The notes beneath the pieces are model-generated. The model worked only from the letters and a program-made list of their open reading frames with translations. It was not told the DNA's origin and did no database searches. Shown here one piece after another: positions 1 through 64,000 of a DNA stretch of 64,000 nucleotides. Within the stretch, counting starts at the first letter, position 1; every line of letters begins with the position of its first letter. The position numbers and the translations under genes are program-made. Origin of the DNA: Antedon bifida (lineage: Eukaryota; Echinodermata; Crinoidea; Comatulida; Antedonidae); the NCBI GenBank assembly GCA_963402885.1, contig OY727096.1, positions 17,713,820-17,777,819 of the forward strand, in the 5' to 3' direction.

Positions 1-34
1 AACCTCATTATTTTTATTGTTTTTCTCTGCACAG

Positions 35-2526
35 GTGCCATACCATACTTTCATTTTCAGACGTTGAAATTGGACCGATACTTTGGGGCATACAGCTACA
101 TCGTCCTCGCAGCTGAAGCCGGGTTGTGTGTCTTCACCCTCTGGTTTGCATTTAAAGAATTTAAACACATCAAAAAACAGAAGAAAAAATACTTCAAAAG
201 TCTTAGTAACCTGGCAGAGTTTATTACTCTAGTGTTGTCCATAACAGCATTTGTTATGTACATGTATCGCACATTTGTCGCCAAGAGTCTTATGACAGAG
301 CAAAGTGAGAATCCAACAAAGTTTTTGAATTTCCAATATGTGGGCCAGTGGGATCAGGTGAGTAATGGCTACAATGAACTATAGGGTCTGTTTCCACTGC
401 CATGACAAACAATGTCTAGACTGTAATCTTAACTGTCTAAAGCTCTGTATACACTATCACAGTGTGGGTGACAAAAAAAGTGTGATGTGCCAAAATATGG
501 TAGTGATATGCCCAAATATAGTAGTGATATGACATCATCGTGTCCATAATGGGCACATCACATTTTGTTTGATAGTGTAGACAGAGCTTAACTATAGGGT
601 CTGTTTCTTACTACCATGAAAAGTCAGTAATTTCTTGTCTGTATCCTTAACTGTCTAACTATATAATAGGGTCTGTTTCTACTACCATTACAAATTAGTT
701 TATGTGGCACTAGTACTCATGCATGCATGACTGATTTTGTTCTCCTTCTTTTGCAGATGTTCTGTTGGATGATAGGCTTAATTCTCTTCATATCAACAAT
801 CAAGTTCATGAAGCTGTTGCGTTTCAACAAACGGATGCTGCTGCTCTCTCAAACTATACAGACATGTTGGTTGGAACTGCTTCTCTTCTTCATGATGTTT
901 GCTGTTATATTTGCTTCGTATGCTTGTGCCGGATTCATGTTGTTTGGTAACAGCATGATTGATTACTACACGATGGTCACCACGTTAGAATCTTTGTTTG
1001 CTACTCTGCTTGGTAAGTATTCTCAAATTATCTCACAAATAGTACATTTTTTAAGCTCTGTCTACACTATCAAACTAGTGTGATGTGCCCAAATATGGTA
1101 GTGATATGCCCAAATATGGCAGTGATATGACATCATTATGTCCATCTGGGCTAATTTTATATGCAATTTAAAATGCCTACTTGTACCATACTATGAATAG
1201 AACTGTACAAAGATAATAATTTGGTCACTACCGAATTACAGTACTGTTATAAAAAGCAAATTACATTTACACTTTAGATGATTGTTATATAACAATATGG
1301 CATCATTTGTATGTAAGCGTAAGTATAAATAAATAAATAAATATAAATATTTTCATTAAATAAAATAATACTATTATTTTTTTAAATATTGTATTGTAAG
1401 GACTATTGGAAGATGATGTAATTGTGTTAAAATATTTGGCGTTTTTGTACATGTAGGTAACTTCAACTTTGACGACATGGTTGGTGTGAACAGAGTCCTA
1501 GGGCCAATATTTTTCTTCAGTTTCACACTGACCATCGTGTTTGTTCTTATGAACATGTTTATCACCATCATCAATGAGGCGTTCTCTGTTACCAAAGAAG
1601 AGAATGCAAAGATGAAAAATGATGTAGAAATCATCGACTTTATGGTTCGACGATTTAAGGAGACTGTGGGATTTGCTGAGAGAAGGAACTTGAAACCAAA
1701 GAGACGACATAAATATGTTGAAGGTATGGATATTATAATTCTTCCGCTGCCCTTAGAAAATGAGGCCAAGCACTTGACACTTCTCTGAATTTGGCTGCAG
1801 TCACTGCCTCTGTTCACATCCTGTACTTGGATCAACACAAGGGGTTTTATTCCTCTTTGGAATGTGCAATTTTTTTTAATTGAGTCTTAGAGAGGTGTGT
1901 GTGTAAAAGTTATAGTTGATGGGGCTAAACGAAGAAACTGATATAACTTTTCACTGATAGTGAAAACAAATACTGTATGAAAACACTGTAAATTTACCAG
2001 TAGAATTTAAACATGTTTAATTCTAAAGAAAGACAAAACACATTATACACCCATATATTTGTTTATTTACAATCCATTCACACCAAACAAAAAACGAGAG
2101 ATATATAGAATTAAATACAGTAGAACCCCTCTATTGGGACACTCCTATTCAGGGGACACGTTCCTTGGAAACAAACGTAGGGCAATAACAGCTAACCTCT
2201 ATTCATTCCCTATTAAGGTGACACTTTGTTGGGTTTTGAGATTCTACTGACGGTATTCTTAATTGAAATAATTATATTAAGCAAACAAATTTAAGAATTG
2301 CACATCTCATATCTAAAACTAGCATTTCATTTACATTATTTATACCTCTCCTATTTGTTTACTAACAACAGGAGTCGAGCCTATCCAGATTGAATGTGAT
2401 GAGATGCAGCAGAAGTTAGTGTTGATGGTTGATCAACTAAACGACTTCATTCGCAAAGAAAAGGTTGAAGAGCTAGGAGAAGATGCGGTGAAGTCTGGCC
2501 CGCGACCAATATATACAACAGACTGA
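35..2526 (+). CDS. Polycystin-family channel, C-terminal four exons (5' part outside window)
   Basis: Exons 35-357, 757-1012, 1457-1723 and 2372-2526 (stop TGA 2524-2526) join in frame with GT-AG borders. They encode the end of a PKD-type six-helix channel: a helix pair with the basic linker HIKKQKKKYF, an S4/S5 region (KFMKLLRFNKRMLLL), an S5 helix, a pore loop (LESLFATLLGNFNFDDM) split by a phase-1 intron after LLG, the family motif NRVLGP, and an S6 helix (FVLMNMFITIINEAF) followed by a charged tail. The last exon encodes a short acidic/basic coiled-coil-like end finishing PIYTTD. Polycystins are cation channels or channel-like subunits of cilia and plasma membrane. I cannot say whether this is the PKD1 orthologue, a PKD1-like or a PKD2-like member, because the diagnostic extracellular part lies upstream of the window. 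Alternative last exons exist at 5045 and 7492. Confidence 0.9.
439..589. mobile_element. MITE, family 1 (full copy)
   Basis: Inverted ends: AAGCTCTGTNTACACTATC on the left and its complement GATAGTGTAGACAGAGCTT on the right. The interior is built from GATGTGCCCAAATATGGTAGTGATATG-like repeats. It lies in a polycystin intron. Confidence 0.75.
1053..1145. mobile_element. MITE, family 1 (truncated copy)
   Basis: It begins with AAGCTCTGTCTACACTATC 40 bases after the donor of the polycystin pore exon, follows family 1 to gacatcattatgtccat, and lacks the right end. Confidence 0.7.
2118..2249. mobile_element. Short inverted-end element, family 2
   Basis: Begins CAGTAGAACCCCTCTATTGG and ends with the inverted AGATTCTACTG. 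The interior has GGGACACTCCTATTCAGGGG and GTGACACTTTGTTGGG. Related pieces lie at 4792-4910, 7276-7350, 23605-23700, 27379-27555 and 60905-61045. Confidence 0.55.
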
Positions 2527-2675
2527 TTTAGAGTAAAGATAGCCAAAGACCAATAATATACAGAACAAAATAATTAAGATATTAGTATAATTCTACTTTT
2601 TTTCATTGAACTTATAATGTACATAAGTATATGATTTGCAATCTACCCTCTTGCTAAAATTAATCTAAGATCATA

Positions 2676-2681
2676 AATAAA
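2676..2681 (+). promoter_or_regulatory. Putative polyadenylation signal, polycystin terminal exon copy 1
   Basis: AATAAA about 150 bases after the stop. The matching position in copy 2 reads AATGAA. Confidence 0.5.
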
Positions 2682-3150
2682 GGTAATGTAACTTTAATAT
2701 TAGCAGTGAATTTATAATTATGTTGATAATAATTTAATTAGCTTTTGATTGTTCAGTATTAGTAGTTTTATTGACTAAACTTCTCTTCCAAACGTGATTA
2801 AGAAGTTCATTATGTAATATTTTGTTTTGTGAAAATTATTTTTTATGTTTTTAAAAGTTTCCTTCAGGCGAAAACAAAAATCTTTTTTTTCCATCCAAGA
2901 TTAATTGTTTGCTTTCTGTTTCCTTAATTACATTCAGGGGAAAATCGCTTTTGTAATTTATATATTAAGGTAATAATATTAATAAACATTATCGTCTGTA
3001 TAATTTATGCTTTATATTTTCATGTGCTGACAGTAGCACCACCCACCTACTTTCTTGAGTAATTCCATCAACTGCTCATTTTAATTTCGAGTGTAGTTGT
3101 TGTGTGCATACGCATATAAAATATACTTATCGTACAGTATGTTTACATTT

Positions 3151-4363
3151 TTATGTGATAGAAGGAAGAAAGTGGCATTTACAGTAGTAAACTAACATAA
3201 TAAAAACGACTAACGTCGTCATTATAATAACCCTAATGTTAAACCCAATAACCTCACCGATAACCTCACCGATAACCCCAATGATAAACCCACATGTAAA
3301 TAAGAAAACATAAACCCATATATCACATCCCTGATCAAACGCCCCATCAAGACTTTGTCCATTCTTGCAATGCAGTTTGAAGACATGCATATCTTTACCA
3401 ATGCCATTATTAACTGTAACGTTAATCCGTGTACCATTGTCATTTTCCGTCAATTTGGTCTGGTTGTTGAACATAATGTTAATCCCCTTTTCTCCACATA
3501 ACAGTAATTCTTCTCGGCAAATCGAACATAGTGATTCTTTGTCAGTGACATTCATAGTATACAGAAAATTCCGTAGGGTTTGAAGTCAAATTTAATGGCA
3601 ATATTAAGTAATCCCCTGTGTTATATTCTACCGTTTTGGGCATACTTAGAAACTGTGGTCGATACATAATATTAGGTGTTGGAGTAGAACAAGTTAAGTT
3701 ATTTGGAAGAAGACCGTGTGATACTACAAAATAAAATCTATTCATTTTACGTGTTAATGGTATATAAGCTGCACTGTTAAATACATCATGTCGTGGGTTG
3801 TACACATCCTTGAATTGGTGGAATTTGTCTTCGGTGTCCATCAACCAGATTGTAACATTTACTGGAATATCTCCTACAATTACTTTGTAAGTTACATTTA
3901 CACGAGTCTCACCTTCGATGACATCAAGTTTATCAATATCACATAGTACCTTTGGATCATCAGACAGTGTATACACTTCAACAAAAATGTCTACTACACT
4001 TGACTCATGAACATCCTGTGTATTAGTTTTAGGAATCAGTTTGCAAAAGTAAAGACCTTCAAGTAATTTGTGAACTTTTTTTATAACAAGACGATAGTTA
4101 TGTGTTGCCGCAATATACTCAATATTGTATACGTCACCGAGAACAACATTTTCGTTCAGACTTATTTCCGTTTCTGAATTTGTAGTCAAGGCATCGAAAT
4201 AAAACCAAACCACGTCATACTCTTCTGTAATTTCAACTACGCAATCTAGGCCGACGTTCTCAGTCCCAACAAGTACTTGCAATGTATCTGGTGGTAGTCC
4301 AAGTGAGTAACCAAGAAATCCTAAAACTATAAAGAACAAAGGTGTATTTTCTGTGGAATACAT
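3151..4363 (-). pseudogene. Ig-type membrane receptor, copy 1, frameshifted
   Basis: The gene reads from ATG at 4363 with a signal peptide (MYSTENTPLFFIVLGFLGYS) and a V-type Ig domain (LDCVVE ... DVVWFYF ... LEGLYFCK). Two further Ig-like segments with several N-glycosylation sites follow, to about codon 273. There the frame is lost: relative to copy 2 two bases (tg) are missing near 3553, giving a stop. The remaining part, readable in another frame down to 3151, holds the third Ig-like segment and a hydrophobic membrane segment containing a 12-base tandem expansion (GEVIGEVIG). No intron is needed. It sits inside the unit between polycystin terminal exons 1 and 2, on the opposite strand. 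A functional truncated secreted product cannot be excluded. Confidence 0.75.
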
Positions 4364-4791
4364 GATAACCAGCTATGTGTAGGACAACCTAGGCCTTATA
4401 GGACAACTGTTTTGGTTTTCTTCTTTATTTACTTATCATTTAACTATCTTTTCCAAACAGTCACATGCACATAGGCCTACTATTGTTAGTATTATTTACG
4501 CAAGGGTTTTTTCTCTTTGGGATGTGCAATTGTTTTGAAATTGAGGCTTAGAGAGTTGTGTGTGTGTGTGTGTGTAAAAGTTATATGTTGATGGGGCTCA
4601 ACGAAATTTAACTTTTCACTGGCAAAAACAGATCCTGCATGAAGCTTATTTACTAGTAGAATTTAAACACGTTTAATTCTAAAGTTGTACCAATTCATCA
4701 CAAAAGACAAAACACATTATGCACCCATATATTTGTTTATTTAGAATTCATTCAAACCAAACAAAAAGTGAGAGATATATAGCATTAAATA

Positions 4792-4910
4792 CAGTAGAAC
4801 CCCTCTATTGGGACACTCCTATTCAGGGAACACGTTCCTTGGAAACAAACGTAGGGCAATAACAGCTAACCTATATTCATTCACTATTAAGGTGACACTT
4901 TGTTGGCTTC
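4792..4910. mobile_element. Short inverted-end element, family 2 (copy in duplicated unit 2)
   Basis: Same left end CAGTAGAACCCC as the copy at 2118. The right end has drifted. Confidence 0.5.
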
Positions 4911-5044
4911 CCTTACGGGTCCTACTTTTAAATTTAAATTAATCATGTTATGACAAAGTAAATTTAAGAATTGCACATCTCATATCTAAACCTAGCATTT
5001 CATTTACATTATTTATACCTTTCCTATTTGTTTACTAATAACAG

Positions 5045-5199
5045 GAGTCGAGCCAATCCAGATTGAATGTGATGAGATGCAGCAGAAGTTAGTGTTGATG
5101 GTTGATCAACTAAACGACTTCATTCGCAAAGAAAAGGTTGAAGAGCTAGGAGAAGATGCGGTGAAGTCTGGCCCGCGACCAATATATACAACAGACTGA
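5045..5199 (+). CDS. Second copy of the polycystin terminal coding exon
   Basis: This is a near-identical copy of the exon at 2372-2526. It has the same acceptor context (actaataacag before GAGTCGAGC), the same reading phase and the same stop (TGA 5197-5199). The visible change is CCA for CCT in the Pro codon after GTCGAG, which is silent. It could serve as an alternative last exon spliced from the donor at 1723. The downstream UTR is almost the same as copy 1, but the AATAAA at 2676 is AATGAA here, so it may depend on another polyadenylation signal. Whether it is used is not visible from sequence. Confidence 0.75.
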
Positions 5200-5859
5200 T
5201 TTAGAGTAAAGATAGCCAAAGACCAATAATATACAGAACAAAATAATCAAGATATTAGTATAATTCTACTTTTTTTCATTGAACTTATAATGTACATAAG
5301 TATATGATTTGCAATCTACCCTCTTGCTAAAATTAATCTAGGATCATAAATGAAGGTAATGTAACTTTAATATTAGCAGTGAATTTATAATTATGTTGAT
5401 AATAATTTAATTAGCTTTTGATTGTACAGTATTAGTAGTTTTACTGACTAAACTTCTCTTCCAAACGTGATTAAGAAGTTCATTATGTAATATTTTGTTT
5501 TGTGAAAATTATTTTTTATGTTTTAAAAATAGTTTCCTTCAGGCGAAAACAAAAATCTTTTTTTTTCCATCCAAGATTAATTGTTTGCTTTCTGTTTCCT
5601 TTATTACATTCAGGGGAAAATCGCTTTTGTAATTTATATATGTTGAGGCAACAATAAACATTAACGTCTGTATAATTATGCTTTTCATTTTCATGTGCCA
5701 TGTGCTGACAGTAGCACCACCCACCTATACTTTCTTGATCAGTTCCATCAACTGCTCATTTTATTTCGAGTGTAGTTGTTGTGTGCATATACGCATATAA
5801 AATATACTTGTCGTACAGTATGTTTACATTTTTATGTGATAGAAGGAAGAAAGTGGGAT

Positions 5860-6987
5860 TTACAGTAGTAAACTAACAAAATAAAAACGACCGGTAATCC
5901 GCCAACGATGAACCCACATATAAATGAGGTAATTCACCTCCCTGGCCCTGATCAAACGCCCCATCAAGACTATGTCCATTCTTGCAATGCAGTTTGAAGA
6001 CATGCATATCTTTACCAATGCAATTTTTAACTCTAACAATAATCCGTGTACCATTGTCATATGTCGTCAATTTGGTCTGGTTGTTGAAAACAATGAAAAT
6101 ACCATTTTCTTCAGTACCATCTACGAGTAATTGTTCTGTGCAGATCGGACATAGTGATTCTTTGTCACAGTGACAGTCAGGGGTTACATACAAATCCATA
6201 GGGTTTGAAGTCAAATTTAATGGACATTTTAAGTAATCCCCTGTGTTATATTCTACCGTTTTGGGCATATTCTGAAACTGTGGTCGATACATAATATTAG
6301 GTGTTGGAGTAGAGCAAGTTAAGTTATTTGGAAGAAGACCGTGTGATACTACAAAATAAAGTCTATTAATTTTACGTGTCAATGGTATATAAGCTGCACT
6401 GTTAAATACATCATGAGGTGGGTTGTACACATCCTTGAATTGGTGTAATTTGTCTTCGGTGTCCATCAACCAGATTGTAACATTTACTGGAATATCTCCT
6501 ACAATGACTTTGAAAGTTACATTTACACGAGTCTCACACTCGATGACATCAAGTTCATTAATATCACATAGTACCTTTGGATCGTCGGGCAGTGTATACA
6601 CTTCAACAAAAATGTCTACTACACTTGACTCATGAACATCATTTGTATCATGTGTATTAGTTTTAGGAATCAGTTTGCAAAAGTAAAGACCTTCAAGTGA
6701 TTTGTGAACTTTTTTTATAACAAGACGATAGTTATGTGTTGTCGCAATATACTCAATATTGTATACGTCACCGAGAACAACATTTTCGTTCAGACTTATT
6801 TCCGTTTCTGAATTTGTAGTCAAGGCATCGAAATAAAACCAAACCACGTCATAATCTTCTGTAATTTCAACTACGCAATCTAGGCCGACGTTCTCAGTAC
6901 TTGCAATGTATCTGGTGGTAGTTCAAGTGAGTAACCAAGAAATCCTAAAACTACGAAGAACAAAGCTGTGTTTTCTGTGGAATACAT
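5860..6987 (-). pseudogene. Ig-type membrane receptor, copy 2, broken near both ends
   Basis: This is very close to copy 1. The ATG is at 6987 and the signal peptide is intact, but ten bases present in copy 1 are missing around 6896. The deletion lies between two ACT triplets, which suggests a microhomology deletion. It shifts the frame before the first Ig cysteine. The body (from 6847 down) then reads open for 324 codons, and the spot that is frameshifted in copy 1 is intact here. The 3' end has lost part of the membrane segment: the open frame ends at 5873 with a non-hydrophobic tail, while another frame ends at 5860. Copies 1 and 2 are therefore damaged at different positions. Confidence 0.75.
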
Positions 6988-7491
6988 GACAGCGATGTGT
7001 AGGACAACCTAGGCCTAAATAGGACAACTGTTTTGGTTTTCTTCTTTATGATTTCTTCAATTTACATATCATTTAATTATCTTTTCACTCATGCACATAG
7101 GCCCACTATTGTTAGTATTATTTACTGATAATAAACAAAAACTAGACACGTTTAATTCTAGAGTTGCACCAATTAATCACAAAAGAAAGACAAAACACAT
7201 TATTCACCCACATATATTTTTTAATTTACAATCCATTCACACCAAACAAAAAAATGAGAGATATATATAATTAAATACAGTAAAACCCTTCTTTTGGGAA
7301 AATCCTATTCACAGCTATACCTCTATTCATTCCCTATTAAAGTGACACTTTGTTGGGTCATGAGAGATTGATATTCTTAATTGAAATAATTATATTATAT
7401 CAAAGCAAATTTAAGAATTGCACATCTCATATCTAACAATAGCATTTCATTTTCATTATTTATACTTTTCCTATTTGTTTACTAATAACAG

Positions 7492-7646
7492 GAGTCGAGC
7501 CTATCCAGATTGAATGTGATGAGATGCAGCAGAAGTTAGTGTTGATGGTTGATCAACTAAACGACTTCATTCGCAAAGAAAAGGTTGAAGAGCTAGGAGA
7601 AGATGCGGTGAAGTCTGGCCCACTACCAATATATACAACAGACTAA
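7492..7646 (+). CDS. Third copy of the polycystin terminal coding exon
   Basis: This third copy has an intact acceptor, phase and stop (TAA 7644-7646). It differs from copies 1 and 2 by one visible amino acid near the end (GPLPIYTTD instead of GPRPIYTTD). Similarity to the other copies stops about 20 bases past the stop codon and the following UTR is strongly diverged, while the coding part is almost unchanged. That pattern suggests selection on the coding exon. A canonical AATAAA lies at 7881-7886. Confidence 0.72.
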
Positions 7647-7880
7647 TTTAGAGTAAGATAAGGTTAACACCACGTCGTCAAACAAATTACACTTTTGCGA
7701 CACCAAAGACTATAGAAAACGCTGTTATTCAATATCTTTTCATGACTGTCTGATTTCAGAATTTGGTGTAGTTGTAGAATGCAGATTTGTTTGTAGTTAG
7801 CATATACATTTGCCCTCTTTCATTATACTGATTATCTATCTAAAATTTGGTCTTCAATCGACAAAATTCAATGAAACATA

Positions 7881-7886
7881 AATAAA
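7881..7886 (+). promoter_or_regulatory. Putative polyadenylation signal, polycystin terminal exon copy 3
   Basis: AATAAA about 235 bases after the stop at 7646. Confidence 0.45.
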
Positions 7887-8418
7887 AGTAGGTTAAATAT
7901 AAAAAAGAATTGTTTTTACATAGTATGCTTTATAATATTAAGTTATCATTTTGTTCAAGGCGATTTAAATCTATCTTGATTTTATCAGCTTTTCCGTTTG
8001 ATTCATTGTTTTCTTAACTAAGCCGCTTCTCTTCCAATCATGGTCAATAAGTTCATATGTGATGACGATGTGTTGTAAAAATATTATAAAAAATTGAAAT
8101 TGTTTATTTTGTGCATTTTGCTTTAAGTATGATGGCACAGTTAAAAGCATGGTTAATTATTAGGTCTTTAATGACAATGAATTAGTGGTGAATTATAGCG
8201 AGGCAAATTTAGCAACTGACATGGAATACTATTTTCTTCAGATACAGTATTACATTAAAATCTAGTTGTTGTTATTATTTGTTGTATTATTATTTGTATG
8301 AAAAAACCAATGATAATGAATGTCTTACTGCTTATGACATTATATACAAATAAAATTAGAGAATAATTCCTCTTTCTAAATGTAGGCCTATATGAATTTA
8401 TTTTGAATTTAAGTATAC

Positions 8419-9600
8419 TTAGGTTATTTTATATTTTATCAATTTCATCCCGGCATACATCTCAGCAACAAACCAAAATAATAAGACTACAACAAGAATT
8501 GTAAATACAATTACCAACACTTTACTAATGTTTTCTCCTTTGTCATACGTAGGCCTATCAATGCAGTGTAATTCAGTAGTATGGATATCATCACCAACAA
8601 TATTTTTAGCTTTAAACTCAATCGTTATACCATTGTCATAGTCTGTCAGTGCTTTTCTGTATGAAAAAATATAAATTCCTTTATTTCTCTTGGGAATTAA
8701 TCCAGCTTCACTGCAGTTTACTGTTTTATTGTTGCGCCGACAGAACCAAGACATGTCATTTGACCTAAGAAGTGGGTTAGACATCACATTTAACTGTATT
8801 TTTAAATGATCCCCAACGAAATATTCTATTTTATTGAGCATAAACTGAAACTGTGGTTTATAATGTATGGTCAGTTGTGGTGTTTCACAAATCAATTTAT
8901 CTGAAAGAAGGTGGTGTGATAAGCTTACTCCTAAGTGACACATGTTCATGTTGGGCGTTACCTTTAAAGTAACAGTACTCGCACCATGAAAGTTGTACAT
9001 TTTCATTACCTGGTCTTCTGTGACACTCGCCATCCATATGTCAACCCCCCGGGCTGGAATGTCACCAATATAAGCCGTGTAGTTCAACGTGACTGTTTCG
9101 CCTTCTACAGCAACAAGTTTATCAACATCGCATACTAAATGTGGATCATCAGGCAATTCATATACTTTGATATCTATTTCCACTACATTGGATGATAATG
9201 CATACGGTCCTGTATTACCAGTTTTCTCAGTCTTTTTGCAAATGTATATGCCCTCTTCAACTGGTGTCACTTCTATTATAACCAGGCGATAATTATGTGT
9301 CTGATCGTTATCGTTATCATTATACTCAAGCCTGTACATACTATTGACGTTTTCTAAAACATTTTCGTTTAAACTGATTTTAGTCTCTGATTCTTCAATC
9401 TGGACCCCATAATAACACCAAACTACGTCATAATAGTCGTCATTCGCAACTGTGCAATTTAGCTCAACGTTTTTGGTTCCAACCAGTAATTGCAATGTCT
9501 GTTGTAGGTAAGACTGGGTTTCAGCAACGAAGGAACAACTAACACCAGAAATTAGGCATAATAATATGTAGAGGTACGCTGTCTTTCCAGTGGAACGCAT
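8419..9600 (-). CDS. Intact single-exon Ig-superfamily type I membrane receptor
   Basis: An uninterrupted 393-codon frame. Residues 1-22 form a signal peptide. Domain 1 is V-type, with C49, W61 and C121 in the EEGIYIC context. Domain 2 (about 150-245) has C157, C221 and C238. Domain 3 (about 250-350) has C287, C296 and C346. Residues 361-379 form a membrane helix, followed by a 14-residue basic tail without any ITAM or ITIM tyrosine motif. Several N-x-S/T sites are visible. It is the diverged paralogue of the two broken copies at 3151 and 5860. The family is not one I recognise by name; layout resembles adhesion or immune-type receptors. The lack of introns is unusual for an Ig receptor and may reflect retro-origin. 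Ligand and signalling partner are unknown. Confidence 0.8.
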   Translation of the reverse strand: MRSTGKTAYLYILLCLISGVSCSFVAETQSYLQQTLQLLVGTKNVELNCTVANDDYYDVVWCYYGVQIEESETKISLNENVLENVNSMYRLEYNDNDNDQTHNYRLVIIEVTPVEEGIYICKKTEKTGNTGPYALSSNVVEIDIKVYELPDDPHLVCDVDKLVAVEGETVTLNYTAYIGDIPARGVDIWMASVTEDQVMKMYNFHGASTVTLKVTPNMNMCHLGVSLSHHLLSDKLICETPQLTIHYKPQFQFMLNKIEYFVGDHLKIQLNVMSNPLLRSNDMSWFCRRNNKTVNCSEAGLIPKRNKGIYIFSYRKALTDYDNGITIEFKAKNIVGDDIHTTELHCIDRPTYDKGENISKVLVIVFTILVVVLLFWFVAEMYAGMKLIKYKIT

Positions 9601-9954
9601 GATAAATACCTATGTAGTAGTATCTGTATATACTGTAGTATAGTCTTCTATACGTAGAGAGAACGACATGAAACCATATTAATATAAACTCTATAGGGTC
9701 TACGTATTGTTCTTAAATGTGCATAAAAAATATTGTTGTTATTCCAATGATATTGATAGAAACTGTTGTGCATGAACAGGCTTATTGATGCTTATTGTCG
9801 GTTTTGTTCAATCATCGATGAACAGTTAAATGTCACTATATCACGTAGGTGCGGGCTTCATTAACTTCTAACAAACAGAAAGTGTTTACTTAAATTCACA
9901 AAATGCAAACTTTTCAATACTTTTCAAAAGCTAGTGTCTAGTGTATAACATTTA

Positions 9955-10610
9955 CATTTTTAATTACAGGGAAATTTTCGAAAATATTGCCAAATTTCAA
10001 CTTTTGTTTACATAACTGGTTACTATAGCCTATAGGCCTATCCACGGAGAAACATAACTTATTTCTCCATCCATCCATAATCATACATATCGTTTTTTGC
10101 CATTTTTAGAAAATTTTCGAAAAATTGCTTCACCTTTTGTTTTTTTACATAACTGGTTACTCATAAATGTAACATGCGCAGAATCACATAATATGGTCTG
10201 CGCATGTTACCTCAACATATATCTTTTTAATTAGTTTTTTTTTTAGAAAAAAATCCTGTACGATAGTACCGGGAAATGTTCCTTTTTTATTTAACTGGTA
10301 ATTTCTATTATCATAAAGTGACATGTGCAGAATCACACAATGTGGTCTGCGCATGTTACCTCAACATATATTTTTTTAATTAGTTTTTTTTAAAGAAAAA
10401 AATCCTGTACGATAGTACCGGGAAATGTTCCTTTTTTATTTAACTGGTAATTACTATTATCATAAAGTGACATGTGCAGAATCACATAATGTGGTCTGCG
10501 CATGTTACCTCAATACATATATTTTTAAAGTAATTTTTTTGCCATTTAAAAAAAAAATCCTGTACTAATACCGTACTGGATTTTTTTTTAAATTGCCAAA
10601 TTTCAACCCT
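9955..10610. repeat. Satellite-like tandem repeat, ~165-180 base unit (left block)
   Basis: Repeated modules contain CATAACTGGTTACT, a palindromic core with arms ACATGCGCAGA and TCTGCGCATGT, then TTACCTCAACATATAT and GAAAAAAATCCTGTAC. Cores lie near 10172, 10323 and 10468. Units 2 and 3 are almost identical; the flanks are decayed. Confidence 0.75.
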
Positions 10611-10617
10611 TTTATGG

Positions 10618-10880
10618 TAGATGGAGGCAGAGTTAGGCAGGAAGAGAAGCAGAGAACGGACGTGAGAAAAAGGGCAGAGAGGGATTGGAGAAGGAAGGCA
10701 ATGGAGGGTTACCTCGAGCTGCGTTGAAAAGGAGGGAGAGATTGGAGCTGGAAAAGCGGAGAACCAGGGAAAAGACGTGTTAAATAAGTAGAGAAATTGG
10801 AGAACAAAGTGTAGAGAAGATTAGAGAAAAGAAAGAGAAAATTAGAGCTGAATAATAAAAGGAGAGTTAAGACACAGCAA
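10618..10880 (+). repeat. Purine-rich strand tract
   Basis: About 260 bases in which the + strand is overwhelmingly A and G (for example gagaaattggagaac and gaaagagaaaattagagc), with no coding frame. Such mirror-prone polypurine tracts can form triplex DNA; this is an inference. Confidence 0.6.
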
Positions 10881-10919
10881 GTAAGTTAGCCGGAGGGTAC
10901 AGCCTACCGCTTGTGCTGC

Positions 10920-11095
10920 TGTTTGAGACATAGTGAGCCGGAGGTTGCGCCTACTGTACTGGTTGTATCACTATTTGAGACATAATGAGCCGGAGGTTGC
11001 ACCTACTGTACTGGTTGTATCACTATTTGAGACATAGCTGAGCCGGAGGTTGCACCTACTGGTTGTGTTACTGCTTGAGATACAGTTAGCCCGTG
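10920..11095 (+). repeat. ~60-70 base tandem repeat
   Basis: Three to four copies of a unit with GAGCCGGAGGTTGCACCTACT, then ggttgtatcactatttgaga. The units shade into the minisatellite that follows. Confidence 0.65.
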
Positions 11096-11149
11096 GTACA
11101 CCCTGTGGTTGTGATACTGCTTTGCTGGTGGGTACACCTATTAGCCAGT

Positions 11150-11411
11150 GGTTAAGACTACTGGTGGTTACCCTGTTAGCCGGTACGTGGTTACGCCATT
11201 GTTGGTGGTTACGTTGCTGTTGGAGGTTGCACCATTGTTGGAGGTTACGTTGCTGTTGGAGGTTACATCATTGTTGGTGGTTATGTGTTGTTGGAGGTTA
11301 TACACCATTGTTGGTGGTTACGTTGCTGTTGGAGGTTACGCCATTGTTGGTGGTTACGCTACAATTGGAGGTTACGTCATTACTGGTGGTTACGCTGTTG
11401 TTTCTGCGTAA
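11150..11411 (+). repeat. GT-rich minisatellite, 24-base unit in 48-base pairs
   Basis: Alternating units built on CATTGTTGGTGGTTACG and TTGCTGTTGGAGGTTACG. It reads open in two + frames because the unit lacks stops. No start context or homology supports a protein. Confidence 0.75.
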
Positions 11412-11569
11412 TAGCAGAACTAATTTAATTAATTATTATAATCGGTTGTTACCAATAATTTGGAATCATAGAAGAATAAAGGAGGTCACTCCAAAAATTG
11501 TAATTGATTTGTTTCATTCGAGTGTGCTGCAGTACCGCAGACCCCTCCCCCCAAAAGGGAACGAACCCG

Positions 11570-12130
11570 AGAACGGATTTTCGTTACACTATCATTATTA
11601 CATGCGCAGAATTATATAATGTGGTCTGCGGATGTTGCCTCAATACCTTTTTCTATGTCATTTTTCGAAAAATATCCCTGAAAAACTGGTTATGTGAATG
11701 TGGTGCAGAATCACATAATGTGGTCTGCTCGCGTTAACTCAATACATATTTTTTCAAAATTTCGAAAAAAAATCCATGTACTTAAAGGAGAGGGAAATAT
11801 TCCAAAAATTGGCGAATTTCAACCCTTTTATTTTTTTACATTGCTTAAGTGTTACATATCATAATGTTACATGCGCCGCATTATATAATTTATGTGGTCT
11901 GTGCATGTTACCTCAATACCTTTTTTTTTAAAGTCGTTTTTTGCCATTTTTCAAAAAATATCCCTGTACTAGTACACGGAAATATTCGAAAAATTGCCAA
12001 AAACACTTTTATTGTTTGACATAACTGGTTACTATATCATAATGTGACATGTGCTAATCACATAATCACATAAAGCGGGGAAATATTGAAAAAACGGTCA
12101 GATTTCGAACCTTTTAATTGCTAAACATAA
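11570..12130. repeat. Satellite-like tandem repeat (right, decayed block)
   Basis: The same modules resume after the purine tract and minisatellite, with degraded palindromic cores near 11600, 11703 and 11868. The array at 9955 appears to have been split by the 10.6-11.57 kb insert. Confidence 0.65.
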
Positions 12131-12450
12131 CTGGTTATTATGGCTCTATATATTATCAACATTATCATATAACAATTCATTAGCCATTATTTTAGCCATT
12201 TAAAACAAACATCTCTATACAATTAGGCCTTGTAGTACAGGGAGTTTTTTTTTTAAATGGTCAAATTTTACCATTTTTTGACATTGTTTATTATGACTCT
12301 TAAGATGATAATAACGCAATATATGGTCAAATATTACAATATTATTGCATAATAATTGAATTCTAAAAAGGGATTTGTTTATATATGGCCAAATTTAGAC
12401 CCTATTTTGACATAATGGGTTACTTTGGATCTATTCTATGATAAATTTAA

Positions 12451-12989
12451 AGATGTATTGTCCCTTGAAACACAAAAAATGAAAAAAAAATATTCTAAAT
12501 TTAAATTGGCCATATCAAAGTAATATTAAAGGTATTCACTTTAGGTCGAAAATTCGAGCCGAAAAAAACAAGTTTACGTAATTAACAGGTAAATTAATTT
12601 GATAACATTTCGTCTGGAAAATCATCACAAGCGAAAGTAAACAAAGATTTCAAACCACGAGTATGCATTATACATGATGCTAATTAGGATTGTTTACAAC
12701 TCGTCGCGGTTGAGAAGGTGTTTTCACACAGAGGAAGTTTTATGATTATGCATACAGAGTAGCCAAACAAGCGCGTTGCATTATGAGATATGTTTTGATC
12801 GAAAACTTTGACTGGAAGTCAAAGTTATTTTTTGAACAAAAAAATGTCTGTATTTCGGTTAAATAATTTTTTTTTTTACTAATTTTTGGTGAAAGTTAAT
12901 AACTATTATGATACTTCAAAATGACCCACTTTTTTTCGAAATAAAAAAAAAATTTATTTTTTTTAATTGGTCAAAGGGACAATACATCT
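12451..12989. mobile_element. TTAA-flanked MITE
   Basis: Ends AGATGTATTGTCCCTT and, inverted, AAGGGACAATACATCT. TTAA stands at both sides (12447-12450 and 12990-12993). TTAA target duplication is the piggyBac-superfamily signature. No transposase is present. Confidence 0.75.
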
Positions 12990-13021
12990 TTAATGAAATG
13001 TCCATTTCAATGTCTATATTT

Positions 13022-14415
13022 TCAAACATTAAGAGGTATAATTGGCCAATGGGAAGGCTGCTTTTTGTCACATGCTCGATCAAATTGTAGTTGAAGTGCT
13101 GTTTCCATCCCATGAATCATAGCAGCATTCTTTCCATAGAGATCCTGAAAAAAAAACCCAAAATATAAGAAATCTATCACTTTACAGCAATTTAATTAAT
13201 GTTGGTGCAAATCAAAGAAAAAATGTATGTACCTGCATTTCTTTCAATCGTCGTTGTCCTGGGCGTTCCGATGGTGGCGCTGTACTTCTCTTTAATTGTT
13301 GACCTGAATGAGCTGAAAATCATTTATACTGTATATTATAACTAATTGTCTGTAGAACTAGATTATTTAGGATAGGTACTTCTGGCTTGTGAGTCATAGT
13401 GTACAGCTTCATTGTCTATCTTTAGACGTCCCAGACTTTATATCAAATAAATATGATAATTAAATTCTTAATAAATTTACCTGATTCATCTTCTAACGCT
13501 TCTGACTCTCTAGCTTTTCCTGAATAAAAGAGAAAAGATATTTTTACTTTAGTTATTTAAATAAGAATGGTATAGAATATAGTTTAGAGAGCATAAGCAG
13601 TTTGGCAATAAAAATACATATTTAGCAATGTGTTTCTTTGTTCAAATAAACTTTACAATCGATCCAACTTATTGCACATCTACAGTAATCCCAATATTAG
13701 GTTTAGTCTAAGCTATGTCTAACTTTATGTGACAAAATGTGCCCATATATGGAAATGATGATGTCATATCACTACCATATTTAGGCATATCACCACCATA
13801 TTTGGGCACATCACACTTTTTTGTCACTAGTTTGATAGTGTAAACAGAGCTTTGGCCTTTTTTTGTTCTATAACCTCCTTCACTTTTCGGCAACCATTTA
13901 AATCTTTTTGTTTTGCCATGTACAATACAAGGGGCAAAATATAGGGAATTGTTTCCCACAGGAGCATCTTCACTTGTCCTTATGCAATTCCGTATTCAAA
14001 TAATATCTATCACAGTACTCACTTCTTTCTTCTTTGAACTTGGCTGAAACCGAAAAGAAATGTCTTAACTCCTCGCTTATTTCCATTTCAAAACTATCAT
14101 CTGAAAGTTCATCTTCAACGAAGTTTGCATCGTCAGCATGATTCATCCCATGACCTTCAGGCCAATGTGAATAATTACCGTAATGTGATTGGTATCCGTG
14201 ACGATTTTGCATTTTCCGTTGATTGCTTGTCATGTGATATGGGTTATTATAATAAGGTATGTATGAGTTTATTTGATTGCTATGGTAATGTGACTGTTTT
14301 CTATAATTTGTTGAATATTGTTTCATCCATTTTGACACTTGTTGGTGATGGGTCCAGTAACGTTTATAGCGGCCATTTTTATTCCATAGTTCTTTTTCAT
14401 CTATAATTGTTGAAC
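13022..14415 (-). CDS. GEMIN8: GEMIN8-like SMN-complex subunit (first exon not found)
   Basis: Exons, reading on the minus strand: about 14415 (or 14400) down to 14023, 13519-13481, 13312-13233 and 13144-13022 (TGA). They join in frame. The product starts inside a Trp/Tyr-rich segment ([11 protein letters not shown]...KWMKQY) that matches the N-terminal part of GEMIN8. It has a Tyr/His-rich middle, the acidic-to-helical motif [11 protein letters not shown] with KFKEERRKARE, then [11 protein letters not shown] and the conserved C-terminus [20 protein letters not shown] ... [17 protein letters not shown]8 tethers GEMIN6/7 and UNRIP to SMN for Sm-ring assembly on snRNA. The conserved block lacks an in-frame upstream ATG, so a short upstream exon must supply the start; I could not place it. 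Confidence 0.85.
13709..13852. mobile_element. MITE, family 1 (full copy, reverse orientation)
   Basis: Starts TAAGCTATGTCT and ends GATAGTGTAAACAGAGCTT. It lies in a GEMIN8 intron. Confidence 0.7.
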
Positions 14416-16026
14416 CTGTACTCGATGTGTATTCTTTATTCCTATTTTAAATAACACTATTTTGTTTTAAACAATTCAAAATCTCATTTGCGGCTTTGCC
14501 ACAATGGTATAAAGTTTTTCAAACTAACATACAACTCACATGAGAGCCTCTTTATTTCAATGAGCATTACTTAGTCTTAAAAGGTAAAGATCTGACTGAT
14601 TGATCTTTTTACATTTCCAACTATTATTAAGACTAAATTATTATTCTAATATCTCTACATATATAGTAGATAATTAAGAGTACGACCAGTAACAACACAC
14701 TGGTAGACCTTGGTATTGTTAAATGTTAACCTTTCATGATGGGACTGTTTGATATAAAAGTAGAATATTTGGGACCAAACGTCCACAGCTGTGTACCGAC
14801 CAAGGATATACGCACGAAATTGTCTACAAATGTTACGGTGCAGCTACCACATTTTGTGGGCCTAGCTTACAACATATGTTATAAGACCAAATTCCAAGGA
14901 ATTTACATTTTTACTCTTTAAAATTAGACTTGAATAACTATTAAATCTTCCTATAAACGTTTCTATCAATAAAACTTACATGTTCAATGCTTTTAGTGTT
15001 GAAATATGCAACTCATGCCATTTATGTGTTCGTTTAGTTCTGTGATGATGAGGAGGAACAATAACAACGTTTAGGTATGGCACGTCTAATAAGTAAAAAC
15101 AAGTCTTTACAATATATATGACACGCCAAAAGAGTAAAAGTGTATTAAATAACATCCAATAAATGTCCGAGTACCATTATTTTACAGTGACTTTCCAGGT
15201 CATAACATTACAGACATAACTCGTCCTTATATATATCTATTATCAATTTATTCAACATTGAATAATGGAGGTAAAACCTCCATGATTGAATACATTAAAA
15301 AATATTTGGGTGTACAAGGCTAGATGGCCTTAGTAGATAATAATGGAATGTAATTTTATTCTATTACATAAATTATATATTTGTCTACTATTTTTGCTTA
15401 CTACTTTTATTAAAAATATAAAATTTAAATAATAGTAATAAATATGTTCACAGTTATGTTATATAAAAATATATTATAACTTTTGCAGGTCACATTGTGA
15501 CAAGTAACCCTGCTAGTGTATAATCAGAATATTGATCTTTATGTCAAAGTACCATCGCTTGATTTGAACCTAAACCTGTGGTATTATTGGGAATGTTTTA
15601 AATTTCAAGTAACTTGCCTATTACAGGATGGATAAACAATATCATGCTTGTAAACTAACTCACAGTTGTGAGCACAACCCTGGTACTATAATTGCTAGTA
15701 GGTTAGACTTGCTCCAAAGCTGTAGCTTGTCTATTTTACGGCGTTTCAATTTTTGTCCGAAAAAAATGAGCTCAACTATTATACGTATGAAACGCCATAT
15801 GTGCAAAAATATTTATCTTTTTACTAACTTGGGTCTAAAACCTAGACTACTGGTAGGTCAGCATTGAACCCTGGACCTTAGGATTGGAAGACAAGCATGT
15901 TTTAACTACCAAGCTACAACTTCACTACATTTTCATTGACTTCTATATTCATACTAGCTTGATAAAAGGTTTCATTGAGTATGCAATAATATGCTAATAG
16001 ATATGCAAATTAGTTCATCAATTTAT
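14416..16026. other. Interval between GEMIN8 and CYBC1
   Basis: The missing GEMIN8 first exon and promoter should lie here. A GTAAGT donor on the minus strand near 14980 was tested, but no in-frame start ends at it. A short hairpin (ATGGAGGT ... ACCTCCAT) lies at 15267-15288. Otherwise AT-rich with a tRNA-like fragment at 15858. Confidence 0.4.
15858..15928 (-). mobile_element. tRNA-like SINE fragment
   Basis: On the minus strand, an A-box-like TAGCTTGGTAGTTAAAACA is followed by CTTCCAATC and a B-box-like GGTCCAGGGTTCAATGC at normal tRNA spacing. Stems are imperfect, so it is a decayed SINE head and not a working tRNA gene. Confidence 0.4.
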
Positions 16027-17772
16027 TCATTTATTTTTGCTGTCTTCATTTTCTGAATCGCTTGATGAAGTTGACAACTCCTCCATGTATCCAATATTAT
16101 TTGGTTCCTTTCTATCAAGATTTAAGAAGGTGTTTATCTTATCAGCAATGTCTCTATGTTCACTAAAAAGAAGAAAAAATATAAAAATCAGTATGTTTCT
16201 GTATAAAGAGGTTGACAGTTTAATTAGGCCTTCCTAATTCTGCCATGCAAACAATATTGCACACCACATACCTTGAATCTGCTCCCAGCGTGCAAGTGTC
16301 GGTCAACGGCAACGCCATTCCGGATTCCATCCTCAATACAACGTAACAACCTTTGCCTAATTTGGTAACATCTTCTTCTACATCTGCATATTTAACCTCT
16401 TCTATATTTGTTACAACTGAGAGATAAATGAATCAACTATAAACAAAATACCAGACTACAAGGAGGAAAACAGCACAGTAGGTTAATGGTTAGACATAAA
16501 GCTTCAGACTCTATTTTCCATACCAAAGTATTAAAGCTTATAAAATGGAGGTGGATGGATGGAGGTTTATGATCCCCTAACTTTTCATATACAAATCCAT
16601 GACAATTTTCACACGGTTTTGTAGTGTTTTATTTGTTTGTTTTGCTTCTTGGCCTCACAATATTCAAAACGACTCGGTGCCCTAGTGGTCGAGAAAGTGT
16701 TTATAACTTTAAAAACCATACTTACGAAAGTTTGGTGGTGCTACTATACTGATTATCTTGCGTATCAGACCAGATTTGCTTATTCGGACTTCATTCTTTT
16801 TCTTGTCAATTATGCAATCCTAAAAAATAAATTTGTAGGCTTGTTTTTCTGGGTAGATAAAATTGAGGAGTGTTTGGATGGGGGTATGCACCATAAATAC
16901 ACTGTCGTACTAAACCACAATGAGTATTGTATTTTATGGTTGTATTGATGTAGTACAGGAAAACAAAAAAATGTAAACATAGAGTGTATTTTGCGATTAT
17001 GGGTTATACTACTTTAATTTAACGCTGTGGCTAAAGATACGGTACTGTATCCTAACTTTCGTTTGCTAAAGGTACTGTAAAATTGCTCGTCCTAAATATT
17101 AAAACTCATCCTAAAATATTAAAAACCTAACCCTCTAAATAATCTCTCTTAAATTAAAATCGTCAAGCAGAGAATCAATCCCGCAACCCCTAAGCCATAG
17201 CCTCATCACAAGCCCACCACTCCACACAGCTGGATCGCAGAAAAACCTATTTGATTAACATCTTTGCTTACATAGCACCCTCTATAATTACCGTACCTTT
17301 AGTGTTTAGATGTATGGATACATAACAGTACCGTATCTTTAGACATAACGTTAATTTAATGTCTCATGCATTGGCTACAGAAAAAGTTGGCAGGTATATG
17401 ATGATCCTTGACACACTAACTCACCTCCCAATCATCAATGCTTGTTACACCAATCATGAAACAGAATGATATGTATAATAGTTTCCATGGTAATGAGTCT
17501 ACTGTGTATGTCCAAAGACCAAAGCCAATCGCGAAGAATCCTAACAAGAAAATTAATTATTAAAGAAAACTTTATTTGGTTGGTCTGTATATTAGGACTT
17601 TGAACAGTGATTGTACAGTACGTTATGGATCTTAGTGTGGGCAATTCTGTGGTTGTAGCTGGCCATAAAACGGTCAAATCAAACCTATTAATATACTCCA
17701 TGAGCGAATTCCTGGAGTTCTTTTAAGGTGAAGTCTACCCTCAGTTTCAGAATGTACTTTCATATAAACCAT
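16027..17772 (-). CDS. CYBC1: Cytochrome b-245 chaperone 1 (EROS) orthologue
   Basis: Five coding exons on the minus strand: 17772-17685 (ATG at 17772), 17540-17425, 16819-16726, 16416-16272 and 16162-16027 (TGA). They splice in frame to a 192-residue protein, close to the human length of 187. Matching landmarks are GRLHLKRTPGIRSWS near the start, two hydrophobic stretches, the sequence WKLLYIS followed by DDWE, the Lys-rich segment DKKKNEVRI, and KLGKGCYVVLR. The C-terminus is Ser/acidic (ELSTSSSDSENED). In mammals CYBC1 is an ER membrane chaperone that stabilises the NOX2-p22phox heterodimer for the phagocyte oxidative burst. A 5' noncoding exon is implied, because the first coding exon starts at an acceptor (17786). 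A weaker alternative start is the ATG three codons in. Confidence 0.92.
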
Positions 17773-17786
17773 CTTGAACGAGTTAC

Positions 17787-18458
17787 CTAAATTGAAAAAA
17801 GGAGACATAAATATTAAATATCTATAAACAAATAACTTATATGTTGTCAGTTGTAAAATGCTTTTAATTGATTGATGCTTATATAGGTCATTCCCCTCAA
17901 GCTGCTGAATCGTACTAACCTAGCTGGCTGGCGGCTAGGTAATTTTAATATAGCCGGGGCTGTACCTAGCCGGGCAAGCCTTGCTATACTATCTAGCATA
18001 GTGCCTACTATATAGGGCCTAGCTAGATAGATGACAGGCCCAGCCAGCGCGACAGCCGAGCACAAGGCCAGGGCCTATATACTAGATAGGCCTAGGCTAG
18101 TAGGCCTACCTACCTAGCTAGTAGGGCCTAGGCTAGCCTATTTTTTAAGAAAAAAACACAAAAGCAGAACCCTAGTTACACCCAGTACTATAATATAATT
18201 AGTGGTGAACAGTTAATTTGTATAATTTGTACGCAGGAATTTCATATAATTTATGACATTTATTATATCATGAAAAATTAAAGCAAGCCACTACTACTAA
18301 AAAGTACTAGCTAGGTAGCTGGCCTACCACCGGTGCGGAAATGACTTGTTTTTTTTGTACCCTTGTTATTAGCACGTGGTTTAACTACCAGCCAATCACA
18401 ACTTTTTAAAATGACGTAAGGCAATATAAACAAAACAAAGAGGTCCGACACACGAAAC
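17787..18458. promoter_or_regulatory. Shared intergenic promoter region, CYBC1 (-) and CIAO3 (+)
   Basis: Head-to-head genes are about 690 bases apart by coding starts. The middle (about 17910-18140) is locally GC-richer and full of CTAG and GGCC palindromes (TAGGCCTA, CTAGCTAG), unlike the AT-rich surroundings. A CYBC1 noncoding exon should also lie here. Confidence 0.5.
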
Positions 18459-21400
18459 ATGGCGTCTAATTTTAGTGGTGCTCTACGTTTAACAGATTTA
18501 GACGATTTTATAACACCGTCTCAGGTATTTTAGTAGGTTTTATTATTAAATGTTTCAACATACGTATATAAGAATCGTTTTAAACAAATAGGATGAGACC
18601 GTAAGGATTATGCAAGAGAAAAACCAAAGAGGCTTAAGTTTCAAGAAAGTATGCCTACGGCGTAGGGAAGCAGTCACTTTCGCCACTACATACTTGAAGT
18701 TGTGGTCGGTTCGTCCTGGTTACTAATATGCCAACTTATTTGTATGACTAGTTTTTTAATCTAATACCATTATTTTATTATTATTGTTACTATTTTTAGG
18801 AATGTGTAAAGCCGGTTAAAGTGAACAGAATTAGCGGCAAGACAGCGGCTATCAAAATAGAGGCAGATGGAAGTCATTATCAAGTTGAAACGGTAAATAA
18901 AACAAGTTCTAGACCGACATATAATTAAATTACATGTTATAGTACAGTGCTTGTTAATTCTAGTCTATTGTCCTAAAAATCTTTTTTTCACATAAAGATT
19001 TTCTCTCCTGTTAAATGTATGTTGTTTTTTTTTTTCCATTTTAATTTTAAGGATGGTATTAAGACAAAGTTAGAGAAAGCTGAGATTACACTTAATGATT
19101 GTTTAGCCTGCAGTGGTTGCATAACATCAGCTGAGAGCGTTCTCATTACCCAGCAGAGTCAACAAGAATTATATAGGATCCTTGGGGAAAATAAAGGTCT
19201 CACAGCTGTAAGTTTCTTGGTAATTTTATGGAATATCAAGGGATTGCTGATGACTCGGGTGGGTAATATGATCCTCCCAATCTGTTAATTGTTAGTGGGT
19301 GACCCATTTCAGCCCAATGTGTTGCGTTATTAAATAAGTCCTTTTTGTTTTATCAACAGGAAGAGCAGTCTCAACGCAAATTGGTAGTGGTATCCATCTC
19401 ACCGCAATCAAGAGCGTCCCTAGCAGCCAAGTATAAAATAACTTCACAAGAAGCTGCTGAGAAATTAACAGGATTTTTAAAGCAATTAGGTTACTGGAAA
19501 ATTCAGTTTAATTTTCTACATGTTAATTTTGTCAAATTTATATAGTGCTTTTAACAATCAACAGATTATCCCAAAACGGTTAAAATAAAATGAAGATGGC
19601 AGAAAAACAGATTGAATACTGTATATATATTACACTAAACTATTAGTTTATGGAGGGGAATATATATTTATACATTATACAGTACATTATATCTAAAGGC
19701 TCTGAAAACAGCATAGTGGATTAAAACAACACTTTACATTGATTCATTGAATGCACGGTTTTAAGCTTTATTATCTATATGGTTGTGCCATATAGTTTGA
19801 TAGTGTAGACAGAGCTAAAGGTTTAAAATTATGCTATTGCTTCTCAATTTTCATATTAATAAAATTATGTTGTCTGTGTGACTGTCCTGGAAGCTGTAAT
19901 AATTCATTTGTTTTATTTTTTCTTTCAAGGTGTTGATTATGTTTTCGATACAACATTTGCGAGAAATTTAAGCTTATTAGAAAGTCAATATGAGTTCATA
20001 CGACGTTATAACAACAAAGGAACAAAAGGGTCATTACCAATGCTAGCTTCAGCTTGTCCAGGTACTTTGTGGTAGTTTTATATCAATAGTATTATGTGTA
20101 GATGTATGAGTTTAAATGTACATTATCTGCTGCATAAATACATCTTTTAAAACTGTCCATACATTCAAAAGTAATGTGTATTATATTTTTCCCTTACCAG
20201 GGCCGTAGCCACCAGTATGTTTGGTAAAGTTTCAATCTGTCCACTTTTTCACAAAGGCCTTTGATGACCCACTTTCTCATGGCTACATCACTGTTTACTC
20301 AGATACATACAGTATACAATGAGGAGTATGAGTGGGGCATGCCATAATAAGCTGAATAATGGGTTGGGAAATTCCTTTATTGTACAGGCATTGATGATTA
20401 ACTTAATGATTTCATAGAACCATCGGAGGATTATAGGCTAATAATCTGCTAGGATGTCGATAATAAATTGACGATCCATAAATTAGACTATGTATTTTTT
20501 TAGGTTGGGTGTGCTATGCTGAGAAAACACACGGAAGTTATGTCTTACCATACATCAGTACTACAAAATCACCTCAACAAATAATGGGCAGTTTAGTGAA
20601 GGATTACCTGGCCAGGATACATGGTCTGACCTCTGACATGGTGTATCATGTGACGGTAATGCCCTGCTTTGATAAGAAGCTTGAGGCTTCCCGCGAGGAC
20701 TTTTACAATGATGTCTACAAGACGAGAGATGTTGATTGTGTTATAACATCTGGTGAGCAATAAAGATAAATTACCTCTATTATGGGGCCAGTTATCTTAT
20801 AATGTTCTATTAAAATTGAAATTCTGGTGTAGTACCTTTATTATGGGAATACTGTAGTTTATAGTAAACATATGGTATGGCATGTAAATATGTCTATTAG
20901 AAACCATGAACAATTTAATTATGAGACTACCACAATACTCAAATGAGCATCATATATCTATGTTATTCCTGTTGTTTTTTCACATGCTTATGCATGGAAA
21001 ACTTACATCAAATGACCTATGCTAATAAAACACTCATTAAAGGAGCAACTCTGTATTTTCAGCTGAAGTTGACATGATGCTTGACAGTGAAGGACTGTCT
21101 TTGGTGGATATTGAAAGTAGACAATTAGATTCATTGTAAGTTATTGTTTGTTTACCTGAATATAGAGGCTCAGCAAGTGAAGAAATATAATCATTTTGTA
21201 AATGGGATACATTTATTTATTGAGCTCAATGAAAATGATTGCCTGCAAACCTGTCCTAAAACAGCAGGGGTAGATGTAATGGCTTTGTGTAACAATTAAT
21301 ACATTCTTCTGTATCAGGTCACTGATAAGTTAGAGAAGGTAGGCCAAGAATATGCAGACAATCCTTGTTTTCACGTTTGATACATACAATTGTATGGGCT

Positions 21401-22480
21401 GTCCCATTAATGCACTTGCCAATTGTTTGACCCACTCTACAATATGGTGGGTGGTAAAATGACGGACAAATACACACCATTGTTCATTGATGTGACGTAC
21501 TATCTAGGTTTTTTGACGCACCCCTGAGTCAGCAAGTATTTTTAAATGAGGGGGTCGTATAGTGGGTCATACAATTGACAAGTGCATTATACAGAGCAAA
21601 TACTGTAATACATTTTAATTTGTTTAGATGTGAGCATGATGCAGCCATCATAAACCATGAAGGAGGGGGTTCTGGTGGGTATGTTCACCACATCTTCAAT
21701 TATGCAGCTCAAGAATTATTTGGTGCCAAAGTACATGATATGCAATACAAAACTCTAAGGTAAGGTAGTAAGGCAACAACGTAGTGTGTTACAGTGTTGT
21801 GGGAACAATTTTTAACTGCTCCCACCAGTTTAGTACTGTACATGTAAATGCTACAACAGTAGTGTATTCTCATATACAGTATACAGTACTCGTAATTCAC
21901 AAAGCATGACAGATGGGAGAAAAACGGAGTGAACATTATAGATATTAATAGAAAACACAAGTATTACAAGTTTAGGGGTTTTTTTCTTGGTTAGAAATAA
22001 AGATTTTAAAGAGGTAATATTGGAGCATGAAGGGGAAGTGGTGTTGAGATTTGCGTTGGCATATGGCTTCAGGAATATTCAGAATTTGGTGCAGAAACTT
22101 AAACGAGGAAAAAGCCTGTACCATTGTGTTGAAGTTATGGCTTGTCCATCAGGTTGGTTGATATAAAATATATAAATAATACAAGCCTATCACAGGCTGT
22201 TTCATCACAAAATTCTAACAATAACATTTACTTTGCAGGTTGTCTAAATGGAGGAGGCCAAATTCGCCCATTAGATGATGAACCCGCTAAAGATTTACTA
22301 GAAAGAGTCGAGAAAATTTATTCAGAGATTGCGCCAGTTAAACCAGAAGATAGTGAAGATGTAAAAAAGCTTTATGCCGATTGGCTTGGTGGCAAAGATT
22401 CGATAAAGTCCAAATCAATGTTACATACACAGTACCATGAGGTGGAAAAGATGACAAATCCTCTAGTTATCAAATGGTAG
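18459..22480 (+). CDS. CIAO3: Cytosolic iron-sulfur assembly component 3 (Nar1/NARFL)
   Basis: Ten exons: 18459-18524, 18800-18892, 19052-19207, 19360-19489, 19930-20061, 20504-20752, 21063-21135, 21628-21759, 21995-22152 and 22239-22480 (TAG). All junctions keep frame, giving 476 residues, the same as human CIAO3. The N-terminus [18 protein letters not shown] matches CIAO3 and not its paralogue NARF. N-terminal Fe-S ligands are C24 plus C70, C73 and C76 (DCLACSGC). The hydrogenase-like H-cluster ligands are C191 (ACPGW), C247 (VMPCFDKK) and C394/C398 (ACPSGC). The protein ends in the invariant Trp (VIKW). It links the early CIA scaffold to the CIA targeting complex that delivers Fe4S4 clusters to cytosolic and nuclear proteins. 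The exon 4 donor (G|GTTACT) is weaker than consensus. Confidence 0.97.
19794..19816. mobile_element. MITE, family 1 (end fragment)
   Basis: Only the terminal sequence TTTGATAGTGTAGACAGAGC remains, in a CIAO3 intron. Confidence 0.5.
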
Positions 22481-22708
22481 AAAAAAAATAATAACTTTTG
22501 AGAACTGAAAACCGTTGCCATAGATAGTACTATGAGATGAAACAGGTGAAAAATGAAAAACTATTGCCATAGACTATAATATGAGGTGAAAAAGAAGACA
22601 AAAATGTAAATGCAGTTGCTATGAATATTGGATTCTTCTTGGCACAAGAACATTCCAACCAACATCTAGTACAGTATTTATTATTAACATTGAAAATTAT
22701 GAAATAGA

Positions 22709-22714
22709 AATAAA
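22709..22714 (+). promoter_or_regulatory. Putative CIAO3 polyadenylation signal
   Basis: AATAAA about 230 bases after the CIAO3 stop. Confidence 0.5.
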
Positions 22715-24234
22715 TATTTTATATGGGAAATTATATGGGAAATGTTTCTGTTGCCCTGGCAAATACAAACAATAGATGTACTGTATAAATTAAAGTTGTA
22801 GATGTTGCAATGGGCAAAGGTAATATCGGAGCTAATACGAGTCATAAATGAATGGAAAAGTGGTTTTAAGTTATGTAGAAAGAATTAGATCCTGAACTGG
22901 AATGTTTTGCAGATATTCAACTTTTAAGCATTAGCAGGTTGATATGATAGGGGAGGGGGAAGGGGGTACTTCATTTCTAGTCTGGGCCCGTTTATAGAAC
23001 ACGCTAAATCAACATGCATCGACTTTGCCGTGTTGTATAAACAGAAATGGATTCCGTTGCGTTACTAAACCACCTGGTACGGCTACTTGAGAAGCTAAAG
23101 TATCCTCGGGGGACAAGTTGCCCTTATTATAGCAGCAGACGTTTGACTGTGACTGACTTTCTTATTCATAACACAGCAGTTAACATTCATGTTTAGGGGA
23201 TTAACCTTTGTCTGTGCATATACATAGGCGTGTAAAGTAAGACACAAATACGCACACAATGCAACATTCTTGATTCTTGAGAATTTTACTCTCAATTTCA
23301 ATCCATATAGTGGTCCCTGAACATGCATTCGTTTTGTCTACATCTGGAAAATCGACCTTTGACATTTACAGGTAGACTTTCTCTTTTGGTTTTTTTTTTC
23401 TAATTAAAGAGAAACAAAATATACAACCAATACAAAATCTAGAATCATTAAAAAGAATGTAACAGTGGATGATTGCTAACAAGTCCAAGATAAGGCAGGT
23501 TACAATGTAAATGGTGTCATGCACAGACTTAACTCTTGCAGAAATTAAATTCTCCTTTCTACAGAAATTACAAGGAGCAATATATTATGTTTTAACACTA
23601 CAACCAAACCCTATTTAGGGAATCACAGCCCTATTAAACAGCTCTTTGTTGGAACCTGAAGGTGTCCCCTTAACAGGGGTACTAATCACTATAAAAACTA
23701 GTATAGTATGTATAACAATCAGATTGTTACATCTAGGGGGTTACATTTAGGAGGTCTCTTATATGAATCACAGTTTAATCAAACTTGTTATTTAATGGAA
23801 GAACACATATTATTTGTCACAATCTTCTGGGTTTAATGTTCAAGTATTAATTTTTTTTTCTAGTTTTAAGGAAACCATATCCTGTTCAGAAACTTTCAAA
23901 AAGAAACAAATTTTACAAACTATGCAGCACCTAAAATAAATTGCAAAATTGCAAGTAATCATTTGTAAAATTAACAACTTAAAAAATAAACTAAATAATA
24001 TAATAATAAAAACAAAATTGAGAATACATCATGAAAAAGTTAGTAAAATTAATGTACAAAAACATTTAAATTTACACAACTACAGCTAAAATAAATATGG
24101 GAACACTTGGTATAAATAATTTTTTTTTTCTTTAACTGAAGTGAAAATGAAAGCATTCTCATGTTAAATTTAAGTTGTGAAATTAGAGATTGAATGATAC
24201 ACACTTTAACACCTCTTTCACATTATCTCTCAAT

Positions 24235-24323
24235 ACTGTGGAGTTTACATACGGTACATACAATACGGCGTCAACACCGGCGTTTTGTGTGATGTGCGCC
24301 CTAGTGTGTGCAAACTCCACAGT
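24235..24323. mobile_element. Small foldback element
   Basis: ACTGTGGAGTTTACA at the left is inverted at the right as TGCAAACTCCACAGT, enclosing a CG-richer centre. The symmetry makes reading frames appear on both strands. Confidence 0.5.
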
Positions 24324-25384
24324 TTTGCTGTTTGAAAGGGGTATTGTATACAATCTTACAAATGATTCAAGCATCATAAATTTCCAAATTACAACATCAC
24401 AAAAACATGATTTAGTAATGATTTTAGATGTTTTTTTTTCAGTTGTCACACACCATGTCATCCAATTCTAAAGCTTGCCTAATGTTTTATTTTGTTCACA
24501 AAAGATATTCCACTTTAGAATATAATCAAATTAAGTAATCATTTGCATCAGGTTATAAATTAAAATATTAAATTAAAAAGTAATTACTAAAGGTATATTG
24601 CACATAATAAAATCGTGATTTAAATATTTGACAAAATCATTGCATAATCAACTCAAACTGTATTAATGGACATTGTCAGTGACTCTCCTGCAGGAAATTC
24701 TATTTTGTACTGTGTACCTATATTAATACTGCAGTAATCATAATAAGATAATATTTGAAACAGGAAACTAGCATACTGTATCATAGCACCAGCAATATAC
24801 TGCAGTAGTTGTACTTTACTGCAGTAACACTATTAAGTATTACCTATATTTCTGAGAGAGCATCATACTGGCATGTGAAACCAAAACGAAATCAGAATTC
24901 AACCAGTATTTCTAGTTTACTGCAGTATATAATAAATAGGCACACACCAATAGAATACTGCAAAAAATAATTGCAACATAAACAAAAGTATAAAACATGT
25001 TTCAAATTAAAAAAATTAAATTATATCAAAATTATTGCTTCATAATCACAGCTGTCAACTAAAAATTCAAAATTGTAGAAAAAGAAAAAAAAACAAAAAG
25101 TTGATTTTTTTCAAAGGTTCTTGGTTTTGTTCTTTCGGATATATTTTAAAATATAATATTCAAATACAGATTGTAAATGAAATGAAACCGTATCAAGATG
25201 TTTTTTATTTTGGTAGAAAAAACAACTGTTCATTAATCAGAAAAAAAATGAAGGAATTAAAACATCTTCTTTATATAGATATACCTATATATTATATATT
25301 AGTCTATACGTATCATCTATACATATAAACAATCAAACTTTTGAAAACATTAGAACATTCAATGAATAAGTACAGTGTAACTAT

Positions 25385-25485
25385 AACATAATCACTCAAG
25401 CATAGTAACCACTCAAGCGGAATAACCAATCAAGCAGAGTAACCACTCAAGCGTAGTAACCATCCAAGCATAGTACACCACTCGA
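25385..25485. repeat. Minisatellite, ~20-base unit (iRhom 3' UTR)
   Basis: Five or so units of ACCACTCAAGCGTAGTA type. A related array lies at 26205-26312 in the last intron. Confidence 0.75.
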
Positions 25486-25686
25486 ACATCACATGGATGC
25501 TGGTATTAATGTCATTTTGTATTATAAAATATACTTGTCTTTGATAACAGCTTTTATGTTTAGAACCTGAATATTTGCATAAATGTATTTGACCACCTGT
25601 AATTTCAGCTCGATTCTTCTTTCATTCTTGTATACTTATATTATTGAATAAATTTGTTATAGTTCTCTGAATAAAATCTAGTAATA

Positions 25687-28600
25687 TTATCTTGTAGGGT
25701 GCAATTCATCATTTTCTAACCGTACGTCCATATTACTACAAAAGTCCTCAGTTAGCGGTACACAATTGAAGTACGAACACCAATTGCAGTTACGCAGTGG
25801 TTTGAGGTAGTAGATTATAAACATAGCCATAAAATACAACAGCAAAAGTACGGTTGATATCACTATTTGTAGCCGTTTACGATTTCTATCAAACTCCCCG
25901 AAGTAAACGTATGGTAAAAAAATGAAAGACAACAATGTTCCACAGATGAAACCACCCAAATGCGCGTAATTGTCAATCCACGGGAGAAGACCTAATACAA
26001 AGAGTGCTGAGATTATTATTAAAAGTTTGCCAAGTGCTGAACCTGGATTGCGCAGTATTTGGTAATTCTGAAGAACTTCGACCACCAGACACGCCAGTAA
26101 ACCAAACTGTGCACCTGCAGGACCCACCTACCATAACAAAAAAGAAAAACACCAGTTATACTTTATTGATGGAAACTTTATAATATCTGTATTAGGCCTT
26201 AGCTTAACCACTCATAGAAAATCACCCAAGCAATGTAAACCACTCAAGCATAGCAAATTACTCAAGCATACCAAACCACTCAAGCATAGCAAGCCACTCA
26301 AACATAGTAAACTACAGTGTTCTACTACCAGGATTTGTTTCAAAGAATCATTTGTGGTTTATAGTTTAATTCTCATCTAATAAATAGCAGTTTAATATCC
26401 AAATGAAAAATGTACGAACCTCTGCTCTGTATGGTATAAAGATGGCACTCATTAAATTACCACCAATACCACTAATGAGGTAAATAGTGGCAATACGAAG
26501 ACATCCAGCTAACTTCTCAAGATCTCTTAAAATTGTCATCTGCATTATAATACTCAATATACAATGAAAAATACTGAAAATAAAAAAAATGTATATGAAA
26601 GAAAAGGTTTGATGAGTAGAGATAGAGTTACTATAACCTACTAGAGTGTTAACTAGGCACGGACAACTGCCTAGTGTATATTAAATATATTATTACAGTA
26701 CTGAAACTACTTACCCGGCATGGAGAAATATTGATAACCATAGACGATATATTTGATCAGGTTTTTCTTTATTGCCAAACGGTATTAAACCACAAACATC
26801 ATCCAAACAATCCACCTAAAAAATATATAACACATCAATAGTACCAGGATTGTTAACATGGCAAAAGCAAAGCTCCATTACTCAAGCGTTTCTATAGAAA
26901 TAAATTATAAAGGCAATGAGAAAAAGTATCTTTAACTAAAACCTTGTCTACACTATAAAAATTTATGTGACAACATGTCCCCATATATGGACATGATGAT
27001 GTCATATCACTACCATATTTGGGCACATCACACTTTTTGGTCAAAATAGTTAGATAGTGTAGACAGAGGCCTACTACTATTAAACCAGAAAGAAAGAAAA
27101 CTACAATACAACTACAATTTTCTTACTTCTTAATTTTACAGATTTTCAAAAAGTTTACCTGTGAACATAAGGTGGCCTCTGGATGGAAGTATCCTTTGAC
27201 AAAATCACAATATTCTTGACTAACTATTTTACAGGTTCCATCGATGCCTATACAACATGGCCTACCTGTCAAGTCACAAGTTGTGTGTGGGTATTCGCTG
27301 TCTTCAAACGACTCTTTACAAATCTAGAAAACCAAGAAACCAAACAATTGAGTACTACTCACGAAACAGTTATAACTACAGTATAACCCCTCATTTGGGA
27401 CACCCCTACTAAGGAAACACCCCATGAAAGGGAATTTCCAGTGAAATGAACAAAGGGCATTATATATTTTAATACAATTGGTGGATGCCAATAAGGGAAC
27501 ACTTTTTTTGGATCCTGGAGGTATCATCTCAATAGAAGTTCTATTGTATTCATTTACTTCTAGTATAAGAGAAGGCACACAATGTATTATTGTATAATCA
27601 ATCAATCAATCAAATCTAGTTATAGCAACAGGGACAGGTTGAACGTTAAACTGTAAAATGAGGATTTACTCACAGGCCACTTTGTGATGTCATCGGGCCA
27701 TTCATTAGGCTTTACAGATGCAGGCACTTTACATGTCCTAAACAACGAAACATATACGGATGGTATTAAGAAACAAATGAAGTACAATGCCTGTTAACAT
27801 AGAGATCCACCATTGAAAATTCATTCAATGCCGAGTAACAAGGGATGTTACATGGTATTGTGACGTGATCTCGAAGTAGTTTATCTATGAACTTAGAAAT
27901 AAGGTTTTAAGGTAATATTATATATATGTTCCATTCTAGCTCCTTGAATTCCAGAAATGTCCTTAGTCTTGAGTGAGGACACCTACTTTAGAAATCTAAC
28001 AAGATGTCTGAATCAAACACATAGAGGTATTATAAAACAAAAGAGTCGACTAGTTAACAGCAAGTGATGTGAACAGGGCCATACATTATTAATATATAAA
28101 TGTGGTATTCAAATTATATACCAGAGTATAAATAATTAAATGCTACCAACCGATGGTCTTGACCACATACTGGACCTGATCTCCTTAGATTGTTTGGACC
28201 ACTATTAATTGACCATTTGGCAAAAGTTGCAAAGCTAGTCTAGATAAATTAAGTATAGTATAAGTAGAGTATAAAGACAATCTTTATAAACACATGGCAG
28301 CTTAATATCTGACAGCATAATTTTAAACATTGTGCACTGGAAAAAATCATTTCATTCATTTAATTTCAAAGACTTACTGTCAGTGTTAAAAATTGTTTAT
28401 ATATTTTATTGTTGAAAAAATACCTACTGAACACATAGAACTGACAGTTTGGACACATCCAGCGTTATCCGTACGGATACAGCATCCGGTATCATTTTCT
28501 TCTCTTCGTATATCTGCTAACCTGACATACACTTGCTCGTCTCTATGCATACATGGGGAATACTTAGCTCCAAGGTGAATAAGATCAGCCTGTAAATAAC

Positions 28601-31600
28601 AAGTATGTACAATGCAGCCACAACAACATCAGACAGTTTATATTATGCACGATTTGCAGTTTCAAATATCGCTGTGCAATATGAGCGAAATATTTGACTG
28701 TGTAAGGAAAGCCTTGTGCAATTTCAAATTGTTCAGATCGTGCAAAACATATATGTATATATTGAAGGACTTACCGGCCTTGGACCAATCCAAAAATTGT
28801 CTGGTTCCATATAACCAACAGTTTCTACAACTAAATTTGCCTGTAAAACCTGCAGCAGAAATTAAAAACAACAAAATGCATTAACAACTGCTGAGCATTG
28901 GAAAATGGAAATTGTGTAAGATGTAAATAAAAATGATTTGGGCATGAGTGTTACGAAAGTGTAGGTATTAACCACAATCTTGGTGAGACCTTAGTGAGAG
29001 GGATTGAGTGGCCGAGCGGATAAGACAGTGGAACTGTAATTACGTAGCCATAACATCAGCAAGTGTCCGAGGCTCACTTGCTCCATGGTTCTGGTGGTAG
29101 AACGAGTCTTCTCGGATAAGGTGTACAGTGTACACATCTAGCTCATGCGCACTTTAAAGAACCTAGTACATCTTTCGAGACGAGTAGGGGGTTACCCCGG
29201 TGTATTAGCAGTACAGCATAGTCACTGATCATAACTGGGCCCTATGGGAAACTAGTATTTAACTGAAGAGGTCGCCCAGTATAAATAAAATATTTAAATA
29301 TATAAAAAATAAATAAAACTAATTTAAACAAAAAACACTTACTAAGTCTCTTCTTTGAGTATATGTAAATCCTATTGGTGCAAAGCCATAGAAGACGAGG
29401 GATATTATTAATATGACCACATGTACTGTTGTTAACCAATATGTAAAATAAGGCCTGCAAAAAAGAATGTACAGCATTAGTAATCAAACATATAAAAACC
29501 ATTAACATGTTGTCACATTAAAGGTAACAAGGAGCTTTCGATGATTGTGCATCAATCTTTTTAATTCACTTTTATTGCCATGAAAAATCAACAAGAAAAA
29601 ACAGATGACATAACTTATAAGATGGCAATAAGAGGTTAAAAAAAAAATACTTTTAGTTAAACCCTTTCTATCACACAATTTAAATCTTGGCTCAAATTTC
29701 TTATCCATGTTTTTGTTTTATCTTTCATTTCTTTGATCATGGTTGTGTTTTTTTAAGTGCATAAAGAAGATTTTTTAACTGTGTTGTCATTAGCCACCCT
29801 TTCTAACCTTTATTAACCCTTCTCTATAATTAACCCGCATACAATTAACCCTCCTACTCTCAGCCCTATCTTTAATTGACCATCAGCTTACCTATGGTCT
29901 TCAATACTTTCTAGTTGTTGTTTCACCTCACTATCTATCCTTTGTTTTCGATAACTTCTATTTAACACACGTCCCACTAAACCTTTACCAATCTGACGTC
30001 GTTCCGAGTGATTAAACGCAGCCGCCATCACCTTCTCTGCGATTTTATTTCGCCTTCCTGGCATATCTTTTTGAGGTCTTGCCGAATCTGTGAGATCCAT
30101 TTCGACTTCTGGTGGAGGACTTTTGTAAAGTGGAGGATCAAATCGTTCCTGCCTTGGTTTACGCCATCCTATACTTGTAGGCCTAGAAAATAAAACATGA
30201 TATTAGGTATAAATCTTAAATAGGCCAATCAATGCATGGTCAACTGTGTTGATATAAAATAATAAATTAAACACATGGTTGTGCCTATATTCAATTCCGT
30301 AGAGTTTTGCAACTTGGATAAAAAAGTACTAAAAAGGCAATAATAAAGTACATCAACATTTATTTTTGTGGATAGGCACATGAAATTTACTAGATAAAAT
30401 TTGATAATTACATCATTTTACTAAATGCAGCAGCTTTTGACTTGTCCATTTTATCTCCTGCTCCTGGACTTGGTGCCATCCTGTTGTCCATCAGTGGTTC
30501 ATCTTCCATTTGTTCCCGGGATCCAGAATCCTTCTTCAATTTTTGTTTTCCCTTTTTACCAACCTTCTTAACTGCATCTTTAAGCTTACCAGCTAATTAA
30601 AAGAAATCGTGCAAGTATTCAACAAAGAGGTTATATAATTCACTAGAAATTCAATTCCAATGTTATCACAGTTCGAAAATGACCATGAAATATGGCTTCA
30701 TCACATCGGCCAATCAGATATGCCCCTAATCAGACATAGCTATGTGTCATATTGTCGCTGAGTCTTGAGTTACATCAACATGAAATATATTCTTATACCA
30801 TTCATGTATGCGAAACTAATGGATTGTATAAATCCAGATCGGGTACTAACCTTTAAGGCCAATAGACGAGAAGTACGCAGAAAACTGCGTTACTTGTCCC
30901 ACATAGAATCCGTATCTATCCTGAGCGGACACAGCCTGTCTGCTCCGAGTTGTGTGTAAATGGTCATATGGAATATGGAGTTACCGGTCGTCTGTGTAAA
31001 TTGGCCTTTTGCCCAACAGTTTATGTGAGCACGCCTTGAGCACCATTGGTGGCGAAGTGCTCTCTAGAAATCTGTACTATTATTATTATATCTGGATCAG
31101 CAACGCTAACATTAGTGATTTTACCTCCGTTTCTTTAATTGCCAATCATTTCAGACTGATCACGATCGGGAACAGTAAGAATGCACATTTTTTTATATTG
31201 ATAATAATGCTACTGTAGCTTTCTAAGCAAATCTTATCTTTATTTTAAAGTATAATTTACCTTGGCTTGTCAGTGTTTCTAAGCCTGGAAGATTTGACAA
31301 GCTGGTTGATAGGTCTCTTGACTGCTGAAGAGGCGACTGTGAGGGCCTTGATGGTAACGGCATTTTACGACGATCAGCCTTTGGTGAAAAGTCAAAGAAC
31401 ACCTCATCATCGTATCTATCATCGGACATTGGGGATATCTGCAACGAGTGAATGGTGAATGGATGGAAAGTGAAACATGCAGAGGAGAAATAAAATGAAT
31501 GAAAAAAAGATTGAGTAGAGATAAAGCAGTGCATTGTGGGTAGTTTGATTTGCGTGGTGTGTGAAGTATAAATAAAATACTTTAAAGAGTATAGGGGAGT

Positions 31601-34600
31601 GAAGTATATTTTAGTTTTCAGTCTTAAAATTATTATTATAAATTCTATTTTTTCTATTTTAACAATTGTTAACATCTAGCAAGAATTTTATTTACTTAAA
31701 AATTATATATCACTTCTTTTAAAGACTATACTTTATATTTAACAAAATATAAAAATAACCATTGATATTGCTATAACTCTAATAATTATCTCAATATTAT
31801 TATAATTAATTATATTATACATAAATTAATATTATAATTATATTCTTCACTTCTTATTTGTTTTATTGAATTTGCCATTTTAAATGTTTTATTTCAAATA
31901 TTCAGAGCAACCAGTCATCACCACTAACAGGCAGGTAAATTGTCTATACTGTACATATCATCATATATGATTTTGACCAGTCATTACCATAAATACATTA
32001 TTAGTTATAATTAGAACAAATAATAATAAAAAAAACATCTCATCCTCATAGAATAGGATTATGTCTTGAAGTAATTAATAAAAAAAAGCGGAGAACGAGC
32101 TGGAAAGGTTAACAAGAGGTCAATTAGGAATTGAAAACGTAAAAGGTTTGATTAATTGAGACAACAGGAGAATCATCCATTACGCATTCACAAATCGTTT
32201 CCCAATTCAAATATTCTTAGTATGCATTTAATATTTTTATTCATTTTTTAAAATAGATGGATTTTAGTTTACCATATATACAATACCTTTACAACATAAG
32301 TTTTATTTCATATTTTTCAATTCAATTTTGTAAAATATGAACATTGAAAAATACATTAGATAATGTTCCATACTAATTCACATATTGTTTTATTTGTTTA
32401 AAATATATTTGTTAAAATTTGGTATATATGTTTATGGCATATAATAAGGATAGGCTGTCCTCTGTTGTAATTCTATATTTAAAGAAATGTTATCATAATT
32501 ATGGAGGGAGGGAGACGAGCAAATTGAACAGTATGGCAGACTACTTTTGTTTCTGGAAGTCAGCCAGTATTGTTTATACATACAAGGTAAAACAACACCT
32601 ATAAGTAAAACGCAAAGAAATTAAATACACTTTATCTATATACTATAATCTTGAAAGGTAACATAATATATTTTGAAGCAATTGCATGTATTTTAATATT
32701 TTAAATAATATTGTACATATTATTGTGAATTAATCATTGGCTTCCTGCTATGTGGATTAGATGTAAAGCTAGTTATTGAATAGACATTCCAACAACTGAT
32801 ACCAACCCCTACTCTATGAATGAAAGATGTTATTGAATATGATTGTTATGTCAATAAACATTTATACTTTCTTTCCTGTTTAAGATATAAAGTCAAATTA
32901 GTACAAAACCAAACATTTTCTGTCATTGGAAGTGTTTTATTATTATTGTTGGTAAACATTGTGGGGTATAAAAAGGTTGCAACATATTGTTGGCAAATTT
33001 GAGAAGACCGGTTTACCTTCTTAATCATAATATAACAGAAAGCTAAGATAGCAAAAGGGAGGGTTGGAAAATAAATTTAAATTAATCAAAGTTCTGTTAA
33101 AACTGTTAGAGAAAAGACACCAATATAAAATATCATTTACCAATACAGATTAGCTGCCTTGGAGGGATAAGGGATGTTATGCCATGTTATATACTTACAA
33201 ATGTTGGAGAAAAGAATGACATATCGATATCGGAATCGTCAATCTCATCCATCATTGTGTTTGCGGGGGCAAAACTGCGACTATGAATCATAGGTGGTCG
33301 TTGGTGCACTAGTGTGTCCTGTGATCTACTCATCTTTGGTTGAGGACGCTGAAATTAAGAAAACAAACAATTATGATTATAACTAGATTGTTGGATAGTT
33401 GTTAGAATTATCAGTTGTTTACAACCAGTCTTTCCTAGAGAAAGTCTTAAATGGAAATTAATTCTTAGATTAGAATCTAATTATATTTTAATGAAATTTA
33501 ATGAATTTGAACATTTTTCTAATTATTGTATTGTATGAATTTCAACTTCATATGTTTTAACTTTTATGAATCCTCTTATATCTTTAAGTTTGAATGTCAT
33601 CTGTATATTTTTGTATTGTTTTTAAGAGGGTCTCTTTAAGTCAGCTGTACTGCTATAGTACAGCTGTTAGAGCTACCCTTGTAAAACAAAGTTGAATAAA
33701 TAAATAAATAATCGTCCAGGAGTTGAAATTGAAGACATTTTAACAATAAGACATAATGAAAGCATTTTGCATAATTTAAAAACTATTTACTACTCCAACA
33801 AGAGCAAACTTTACTATGGAAATTGACTGCAATCATAGACTTAATATTTAGAGATTAGACTTACTCCAATAGTGGACTTGAGTGCATCCCATCCCATCTT
33901 GGCCACAGATTGTCGTTTACTCCTCTGCCTTGATAACTGACGTGATAAAGCCCTTTTGTAGGTACTTGATGTGGCGGTTGTGGTTGCTACAGAATGGGCC
34001 TGGCTGCTCTGATAGGCTCGTCTTGCTCCATCTACCTCGTCGCCTTTTGGCCTGGGCTTGGCTGCAAAGATAACATGACATGCAACTCATCAATAATGCT
34101 AAATTTAGACAAAGTCACAAGTGAAAAGCAAGGGATACTTAAGAACAATTGTTATTAAATACAAATGATTACAAAATAAGGAAAAGTAGAAATAGATAGA
34201 TGGAAAAAATAGATTCAATATCAAGTAATGAACAAAAATAAATGAATGAATAAATAAAACTGATGAATGAAAATAATGTGCAATGCCTCATAGTCACACA
34301 GAGTGTAAATTCTAAGATGTATTTTATAAACAATATAGAATATAAAATAAATAGAATAGAAATATACTTTATATTATATAAAGACATTTAAACAGATTTA
34401 TGACACTATATTTAAGGCATTTTAAATGTAGTAGCAATAAGGTAAAGACTTCACTACCTTGTCAGACGCTTTATATAAGTGACAGTAATACCTTCATCAC
34501 TAAGTAAAAGTATTAAGTAAAAAGTAATCAACTCACTCACAACAATAAATAAGTATACATTTATATGCCACAATTTCTTTGAGAGCCCAAATTTGTAGCA

Positions 34601-37600
34601 GCCAGTGAGGCGAAACACATTGTCAGTTCATTGACCTCTTGTAACACAGAAGCCATACAAATCTTGTAGTATCTCTCTGCACTATTTTAATGCCCTAATT
34701 TGTTTCGGACTTATTTATTAAATCCCCAAGTTTTGTTACATTATACATTGCTTACAATCTTAAGAATACGGTTTATAAAACTAGCTGAACAACAACTGCA
34801 AATCATCAGGAATATAAAACAACCTCCAAACCTGTAGAAAACTCATGCAAACATTTGTAGGCCTATCTCACCTTTATGCTTTACTTCGTTCCATTTTTTC
34901 ACAGCCTGATATCTCACAGGACCCTTGCCTTTCTTCCTTGCAGCTGAGGCATAAAAGTTTTATTTTAAGCAGGCTAGCAAAACTTAGTTCTCAAAAGGTG
35001 CTGTGTTGGTTATTAACACTTCCGTAAAAACAGAAAATGTTGACAAACGGCCAAAGGATACTTTCAAGCGACAAAGTTGGTTATAATTATTATGCATTGA
35101 GTTCATGTGTGTGATGATTAATATTTGAAAGCAGACAGTTTTTGTTTTAAGTCTATGAATGTCATGATTTTAATAGTTAACACATGTACCTTTGTAGGAC
35201 ACTGCTATGAAGTCAGTAGATATCAAATTATGTTAATTCATATATTCAAATTATGTTTAATAAAACAGATCTTCCTAGCAATTTTATTTTGTAAACGTAT
35301 TTGCAATGTATCATTTTTTAATTTTTATGTAATTTTCAAATTGTATGTCCACATGTTTAGTGTTATAAATTGATTTCTATTTAATTAACATTATCAAAAT
35401 GTATTTTAACATGCACATTTACTCAATTAGAGTAATTAATGCAACAAGCAAAATATTATTTTGTTATTAAAAATGCATAATTCATTAATAATTAGGTTAA
35501 TTTACATACCAATGCTGGTTTGAACAATTTTGTATGAATATGGTGTGTGTGTACAAATAGGCATATACCTACCTATTTACAATTATTTCCAATTACCTAC
35601 CCCGTGAATGCTACATACTACATACAGTACCAACAATGTCTCACTATTTATACTGAATACTGTTCCACAAAACTGGTCTACGATGTTAAGTACAGTAGTT
35701 CTATAATCACATTCTATGACACTATGTGCTCTCACATAGGCATGATCTCTAACTACAGTATCCACAAATATCTAACTTCCTACCCATGGACGACCTAAAA
35801 TACTACACACTACACACCTCAACTGTACAATGTCACATACCCTTACTGTTCCACAAAACTGCTCTATTTAAATGCAGTACACTGTAGTGTTAGATACACA
35901 TGACACTATGTGCCCTCATAGGCATCTTCTCTACCTATCCACAAATTTCCTTTAATTAAATTGTTTTTAACGCATGAAGTGACCCGTTTCGTGGTGTTAA
36001 TGTCAATGCTATGTGATACTGACTTAGTCACCTAAGATTGATGTAACACATGTTGTAATGTAAGCAAGGAAGTTTATCCTACCTGTTTCACTTAGGAGTT
36101 AACGCTACTACTATAGGCATTTATAAGCAGTTGCATTGAGGTCCACAGTGCTAATTCCATGGTTCACAAAAGAACATTTTCCACACATTTACGTAGGGAC
36201 TGCATACACTGTGTATGATGCAAGTGATGGAAACAGTTGCTATTATTAGCGTGTAGCAAGACTAGACCTGTTATCGCACATTTTGCATTGTAGTGTGTCC
36301 CAATGTTTAGAAAATACTGTACACAGTGGTAGCAAACATTATTGGTTGCTAAAATTCCATTTTTAACTGGTCAATAATGGGATTTTCTTTTACAAAAAGG
36401 CAAAAATAATTATATTAAAATAATAATAAAATCCTGGATTTATACAGCGCCTAATGTTGTGAAACCTCTATGTGCTGAACATTATTACCCCAGTCATTTT
36501 TTTGGATCAAACACGTATGGAAACATACTCCCATAATGCAGCTAGTAAAGTTGTGTCTTGATCTAACCGGGTTCACATTTATACACCTGGGTGGAGACAG
36601 GCAAATGTAAGTAAAATATCTTGCCTTATACTTATACTTTATAGATAAAGTACTGTAGCTATGTGATCATATTATACTAGCCAAAATTGACCACAACAAA
36701 AGCAGTAGTGATACTTTTAACTGTGGTTTTATCAAAAGATGTATGTGTCAGCCTATTACCGACATGCATCATGCAATGTTCCCACTCCAAGATCAGATTA
36801 AAAACCTTAAATCAATCAAAGATGCAAAAACAGTAGAACTCCTATAGGGACCCATTTGGGAACGAACAAATTGTCCCCTTAAAATAGGGGTGCCCCAAAG
36901 GAGGGGTTCTACTGTTGATAAAAATCAAATGCAGAAACAAAGCCAACTTGCACAACAAACCAAAGCATGCTACATTCGTGAGTAGAGGAATCCAGGATAT
37001 TGGGTTGGGATAGGAAATCAGTTAATTAATACGACATCTTCATTTCAAAAGGGGAAATGTGGCCCAAGTACTATCCCCTCCATGGATCCACCACTATTGA
37101 GCTCTGATTATAAGTATCCCTTGTTCCGCAACAGACTGGTATAATTCACATAAATTTCCATCAACAGAAATTAAGATATTTCAAATTTCGCTGAAATTAT
37201 CTTATTTCTTCTTTCTCCAAGTGTATTTTATATTCAGTAAAAACTGAATTAAATTGAAGCTCTTTTATAAAATTTTCTTTCACAAAATGAATAATAGCCT
37301 TGAGGCTAAAATGAAGAAAAATACCATTCAAATACGGTCACTGTACTATGGCATTGCAAACAACCGAACAGCTATAAAATACCAATAAACCTCCTACTGG
37401 AAGATAGAATATTGATTAACAGATATTTAAAAAAAAAATAAAAATAATGGTATGAGGGGAAAGTGACAAAAGAGAGATGATTTGTAGGATAAGAAATGAT
37501 AAATGTCATGACAACGAAAAAGACCCACAGTTATATAATTTTTTTAAGCTGTGTAGATAGCATTTTCTTAATACTAATCTGAATATTTAAGAGGTGCTCT

Positions 37601-40600
37601 TTTCTTTACCAAAACAAACAGTCTCACATGTTGTTTACTGAGTTAAAAGACTTTTCAAGAAAAGCTTATGAGCTCTGTTTAAAATTCAAGTCAACAGTTT
37701 CTACTACACCTACTCCTGTATATTAGAGTACTGTAGCTTTGATAATGATCTAACTTAAAAAATATTACGTAAGATGTAAGAGATCACAATAATATCAAGT
37801 AAAGTATATATTTTGAATCCTAAACTATGATTATCACAACCAAACTTGAATATGAAGATGATAAAAAGTGAATTAACCTTCTCTGCAGTACCTTCATCTA
37901 CTGTAGTAAGAATTGATAGATTAATATACAACACAGAATTGAAATAAATACTACTGTATAGCGAAGTAACTTTCATAAGAAATTAGATTTACAGCAAATA
38001 CTGCAGTAACGTTACCAAAATCACTGCATAAGGACTGCAGATACAACTGCAAATTTACTGCAGTAATACTGAAGAAAAATCACAGAAGATATACCGCATT
38101 ATCTTCACCGAAAGACTGTAGTTAATACAGTAAAATAACTGCAGTAACGTTACCAAAATCAATGCAGATGGACTGTTACAATTGGTAAAATTACTGCAGT
38201 AATTCTAAAGAAGAAATACAGAAGATATACCGCAGTATCTTAACCAAAATTACTACATAAAGACTGTAGTCAATAGAGTAAAATTACTGCAGTAACTTCA
38301 GTTTGATATGTTAAGGTGGATTTGTTATCAAAATGTTAAACATAACACATGCTAAGCATACCAAAAGGATCAACTACATGAGGAAGAGATGCCACACCCA
38401 TAATTGACTCCAATTCCGCCTCCTCCATTCGCTCCTCCACGTCTTTTTTTAACCCTCCGTGACGACGACTCAAGTGACGTGAACGCCGTCGCTGCCAACG
38501 TTTGCTGTCTTCTTGAAAATCATCACCCACGCCGAAGAAGTTGGTTGCGTAGCTTTGAATCCGACTATAAAAATCAAGAACCACAAATTAAGAAATAACA
38601 AATAAATGTACATTTCAGAATAAAAAGAAATAAGAACTAGACATGAAACTCGTCACTTTGACGAGTTAGTTATCCGCACAACGACAAACGCCACGTGCAC
38701 GTCATACGTTGGAATATTGCACACAGATAAAGATTATGGCATTATGACAAGAACTGAAGAATATGATATGCTGTTAGTGCTGAATTCTGTCAATTTTGTG
38801 GCATATAGTATATACATGCAAACAGTATAAGCTGTATACATATTACATACAGTGTAGAATAGGTGAAATTACGGGACCCGCCATTTATTCCAATTTTTAA
38901 CATGGCGACGGTATCAAAATGAAACCCTTAGATAGCAATTTCAGAAGTAAATTATCTCAGGAACAACATATTAACGTGTAGAAGAAATTTGAATACGTAA
39001 AATATAGATGCGCACCCTTTTAAATGTGATGAACTATTACGCAAAATATGAAAATACGACTTTTTTTATTCAACTGGCCATATGATGACGTCACAACATC
39101 CGATTGGCAAAATGTTTACATGAATTCGTATCTACAATCCAATTGCTTCCAGAAAACGTTTTAATCGTGATTATCACATTTTATTCTTACGAGCTATTAC
39201 AGATTAAAATTTACTGTAAAGATGAAATTAATGACCCACGTAATTAAAATTTTTAGGCATGATGACGTCATAAAAATTAAAATATTTTTATCTCATGCTA
39301 AAGAAAGTTGATTGACCTACACAATATATAAATGTAGGAGAAAAAGGAATACAGATAAGCGTGATGCGCTCCATTGAATGTGATGAGCAATAACGAAAGA
39401 GACAAAAATCCTATATTTTACATTCGTGTGGCCATACGATGACGTCACAATGTTTTTTTAGCCTTATTGATGCATGATCCGATATCTACAACTCATCAAC
39501 TTCTAGATTTTGTAATAAAAATAAACGGTTAACGGTTTACTTTAGAAACTATGACTGTTTAAAAAAAGACATAATTTTGACGATTTTTTAAGCTTTTTCA
39601 TAAAAAACGCGCACGAATTGTCTAATTCAACGTGTTCGTATGGCGTTATTTAAACTGGAAAAGGTCTAAATTGTTTTCAAAATTACTAGGAAAGGCTTGA
39701 AAAATATAATTCAAGAGAAAAAAATATGTTTTTAACGCTACGTGCGCACCGCGCGCGTAAAAAATTGCGCGCCCGTGGGAATTTTTGACATGCTCAAAAT
39801 GACAAGAAACGCGTAAAAAGTTGATTAGAAATTAATTTTGCGCATTTTGAAATTTTAAATGCGCGTGCGCGCGTAACTTCTTGTGAAACATGCCATTTTT
39901 AATCCGTAGAAAGTTTGCCCCTGATATGACTTAAATTTTGTCAAAGTGTCAATACTAAATGACTTTTGGTTTTTAATCTATGATCAATCATTGAAATTCA
40001 TAAAATTGCGCGTAAGTCACGTTGCGCAACTATGACGTCATTCAAAAATAGGAGGTGCACAACTTCACGTAAATGCCCATATGTTGTCAAAGTTATGAAA
40101 TGTTATGTTTACACATTTTAGAGGAACACGACTCACAAAAAGGAAGGAAGGAAAGAAGAATAATACAGAAAAACTAGATTTGAACTCGTCACTTTGACGA
40201 GTTCGGGTTATCCGCGCAAACGCAACATGCACATACTTAACTATATGAACCTCGACAATTATTATGCCATCCTATGACATGAAATAAATATGTTTACAGT
40301 GCTGAATTGTACCTATTATGTAGCATACACCATTACAGTATTTTACAGAATAAACTGTATATTTTGCCAATCAGATGCTGTGACGTCATCATATGGCCAG
40401 TTGAATTCAAAAAGTCATATTTTCATCTCTTGCGTAAAAGTTCATTGCCTTTAAACGAGAGCGCATCTCACTTTTTCACAAAGTATGTGCATGTTGTGTC
40501 TACAATCCAATAGCTTCCAGAAAACGTTTTAATCATGATTATCACTTTTTATTCTGATGAGCTATAACAGATTGAACTTTACTGTAAAGATGAAAATAAG

Positions 40601-43600
40601 TGACCACCGTTATTTACGTTTTTAGACATGATGACGTTATAAAAATTAAAATATTTTTAATTCATGCGAAAGATAGTTGATTGACATAGACAATTTTAAA
40701 ATTTCGGGAGAAATGGAATACGTATAAGCGAGATGCGCTTTGTTGAATGTGATGAGCAATAACGAAAGAGTAAAAAATCCTATATTTTACATTCGTGTGG
40801 CCATACGATGACGTCATAACATCCGAGTGGTAAAGGTTCTGCATGAATTCATATCTACAACATATCTGCTTACATATTAAATTAAAAAAATTGGGGGTCG
40901 TGGATGATCCTGAGGAGCTATAATAGATTAAAAATAGGCTTAATTATGACAATATGTTGTCACTTTTGCAACTAAAACGCGCGCAAATGGTCTAAATCAA
41001 CATGTTCGTATGACGTTATTTTAATTTGAAATGATGTAAATCTTTTTTAAAATGACTAAGAAAGGCTGTAAAATCATAATTCAAGAAAAAAACACATGAT
41101 TTTCATGCTCCGTGCGCACCTTACGCGTAAATTTTTTCGCGCACGTGGGAATTTTGTACATGCTCAAAACGTCATGATCAGCGTAGAAAGTTGATTAGAA
41201 ATTAATTTTGCGCATTTTGAAATTCTAAATGCGCGTGCGCGCGTAACTTCTTGTGAAACATGTCATTTTTAATCCATAGAAAGTTTGCCCTTGATATGAC
41301 TTAAATTTTTACCAAGTGTCAATACAAAATGACTTTTGGTTTATAATCTATGACCAATCATTGAAATTCATAAAATCGCGCGTAAGTCACGTTGCGCAAC
41401 TCTGACGTCATTCAAAATATGGAGGTGCACAACTTCAGGTAAATGTCCATATAATGACAAAGTTATACAAAAGATATATTCACAAGCAATAGGGGATATG
41501 CGACGCACAAAAATCCGGGAAAGAAAGAAGAATAACAAAGAAGATGAAAAAAAAGATATTTACAATCACATGGGTTATCCTGCAACTAAGTTGCGGATAA
41601 CCAACTAGATTTGAACTCGTCACTTTGACGAGTTCGGGTTATCCGCGCAAACGCAACATGCACATACTTAACCATATGAACCTCGACAATTATTATGCCA
41701 TCCTATGACATGAAATAAATATGTTTACAGTGCTGAATTGTACCTATTATGTAGCATACATCATATTACAGTATTTTACAGAATAAACTGTATATGTTAT
41801 ATACAGTGTAGCATAGACAAAATTATGAGACCCATCTTTTAAATCCAATTATTAACACGATGACGTCATCAAATTGACATATAAAGATAACAATTTTAGA
41901 AGATAATTATCTAAATAATTACATTAAATCAAATTTGAAGAATTTTGGGCACGTAAAAGTGAGATGCGCTCTATTTAATATGATGAGCAATAACGAAAGA
42001 GTAAAACATCCTATATTTTACATTCGTGTGGCCATACGATGACGTCATAACATCCGAGTGGTAAAGGTTCTGCATGAATTCATATCTACAACATATCTGC
42101 TTACATATTAAATTAAAAAAATTGGGGGTCGTGGATGATCCTGAGGAGCTATAATAGATTAAAAATAGGCTTAATTTTGACAAAATGTTGTCACTTTTGC
42201 AACTAAAACGCGCGCAAATGGTCTAAATCAACGTGTTCGTATGACGTCATTTTAATTTGAAATGATGTTAATCTTTTTTAAAATGACCAAGAAAGGCTGT
42301 AAAATCATAATTCAAGAAAAAAACACATGATTTTCATGCTCCGTGCGCACCTTACGCGTAATTTTTTTCGCGCGCGTGGGAATTTTTGACATGTTTAAAT
42401 TGTCATGATCAGCGTAGAAAGTTGATTAGAAATTAATTTTGCGCATTTTTAAATTTTAAATGCGCGTGCGCGCGTAACTTCTTGTGAAACATGTCATTTT
42501 TAATCCATAGAAAGTTTGCCCTTGATATGACTTAAATTTTCACAAAGTGTCAAAACAAAATGACTTTTGGTTTATAATCTATGATCAATCATTGAAATTC
42601 ATAAAATCGCGCGTAACTTACGCTGCGCAACTCTAACGTCATTAAAAATATGGAGGTGCACAACTTCAGGTAAATGTCCATATAATGACAAAGTTATACA
42701 AAAGATATATTCACAAGCAATAGGGGATATGCGACGCACAAAAATCCGGGAAAGAAAGAAGAATAACAAAGAAGAAGATGAAAAAAAAGATATTTACAAT
42801 CACATGGGTTATCCTGCAACTAAGTTGCGGATAACCAAAAATATTGATCTCATACAATAACAAGGAGTTATCCGCTTGGTATACCAAGCGGATAACTAAT
42901 TAAACAAGCGTTGTGTGTATATTTCATATGAATTTGTCAGTCAGTGCTTTATGAACTTTGACCTATGTCAGCTCATTATGACAAAGTTTATGCACCACTC
43001 AGTTACCTGCTTAGACATGGTATTTTCAAATATTTGGTAATTATAATCATATTTTGTTAAAGAATATAGTTTACATCTATATCCTTAACAAAATAGTAGA
43101 TCATAGCATGCATTAAAGCATGCCATACAAACACCTAAAATGTGATGAAAAAAAAAAACAATTTTGATTTAATATTCTAGATATAAATACAAACCACACA
43201 AATAAAAAGGTGCAAGTTCATTAATTAAATGACAATTTGAAGACTATAATTTATAAATTAAATTTGCTAACTGTACCCTCCCTATCTTTAAAGATGTCCC
43301 TTTAAAAGCATTTATTCTCCCAATGCACACCTAGCAATACTTATTTAATTTTTAAAAATTAAAATGTTTTTTCTCCCATCTGCACTGTATAATTTTAAAA
43401 AAGGTTATTATTATTATTATGTTTTTTTGAGACATATTTAAAAACTTTATAATAAATTCTTTTTAAAGTATTACACTTTTGAACTTAAAACCAAATTTTG
43501 TCGGAAGTGACAAGTCTTTTGGGGGCAAAATAGGTCCCAACTTAAAAACCTGAGATGTCTGTGAACTTTTGGAATCTTTTGTCATCTTTTGTAAAAAATT

Positions 43601-46600
43601 AAATTACGGCTCAGTCAAGCAGTAAAGAGAGTTTAGAATGAATGACAATAATAACACAAAAAAGCATTCACAATAAAAGTTTAGGAAGGTTCACGTTAAA
43701 TCATGTTTGACACAGTTCACAAGGTTTTTAAAACAACTTTTGACACTTTAAAGCTTTTCAAACTTCTATAGAAAGCATTTTATATTATGGATTATTTGTT
43801 TGAAATAAACAACTTTAAAGATAAAAATCAAATTTTATCACACAAAAAATCTTTACTGAATAAAACAAGGTATAGAATATTTATTTCTTTATTTGTTACG
43901 TCCTTTTTTGCCAAGTTTGGGTAAGCTCATGGCAAAAGTGAATGATCATTGTAGCAGTGCCAGGTGACCTACCAAAATTAAAATGATAAAATAGACTATG
44001 AATAATATATAATATGTACTCAAACATGCTAAATATAATAATCTGCAATAGTAATATAAATGCATATTAAGTGATAATAACATAAACAGAATTACTATAA
44101 GAATACTAGATTAGTTCGCATTTTACAACATTCTAATTCTAAAATTCACCATACTATATCAGTGTGAACACAGCCTAACTGGGTTGAGGAAAACCCACAA
44201 TTTCTTATGGTGGATGATATTACTGGAGTGGATTTTTGCACCATTAGGCATATCCCTAAATTGGTATTGCTATGTCTAGTATTCTTTTAATAACCTACTA
44301 TTAATGTTGTCAACAAGACATTGCTAGAGAGAGAGTAGCAGTAGTAGGGAGAAGCTAGCAGTAGAGCAAAAGATAGAACAGTAGCAGAGGATGGAAAAGT
44401 ACTAGATAGTAGCAGGAGACAACAAGCAGCAAGGTAGGAAATACAAGCAGTGACTGTGAGGGGAACCTGGGGGTAATAGGAGATAGCAGCTGGTAGCATG
44501 AACACTGGGAAAGGGGGCCCTGGAGGTAAGCAACTGGCAGCAGGGAAGCTGGGGTAGGAAGAGATAGTAACTGATTGCAGAGACGCTGGGGGTAGGACAC
44601 AACAGGTGCTAGAAGCTACTTGAGGTCACAGCAGGTGGTAGCAGAGACACTGGTAGCAGGGACAAGCTATTACCTTACCTTCTTTTTTCAAACCCTGGTA
44701 GCGTCTTATTTGAGCTACTTGTGTTTGTCTTGCTTCTAATCACAAAAAGTTAGCAGTTAGCATGGGTGAAATCAAAATGGAGTTAAAGGTAAAACCATGC
44801 AGCAATATTAAAAAATAGTAGAACAACTTTAATCTTTACAAAAAGTTTTTAAAAGCTGCATAGAGCAAGGAAAGTATTTTTTAAAGCTGCATTTCAACTA
44901 TTGTAAATGTGATTATCAATTAGGTATTCAATTAGTAAGAATCCAGCAACAGTTTTAGTGTAAATAATATACCCCACATATATCTACGGCAATACTAAAT
45001 AGTAAAGTCTTGATTACACTTACTGTGCAAGCGCCACATGTATGCAAAACTAAAAATTCAATTGGATTCAATTGTTAAATATTATACAATTAGTATATTT
45101 ACCAGCTATGCTATTTAAGCAGCCATCCACCTTTTATTTTACTGCTGTCCACCCACCTTAATTTTGCATATGTACCTACTTATCCTAAGAGAGAACCATA
45201 GAATCTATAAACCTCCTTTACAAAATCTTGCCACTTATCCTACCTTGAGCACCAATCTTAAGATTCAAGCCAGCTAAGCTGTTCTTGGATGTAGATACTG
45301 TTACATCTCTTTATACCAAGTTAATTTAAAATCCGTTGTTAACACTGATATCATTACAGATCAAATAGGCCACACCCGTTGTATGTAATTGGCAGGAAAA
45401 AAACATTGTCAGCCAATTAATGACTGTTAATACAGGTGGTAAAACTTAATGTTGAGTGCTCCTAGGCACAGACCAGTAGCAGGCATCAAACATCTGGTAA
45501 CCATTCTCTCACCAATGATACAAATAACAGACCATCTTGAAACCTCATCACAACTTAAAACCTTTTCAGTATTCTGATATATAGATACATTATTACATCT
45601 ACTATGCAAGTTGTTGGGCCCTAAATGTTGTTATATTTATTTATTACATAATAGTTGATAATTGTTTAATTATTCAAACTATTGAACTTTAGCAAAGATT
45701 ACTTCAAAATCATAGTAGAAAACATAATCATCATACTGGTGTAGTATCCGTTGCTTCTTTGGGCTCAAATCTAGTAACCCTAGCTATCAACGCAAACTTG
45801 TGGTCTAGCGGTATGAACACCAGGCTAGTGATCTGAAGGTTGTGAGTTCGAGTCCCATCTAAGAATTACTATTTTTATTTCAAATAAATCAAAATAGGAT
45901 AAAATGTAGTATACTTCAAGTATAATTTTTACTAGAGCATTGTCGATAAATGAATACAGGCAATGTTTGGTTTGTTGGGTTTTGAGGGAGGTGAGGTGGT
46001 AATAATTGTTTTCATAATTTATGGAATCATCATATTGTTTTGTGAGTTGTACTGAATTATGCTATTGGTAAACCAAATATTTATGGATAAATTATACTCT
46101 TGTTTTTCATCTATTGTAATTTTTGGTTCTGTTATTGTTACATTATATTTTGTCCTTGTCTAAAGCTCTATCCATTTAAATCTCATTTATTTATGGATTA
46201 AATATAATCCTTATTAATCTATTCCAAGATTCTTTATCCACCAAACACACCTTTTCCTAACTGGAGCCAGGTGTTTTATAACCTGTCATTGCTATGATGC
46301 CTACATCTTCAAATGTATTCCAAAAATGTGGTTATGTTTACACTAGAAATCAGTAATACCATTTGTATAGAAATGTCATGCTATGTATTATCGGAATACT
46401 GATTAAAATAATAATAGTTAAAAGGTAAGGTTGCCAGTATTTGGACTCATTTATTATATTCAAAGCTTAGGGTATAAATGGATCTACAGGTCTTTCAAAA
46501 AAGAAAAGAGCCTTTTAAGTTTTACAAGAGCTATTTTAGGGTCCTGTAAAATGACCTTCAAAATTGTATTGATAAATAACAGGTACAATATTGTTTCTCT

Positions 46601-49600
46601 TTCCAATAAACTTCAAACTTTATCTCAAATTCTTCAGAAGATTAAACAAAGGTTTGAGCACTTTAAAGCATAATACTATTTATCGTATACTTACACAACT
46701 TGAGTTAAAGTAACCGTACTATCCTCCTCCTCAGCAATAACTTCCATTGCAACTTTTCGAGACAACATGATGCTCAAATTAGAATTAACAAATACAGTAG
46801 TTACATCCCAAAAAAGTACAACTATTAAGTTACTTTTAATAGATAAAGAACTTAAGTTGCAAACTGACAAAAATCTTATAATTCCAGCTTAACAGTTGTA
46901 TCATCAATTGGAGTCAATCGTCCTGATCAGAGATAATTAAAAATCGTTTAAAAATCTTTGTATATATTGTTTAGTCTGGGTGAATTGAAGCTTGTAATCC
47001 GTGACAGATACTGGCTGTGAGAGAGTAGGTACAAGCTGGTTGGCTTGCTGTGATCAACTGATTGTAAACAGTAAAAAGCCAGTAAATAGAATTCTAGTAT
47101 CAAGGCCACTTGAATAATTAATAGTCTCACTTCAATTCTTCAACAAATGTATTCTAAAATAGATGACTGGACGTTATTGGATGGACAGGTATTAATATTT
47201 ACCACGGTTGGTATTTTTATCAGTGATTCTGTAATATATCTAAATAAATTACATATTGTAATTTACTATCATATCAGTTGAAAAAAGTGTTATTTTTTTT
47301 GTAAATTATACTTTTTGGAAGGAATAATGCACTTTCATATCCAATGCTACCATCTTCAATTAAAAAAAAAAAAATACTAAAATTAAATTGAAGGTACAGA
47401 GAAAATAAAATCAGAAGAAGAATACTTGCAAAGATAATAATTTTAAAAGAAAAAGACAATATTGTATGTAAGGTCAGTTAAGTTGTCACAAAGTTTAAAT
47501 AAGTACTTTTTACACCAAATAAATGGGTTTAGTGGTATGCTATTCTCCAGAATTGGTATAAGTAGGAGGAACCTCCATGATTTAAACAAATAAATGGGTT
47601 TAATGGTATGCTATACTCCAGAATTGGTATAAGTTCACTAGTACATTTAAACAAATAAGTGGGTTTACTGGGGTATGCTATACTCCAGAACTGGTATAAG
47701 TTCGCTAGAACATTTAAACAAATAAGTGGGTTTACTGGGGTATGCTATACTCCAGAATTGGTATAAGTTCACTCTAGTACATTTAAACAAATAAATGGGT
47801 TTAGTGGGGTATGCTATACTCCAGAATTGGTATAAGTTCGCTAGTACATTTAAACAAATAAGTGGGTTTAGTGGTATGCTATACTCTAGAATTGGTATAA
47901 GTTTGCTAGTACATTTAAACAAATAAATGGGTTTAGTGGGGTATGCTATACTCCAGAATTGGTATAAGTTCACTAGTACATTTAAACAAATAAGTGGGTT
48001 TAGTGATATGCTATACTCCAGAATTGGTTAAGTTCACTAGTAGGCCTATATTTAAAGACCCCTTCCCTGCAATTTTGGACGTTTTTTGGAAAATAATACA
48101 TATATATCACTTTAAAAACATTAAACCATGTCATTCCTTGTCTTAAATGTACGTTTTATGGTAAATTATGATAAAAAGTGAGAAACAATGCACTACCTAA
48201 GTAGCTCGCGGCGATCGACCTCTCGTGGACGGTCTTAGGCCTAGCCTAGCTAGGCTTAGTTTTTTAGGCCTAGCTGGTAAACATTGGTAACGTACAAACA
48301 TCGTACGCTAGCTATATACCTAGCCTGACGTTGTATAGTTGCTGCATTAATTGTCTTTCTATTTTTGCCAGACTCCGTTGATACAAATTGGGGAAAACCC
48401 GGTATTTTCGCTGAAAAGTTAGGAGTCTTCCATTTGTTTTGGCCTCACGATCGATCGAAAAGTGGGCGAATTACAGGTGAAAAACAAAAATATCAATCCG
48501 CGCGCAATGCATTTTGGGATTTATAGCGGGCCGCTATAATTATTAGAATCGACTTATTTTTCACATTTTTACCCGTTTAAAGACGAAAAAAGTTATCGCA
48601 ATAGGACCATATAGTATTATTTTTACATTAAATATAGTTTGTGATCTTAAATTAGATCTAAAAAACGTAGGGAAGGGGGCTTTAAACAAATAAATGGGTT
48701 TAGTGATATGCTATACTCCAGAATTGGTATAAGTTCACTCTAGTACATTTAAAGAAATAAATGGGTTTAGTGGGGTATGCTATACTCCAGAATTGGTATA
48801 AGTTTGCTAGAACATTTAAACAAATAAGTGGGTTTAGTGGTATGCTATACTCCAGAATTGGTATAAGTTCACTAGTGCATTTAAACAAATAAATGGGTTT
48901 AGTGGTAATGGTATGCTATACTCCAGAATTGGTACAAGTTCACTAGTACATTTAAACAAATAAATGTGGAATGCTATACTCAACTTTAAAGTTCACTAGT
49001 ACAATAGTACTTTCCAAAGCACATGACATTGAATAGTCCAAAAATTAATTCTTTTATTTACCACCATTATTATTACAGTACTACTCCAGAAATGATAAAA
49101 GTTCACTACATTCAATATTAAATATGGTTATATATAGTTATTATGCAGTGTCTCATATTATGGAAAATCATGATGATATTTGACAAGTTAGCAGTTGTTA
49201 ATAAAGTGACACCAAGAATTATTTCAAGATGTCCCCATGCCTGTTGAATGTTGTCATTAAACACGCTCAAATTCATAAAACAATATCATAAATCAATGTC
49301 ATCATCATTTACAAAAGGGATAAAATACTTTATGGATAATTTCATTCCGCAACTGTAAGTAATTAATGGACGGGTTGCAACATTTGAAACACATCTACCA
49401 CAAAAAAATAAAAAAAAGCTAAAAATAACTGACAAAAATTCTAAACAGATCATACATACAATAAGAAGTTACAGTTATATAAAGAAATAAGAGCATTTTG
49501 ATTCAATGAAACCAATAGAAACATTAGGGAGGTTTCGCAACCTTACGAATACGATAACGAAAACGGATACGTCACACATTCTGAAACTTTTGAGCTGATC

Positions 49601-52600
49601 CCCATTTCATATTCGTAAAGCGTATTCGTGTTGACGAATATCACCAGTCATATTCGTAACTACAAAACGAGTATAGTTTTTGATCTATTTTGCACATTTT
49701 GCATTTGAATCAGGAATGATTCATGATTATAACATAATTATAGATTTATTGAAAGTAATTTACTAAAATGCCAGGTCAATTTTGATAAATAGCAGTTTTT
49801 AAAGTCCTCACTCGCTTTGATGTTACGCTAGGCCTAGGTAGCCAAGCACCAAGCAACACGTACCTGCGCTTCGCTCAAATTTACCGCAGTCATATTTTGG
49901 ACGGCGCCCTGAATATTTCGTTGCCATGCGAAACAGATTTTTACTGGCTTACGAAAACGAATACGTGTGCGTGACGTATCCGTTTTCGTTATCGTATTCG
50001 TAAGATTGCGAAACCTCTCTATTAATAAGCCTGTATACTATTACTACTGCATTTTTGTACTGTTGGAGCTACACGTGAATTTAATAACTACAGTATAATT
50101 ACAGCTAGGTATTAAATGTACTTACCTTCATCAAAAAATAAATTTACAAATTTCGACAAGACTGAATTTATAAAAAATCTTAAGTCTCAATATAAATTGG
50201 TGCAAGACTTTGCACTTTGTGTGATGTTCTCATCAAGGATTGAAGAGCAAATGCAGTCTATTGAATGGATGGCTTTTTTGTGCTTTGTGCTAGATTCAAG
50301 TTGAGACATGCTGCACGATTTTGAGATTATAATATCATATCACAACATAAGTGGAGGCACGGTTGTTTATTAGTTATCCGCTTGGTATACCAAGCGGATA
50401 ACTCCTTGTAATTGTATGAGATCAATATTTTTTTTCTGTATTATTCTTCTTTCCTTCCTTCCTTTTTGTGAGTCGTGTTCCTCTAAAATGTGTAAACATA
50501 ACATTTCATAACTTTGACAACATATGGGCATTTATGTGAAGTTGTGCACCTCCTATTTTTGAATGACGTCATAGTTGCGCAACGTGACTTACGCGCAATT
50601 TTATGAATTTCAATGATTGATCATAGATTAAAAACCAAAAGTCATTTAGTATTGACACTTTGACAAAATTTAAGTCATATCAGGGGCAAACTTTCTACGG
50701 ATTTAAAATGGCATGTTTCACAAGAAGTTACGCGTGCACGCGCATTTAAAATTTCAAAATGCGCAAAATTAATTTCTAATCAACTTTTTACGCGTTTCTT
50801 GTCATTTTGAGCATGTCAAAAATTCCCACGGGCGCGCAATTTTTTACGCGCGCGGTGCGCACGTAGCGTTAAAAACATATTTTTTTCTCTTGAATTATAT
50901 TTTTCAAGCCTTTCCTAGTAATTTTGAAAACAATTTAGACCTTTTTCTGTTTAAATAACGCCATACGAACACGTTGAATTAGACAATTTGTGCGCGTTTT
51001 TTATGAAAAAGCTTAAAAAATCGTCAAAATTATGTCTTTTTTTAAACAGTCATAGTTTCTAAAGTAAACCGTTAACCGTTTATTTTTATTACAAAATCTA
51101 GAAGTTGATGAGTTGTAGATATCGGATCATGCATCAATAAGGCTAAAAAAACATTGTGACGTCATCGTATGGCCACACGAATGTAAAATATAGGATTTTT
51201 GTCTCTTTCGTTATTGCTCATCACATTCAATGGAGCGCATCACGCTTATCTGTATTCCTTTTTCTGCTACATTTATATATTGTGTAGGTCAATCAACTTT
51301 CTTTAGCATGAGATAAAAATATTTTAATTTTTATGACGTCATCATGCCTAAAAATTTTAATTACGTGGGTCATTAATTTCATCTTTACAGTAAATTTTAA
51401 TCTGTAATAGCTCGTAAGAATAAAATGTGATAATCACGATTAAAACGTTTTCTGGAAGCTATTGGATTGTAGATACGAATTCATGTAAACATTTTGCCAA
51501 TCGGATGTTGTGACGTCATCATATGGCCAGTTGAATAAAAAAAGTTGTATTTTCATATTTTGCGTAATAGTTCATCACATTTAAAAGGGTGCGCATCTAT
51601 ATTTTACGTATTCAAATTTCTTCTACACGTTAATATGTTGTTCCTGAGATAATTTCCTTCTGAAATTGCTATCTAAGTGTTTCATTTTGATACCGTCGCC
51701 ATGTTAAAAATTGGAATAAATGGCGGGTCCCGTAATTTCACCTATTCTACACTGTATGTAATATGTATACAGCTTATACTGTTTGCATGTATATACTATA
51801 TGACACAAAATTGACAGAATTCAGCACTAACAGCATATCATATTCTTCAGTTCTTGTCATAATGCCATAAACTTTATCTGTGTGCAATATTCCAACGTAT
51901 GACGTGCACGTGGCGTTTGTCGTGGTGCGGATAACTAACTCGTCAAAGTGACGAGTTTCATGTCTAGTTTCATTTTCAATTGTTTGAAAGTCTTTGGTAG
52001 TTTATTTGTTTATTTAGCATTCCATCCGGACTTATATACTGATCCAATTTTGTTCTGCATTTATAATTAGAATACTTTCTTGCAATTTAATGTAACTTTT
52101 ATTTTTGTAAATTATTATTTTTTAAATTGTATGCTCTTTTATTGGATGTACCTCCTGTATTTCAAAAATTAATTTGCTATATTATGATTTTAATATTGTC
52201 TATTTCACAGAATTACCTTAAAACAAAATCATTTGGCATAGAATTTAAATTAAGTTTATAAGATAGGTTATTGACTTCATCATTTTTTTTTTATTAGTAT
52301 CTTGCTGTTTTGATGTTTATTAGAAATACTTTTCTAGCAGCAGCCTGAGAGGTTCAGGTCAGGGTTGAGGCTAGAGACAATCAGCCTACTTAGACATTTG
52401 AGTGTTTACATTCAATTTGGGTTAATGTATTGGTGATGACAAATAGATAGACCCCAAGGATCCTGTTGGGCTTTCTGTAGTACTGTTTATTAAAACATAT
52501 GTGGACAATCTATTTGCATTGATGAATATCCACAGGCACATTGATGTTATAGCTGTGGAATAAATAGCATCACGCAATAAATAGATCAGCTATGATTAAT

Positions 52601-55600
52601 TAAAGAGAATGTACTGTCATGATGATCTACCAAAATTACTTGAGAATGTTAAATAGTCTATTATTAGTTATCCGCTTGGTATACCAAGCGGATAACTCCT
52701 TGTAATTGTATGAGATCAATATTTTTTTTCTGTATTATTCTTCTTTCCTTCCTTCCTTTTTGTGAGTCGTGTTCCTCTAAAATGTGTAAACATAACATTT
52801 CATAACTTTGACAACATATGGGCATTTACGTGAAGTTGTGCACCTCCTATTTTTGAATGACGTCATAGTTGCGCAACGTGACTTATGCGCAATTTTATGA
52901 ATTTCAATGATTGATCATAGATTAAAAACCAAAAGTCATTTAGTATTGACACTTTGACAAAATTTAAGTCATATCAGGGGCAAACTTTCTACGGATTAAA
53001 AATGGCATGTTTGACAAGAAGTTACGCGCGCACGCGCATTTAAAATTTCAAAATGCGCAAAATTAATTTCTAATCAACTTTTTACGCGTTTCTTGTCATT
53101 TTGAGCATGTCAAAAATTCCCACGGGCGCGCAATTTTTTATGCGCGCGGTGCGCACATAGCGTTAAAAACATATTTTTTTCTCTTGAATTATATTTTTCA
53201 AGCCTTTCCCAGTGATTTTGAAAACAATTTAGACCTTTTCCAGTTTAAATAACGCCATACGAACACGTTGAATTAGACAATTCGTGCGCGTTTTTTATGA
53301 AAAAGCTTAAAAAATCGTCAAAATTATGTCTTTTTTTAAACAGTCATAGTTTCTAAAGTAAACCGTTAACCGTTTATTTTTATTACAAAATCTAGAAGTT
53401 GATGAGTTGTAGATATCGGATCATGCATCAATAAGGCTAAAAAAACATTGTGACGTCATCGTATGGCCACACGAATGTAAAATATAGGATTTTTGTCTCT
53501 TTCGTTATTGCTCATCACATTCAATGGAGCGCATCGCGCTTATCTGTATTCCTTTTTCTCCTACATTTATATATTGTGTAGGTCAATCAACTTTCTTTAG
53601 CATGAGATAAAAATATTTTAATTTTTATGACGTCATCATGCCTAAAAATTTTAATTACGTGGGTCATTAATTTCATCTTTACAGTAAATTTTAATCTGTA
53701 ATAGCTCGTAAGAATAAAATGTGATAATCACGATTAAAACGTTTTCTGGAAGCTATTGGATTGTAGATACGAATTCATGTAAACATTTTGCCAATCGGAT
53801 GTTGTGACGTCATCATATGGCCAGTTGAATAAAAAAAGTCGTATTTTGATATTTTGCGTAATAGTTCATCACATTTAAAAGGGTGCGCATCTATATTTTA
53901 CGTATTCAAATTTCTTCTACACGTTAATATGTTGTTCCTGAGATAATTTCCTTCTGAAATTGCTATCTAAGTGTTTCATTTTGATACCGTCGCCATGTTA
54001 AAAATTGGAATAAATGGCGGGTCCCGTAATTTCACCTATTCTACACTGTATGTAATATGTATACAGCTTATACTGTTTGCATGTATATACTATATGACAC
54101 AAAATTCAGCACTAACAGCATGTCATATTCTTCAGTTCTTGTCATAATGCCATAATCTTTATCTGTGTGCAATATTCCAACGTATGACGTGCACGTGGCG
54201 TTTGTCGTGGTGCGGATAACTAACTCGTCAAAGTGATGAGTTTCATGTCTAGTTTTAATAAAGACACTGTTTTTTATAGTTATTAGCCTGAACAAATATA
54301 AAATCATTATTTCTAAAAAATAACAATAAAATATAACAGTACATCATTCTGTATTTCTACACAGAGTATTTTAAAATAACATACTATACTACAGTATATA
54401 TTGAATAACAGAACCTACTGTAAAGTATACAGTAATGATACAGTATACAGTAGTTTTAACTGTGTACAAGCTGATATACAAATTGTTGTTGACATTATAA
54501 AGTTCCACCACAAGTGACAACTGTGTTTATATAAATTGGAATTAGGGACAAAAACACCATATTTTTCTCCTTAAATTGCAATGAACTAAAATAGTCAAAA
54601 CAGTATAGTAAAGTGTTACCAAGGCACAGCAATTTAAAACCGATATAAAAAGTGACTAGTTATTCACCATCATCAGTCATCACTACATAATAATATTCAT
54701 ATCAATTGCAAGTGATGAGAATGATGGAACTGGTATAACCTTTGACCTTTATTCTATTCATCATCTAATAAGGTAACCCATTAGAATCTCATTTAATTTG
54801 TTATTCTCTTGTTTAAAAATAACATTAAAAGAAGTTTACTAGGTTAAAGATGATGATGATGATCACTCAGCGAAAGGCGACTGTTTTAGACTATACCAAA
54901 ACAACAAGTCCAACTAAACCATAAAGAATTTACTAAACCAAATGAAATAGTGTACTGTATAGGAATTATCTACTGTTGGCCTGTTTCTGCTGCTGCCAGT
55001 ATAGCCTACTAACTATATAGTTTCAATCTCTCTCAATCAAACAATTCATTGCTTATTCATTGTTTTATATAGTTTTTAAACCGTACATGATGATATCGAA
55101 ATTACAGACAATTTAGAAACCTGCCGATAATGTCCATATATTAATATTATTATATCCTGATATTCAATATAATTGCATGCCTACTTTAATTTGCCTACAG
55201 AGAAGTTTTAAAAATCATTATACTGCCCTCTGTTATTTAAAAATGTATTGTTCTCCAAAAACATGAAAAATGAAGATTAATAAAATCAGACTTTTTTGAA
55301 TAGGCTTTCACATAAAATGACAAAATACATTTTTTTTTGCTTCAAATTACAGTTTTTTTCAGGTAAATACATTTTTTTTCGATCCAATTTCTTGTCAAAA
55401 GTGGATAACTATTATATGACATAAAAATGAAATATTCAACAAATAATATTTTAAAATAATTTTTTTCTGTGAGACAATCTTTAAGGATTTAATTTTTCAG
55501 ACAATGCTAGTAATAATAATAACTACCTCAGAATCTATCCCGTAACTATCTAATTTTTGCAATGAAAGATGAGGGCTATTAATTTATAGTATAGCTATCA

Positions 55601-58600
55601 ATTACAGAAAACGTATTGTACTACAGTCAATAACATCACTCAGTAAATTGATATTGTAGCAATTTAGTGTAAATTAATACAATAAATGATCAATAACTTT
55701 ACAGAAAAATATCACTTGCAATGTTTATGTAGCGTGCATTCAACTAACATTTATTTGAGCGATTAAGGCAGACTATTATTTCATTGGATGCTTCTCACGC
55801 ATCCATAAAAATATTCAGAAAAAACATTTTGAAATTAAATTGTCTATTTTGGATGAAAAATAGCCTATGACTACAGTTTATATATTTAATTTGAGCATAA
55901 TTAGCCTAGGCATATGTTTATTTTTTTTTTATTTCAGTTGAAATTCGTAGTATTATTTATCGGAAATCGTTTATAAATCAAGTTAAAAAATGTTTATTTG
56001 ATGAATATATAGAATAATGTACGTTTTATGTTTTTCTTTTTAATTCCACCTGTATTTTTTGTAATTTATATTTGTAAAGGGGGTTAAACTCGATTAGAGA
56101 AATCTACTTTTTAACCTCCTATTGCCATGCTGTAATTTGTTTCTTTTTTTTTTTTTTAATATATATTTATATATAATATATATATTTTTCTTTTTTTGGC
56201 AATAAAAGTTGAAGTATGTAATACAGGAAAGCCTGACTCAATTCTAATTCTAAAAATGTAACATACAGCATATTTCGCGAATATATTGGGTTATAACATA
56301 GAGGACACTATTTACAATTTTAATTTAATGTCTCGCGCATTGGCCACTGAAAAAGTTGGCAGGTATATAAAAATAGTAGGGATGTCCTCTGAATAGAGGT
56401 TGGCTTTTACATATTTGAACATATAAGATTCAAGATTCAAGATTCAAGAAATTTTATTTGTCCATAAAAATGGAAATTCACTTTGCTTGGTAGATTAAAA
56501 CAACAATATTGCAACAATTTAAAACGTGCAGAACTATAACAGATTAAAAATACAAGATAAAAAGTTAAAAATGTAAAACTATTTAAAAATTGCATTATCG
56601 TCTTACATTAGAATTAAAAATATGAATGCTATTTACAACGAAGGATTTTCTAGTTCTACAAAGATTTGTTCTTGGAGGTCGTAGCCTAATACCTGATCTA
56701 TTTAAGTTATAACAGTAATGTAACGGATGAGTGGGGTCTTTCATAATATTGTTTACTTTTTTAAAAATACTCTTTTCATAGATAAATGAACAAGGCGTTA
56801 GACCAGCTTTAATAATACGTTGTGCAATTTTACGTGGTCTCTCAATATTTTTCTTATCATTTTCAGTAAAGTTACCATAAAAACATCCAATGCTAAAAGA
56901 TAAAATACTTTGAATAATACTTTGATAAAATAGAATTAAAATTTGCTTGAGTTTTCTGAGAAAGTAGAGCCTTTGAGATGCCTTCTTGGAAATCATGAGA
57001 GAGTTTGACTCCCAGTTTAATTTGTTGTCAATTATAGTACCAAATAAATATAAAGTATTGCCTCTTATTTCGTTTCAAAGAAAAGTGTCCTATTTAATAG
57101 TAGGGATCATGTCCCCTGAAAAATAACAAATAAACATAGAGTAGATAATTTTACATAGATTGTGGTTGCCAACAGGAACGAATACTTGAAGGTTAATTTT
57201 TATTCCAAAAGGAAACAATCATTAGCATATTTATGAGAGTGAAGCTATTTCATGACACACATTTTAGGATGTTTACACTAGTTTAAAATTAAATTTTATC
57301 ATTAGCTAAATGTCAAATCTTTCAGAGCTTCTAACCCAAAGAGTTGTATATGATCACTAAATATGTCTTTTGTATGCACAAGATCTGTATATACAGTAGT
57401 TGTTAGGGTGCTTTAGATTTTGTTATTTGTACGTATGGATGAATTCAGAAATAAATGAAATTGATTTACATTTATTATTATAATTTTATTTATTTATTCT
57501 GTCATTATACTGAATGACACTTTCAGTGCGCAAAGCATCGATTTCCAAAGTTCAGTAGAGAACATTAACAATATAATCAAAATAATAAAGTAATTTACAT
57601 CAGTACATATACATATTACAAAAAAGTATCACCAAAACCTGCAGTAGAACACCTCTGTGTCCCTTTAAAACTTAGGTTGGCTGTAGTGTTACCCATAACA
57701 TTGCACCTTGTACGTTTCAGTAGAAGTAAATGATAGTAATGTATCTTGAACTAAATAGAGGTTGGGTGCAATGTAGTGTACATGTTGCTCTTTTTTCGCT
57801 TCAGAAGAAAGTATACCCTTAATAGGGGTTTTTGTATGGAGCATCTGCCATTTTTGCTGTCATGAAAAACTTTATTCTCCTGCTAGAACAGGCCCTTAAA
57901 GTGCATGAAACCTGGACTGTGGAATTCCCTGAAGATATGACAGTTTGATTATTACTGTACTTTGACCTACAGTAAGCTTTGATTTTATCATCAAATCCAA
58001 TGTCATAGTTAATGTACGTAATTACCGTCTAGTGTACTATGTACTTTAAATAGGGAAGGGACCATAAAAAAAATATTTAAACTATTGTATACTTAAACCT
58101 ACTGTATGTAATGTTATCAGTATATAAAATGTCAACCACTGTATACTAAATGGCGTACATGTACCAAATAAGTATTATTGATAATGAACTATGTATCACA
58201 AGGTTGCTGGTTAGAGTAGTCAAGTTCAACTGCACTTAAGTACTGTACTATTATGTAGTACTACAGTATAGTACTAGTAGTTAGTAGTAGTAATAGTATG
58301 ATCAGCCTAAACAGGACAGTCATACAAAAATGAATACTATTTTATTTTAAGATGATCCCTTGGTTGTTTGAGTACTTTATAATTAATGAATACTTAAATC
58401 TTCTAATTACCATCAATAATCACATTTACAATAGTTGATTAGAATAAAGAATGGTTTAAAACGAAGGAAGGATTAAGGTAGGAAAGAAAATGGAAGGAAT
58501 GAGTTAGTGTCAGAGTACAAAAATGAACAATTCTTCGAAAGAAAACACTTTTTTTAATAACTTTTGAACATTTTTGTTAACTTGTGTAATGCCCTGTGTA

Positions 58601-59162
58601 TTGATGGTAGAGAATAATATGTAATGGTAGAGAATAATGTAATGTTGAATTGTTATGATGTCATTGGTAGTAGTACTTCGAGGTCAATAGTAGTACTATA
58701 GTTGATGATCGTCAATTGGGACTTGATTAATTTAATAATGATTATCATCATCATGATTATTACTCTATATGATTTTTGTTAATATCTACACTGTATTTGT
58801 TGATATAAAGTTTGCGGTACACTACATATATTAGTTCAGAAAAGAACTGTTTCTCAATGTTTCGATCAATATGCTTTGATCGTTCTCAGGAGTGTGCATA
58901 TTGATCGAAAAAATTGAGAAACTTGACAGTTCTTTTCAGAACTAATATACGTGGTGTAACGCAAACTTTATATCAACACTTGATTTCGCCATGCAAACCT
59001 TCAAACAATATACACTGTATTTGTAACCCAGACTCTTTGGTGTACTTACTTTTTCCATGTTCCTCCTTTAAAGACCTCTCCAAATGACCCAACGTCTGAC
59101 CTTGTTGGTGACATTGGGTCATGTACCGTGTCCATCTCTATGGTGTTATGATCGTCACACAT
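25687..59162 (-). CDS. RHBDF: Inactive rhomboid protein (iRhom, RHBDF1/2 pro-orthologue)
   Basis: Minus-strand exons: 59162-59050, 44735-44679, 38564-38362, 34943-34872, 34061-33865, 33348-33199, 31438-31261, 30592-30412, 30182-29892, 29454-29343, 28840-28775, 28589-28428, 28239-28151, 27737-27674, 27323-27159, 26815-26715, 26573-26420 and 26127-25687. All phases agree; the product is 931 residues. A long cytosolic N-terminus carries the [11 protein letters not shown] and KRQSVAKM motifs. The first helix (about 482-508) follows EDHRPYFTYW. The Cys-rich iRhom homology domain (about 509-715) contains [27 protein letters not shown] and GRPCCIG. The rhomboid core has [18 protein letters not shown] and [11 protein letters not shown]. 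The catalytic Ser motif reads GPAG (787-790), so this is a pseudoprotease. iRhoms escort ADAM17 and control EGF-ligand turnover. A second first exon lies at 46768-46695. Confidence 0.95.
26205..26312. repeat. Minisatellite, ~20-base unit (iRhom last intron)
   Basis: Units of CCACTCAAGCATAGCAAA type, same family as 25385-25485, on either side of the final coding exon. Confidence 0.7.
26940..27071. mobile_element. MITE, family 1 (iRhom intron)
   Basis: Ends ACCTTGTCTACACTATAA and TAGATAGTGTAGACAGAGG, with the same interior as the other copies. Confidence 0.7.
27379..27555. mobile_element. Short element, family 2 (iRhom intron)
   Basis: Begins acagtataacccctcatttg and ends with an inverted tagaagttctattgta stretch, so the ends still pair. 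Interior gggacacccctactaaggaa and agggaacact are family features. Confidence 0.45.
28995..29300 (+). mobile_element. tRNA-headed SINE in an iRhom intron
   Basis: The head has a tRNA-Leu/Ser-like A box (TGGCCGAGCGGATAAGA) and a weak B box. A conserved-looking body follows (TGCGCACTTTAAAGAAC, GAGGTCGCCCAG), then an ATAAATAAAA-type tail near 29280. Confidence 0.6.
31439..33198. other. iRhom intron without recognised features
   Basis: AT-rich intron sequence with many oligo-A/T runs. I see no exon, RNA gene or complete element. Confidence 0.5.
36831..36914. mobile_element. 84-base foldback element, family 2
   Basis: Left end CAGTAGAACTCCT and right end AGGGGTTCTACTG are inverted. It is a very short internal-deletion form inside an iRhom intron. 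Confidence 0.6.
37990..38300. repeat. Tandem repeat, ~140-base unit rich in CTGCAGTA
   Basis: At least two full units share ACTGCAGTAACGTTACCAAA, cagaagatataccgca and aagactgtagt. Single CTGCAGTAA motifs also scatter near 24720-24960. Confidence 0.65.
40174..41604 (-). mobile_element. Helentron-like element, copy B (second subfamily)
   Basis: Left hairpin at 41602-41573 (GGTTATCC arms, one bulged base), right hairpin at 40204-40182 (GAACTCGTCA arms), subterminal GCGGATAACC at 40215-40206, end TCTAG at 40174. It is directly followed head to tail by copy C. It carries the same internal blocks as copy A at lower identity. Confidence 0.75.
41605..42837 (-). mobile_element. Helentron-like element, copy C (second subfamily)
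   Basis: Same ends as B; its 5' half is almost identical to B but a middle part differs and is about 200 bases shorter. B and C abut with only one or two T residues between them and together sit inside copy A. Confidence 0.75.
42899..44678. other. iRhom intron, mostly featureless
   Basis: AT-rich up to about 44300. The last part (44320-44665) is a G/A-rich degenerate array of GGTAGCAG-like motifs, for example gggggtaggacacaacagg. Minus-strand frames there are repeat artefacts. Confidence 0.5.
44320..44665. repeat. Degenerate G/A-rich low-complexity array
   Basis: Irregular repeats around AGCAGTAGTAGGGA, CTGGGGGTAGGA and GGTAGCAGAGACACTGG, next to the 57-base iRhom exon donor. Confidence 0.55.
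44679..44735 (-). CDS. RHBDF: Symmetric 57-base iRhom exon
   Basis: Encodes the Ser/Thr-rich stretch [18 protein letters not shown]. Phase 2 at both ends, so skipping it keeps the frame. It lies between inverted copies of the Helentron-like element. Confidence 0.75.
45785..45885 (+). mobile_element. tRNA-derived SINE
   Basis: A box TGGTCTAGCGGTATGA and B box GAGTTCGAGTCCC sit at tRNA-like spacing, followed by an AT-rich tail. Stems do not all pair, so it is a SINE head and not a functional tRNA. It lies in the intron between 44735 and 46695. Confidence 0.6.
46695..46768 (-). CDS. RHBDF: Alternative first coding exon of iRhom (short isoform)
   Basis: ATG at 46768 opens [20 protein letters not shown], ending in phase 2 at a strong GTAAGT donor. 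That phase joins exactly to exon 44735-44679 (GT+A gives Val), so the isoform is 918 residues. No acceptor is obvious just upstream, which suggests a transcription start here. Read as alternative to the exon at 59050; both can feed the same downstream exon. Confidence 0.7.
47515..48051. repeat. Minisatellite, ~67-71 base unit (left block)
   Basis: Seven to eight units containing AAATAAGTGGGTTTAGTGG, TATGCTATACTCCAGAATTGG and AAGTTCACTAGTACATTTAA. The minus-strand open frame with repeating [12 protein letters not shown] is an artefact of stop-free units. Confidence 0.85.
48056..48681. mobile_element. TTAA-flanked MITE inserted in a minisatellite
   Basis: Ends AGACCCCTTCCCTGC and, inverted, GTAGGGAAGGGGGCT. 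TTAA lies at 48052-48055 and 48682-48685. The interior is GC-richer (about 48210-48310) with no frame. Confidence 0.8.
48682..48985. repeat. Minisatellite, ~67-71 base unit (right block)
   Basis: Four or so units identical in type to the left block, continuing after the MITE. Confidence 0.85.
49527..50019. mobile_element. TA-flanked MITE, Tc1/mariner type
   Basis: Inverted ends of about 49 bases with two mismatches (GGGAGGTTTCGCAA ... ACGGATACGTCAC), flanked by TA on both sides. 493 bases, no transposase. Confidence 0.8.
50371..51967 (+). mobile_element. Helentron-like element, copy D
   Basis: A complete copy, 1,597 bases: palindrome 50372-50403, four perfect TGACGTCA octamers (50564, 51157, 51334, 51511), right hairpin and CTAG end at 51964-51967. 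Nearly identical to A and E, so recently active. It lies in the large 5' intron of iRhom, antisense to the gene. Confidence 0.8.
52665..54252 (+). mobile_element. Helentron-like element, copy E
   Basis: A complete copy, about 1,588 bases, in direct orientation 700 bases after D. It has the same palindrome and CTAG end, and differs by scattered substitutions and an ~8-base deletion near 54100. A short minus-strand frame at its right end is not a gene. Confidence 0.8.
54253..56426. other. iRhom 5' intron, no element recognised
   Basis: AT-rich, with short simple repeats (GATGATGAT near 54850, oligo-T runs). No exon seen. Confidence 0.5.
56427..57052 (-). mobile_element. 5'-truncated CR1/L2-like LINE, end of the reverse transcriptase region
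   Basis: The minus strand reads from about 57052 [48 protein letters not shown] and LRTRKSF-like sequence, stopping at 56595. These are the thumb and post-RT motifs of CR1/L2-clade non-LTR retrotransposons. The 3' end is a short array of TTGAATC repeats (56428-56449), as expected for this clade. It is truncated and not functional. Confidence 0.8.
57053..58798. other. iRhom 5' intron, no element recognised
   Basis: AT-rich with scattered short CAGTA motifs. I see no exon. Confidence 0.45.
58799..58977. mobile_element. Foldback element, near-perfect hairpin
   Basis: The left arm GTTGATATAAAGTTTGCG continues through TATATTAGTTC and AGAAAAGAACTG to GATCAATATGC. The right arm is its complement with few mismatches, leaving a ~20-base loop. 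179 bases, about 70 bases from the donor of the distal iRhom exon. Confidence 0.75.
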
Positions 59163-59198
59163 TGTGCCTTACCATTGGCCACTACCTCAAGAACACTA
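59050..59198 (-). CDS. RHBDF: Distal first coding exon of iRhom (long isoform)
   Basis: ATG at 59162 opens [20 protein letters not shown] and ends in TWK plus AA at a GTAAGT donor, phase 2, compatible with exon 44735-44679. A good polypyrimidine-AG acceptor ends at 59199, so a further noncoding exon should lie upstream. An in-frame TAA nine bases before the ATG fixes the start. A six-codon upstream frame overlaps it. Confidence 0.72.
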
Positions 59199-59199
59199 C

Positions 59200-62100
59200 A
59201 TAGTTAAGAGAGAAAAAATAAATTGTAATTGATCAAAATATATTAATTATTATAAAATCCTATCATGAATTATTTATTACCTGCTAATTATCATCATTAT
59301 GAGTAACTCTTGGATGCATACCAAATTAGGAATCCAAAAGTTTTTTAAAATTATTATAATTACCCAAACTGGATGAACCAGACAAATTAATAGCAATTTT
59401 TCTCTGAACATTTCATAGAAATATAAACTAAATTATAATAATGACTAATTATGGGCTTCGAGCAGCGTAGCATTATAATATATATATAATAGTCTAGTTT
59501 TAGGTTGTCTAATAATATGACCTTTGACACTAAAGACCATTTAAAACTCATTTAACACAACATAAACAGCTGAAAGCTTTGATTACAGTATTAGCTAATT
59601 AGCAGTCAACACAATAGGTGGTATTATGTTCATTTCACTAGTAATTACAGCAGGGAAGGGCCAAGGTGACTGAACTAAATCAAAAGTTGATTAAAAATGT
59701 AAACTTGTCCTTCACTTCAAAATTAGTATTGTACTAGAATTACATTAGGATGATGGTTATGATAACTATGTTGATGACAAATGATGCATGACAATATGAT
59801 GATGTTGATAATGACGTAATGACTATTGATTGATAAAGGATAATTTTATTTCCAAAGAAGAAGAACAGTTTACAGTAATTTTGCTTTATCATCAGATTTT
59901 TCAACAACGGGAATCAACAATAGCAATTCAACATTTATTTTGACCAAAATCAAACATTAACAAAACAAATTAAACAACAATAAAAAAAAAGTATCATTTG
60001 GTCAAGGGACGACATACACACTCGAACAAGTCCGTCACTGTCGTCAACTACAGTAAGTCTAAACTGTACATACAATATTGAATCCAAATTGTAATTGTAC
60101 ATCAATCAGCCTTTAAAGTTGTCTACCATGCAACACCCAAAACAAAACGTCTCTACTATACAGAACTTAAATATTAAGTGTAACTACTACAGTATGTTAT
60201 ACAACCTTCAATGTTTTTAGGAAATATTTGTCATAAAACTTGAATACCTAAACTAGGCCTACTGTGTAACAATAATTGCAATCATAATGACTTTTACTTC
60301 CTACACAGTATTCCATCCAGACCTTTCCCCTAAATCAGTAAACATCGTCATGTACATATTTATCTATTTAGTCATAAAAAGATAATAGTAATAATACTAA
60401 GAATAAACACAAACCTTTGTCAAAAAACTCCAAATACGACGTTGACAAAGTTAAAAAATAAATACCAAATATTTAAAACTTCATAAATATAAAAATCCAA
60501 GATAACATAACAACAGAACACAATATATTTAATCCAAGAAAATGATTTTGAAAATTCAGGCAGATTGTCTGTATAGCTACAGTATCAGCATCTGCCTTTT
60601 TAAAAGTGATTGTACAGTATACTGACACACTGTAGGCTACCTAGTGACTCATCTAAATGCCTGGAAATCAGTTTAGTCTATAAATAGTTCATAAAGAAAA
60701 TCTCTAATCAAAGTAATTACATTATATTCCAGTACATTGTTGTAATGTAATAACTGTGTTTATATTAAATAGTAAAGTATAAATTGTAGTTAATTGTAGT
60801 ACTGAGTTTATAATAAAGTGCCATCAATTCATTAATTAAATGTTAATGAAATGAACCATTTAACATTGAATTTACATATTAAAATAATTGTCTTCCTTAA
60901 ATACAGAACTTTGAACCTCTCCTTTTGGACATTCCTATTCAATAGATACCCCTGTCATTGTGAAGGGGACATGAAACGAACCTCTATTCAGGGGACACTC
61001 CTATATTATTAGGGAGACACTTTGTTGTGTGTTTTATTAATAGGGATTCTAATGTTAGTAGGAAAGAGTGTGGACCTTAAACACAATTTTGGTCTTGGGA
61101 GACTTACTGGTTTTCAAGGGGAAACTAATTTAATATTAAACAAAGAAAGAAACATTCATTAATTAAATGCAATGCTAATGACATTGAAAATTATGACACA
61201 TTATACCATTTTTTTTATCATGGAACAAAAAATATCAAAATTTACATGCAGAATGGTGAGTAACATACAGAGCTAGCCAAAGATAATCATCCTATTTCCT
61301 GTATAGTCAGCAATACTGTAAAAAGGTGACTTGTAAAGCTTAAAGACCGTAGCGGATAGAACCTACTGAACTAGTGATATTTCAACTATGATTCACACAA
61401 TACACAGAATAAATTTTTTATACAGCCTGTACATTATACTAGGTAGTTAGTACGTAACATAATTAAATCCAAATTTATTACAATACATATAGTTTAATAT
61501 ACTGTATAGTTTAATATTGTACATTCCCAAGTCCCAAGGAGCCTGGTATTCAAATTTGGGAGAAATTAGGAGTTGGATTGTACTCGGACTACTTTAGCAA
61601 TATAATTGTCTTTAATTAACTGTTTGAATTTAGCTTAGGAAGTAGAATTATCCGAGTTTGGAATTAATGGTCATACAGTACAGTAAAACTTAAAAGCAAT
61701 GATAATGATACTGTAGTGGCTAGAGCTCAATATTTTAACTGTAGCCTTTCACAATTTAAATGTATTTTGAAAGATATTATTAATTATACATTTTATCTTG
61801 TGTTTTTGAAAAATGTACTGTATACAGTATTTTATTATCAATCTGTTAATTGGTGCCTTGCACTGTTGGTTGTAAGAATAAAGAGAAATGTTAGTATAAT
61901 TCTAATCAAAATGAAACACTGAATGACACATTCCCTCCCATTAGTAATATTAATTTCAAAGAATGAGAATAAATATAGCCTGGTCTCAGGAACATCCCAA
62001 TAGTAAAATAATTAATAATGCAACATTTTTTCCTCTGATTAGTGTTTCTACAGTATTAAATGCTTTTAAGTAGAATATCAGACTGTGGCTGCATAATTGG

Positions 62101-64000
62101 CACATAGACATTTGTCTACATTGCTGCTCATCATCAACATTTTCTGTAAAGATATTAATGTAATTCTCTATTGTGTTGATGACTCACTTTATAAATGTGA
62201 CCGTGTACTGTATGGTTTTATACACAGCTACAAAATCTACAGTAGTTGTTGGAAGCAAAAAGCATGCCAACGGGGAAAAACAAAAAACAAAAAACACTGT
62301 TCAAGCTAGGGCTGTATGATGGTGGGTACCAGCATTTAACTTAAAGGTTGAGTGCCAGAAATATGGGAATCCACGACATTTCAACATTTTAGATTTACAG
62401 GTTCTTTTAGGTGGACAAAATTTTAGGTTGGGTGACACATTCTGTATAGTGTGTTAATGGTGGGTGGGTGCCAAACAGTTATGGGTCGCTCTGGTAAGAT
62501 CTCAGTTAAGATTATAGGATCTAAAAGTATAGGTTGAAAGACAGTTTGCACTGTGTATGTACATCAGTGATATAGTACAGTAGATCTAGTCCTACCTTAC
62601 AAAACAAATTCTCCTCGCCCAAAAACAAACTTTATCGTTATACAGTAAATAAATGTTAATTGATGCTTTTTTATACATTATTATCCCATAAAATGTTAGG
62701 GTTTATTATAGCCAGAGGTATGCTTATTAATAATATAAAATCTCACTACAGTAAGATATTCACAATAAATTAATACTAAGTAGTAGAATTCCTAAGAAAA
62801 TTAAATTTTCCGAATGTAAATTTCATTTCAAACATACTGTACAGTATAACGATGATAATTGAAGAGAATACTTCAACATTACAGGCAGTCGTAAACCTCC
62901 TTAAAAGGCTTTTAGAATCTTATTCATTTAGTTGTAATCTACCGACTTAAGTAAAATCTATTTTTACCTTCCTAATCTCCCTTATTAGGAATCTTAATAC
63001 ACCACTGTTGCTACTACTCATCATACAGTACAGTAGCTTAAATGAATGCAACATTAGCAGATTGCTAGTTGGATTTTAAATGTTAACAATGTTTTAGATG
63101 ATGTTAGCAGTATAATTATTTTAATATCTTCACTTTCAAATGTGTCAAATAATTATTTAAAACAATGTAATCTAACAACAGGATGCTGAGCTTCTGAGAT
63201 CAAACGGTTTATCTGTGGCTGTGACACGATCAGTTCCACGCCCATTTACATACACTGCCCCACGGATAATATGTACATTGTACAACAGTAGTGTTTGTAT
63301 TTGTCGCAGCCAGACATAAGTTCAAAGGACTTTCTTGGCAAGGTGAGCTCAGTGTCCCATTGTTAGATTGCCTTGATTAAAATATCTCTAACAAAAATCT
63401 AACATTCAATTTGTATTAAAAATACATTTAAATTGTTAAGTGATAAAAGAATTCCGTTTAAATTGTTGATTGAAGACATCACTGTTTTCTAGGGATTTTA
63501 AATTGTCAACAAATGTAATTCTTTTGATTAAAATCTTGTGTTTTTTAGTATACTAAAAAACCAAACTAATTTCCATAACTATATTTTCTATAAAATTAAT
63601 AATCAGTCAGGTAATTATATATTATAAGATTAACATTTAATTTAAAGATTTATAGCTACTCTAACACTTAGAGTTAGACCTGGCTTATTGATGGTTCTTT
63701 TACATAAAAATGTATATATTGTAATGACAAATGGACTGCAGTGTGCATACTAGTACTAACAGTAGCATAGCACCGACAGTTACTACTGTACTCTGTACAC
63801 TGGGCTTTTATAACCGCACATTGCAATTGCTGTAAATTATACCTCAGGATGGGCTTACACCCACATCAGTATGGTGTAAAATGCAAAAATACATGGTTTG
63901 ATATAATACAGACACAGCTGCTCATACTACACAGTAAAACGCATCTTAATTATTATAACAATTGATCTCCGATTCATTTCCTTTTAACCTTGGTTTAAAT
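59200..64000. other. Region upstream of the distal iRhom exon
   Basis: No coding exon recognised. An upstream noncoding iRhom exon and promoter are expected somewhere here or beyond. A short GC-richer segment (about 63190-63350) with a GGCAAG|GTGAGC donor-like site on the + strand is the only stretch that stands out. A family 2 repeat fragment lies near 60905-61045. Confidence 0.45.

Follow-up and report, generated by a model that had tools for sequence, protein, structure and literature searches.

We describe a region of the feather star Antedon bifida genome that is very probably the single, unduplicated counterpart of human 16p13.3 and 17q25, its vertebrate copies having arisen through the 2R duplications, with NARF as the CIAO3 ohnolog that kept its place next to CYBC1. 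The window, by which we mean the whole stretch of 64,000 nucleotides analyzed, covers positions 17,713,820 to 17,777,819 of contig C9 in a genome of 315.6 Mb and 27 contigs. The region provides an unduplicated echinoderm outgroup for a well-studied vertebrate region (the alpha-globin flank and RHBDF1/2). It also lets gene position bear on how NARF arose, making that origin directly testable. The original prediction was that the window looks like this block before it was duplicated in vertebrates. That reading holds insofar as one chromosome carries genes from both human regions (seven of seven markers, together with the local genes); it goes too far in equating a living chromosome with an ancestor, and its argument from PKD1 is not supported.

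The predicted presence of RHBDF (iRhom), CIAO3, and CYBC1 was borne out by family scores and traced exons, and the traced exons of all three genes fall inside 23 kb. The window contains the following features.

1-1785, + strand: last channel exons of a polycystin-1-type gene (open frames 1-381, 670-1080, and 1417-1785)
3154-9609, - strand: three tandem Ig-like genes, between the polycystin gene and CYBC1 and outside the human block
about 16030-17772, - strand: CYBC1 (EROS) orthologue, start codon at 17772
17773-18458: CYBC1-CIAO3 spacer, a candidate shared promoter
18459-22480, + strand: CIAO3 (Nar1/IOP1) orthologue, 476 aa in a hand-built model of 10 coding exons (18459-18524, 18800-18892, 19052-19207, 19360-19489, 19930-20061, 20504-20752, 21063-21135, 21628-21759, 21995-22152, and 22239-22480)
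25690-38587, - strand: RHBDF, exons traced by eye, the last exon ending at 25690
59055-59162, - strand: candidate 5′ coding exon of RHBDF, a short frame with an ATG at 59162 and a GTAAGT donor

All nine introns of the CIAO3 model are GT-AG, and its joined exons match the Pfam families Fe_hyd_lg_C (PF02906, 238 bits) and the corresponding small subunit (PF02256, 40.5 bits). Genome-wide, PF02906 identified a single locus, the CIAO3 gene described here, among the best candidates scored. The available text of a 2026 preprint (PMC12991071) describes eight proposed Fe-S cysteines for the Nar1 family, a conserved C-terminal Trp, and a Lys within the C-terminal tripeptide in 45% of 631 proteins. The feather star protein has eight such cysteines, C24, C70, C73, C76, C191, C247, C394, and C398 by our own residue assignment, and ends in VIKW, with the terminal Trp preceded by Lys. 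NARF is presented in the same text as a paralog in certain vertebrates that bears two additional conserved N-terminal cysteines, and its role is called largely unknown (PMC12991071). That extra pair is absent here, where C24 is the sole cysteine before the first cluster motif. The gene was assigned to the CIAO3 type because of its cysteines, its terminal Trp and Lys, and the missing NARF pair. It shares with the family the eight cysteines and the C-terminal Trp with preceding Lys, both of which NARF keeps according to the portion of PMC12991071 available; it differs from NARF in lacking the added cysteines, yet it occupies the position that NARF has in human. None of the 47 PDB chains matched by this protein was named NARF or CIAO3; the matches were hydrogenases and four at chance level.

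The joined exons of CYBC1 score 109 bits against Cybc1_Eros (PF15169), a family whose genome-wide matches fall at this locus only, among the best candidates scored. The model is without one internal family stretch of roughly 30-36 residues, which was not found on reading the three minus-strand frames. CYBC1 (-) and CIAO3 (+) lie head to head with start codons 686 bp apart, so that the gene models and this distance confirm the head-to-head pair that had been proposed. Within the spacer are consensus matches to a CCAAT box (18392), an E-box (CACGTG, 18373), and a CRE-like element (TGACGT, 18412). The ratio of observed to expected CpG is 0.94-1.83 in 200-base steps over 18300-19000, around the CIAO3 start, versus 0.64 window-wide, a rise as for an unmethylated promoter. 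The distance, the three consensus matches, and the CpG content together suggest a promoter that CYBC1 and CIAO3 may share. The CpG ratio is raised toward CIAO3 only, and the CYBC1 side carries no promoter sign, which argues mildly against a common promoter. Human CYBC1 and NARF are presumably head to head as well. The order HEXD, CYBC1, NARF, FOXK2 is given for human in the available part of PMC10334611; with the feather star pair, it upholds the claim that CYBC1-CIAO3 mirrors the human neighbors CYBC1 and NARF.

CIAO3 and RHBDF are arranged tail to tail with 3.2 kb between them, and the joined exons of RHBDF score 83 bits against the Pfam Rhomboid family (PF01694). Against PDB chains RHBDF scores 510.4 bits with iRhom2 and 502.3 bits with iRhom1 (chains of differing length and unspecified species), and such near-equal values are consistent with a gene predating the iRhom1/iRhom2 split. 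The motif of active rhomboids is GxSG. The corresponding feather star exon reads VGPAGAQFG, and the aligned iRhom1 and iRhom2 likewise read VGPAG, the catalytic serine being lost. The iRhom1-2 N-terminal family (PF12595) scores 24.3 bits on the joined exons, with a cut-off of 25. The sole candidate for this family in the genome search was RHBDF here (17.7 bits, E 0.42, below the cut-off), which makes a single copy likely, if weakly tested. The proposal that these genes are single-copy therefore stands for CIAO3 and CYBC1 (one locus each, among the best candidates scored), and its backing for RHBDF is the weaker, sub-cut-off PF12595 match.

Rightward of RHBDF (-) come MPG (+) and NPRL3 (-), an order matching that of human 16p13.3; we take the human strands of RHBDF1, MPG, and NPRL3 to agree with it. 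For human, the available text of PMC9916800 gives POLR3K, RHBDF1, MPG, NPRL3, and alpha-globin. The nameable genes of the right flank are listed below.

Right flank, + strand: MPG, 188 bits
Right flank, - strand: NPRL3, 38 bits for NPR3 (cut-off 27.5) and 146.8 bits for an NPRL3 chain
83566-84255 in window coordinates, to the right: noggin, one 230-codon frame, 143.7 bits
Right flank: NTHL1-type gene, HhH-GPD 68.7 bits
Right flank: PRPSAP, 248 bits to PRPSAP2, 228 to PRPSAP1, and 135 to PRPS1
Right flank: AIMP2-like gene, 83.5 bits
Right flank: BPTF-like gene with DDT and PHD domains

The partial exons of the NTHL1-type gene score 93.6 bits as endonuclease III, below the model cut-off of 211.7. 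A further gene, at about 78-82 kb when counted from the window start, matched no Pfam family. The traced RHBDF exons and noggin are ~45 kb apart, and the ORF listing includes a frame resembling a Gypsy retrotransposon, flanked by repeats, at 102646-106656 (window coordinates, to the right). Farther left, 10-kb pieces contain a cyclin, a mitochondrial carrier, and an aminotransferase of class III, along with a TELO2 match 169 kb upstream of the window; of these four, TELO2 alone entered the marker test. The TELO2 match is a weak one (27.6 bits, E 8e-4), and the exons read at that site matched no Pfam family. No Rfam family at gathering score and no tRNA were found in the window, and the globin-type MRE motif has no exact match in the 264 kb of window and flanks.

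Of the 10 nameable genes in these 264 kb, seven map, by their human counterparts, to 16p13.3 or 17q25, with PRPSAP counted via PRPSAP1. The 10 are CYBC1, CIAO3, RHBDF, MPG, NPRL3, noggin, NTHL1, PRPSAP, AIMP2, and BPTF; two polycystins, three Ig-like genes, a DUF4062/NPHP3-like TPR gene, the unnamed gene, and transposons were left out. When the band was widened, post hoc, to 17q22-q25, the count rose to nine of 10 with noggin and BPTF, and AIMP2 stayed outside. For these counts we take the human positions to be 17q22 for noggin, 17q24 for BPTF, 7p22 for AIMP2, 17p for PRPSAP2, and 17q25 for PRPSAP1. The evidence beyond the window edge (MPG, NPRL3, the NTHL1-type gene, and the weak TELO2 match) strengthens the reading as a counterpart of the human regions. 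Points against it are AIMP2 and the NPHP3-like gene, which are foreign to the human blocks, and the closer match of PRPSAP to PRPSAP2.

Linkage at the scale of the chromosome was examined with seven Pfam markers fixed before searching: TSC2, TELO2, PIGQ, and TBL3 for 16p13.3 and TBCD, RPTOR, and SRP68 for 17q25. They were picked by their human positions after the 100-kb flanks had been seen; TSC2, TELO2, PIGQ, and TBL3 are assumed to lie in 16p13.3 and RPTOR and SRP68 in 17q25. TBCD is placed in human 17q25.3 in the available text of PMC10334611. In the genome profile search, all listed matches of all seven markers are on C9 (TSC2 at 15.2 Mb, TELO2 at 17.5, PIGQ at 21.2, TBL3 at 33.2, TBCD at 20.3, RPTOR at 22.9, and SRP68 at 34.1). 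Because C9 (~34 Mb) makes up 10.8% of the genome, this outcome has p = 1.7e-7 under a null that takes the C9 share of genome length only, without negative-control markers. As far as these markers go, human 16p13.3 and 17q25 trace back to the linkage group that C9 represents.

The polycystin at the left edge was set apart from this evidence. By its open frames it starts ~37 kb left of the window, and it is the second of two tandem polycystin-1-type genes at about -77000 to 1785 in window coordinates. Each of the two has a PKD/REJ-like frame of >1,000 codons and channel exons (by eye, with Pfam run on the second copy). The joined exons of the second copy match PKD_channel (156 bits), Polycystin_dom (73.5 bits), and PLAT (48.6 bits), and the PKD, REJ, and F5/8C families were also found; homology suggests an 11-TM architecture. 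PLAT, 11-TM, REJ, and PKD domains are common to other polycystin-1-type genes. The WSC domain scores 15.4 bits, with a cut-off of 27.8. PDB comparison gave 213.5 bits for PKD2L1, 207.9 for polycystin-1, about 206 for PKD2, and 119.4 for PKD1L3, the sole PKD1L protein among the matches listed; the polycystin-1 match is strongest over PLAT and the first portion of the TM region. The identification of this gene, a member of a tandem lineage, as PKD1 was not confirmed. The call is not warranted, and the polycystin has no place among the evidence for 16p13.3. PKD1 was set aside as a 16p13.3 marker, the tandem polycystins being without established PKD1 orthology.

These observations suggest the following history. 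The chromosome carrying the window very probably descends, without genome duplication, from a deuterostome linkage group of which human 16p13.3 and 17q25 are two of the vertebrate copies. In vertebrates the block would have been copied by the 2R duplications, after which the 16p copy may have retained RHBDF1-MPG-NPRL3 and CIAO3, and the 17q copy RHBDF2 and the CYBC1-NARF pair. NARF would then be the CIAO3 ohnolog that remained beside CYBC1, and the 16p copy of CYBC1 would have been lost. A short promoter region in common may have held the CYBC1-CIAO3 pair together as the surrounding gene order was mostly scrambled. CYBC1 adjoins CIAO3 in the feather star and NARF in human, so NARF is likely a vertebrate ohnolog of CIAO3; should the CYBC1-CIAO3 pair prove ancestral, NARF would be the duplicate of CIAO3 that remained at the former location, on 17q. 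We lean mildly toward a further claim, that a head-to-head pair of CYBC1 and a Nar1-family gene is ancestral in deuterostomes, is >500 million years old, and was linked to RHBDF-MPG-NPRL3; after 2R the pair would have persisted on 17q only, where the Nar1 copy became NARF, with CIAO3 on 16p without CYBC1. If true, NARF would occupy the ancestral site and CIAO3 would carry on the ancestral function, with a promoter shared by CYBC1 and the Nar1-family gene as a candidate constraint.

An alternative is that only the chromosome-scale linkage is old and that the packing of CYBC1/CIAO3/RHBDF here and of CYBC1/NARF in human arose by separate reshuffling within a conserved chromosome. CIAO3 and RHBDF1 are presumably far apart in human 16p13.3; the CIAO3-RHBDF adjacency is thus not common to both genomes, which counts for reshuffling. 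The available part of PMC11175523 reports gene order heavily scrambled within conserved chromosomes, for example between two hemichordates that have no apparent shared microsynteny, so most of the gene order in this region could be derived. We nonetheless consider reshuffling improbable, since CYBC1 adjoins a Nar1-family gene in both feather star and human, the order RHBDF-MPG-NPRL3 is the same, and RHBDF1 and MPG are adjacent in amphioxus: two separate agreements within a 34-Mb chromosome.

NARF might instead predate vertebrates, as an early animal duplicate of CIAO3, tandem or segmental, that stayed by CYBC1 and was lost in the feather star lineage. The feather star protein is 61.2% identical to CIAO3 and 47.1% to NARF, and CIAO3 and NARF are 48.5% identical to each other (human sequences). 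Taken as a clock, these identities would put NARF outside; rate asymmetry after duplication explains the same figures, which fit either a fast-evolving vertebrate NARF or one of greater age. Two further points make an older NARF decidedly doubtful: the available text of PMC12991071 reports NARF in some animals, certain vertebrates, and the place next to CYBC1 that NARF has in human is taken in the feather star by the CIAO3-type gene itself. Chance clustering or misidentified paralogues, which the over-reading of the polycystin as PKD1 and the lack of a negative control in the marker test might favor, are hardly credible given the strong family scores, the single genome loci, and the seven of seven preset markers on C9.

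Much of the broader setting of the unduplicated counterpart is already published. The vertebrate RHBDF1 and RHBDF2 regions (16p13.3 on the alpha-globin side and 17q25 on the cytoglobin/AANAT side) have RHBDF, MPG, and NPRL3 in the same order; relative to these, the feather star has one region, with CYBC1-CIAO3 next to RHBDF. The paralogy of the two vertebrate regions is attributed to a regional, probably 2R, duplication in the available text of PMC4259306. In amphioxus, scaffold 17 of chordate linkage group 15 has RHBDF1 and MPG adjacent with consecutive gene numbers (Putnam 2008, in the available part of PMC2975663), and thus resembles the feather star in having RHBDF beside MPG in an invertebrate. 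The part of the amphioxus list available in PMC2975663 names RHBDF1, MPG, ARHGAP17, and LCMT and is without CYBC1, CIAO3, and NPRL3 (c16orf35 there). With its occurrence in an echinoderm, the RHBDF-MPG linkage would date to the deuterostome ancestor. Twenty-four deuterostome linkage groups match 24 bilaterian ones (PMC11175523, available part), and vertebrate copies of ancestral linkage groups arose by duplication (PMC7269912, available part). Both sources, as far as available, concern conservation of whole chromosomes, as for C9; they differ from the present case in being chromosome-scale, whereas here local order is at issue. Given the published linkage groups, amphioxus RHBDF1-MPG, and the RHBDF1/2 paralogy, the chromosome-scale claim is not new. 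New to us is the detail that CYBC1 has CIAO3 as its neighbor in the feather star and NARF as its neighbor in human. No paper on the origin of the CYBC1-CIAO3/NARF pair was found among the open-literature matches listed, supplements excluded.

Of the three tandem Ig-like genes, the one scanned (8422-9609) scores 28.7 bits for I-set. Two of the three are 90-98% alike in aligned DNA blocks, a recent duplication, and direct repeats in these genes are spaced about 2.4-2.7 kb apart. Repeats cover 7,351 of the 15,630 bases at 38630-54259. Among them is a repeat of ~1.4-1.5 kb in three copies that are 99% alike (38635-40180, 50424-51969, and 52718-54106; two direct and one inverted); lying beside the traced RHBDF exons, it looks like a young mobile element. 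A fragment at 56598-57074 (-) resembles, by eye, a non-LTR reverse transcriptase.

Contig C27 is the mitochondrial genome, at 15,844 bp (15,792 in the Florometra counterpart, PMC7748595). Taken by itself, it marks the organism securely as an echinoderm and, through the position of ND4L, its length, and its richness in T, as a likely crinoid. By eye, COX1, COX2, ATP6, COX3, ND3, ND4, ND4L, ND5, and CYTB were named on one strand and ND6, ND1, and ND2 on the opposite strand. ND4L lies between ND4 and ND5; the title of a 2006 study reportedly refers to a unique nad4L rearrangement within crinoids. Cytochrome b reads with mitochondrial code 9 (AAA as N, AGA/AGG as S), and its AAA codons fall on Asn of the conserved motifs TNLLSAIPY and GSNNP. 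The coding bases are 49.9% T and 10.8% C (6,756 bases in seven frames), and the published mitochondrion of the crinoid Florometra has 44.9% T and 12% C (PMC7748595).
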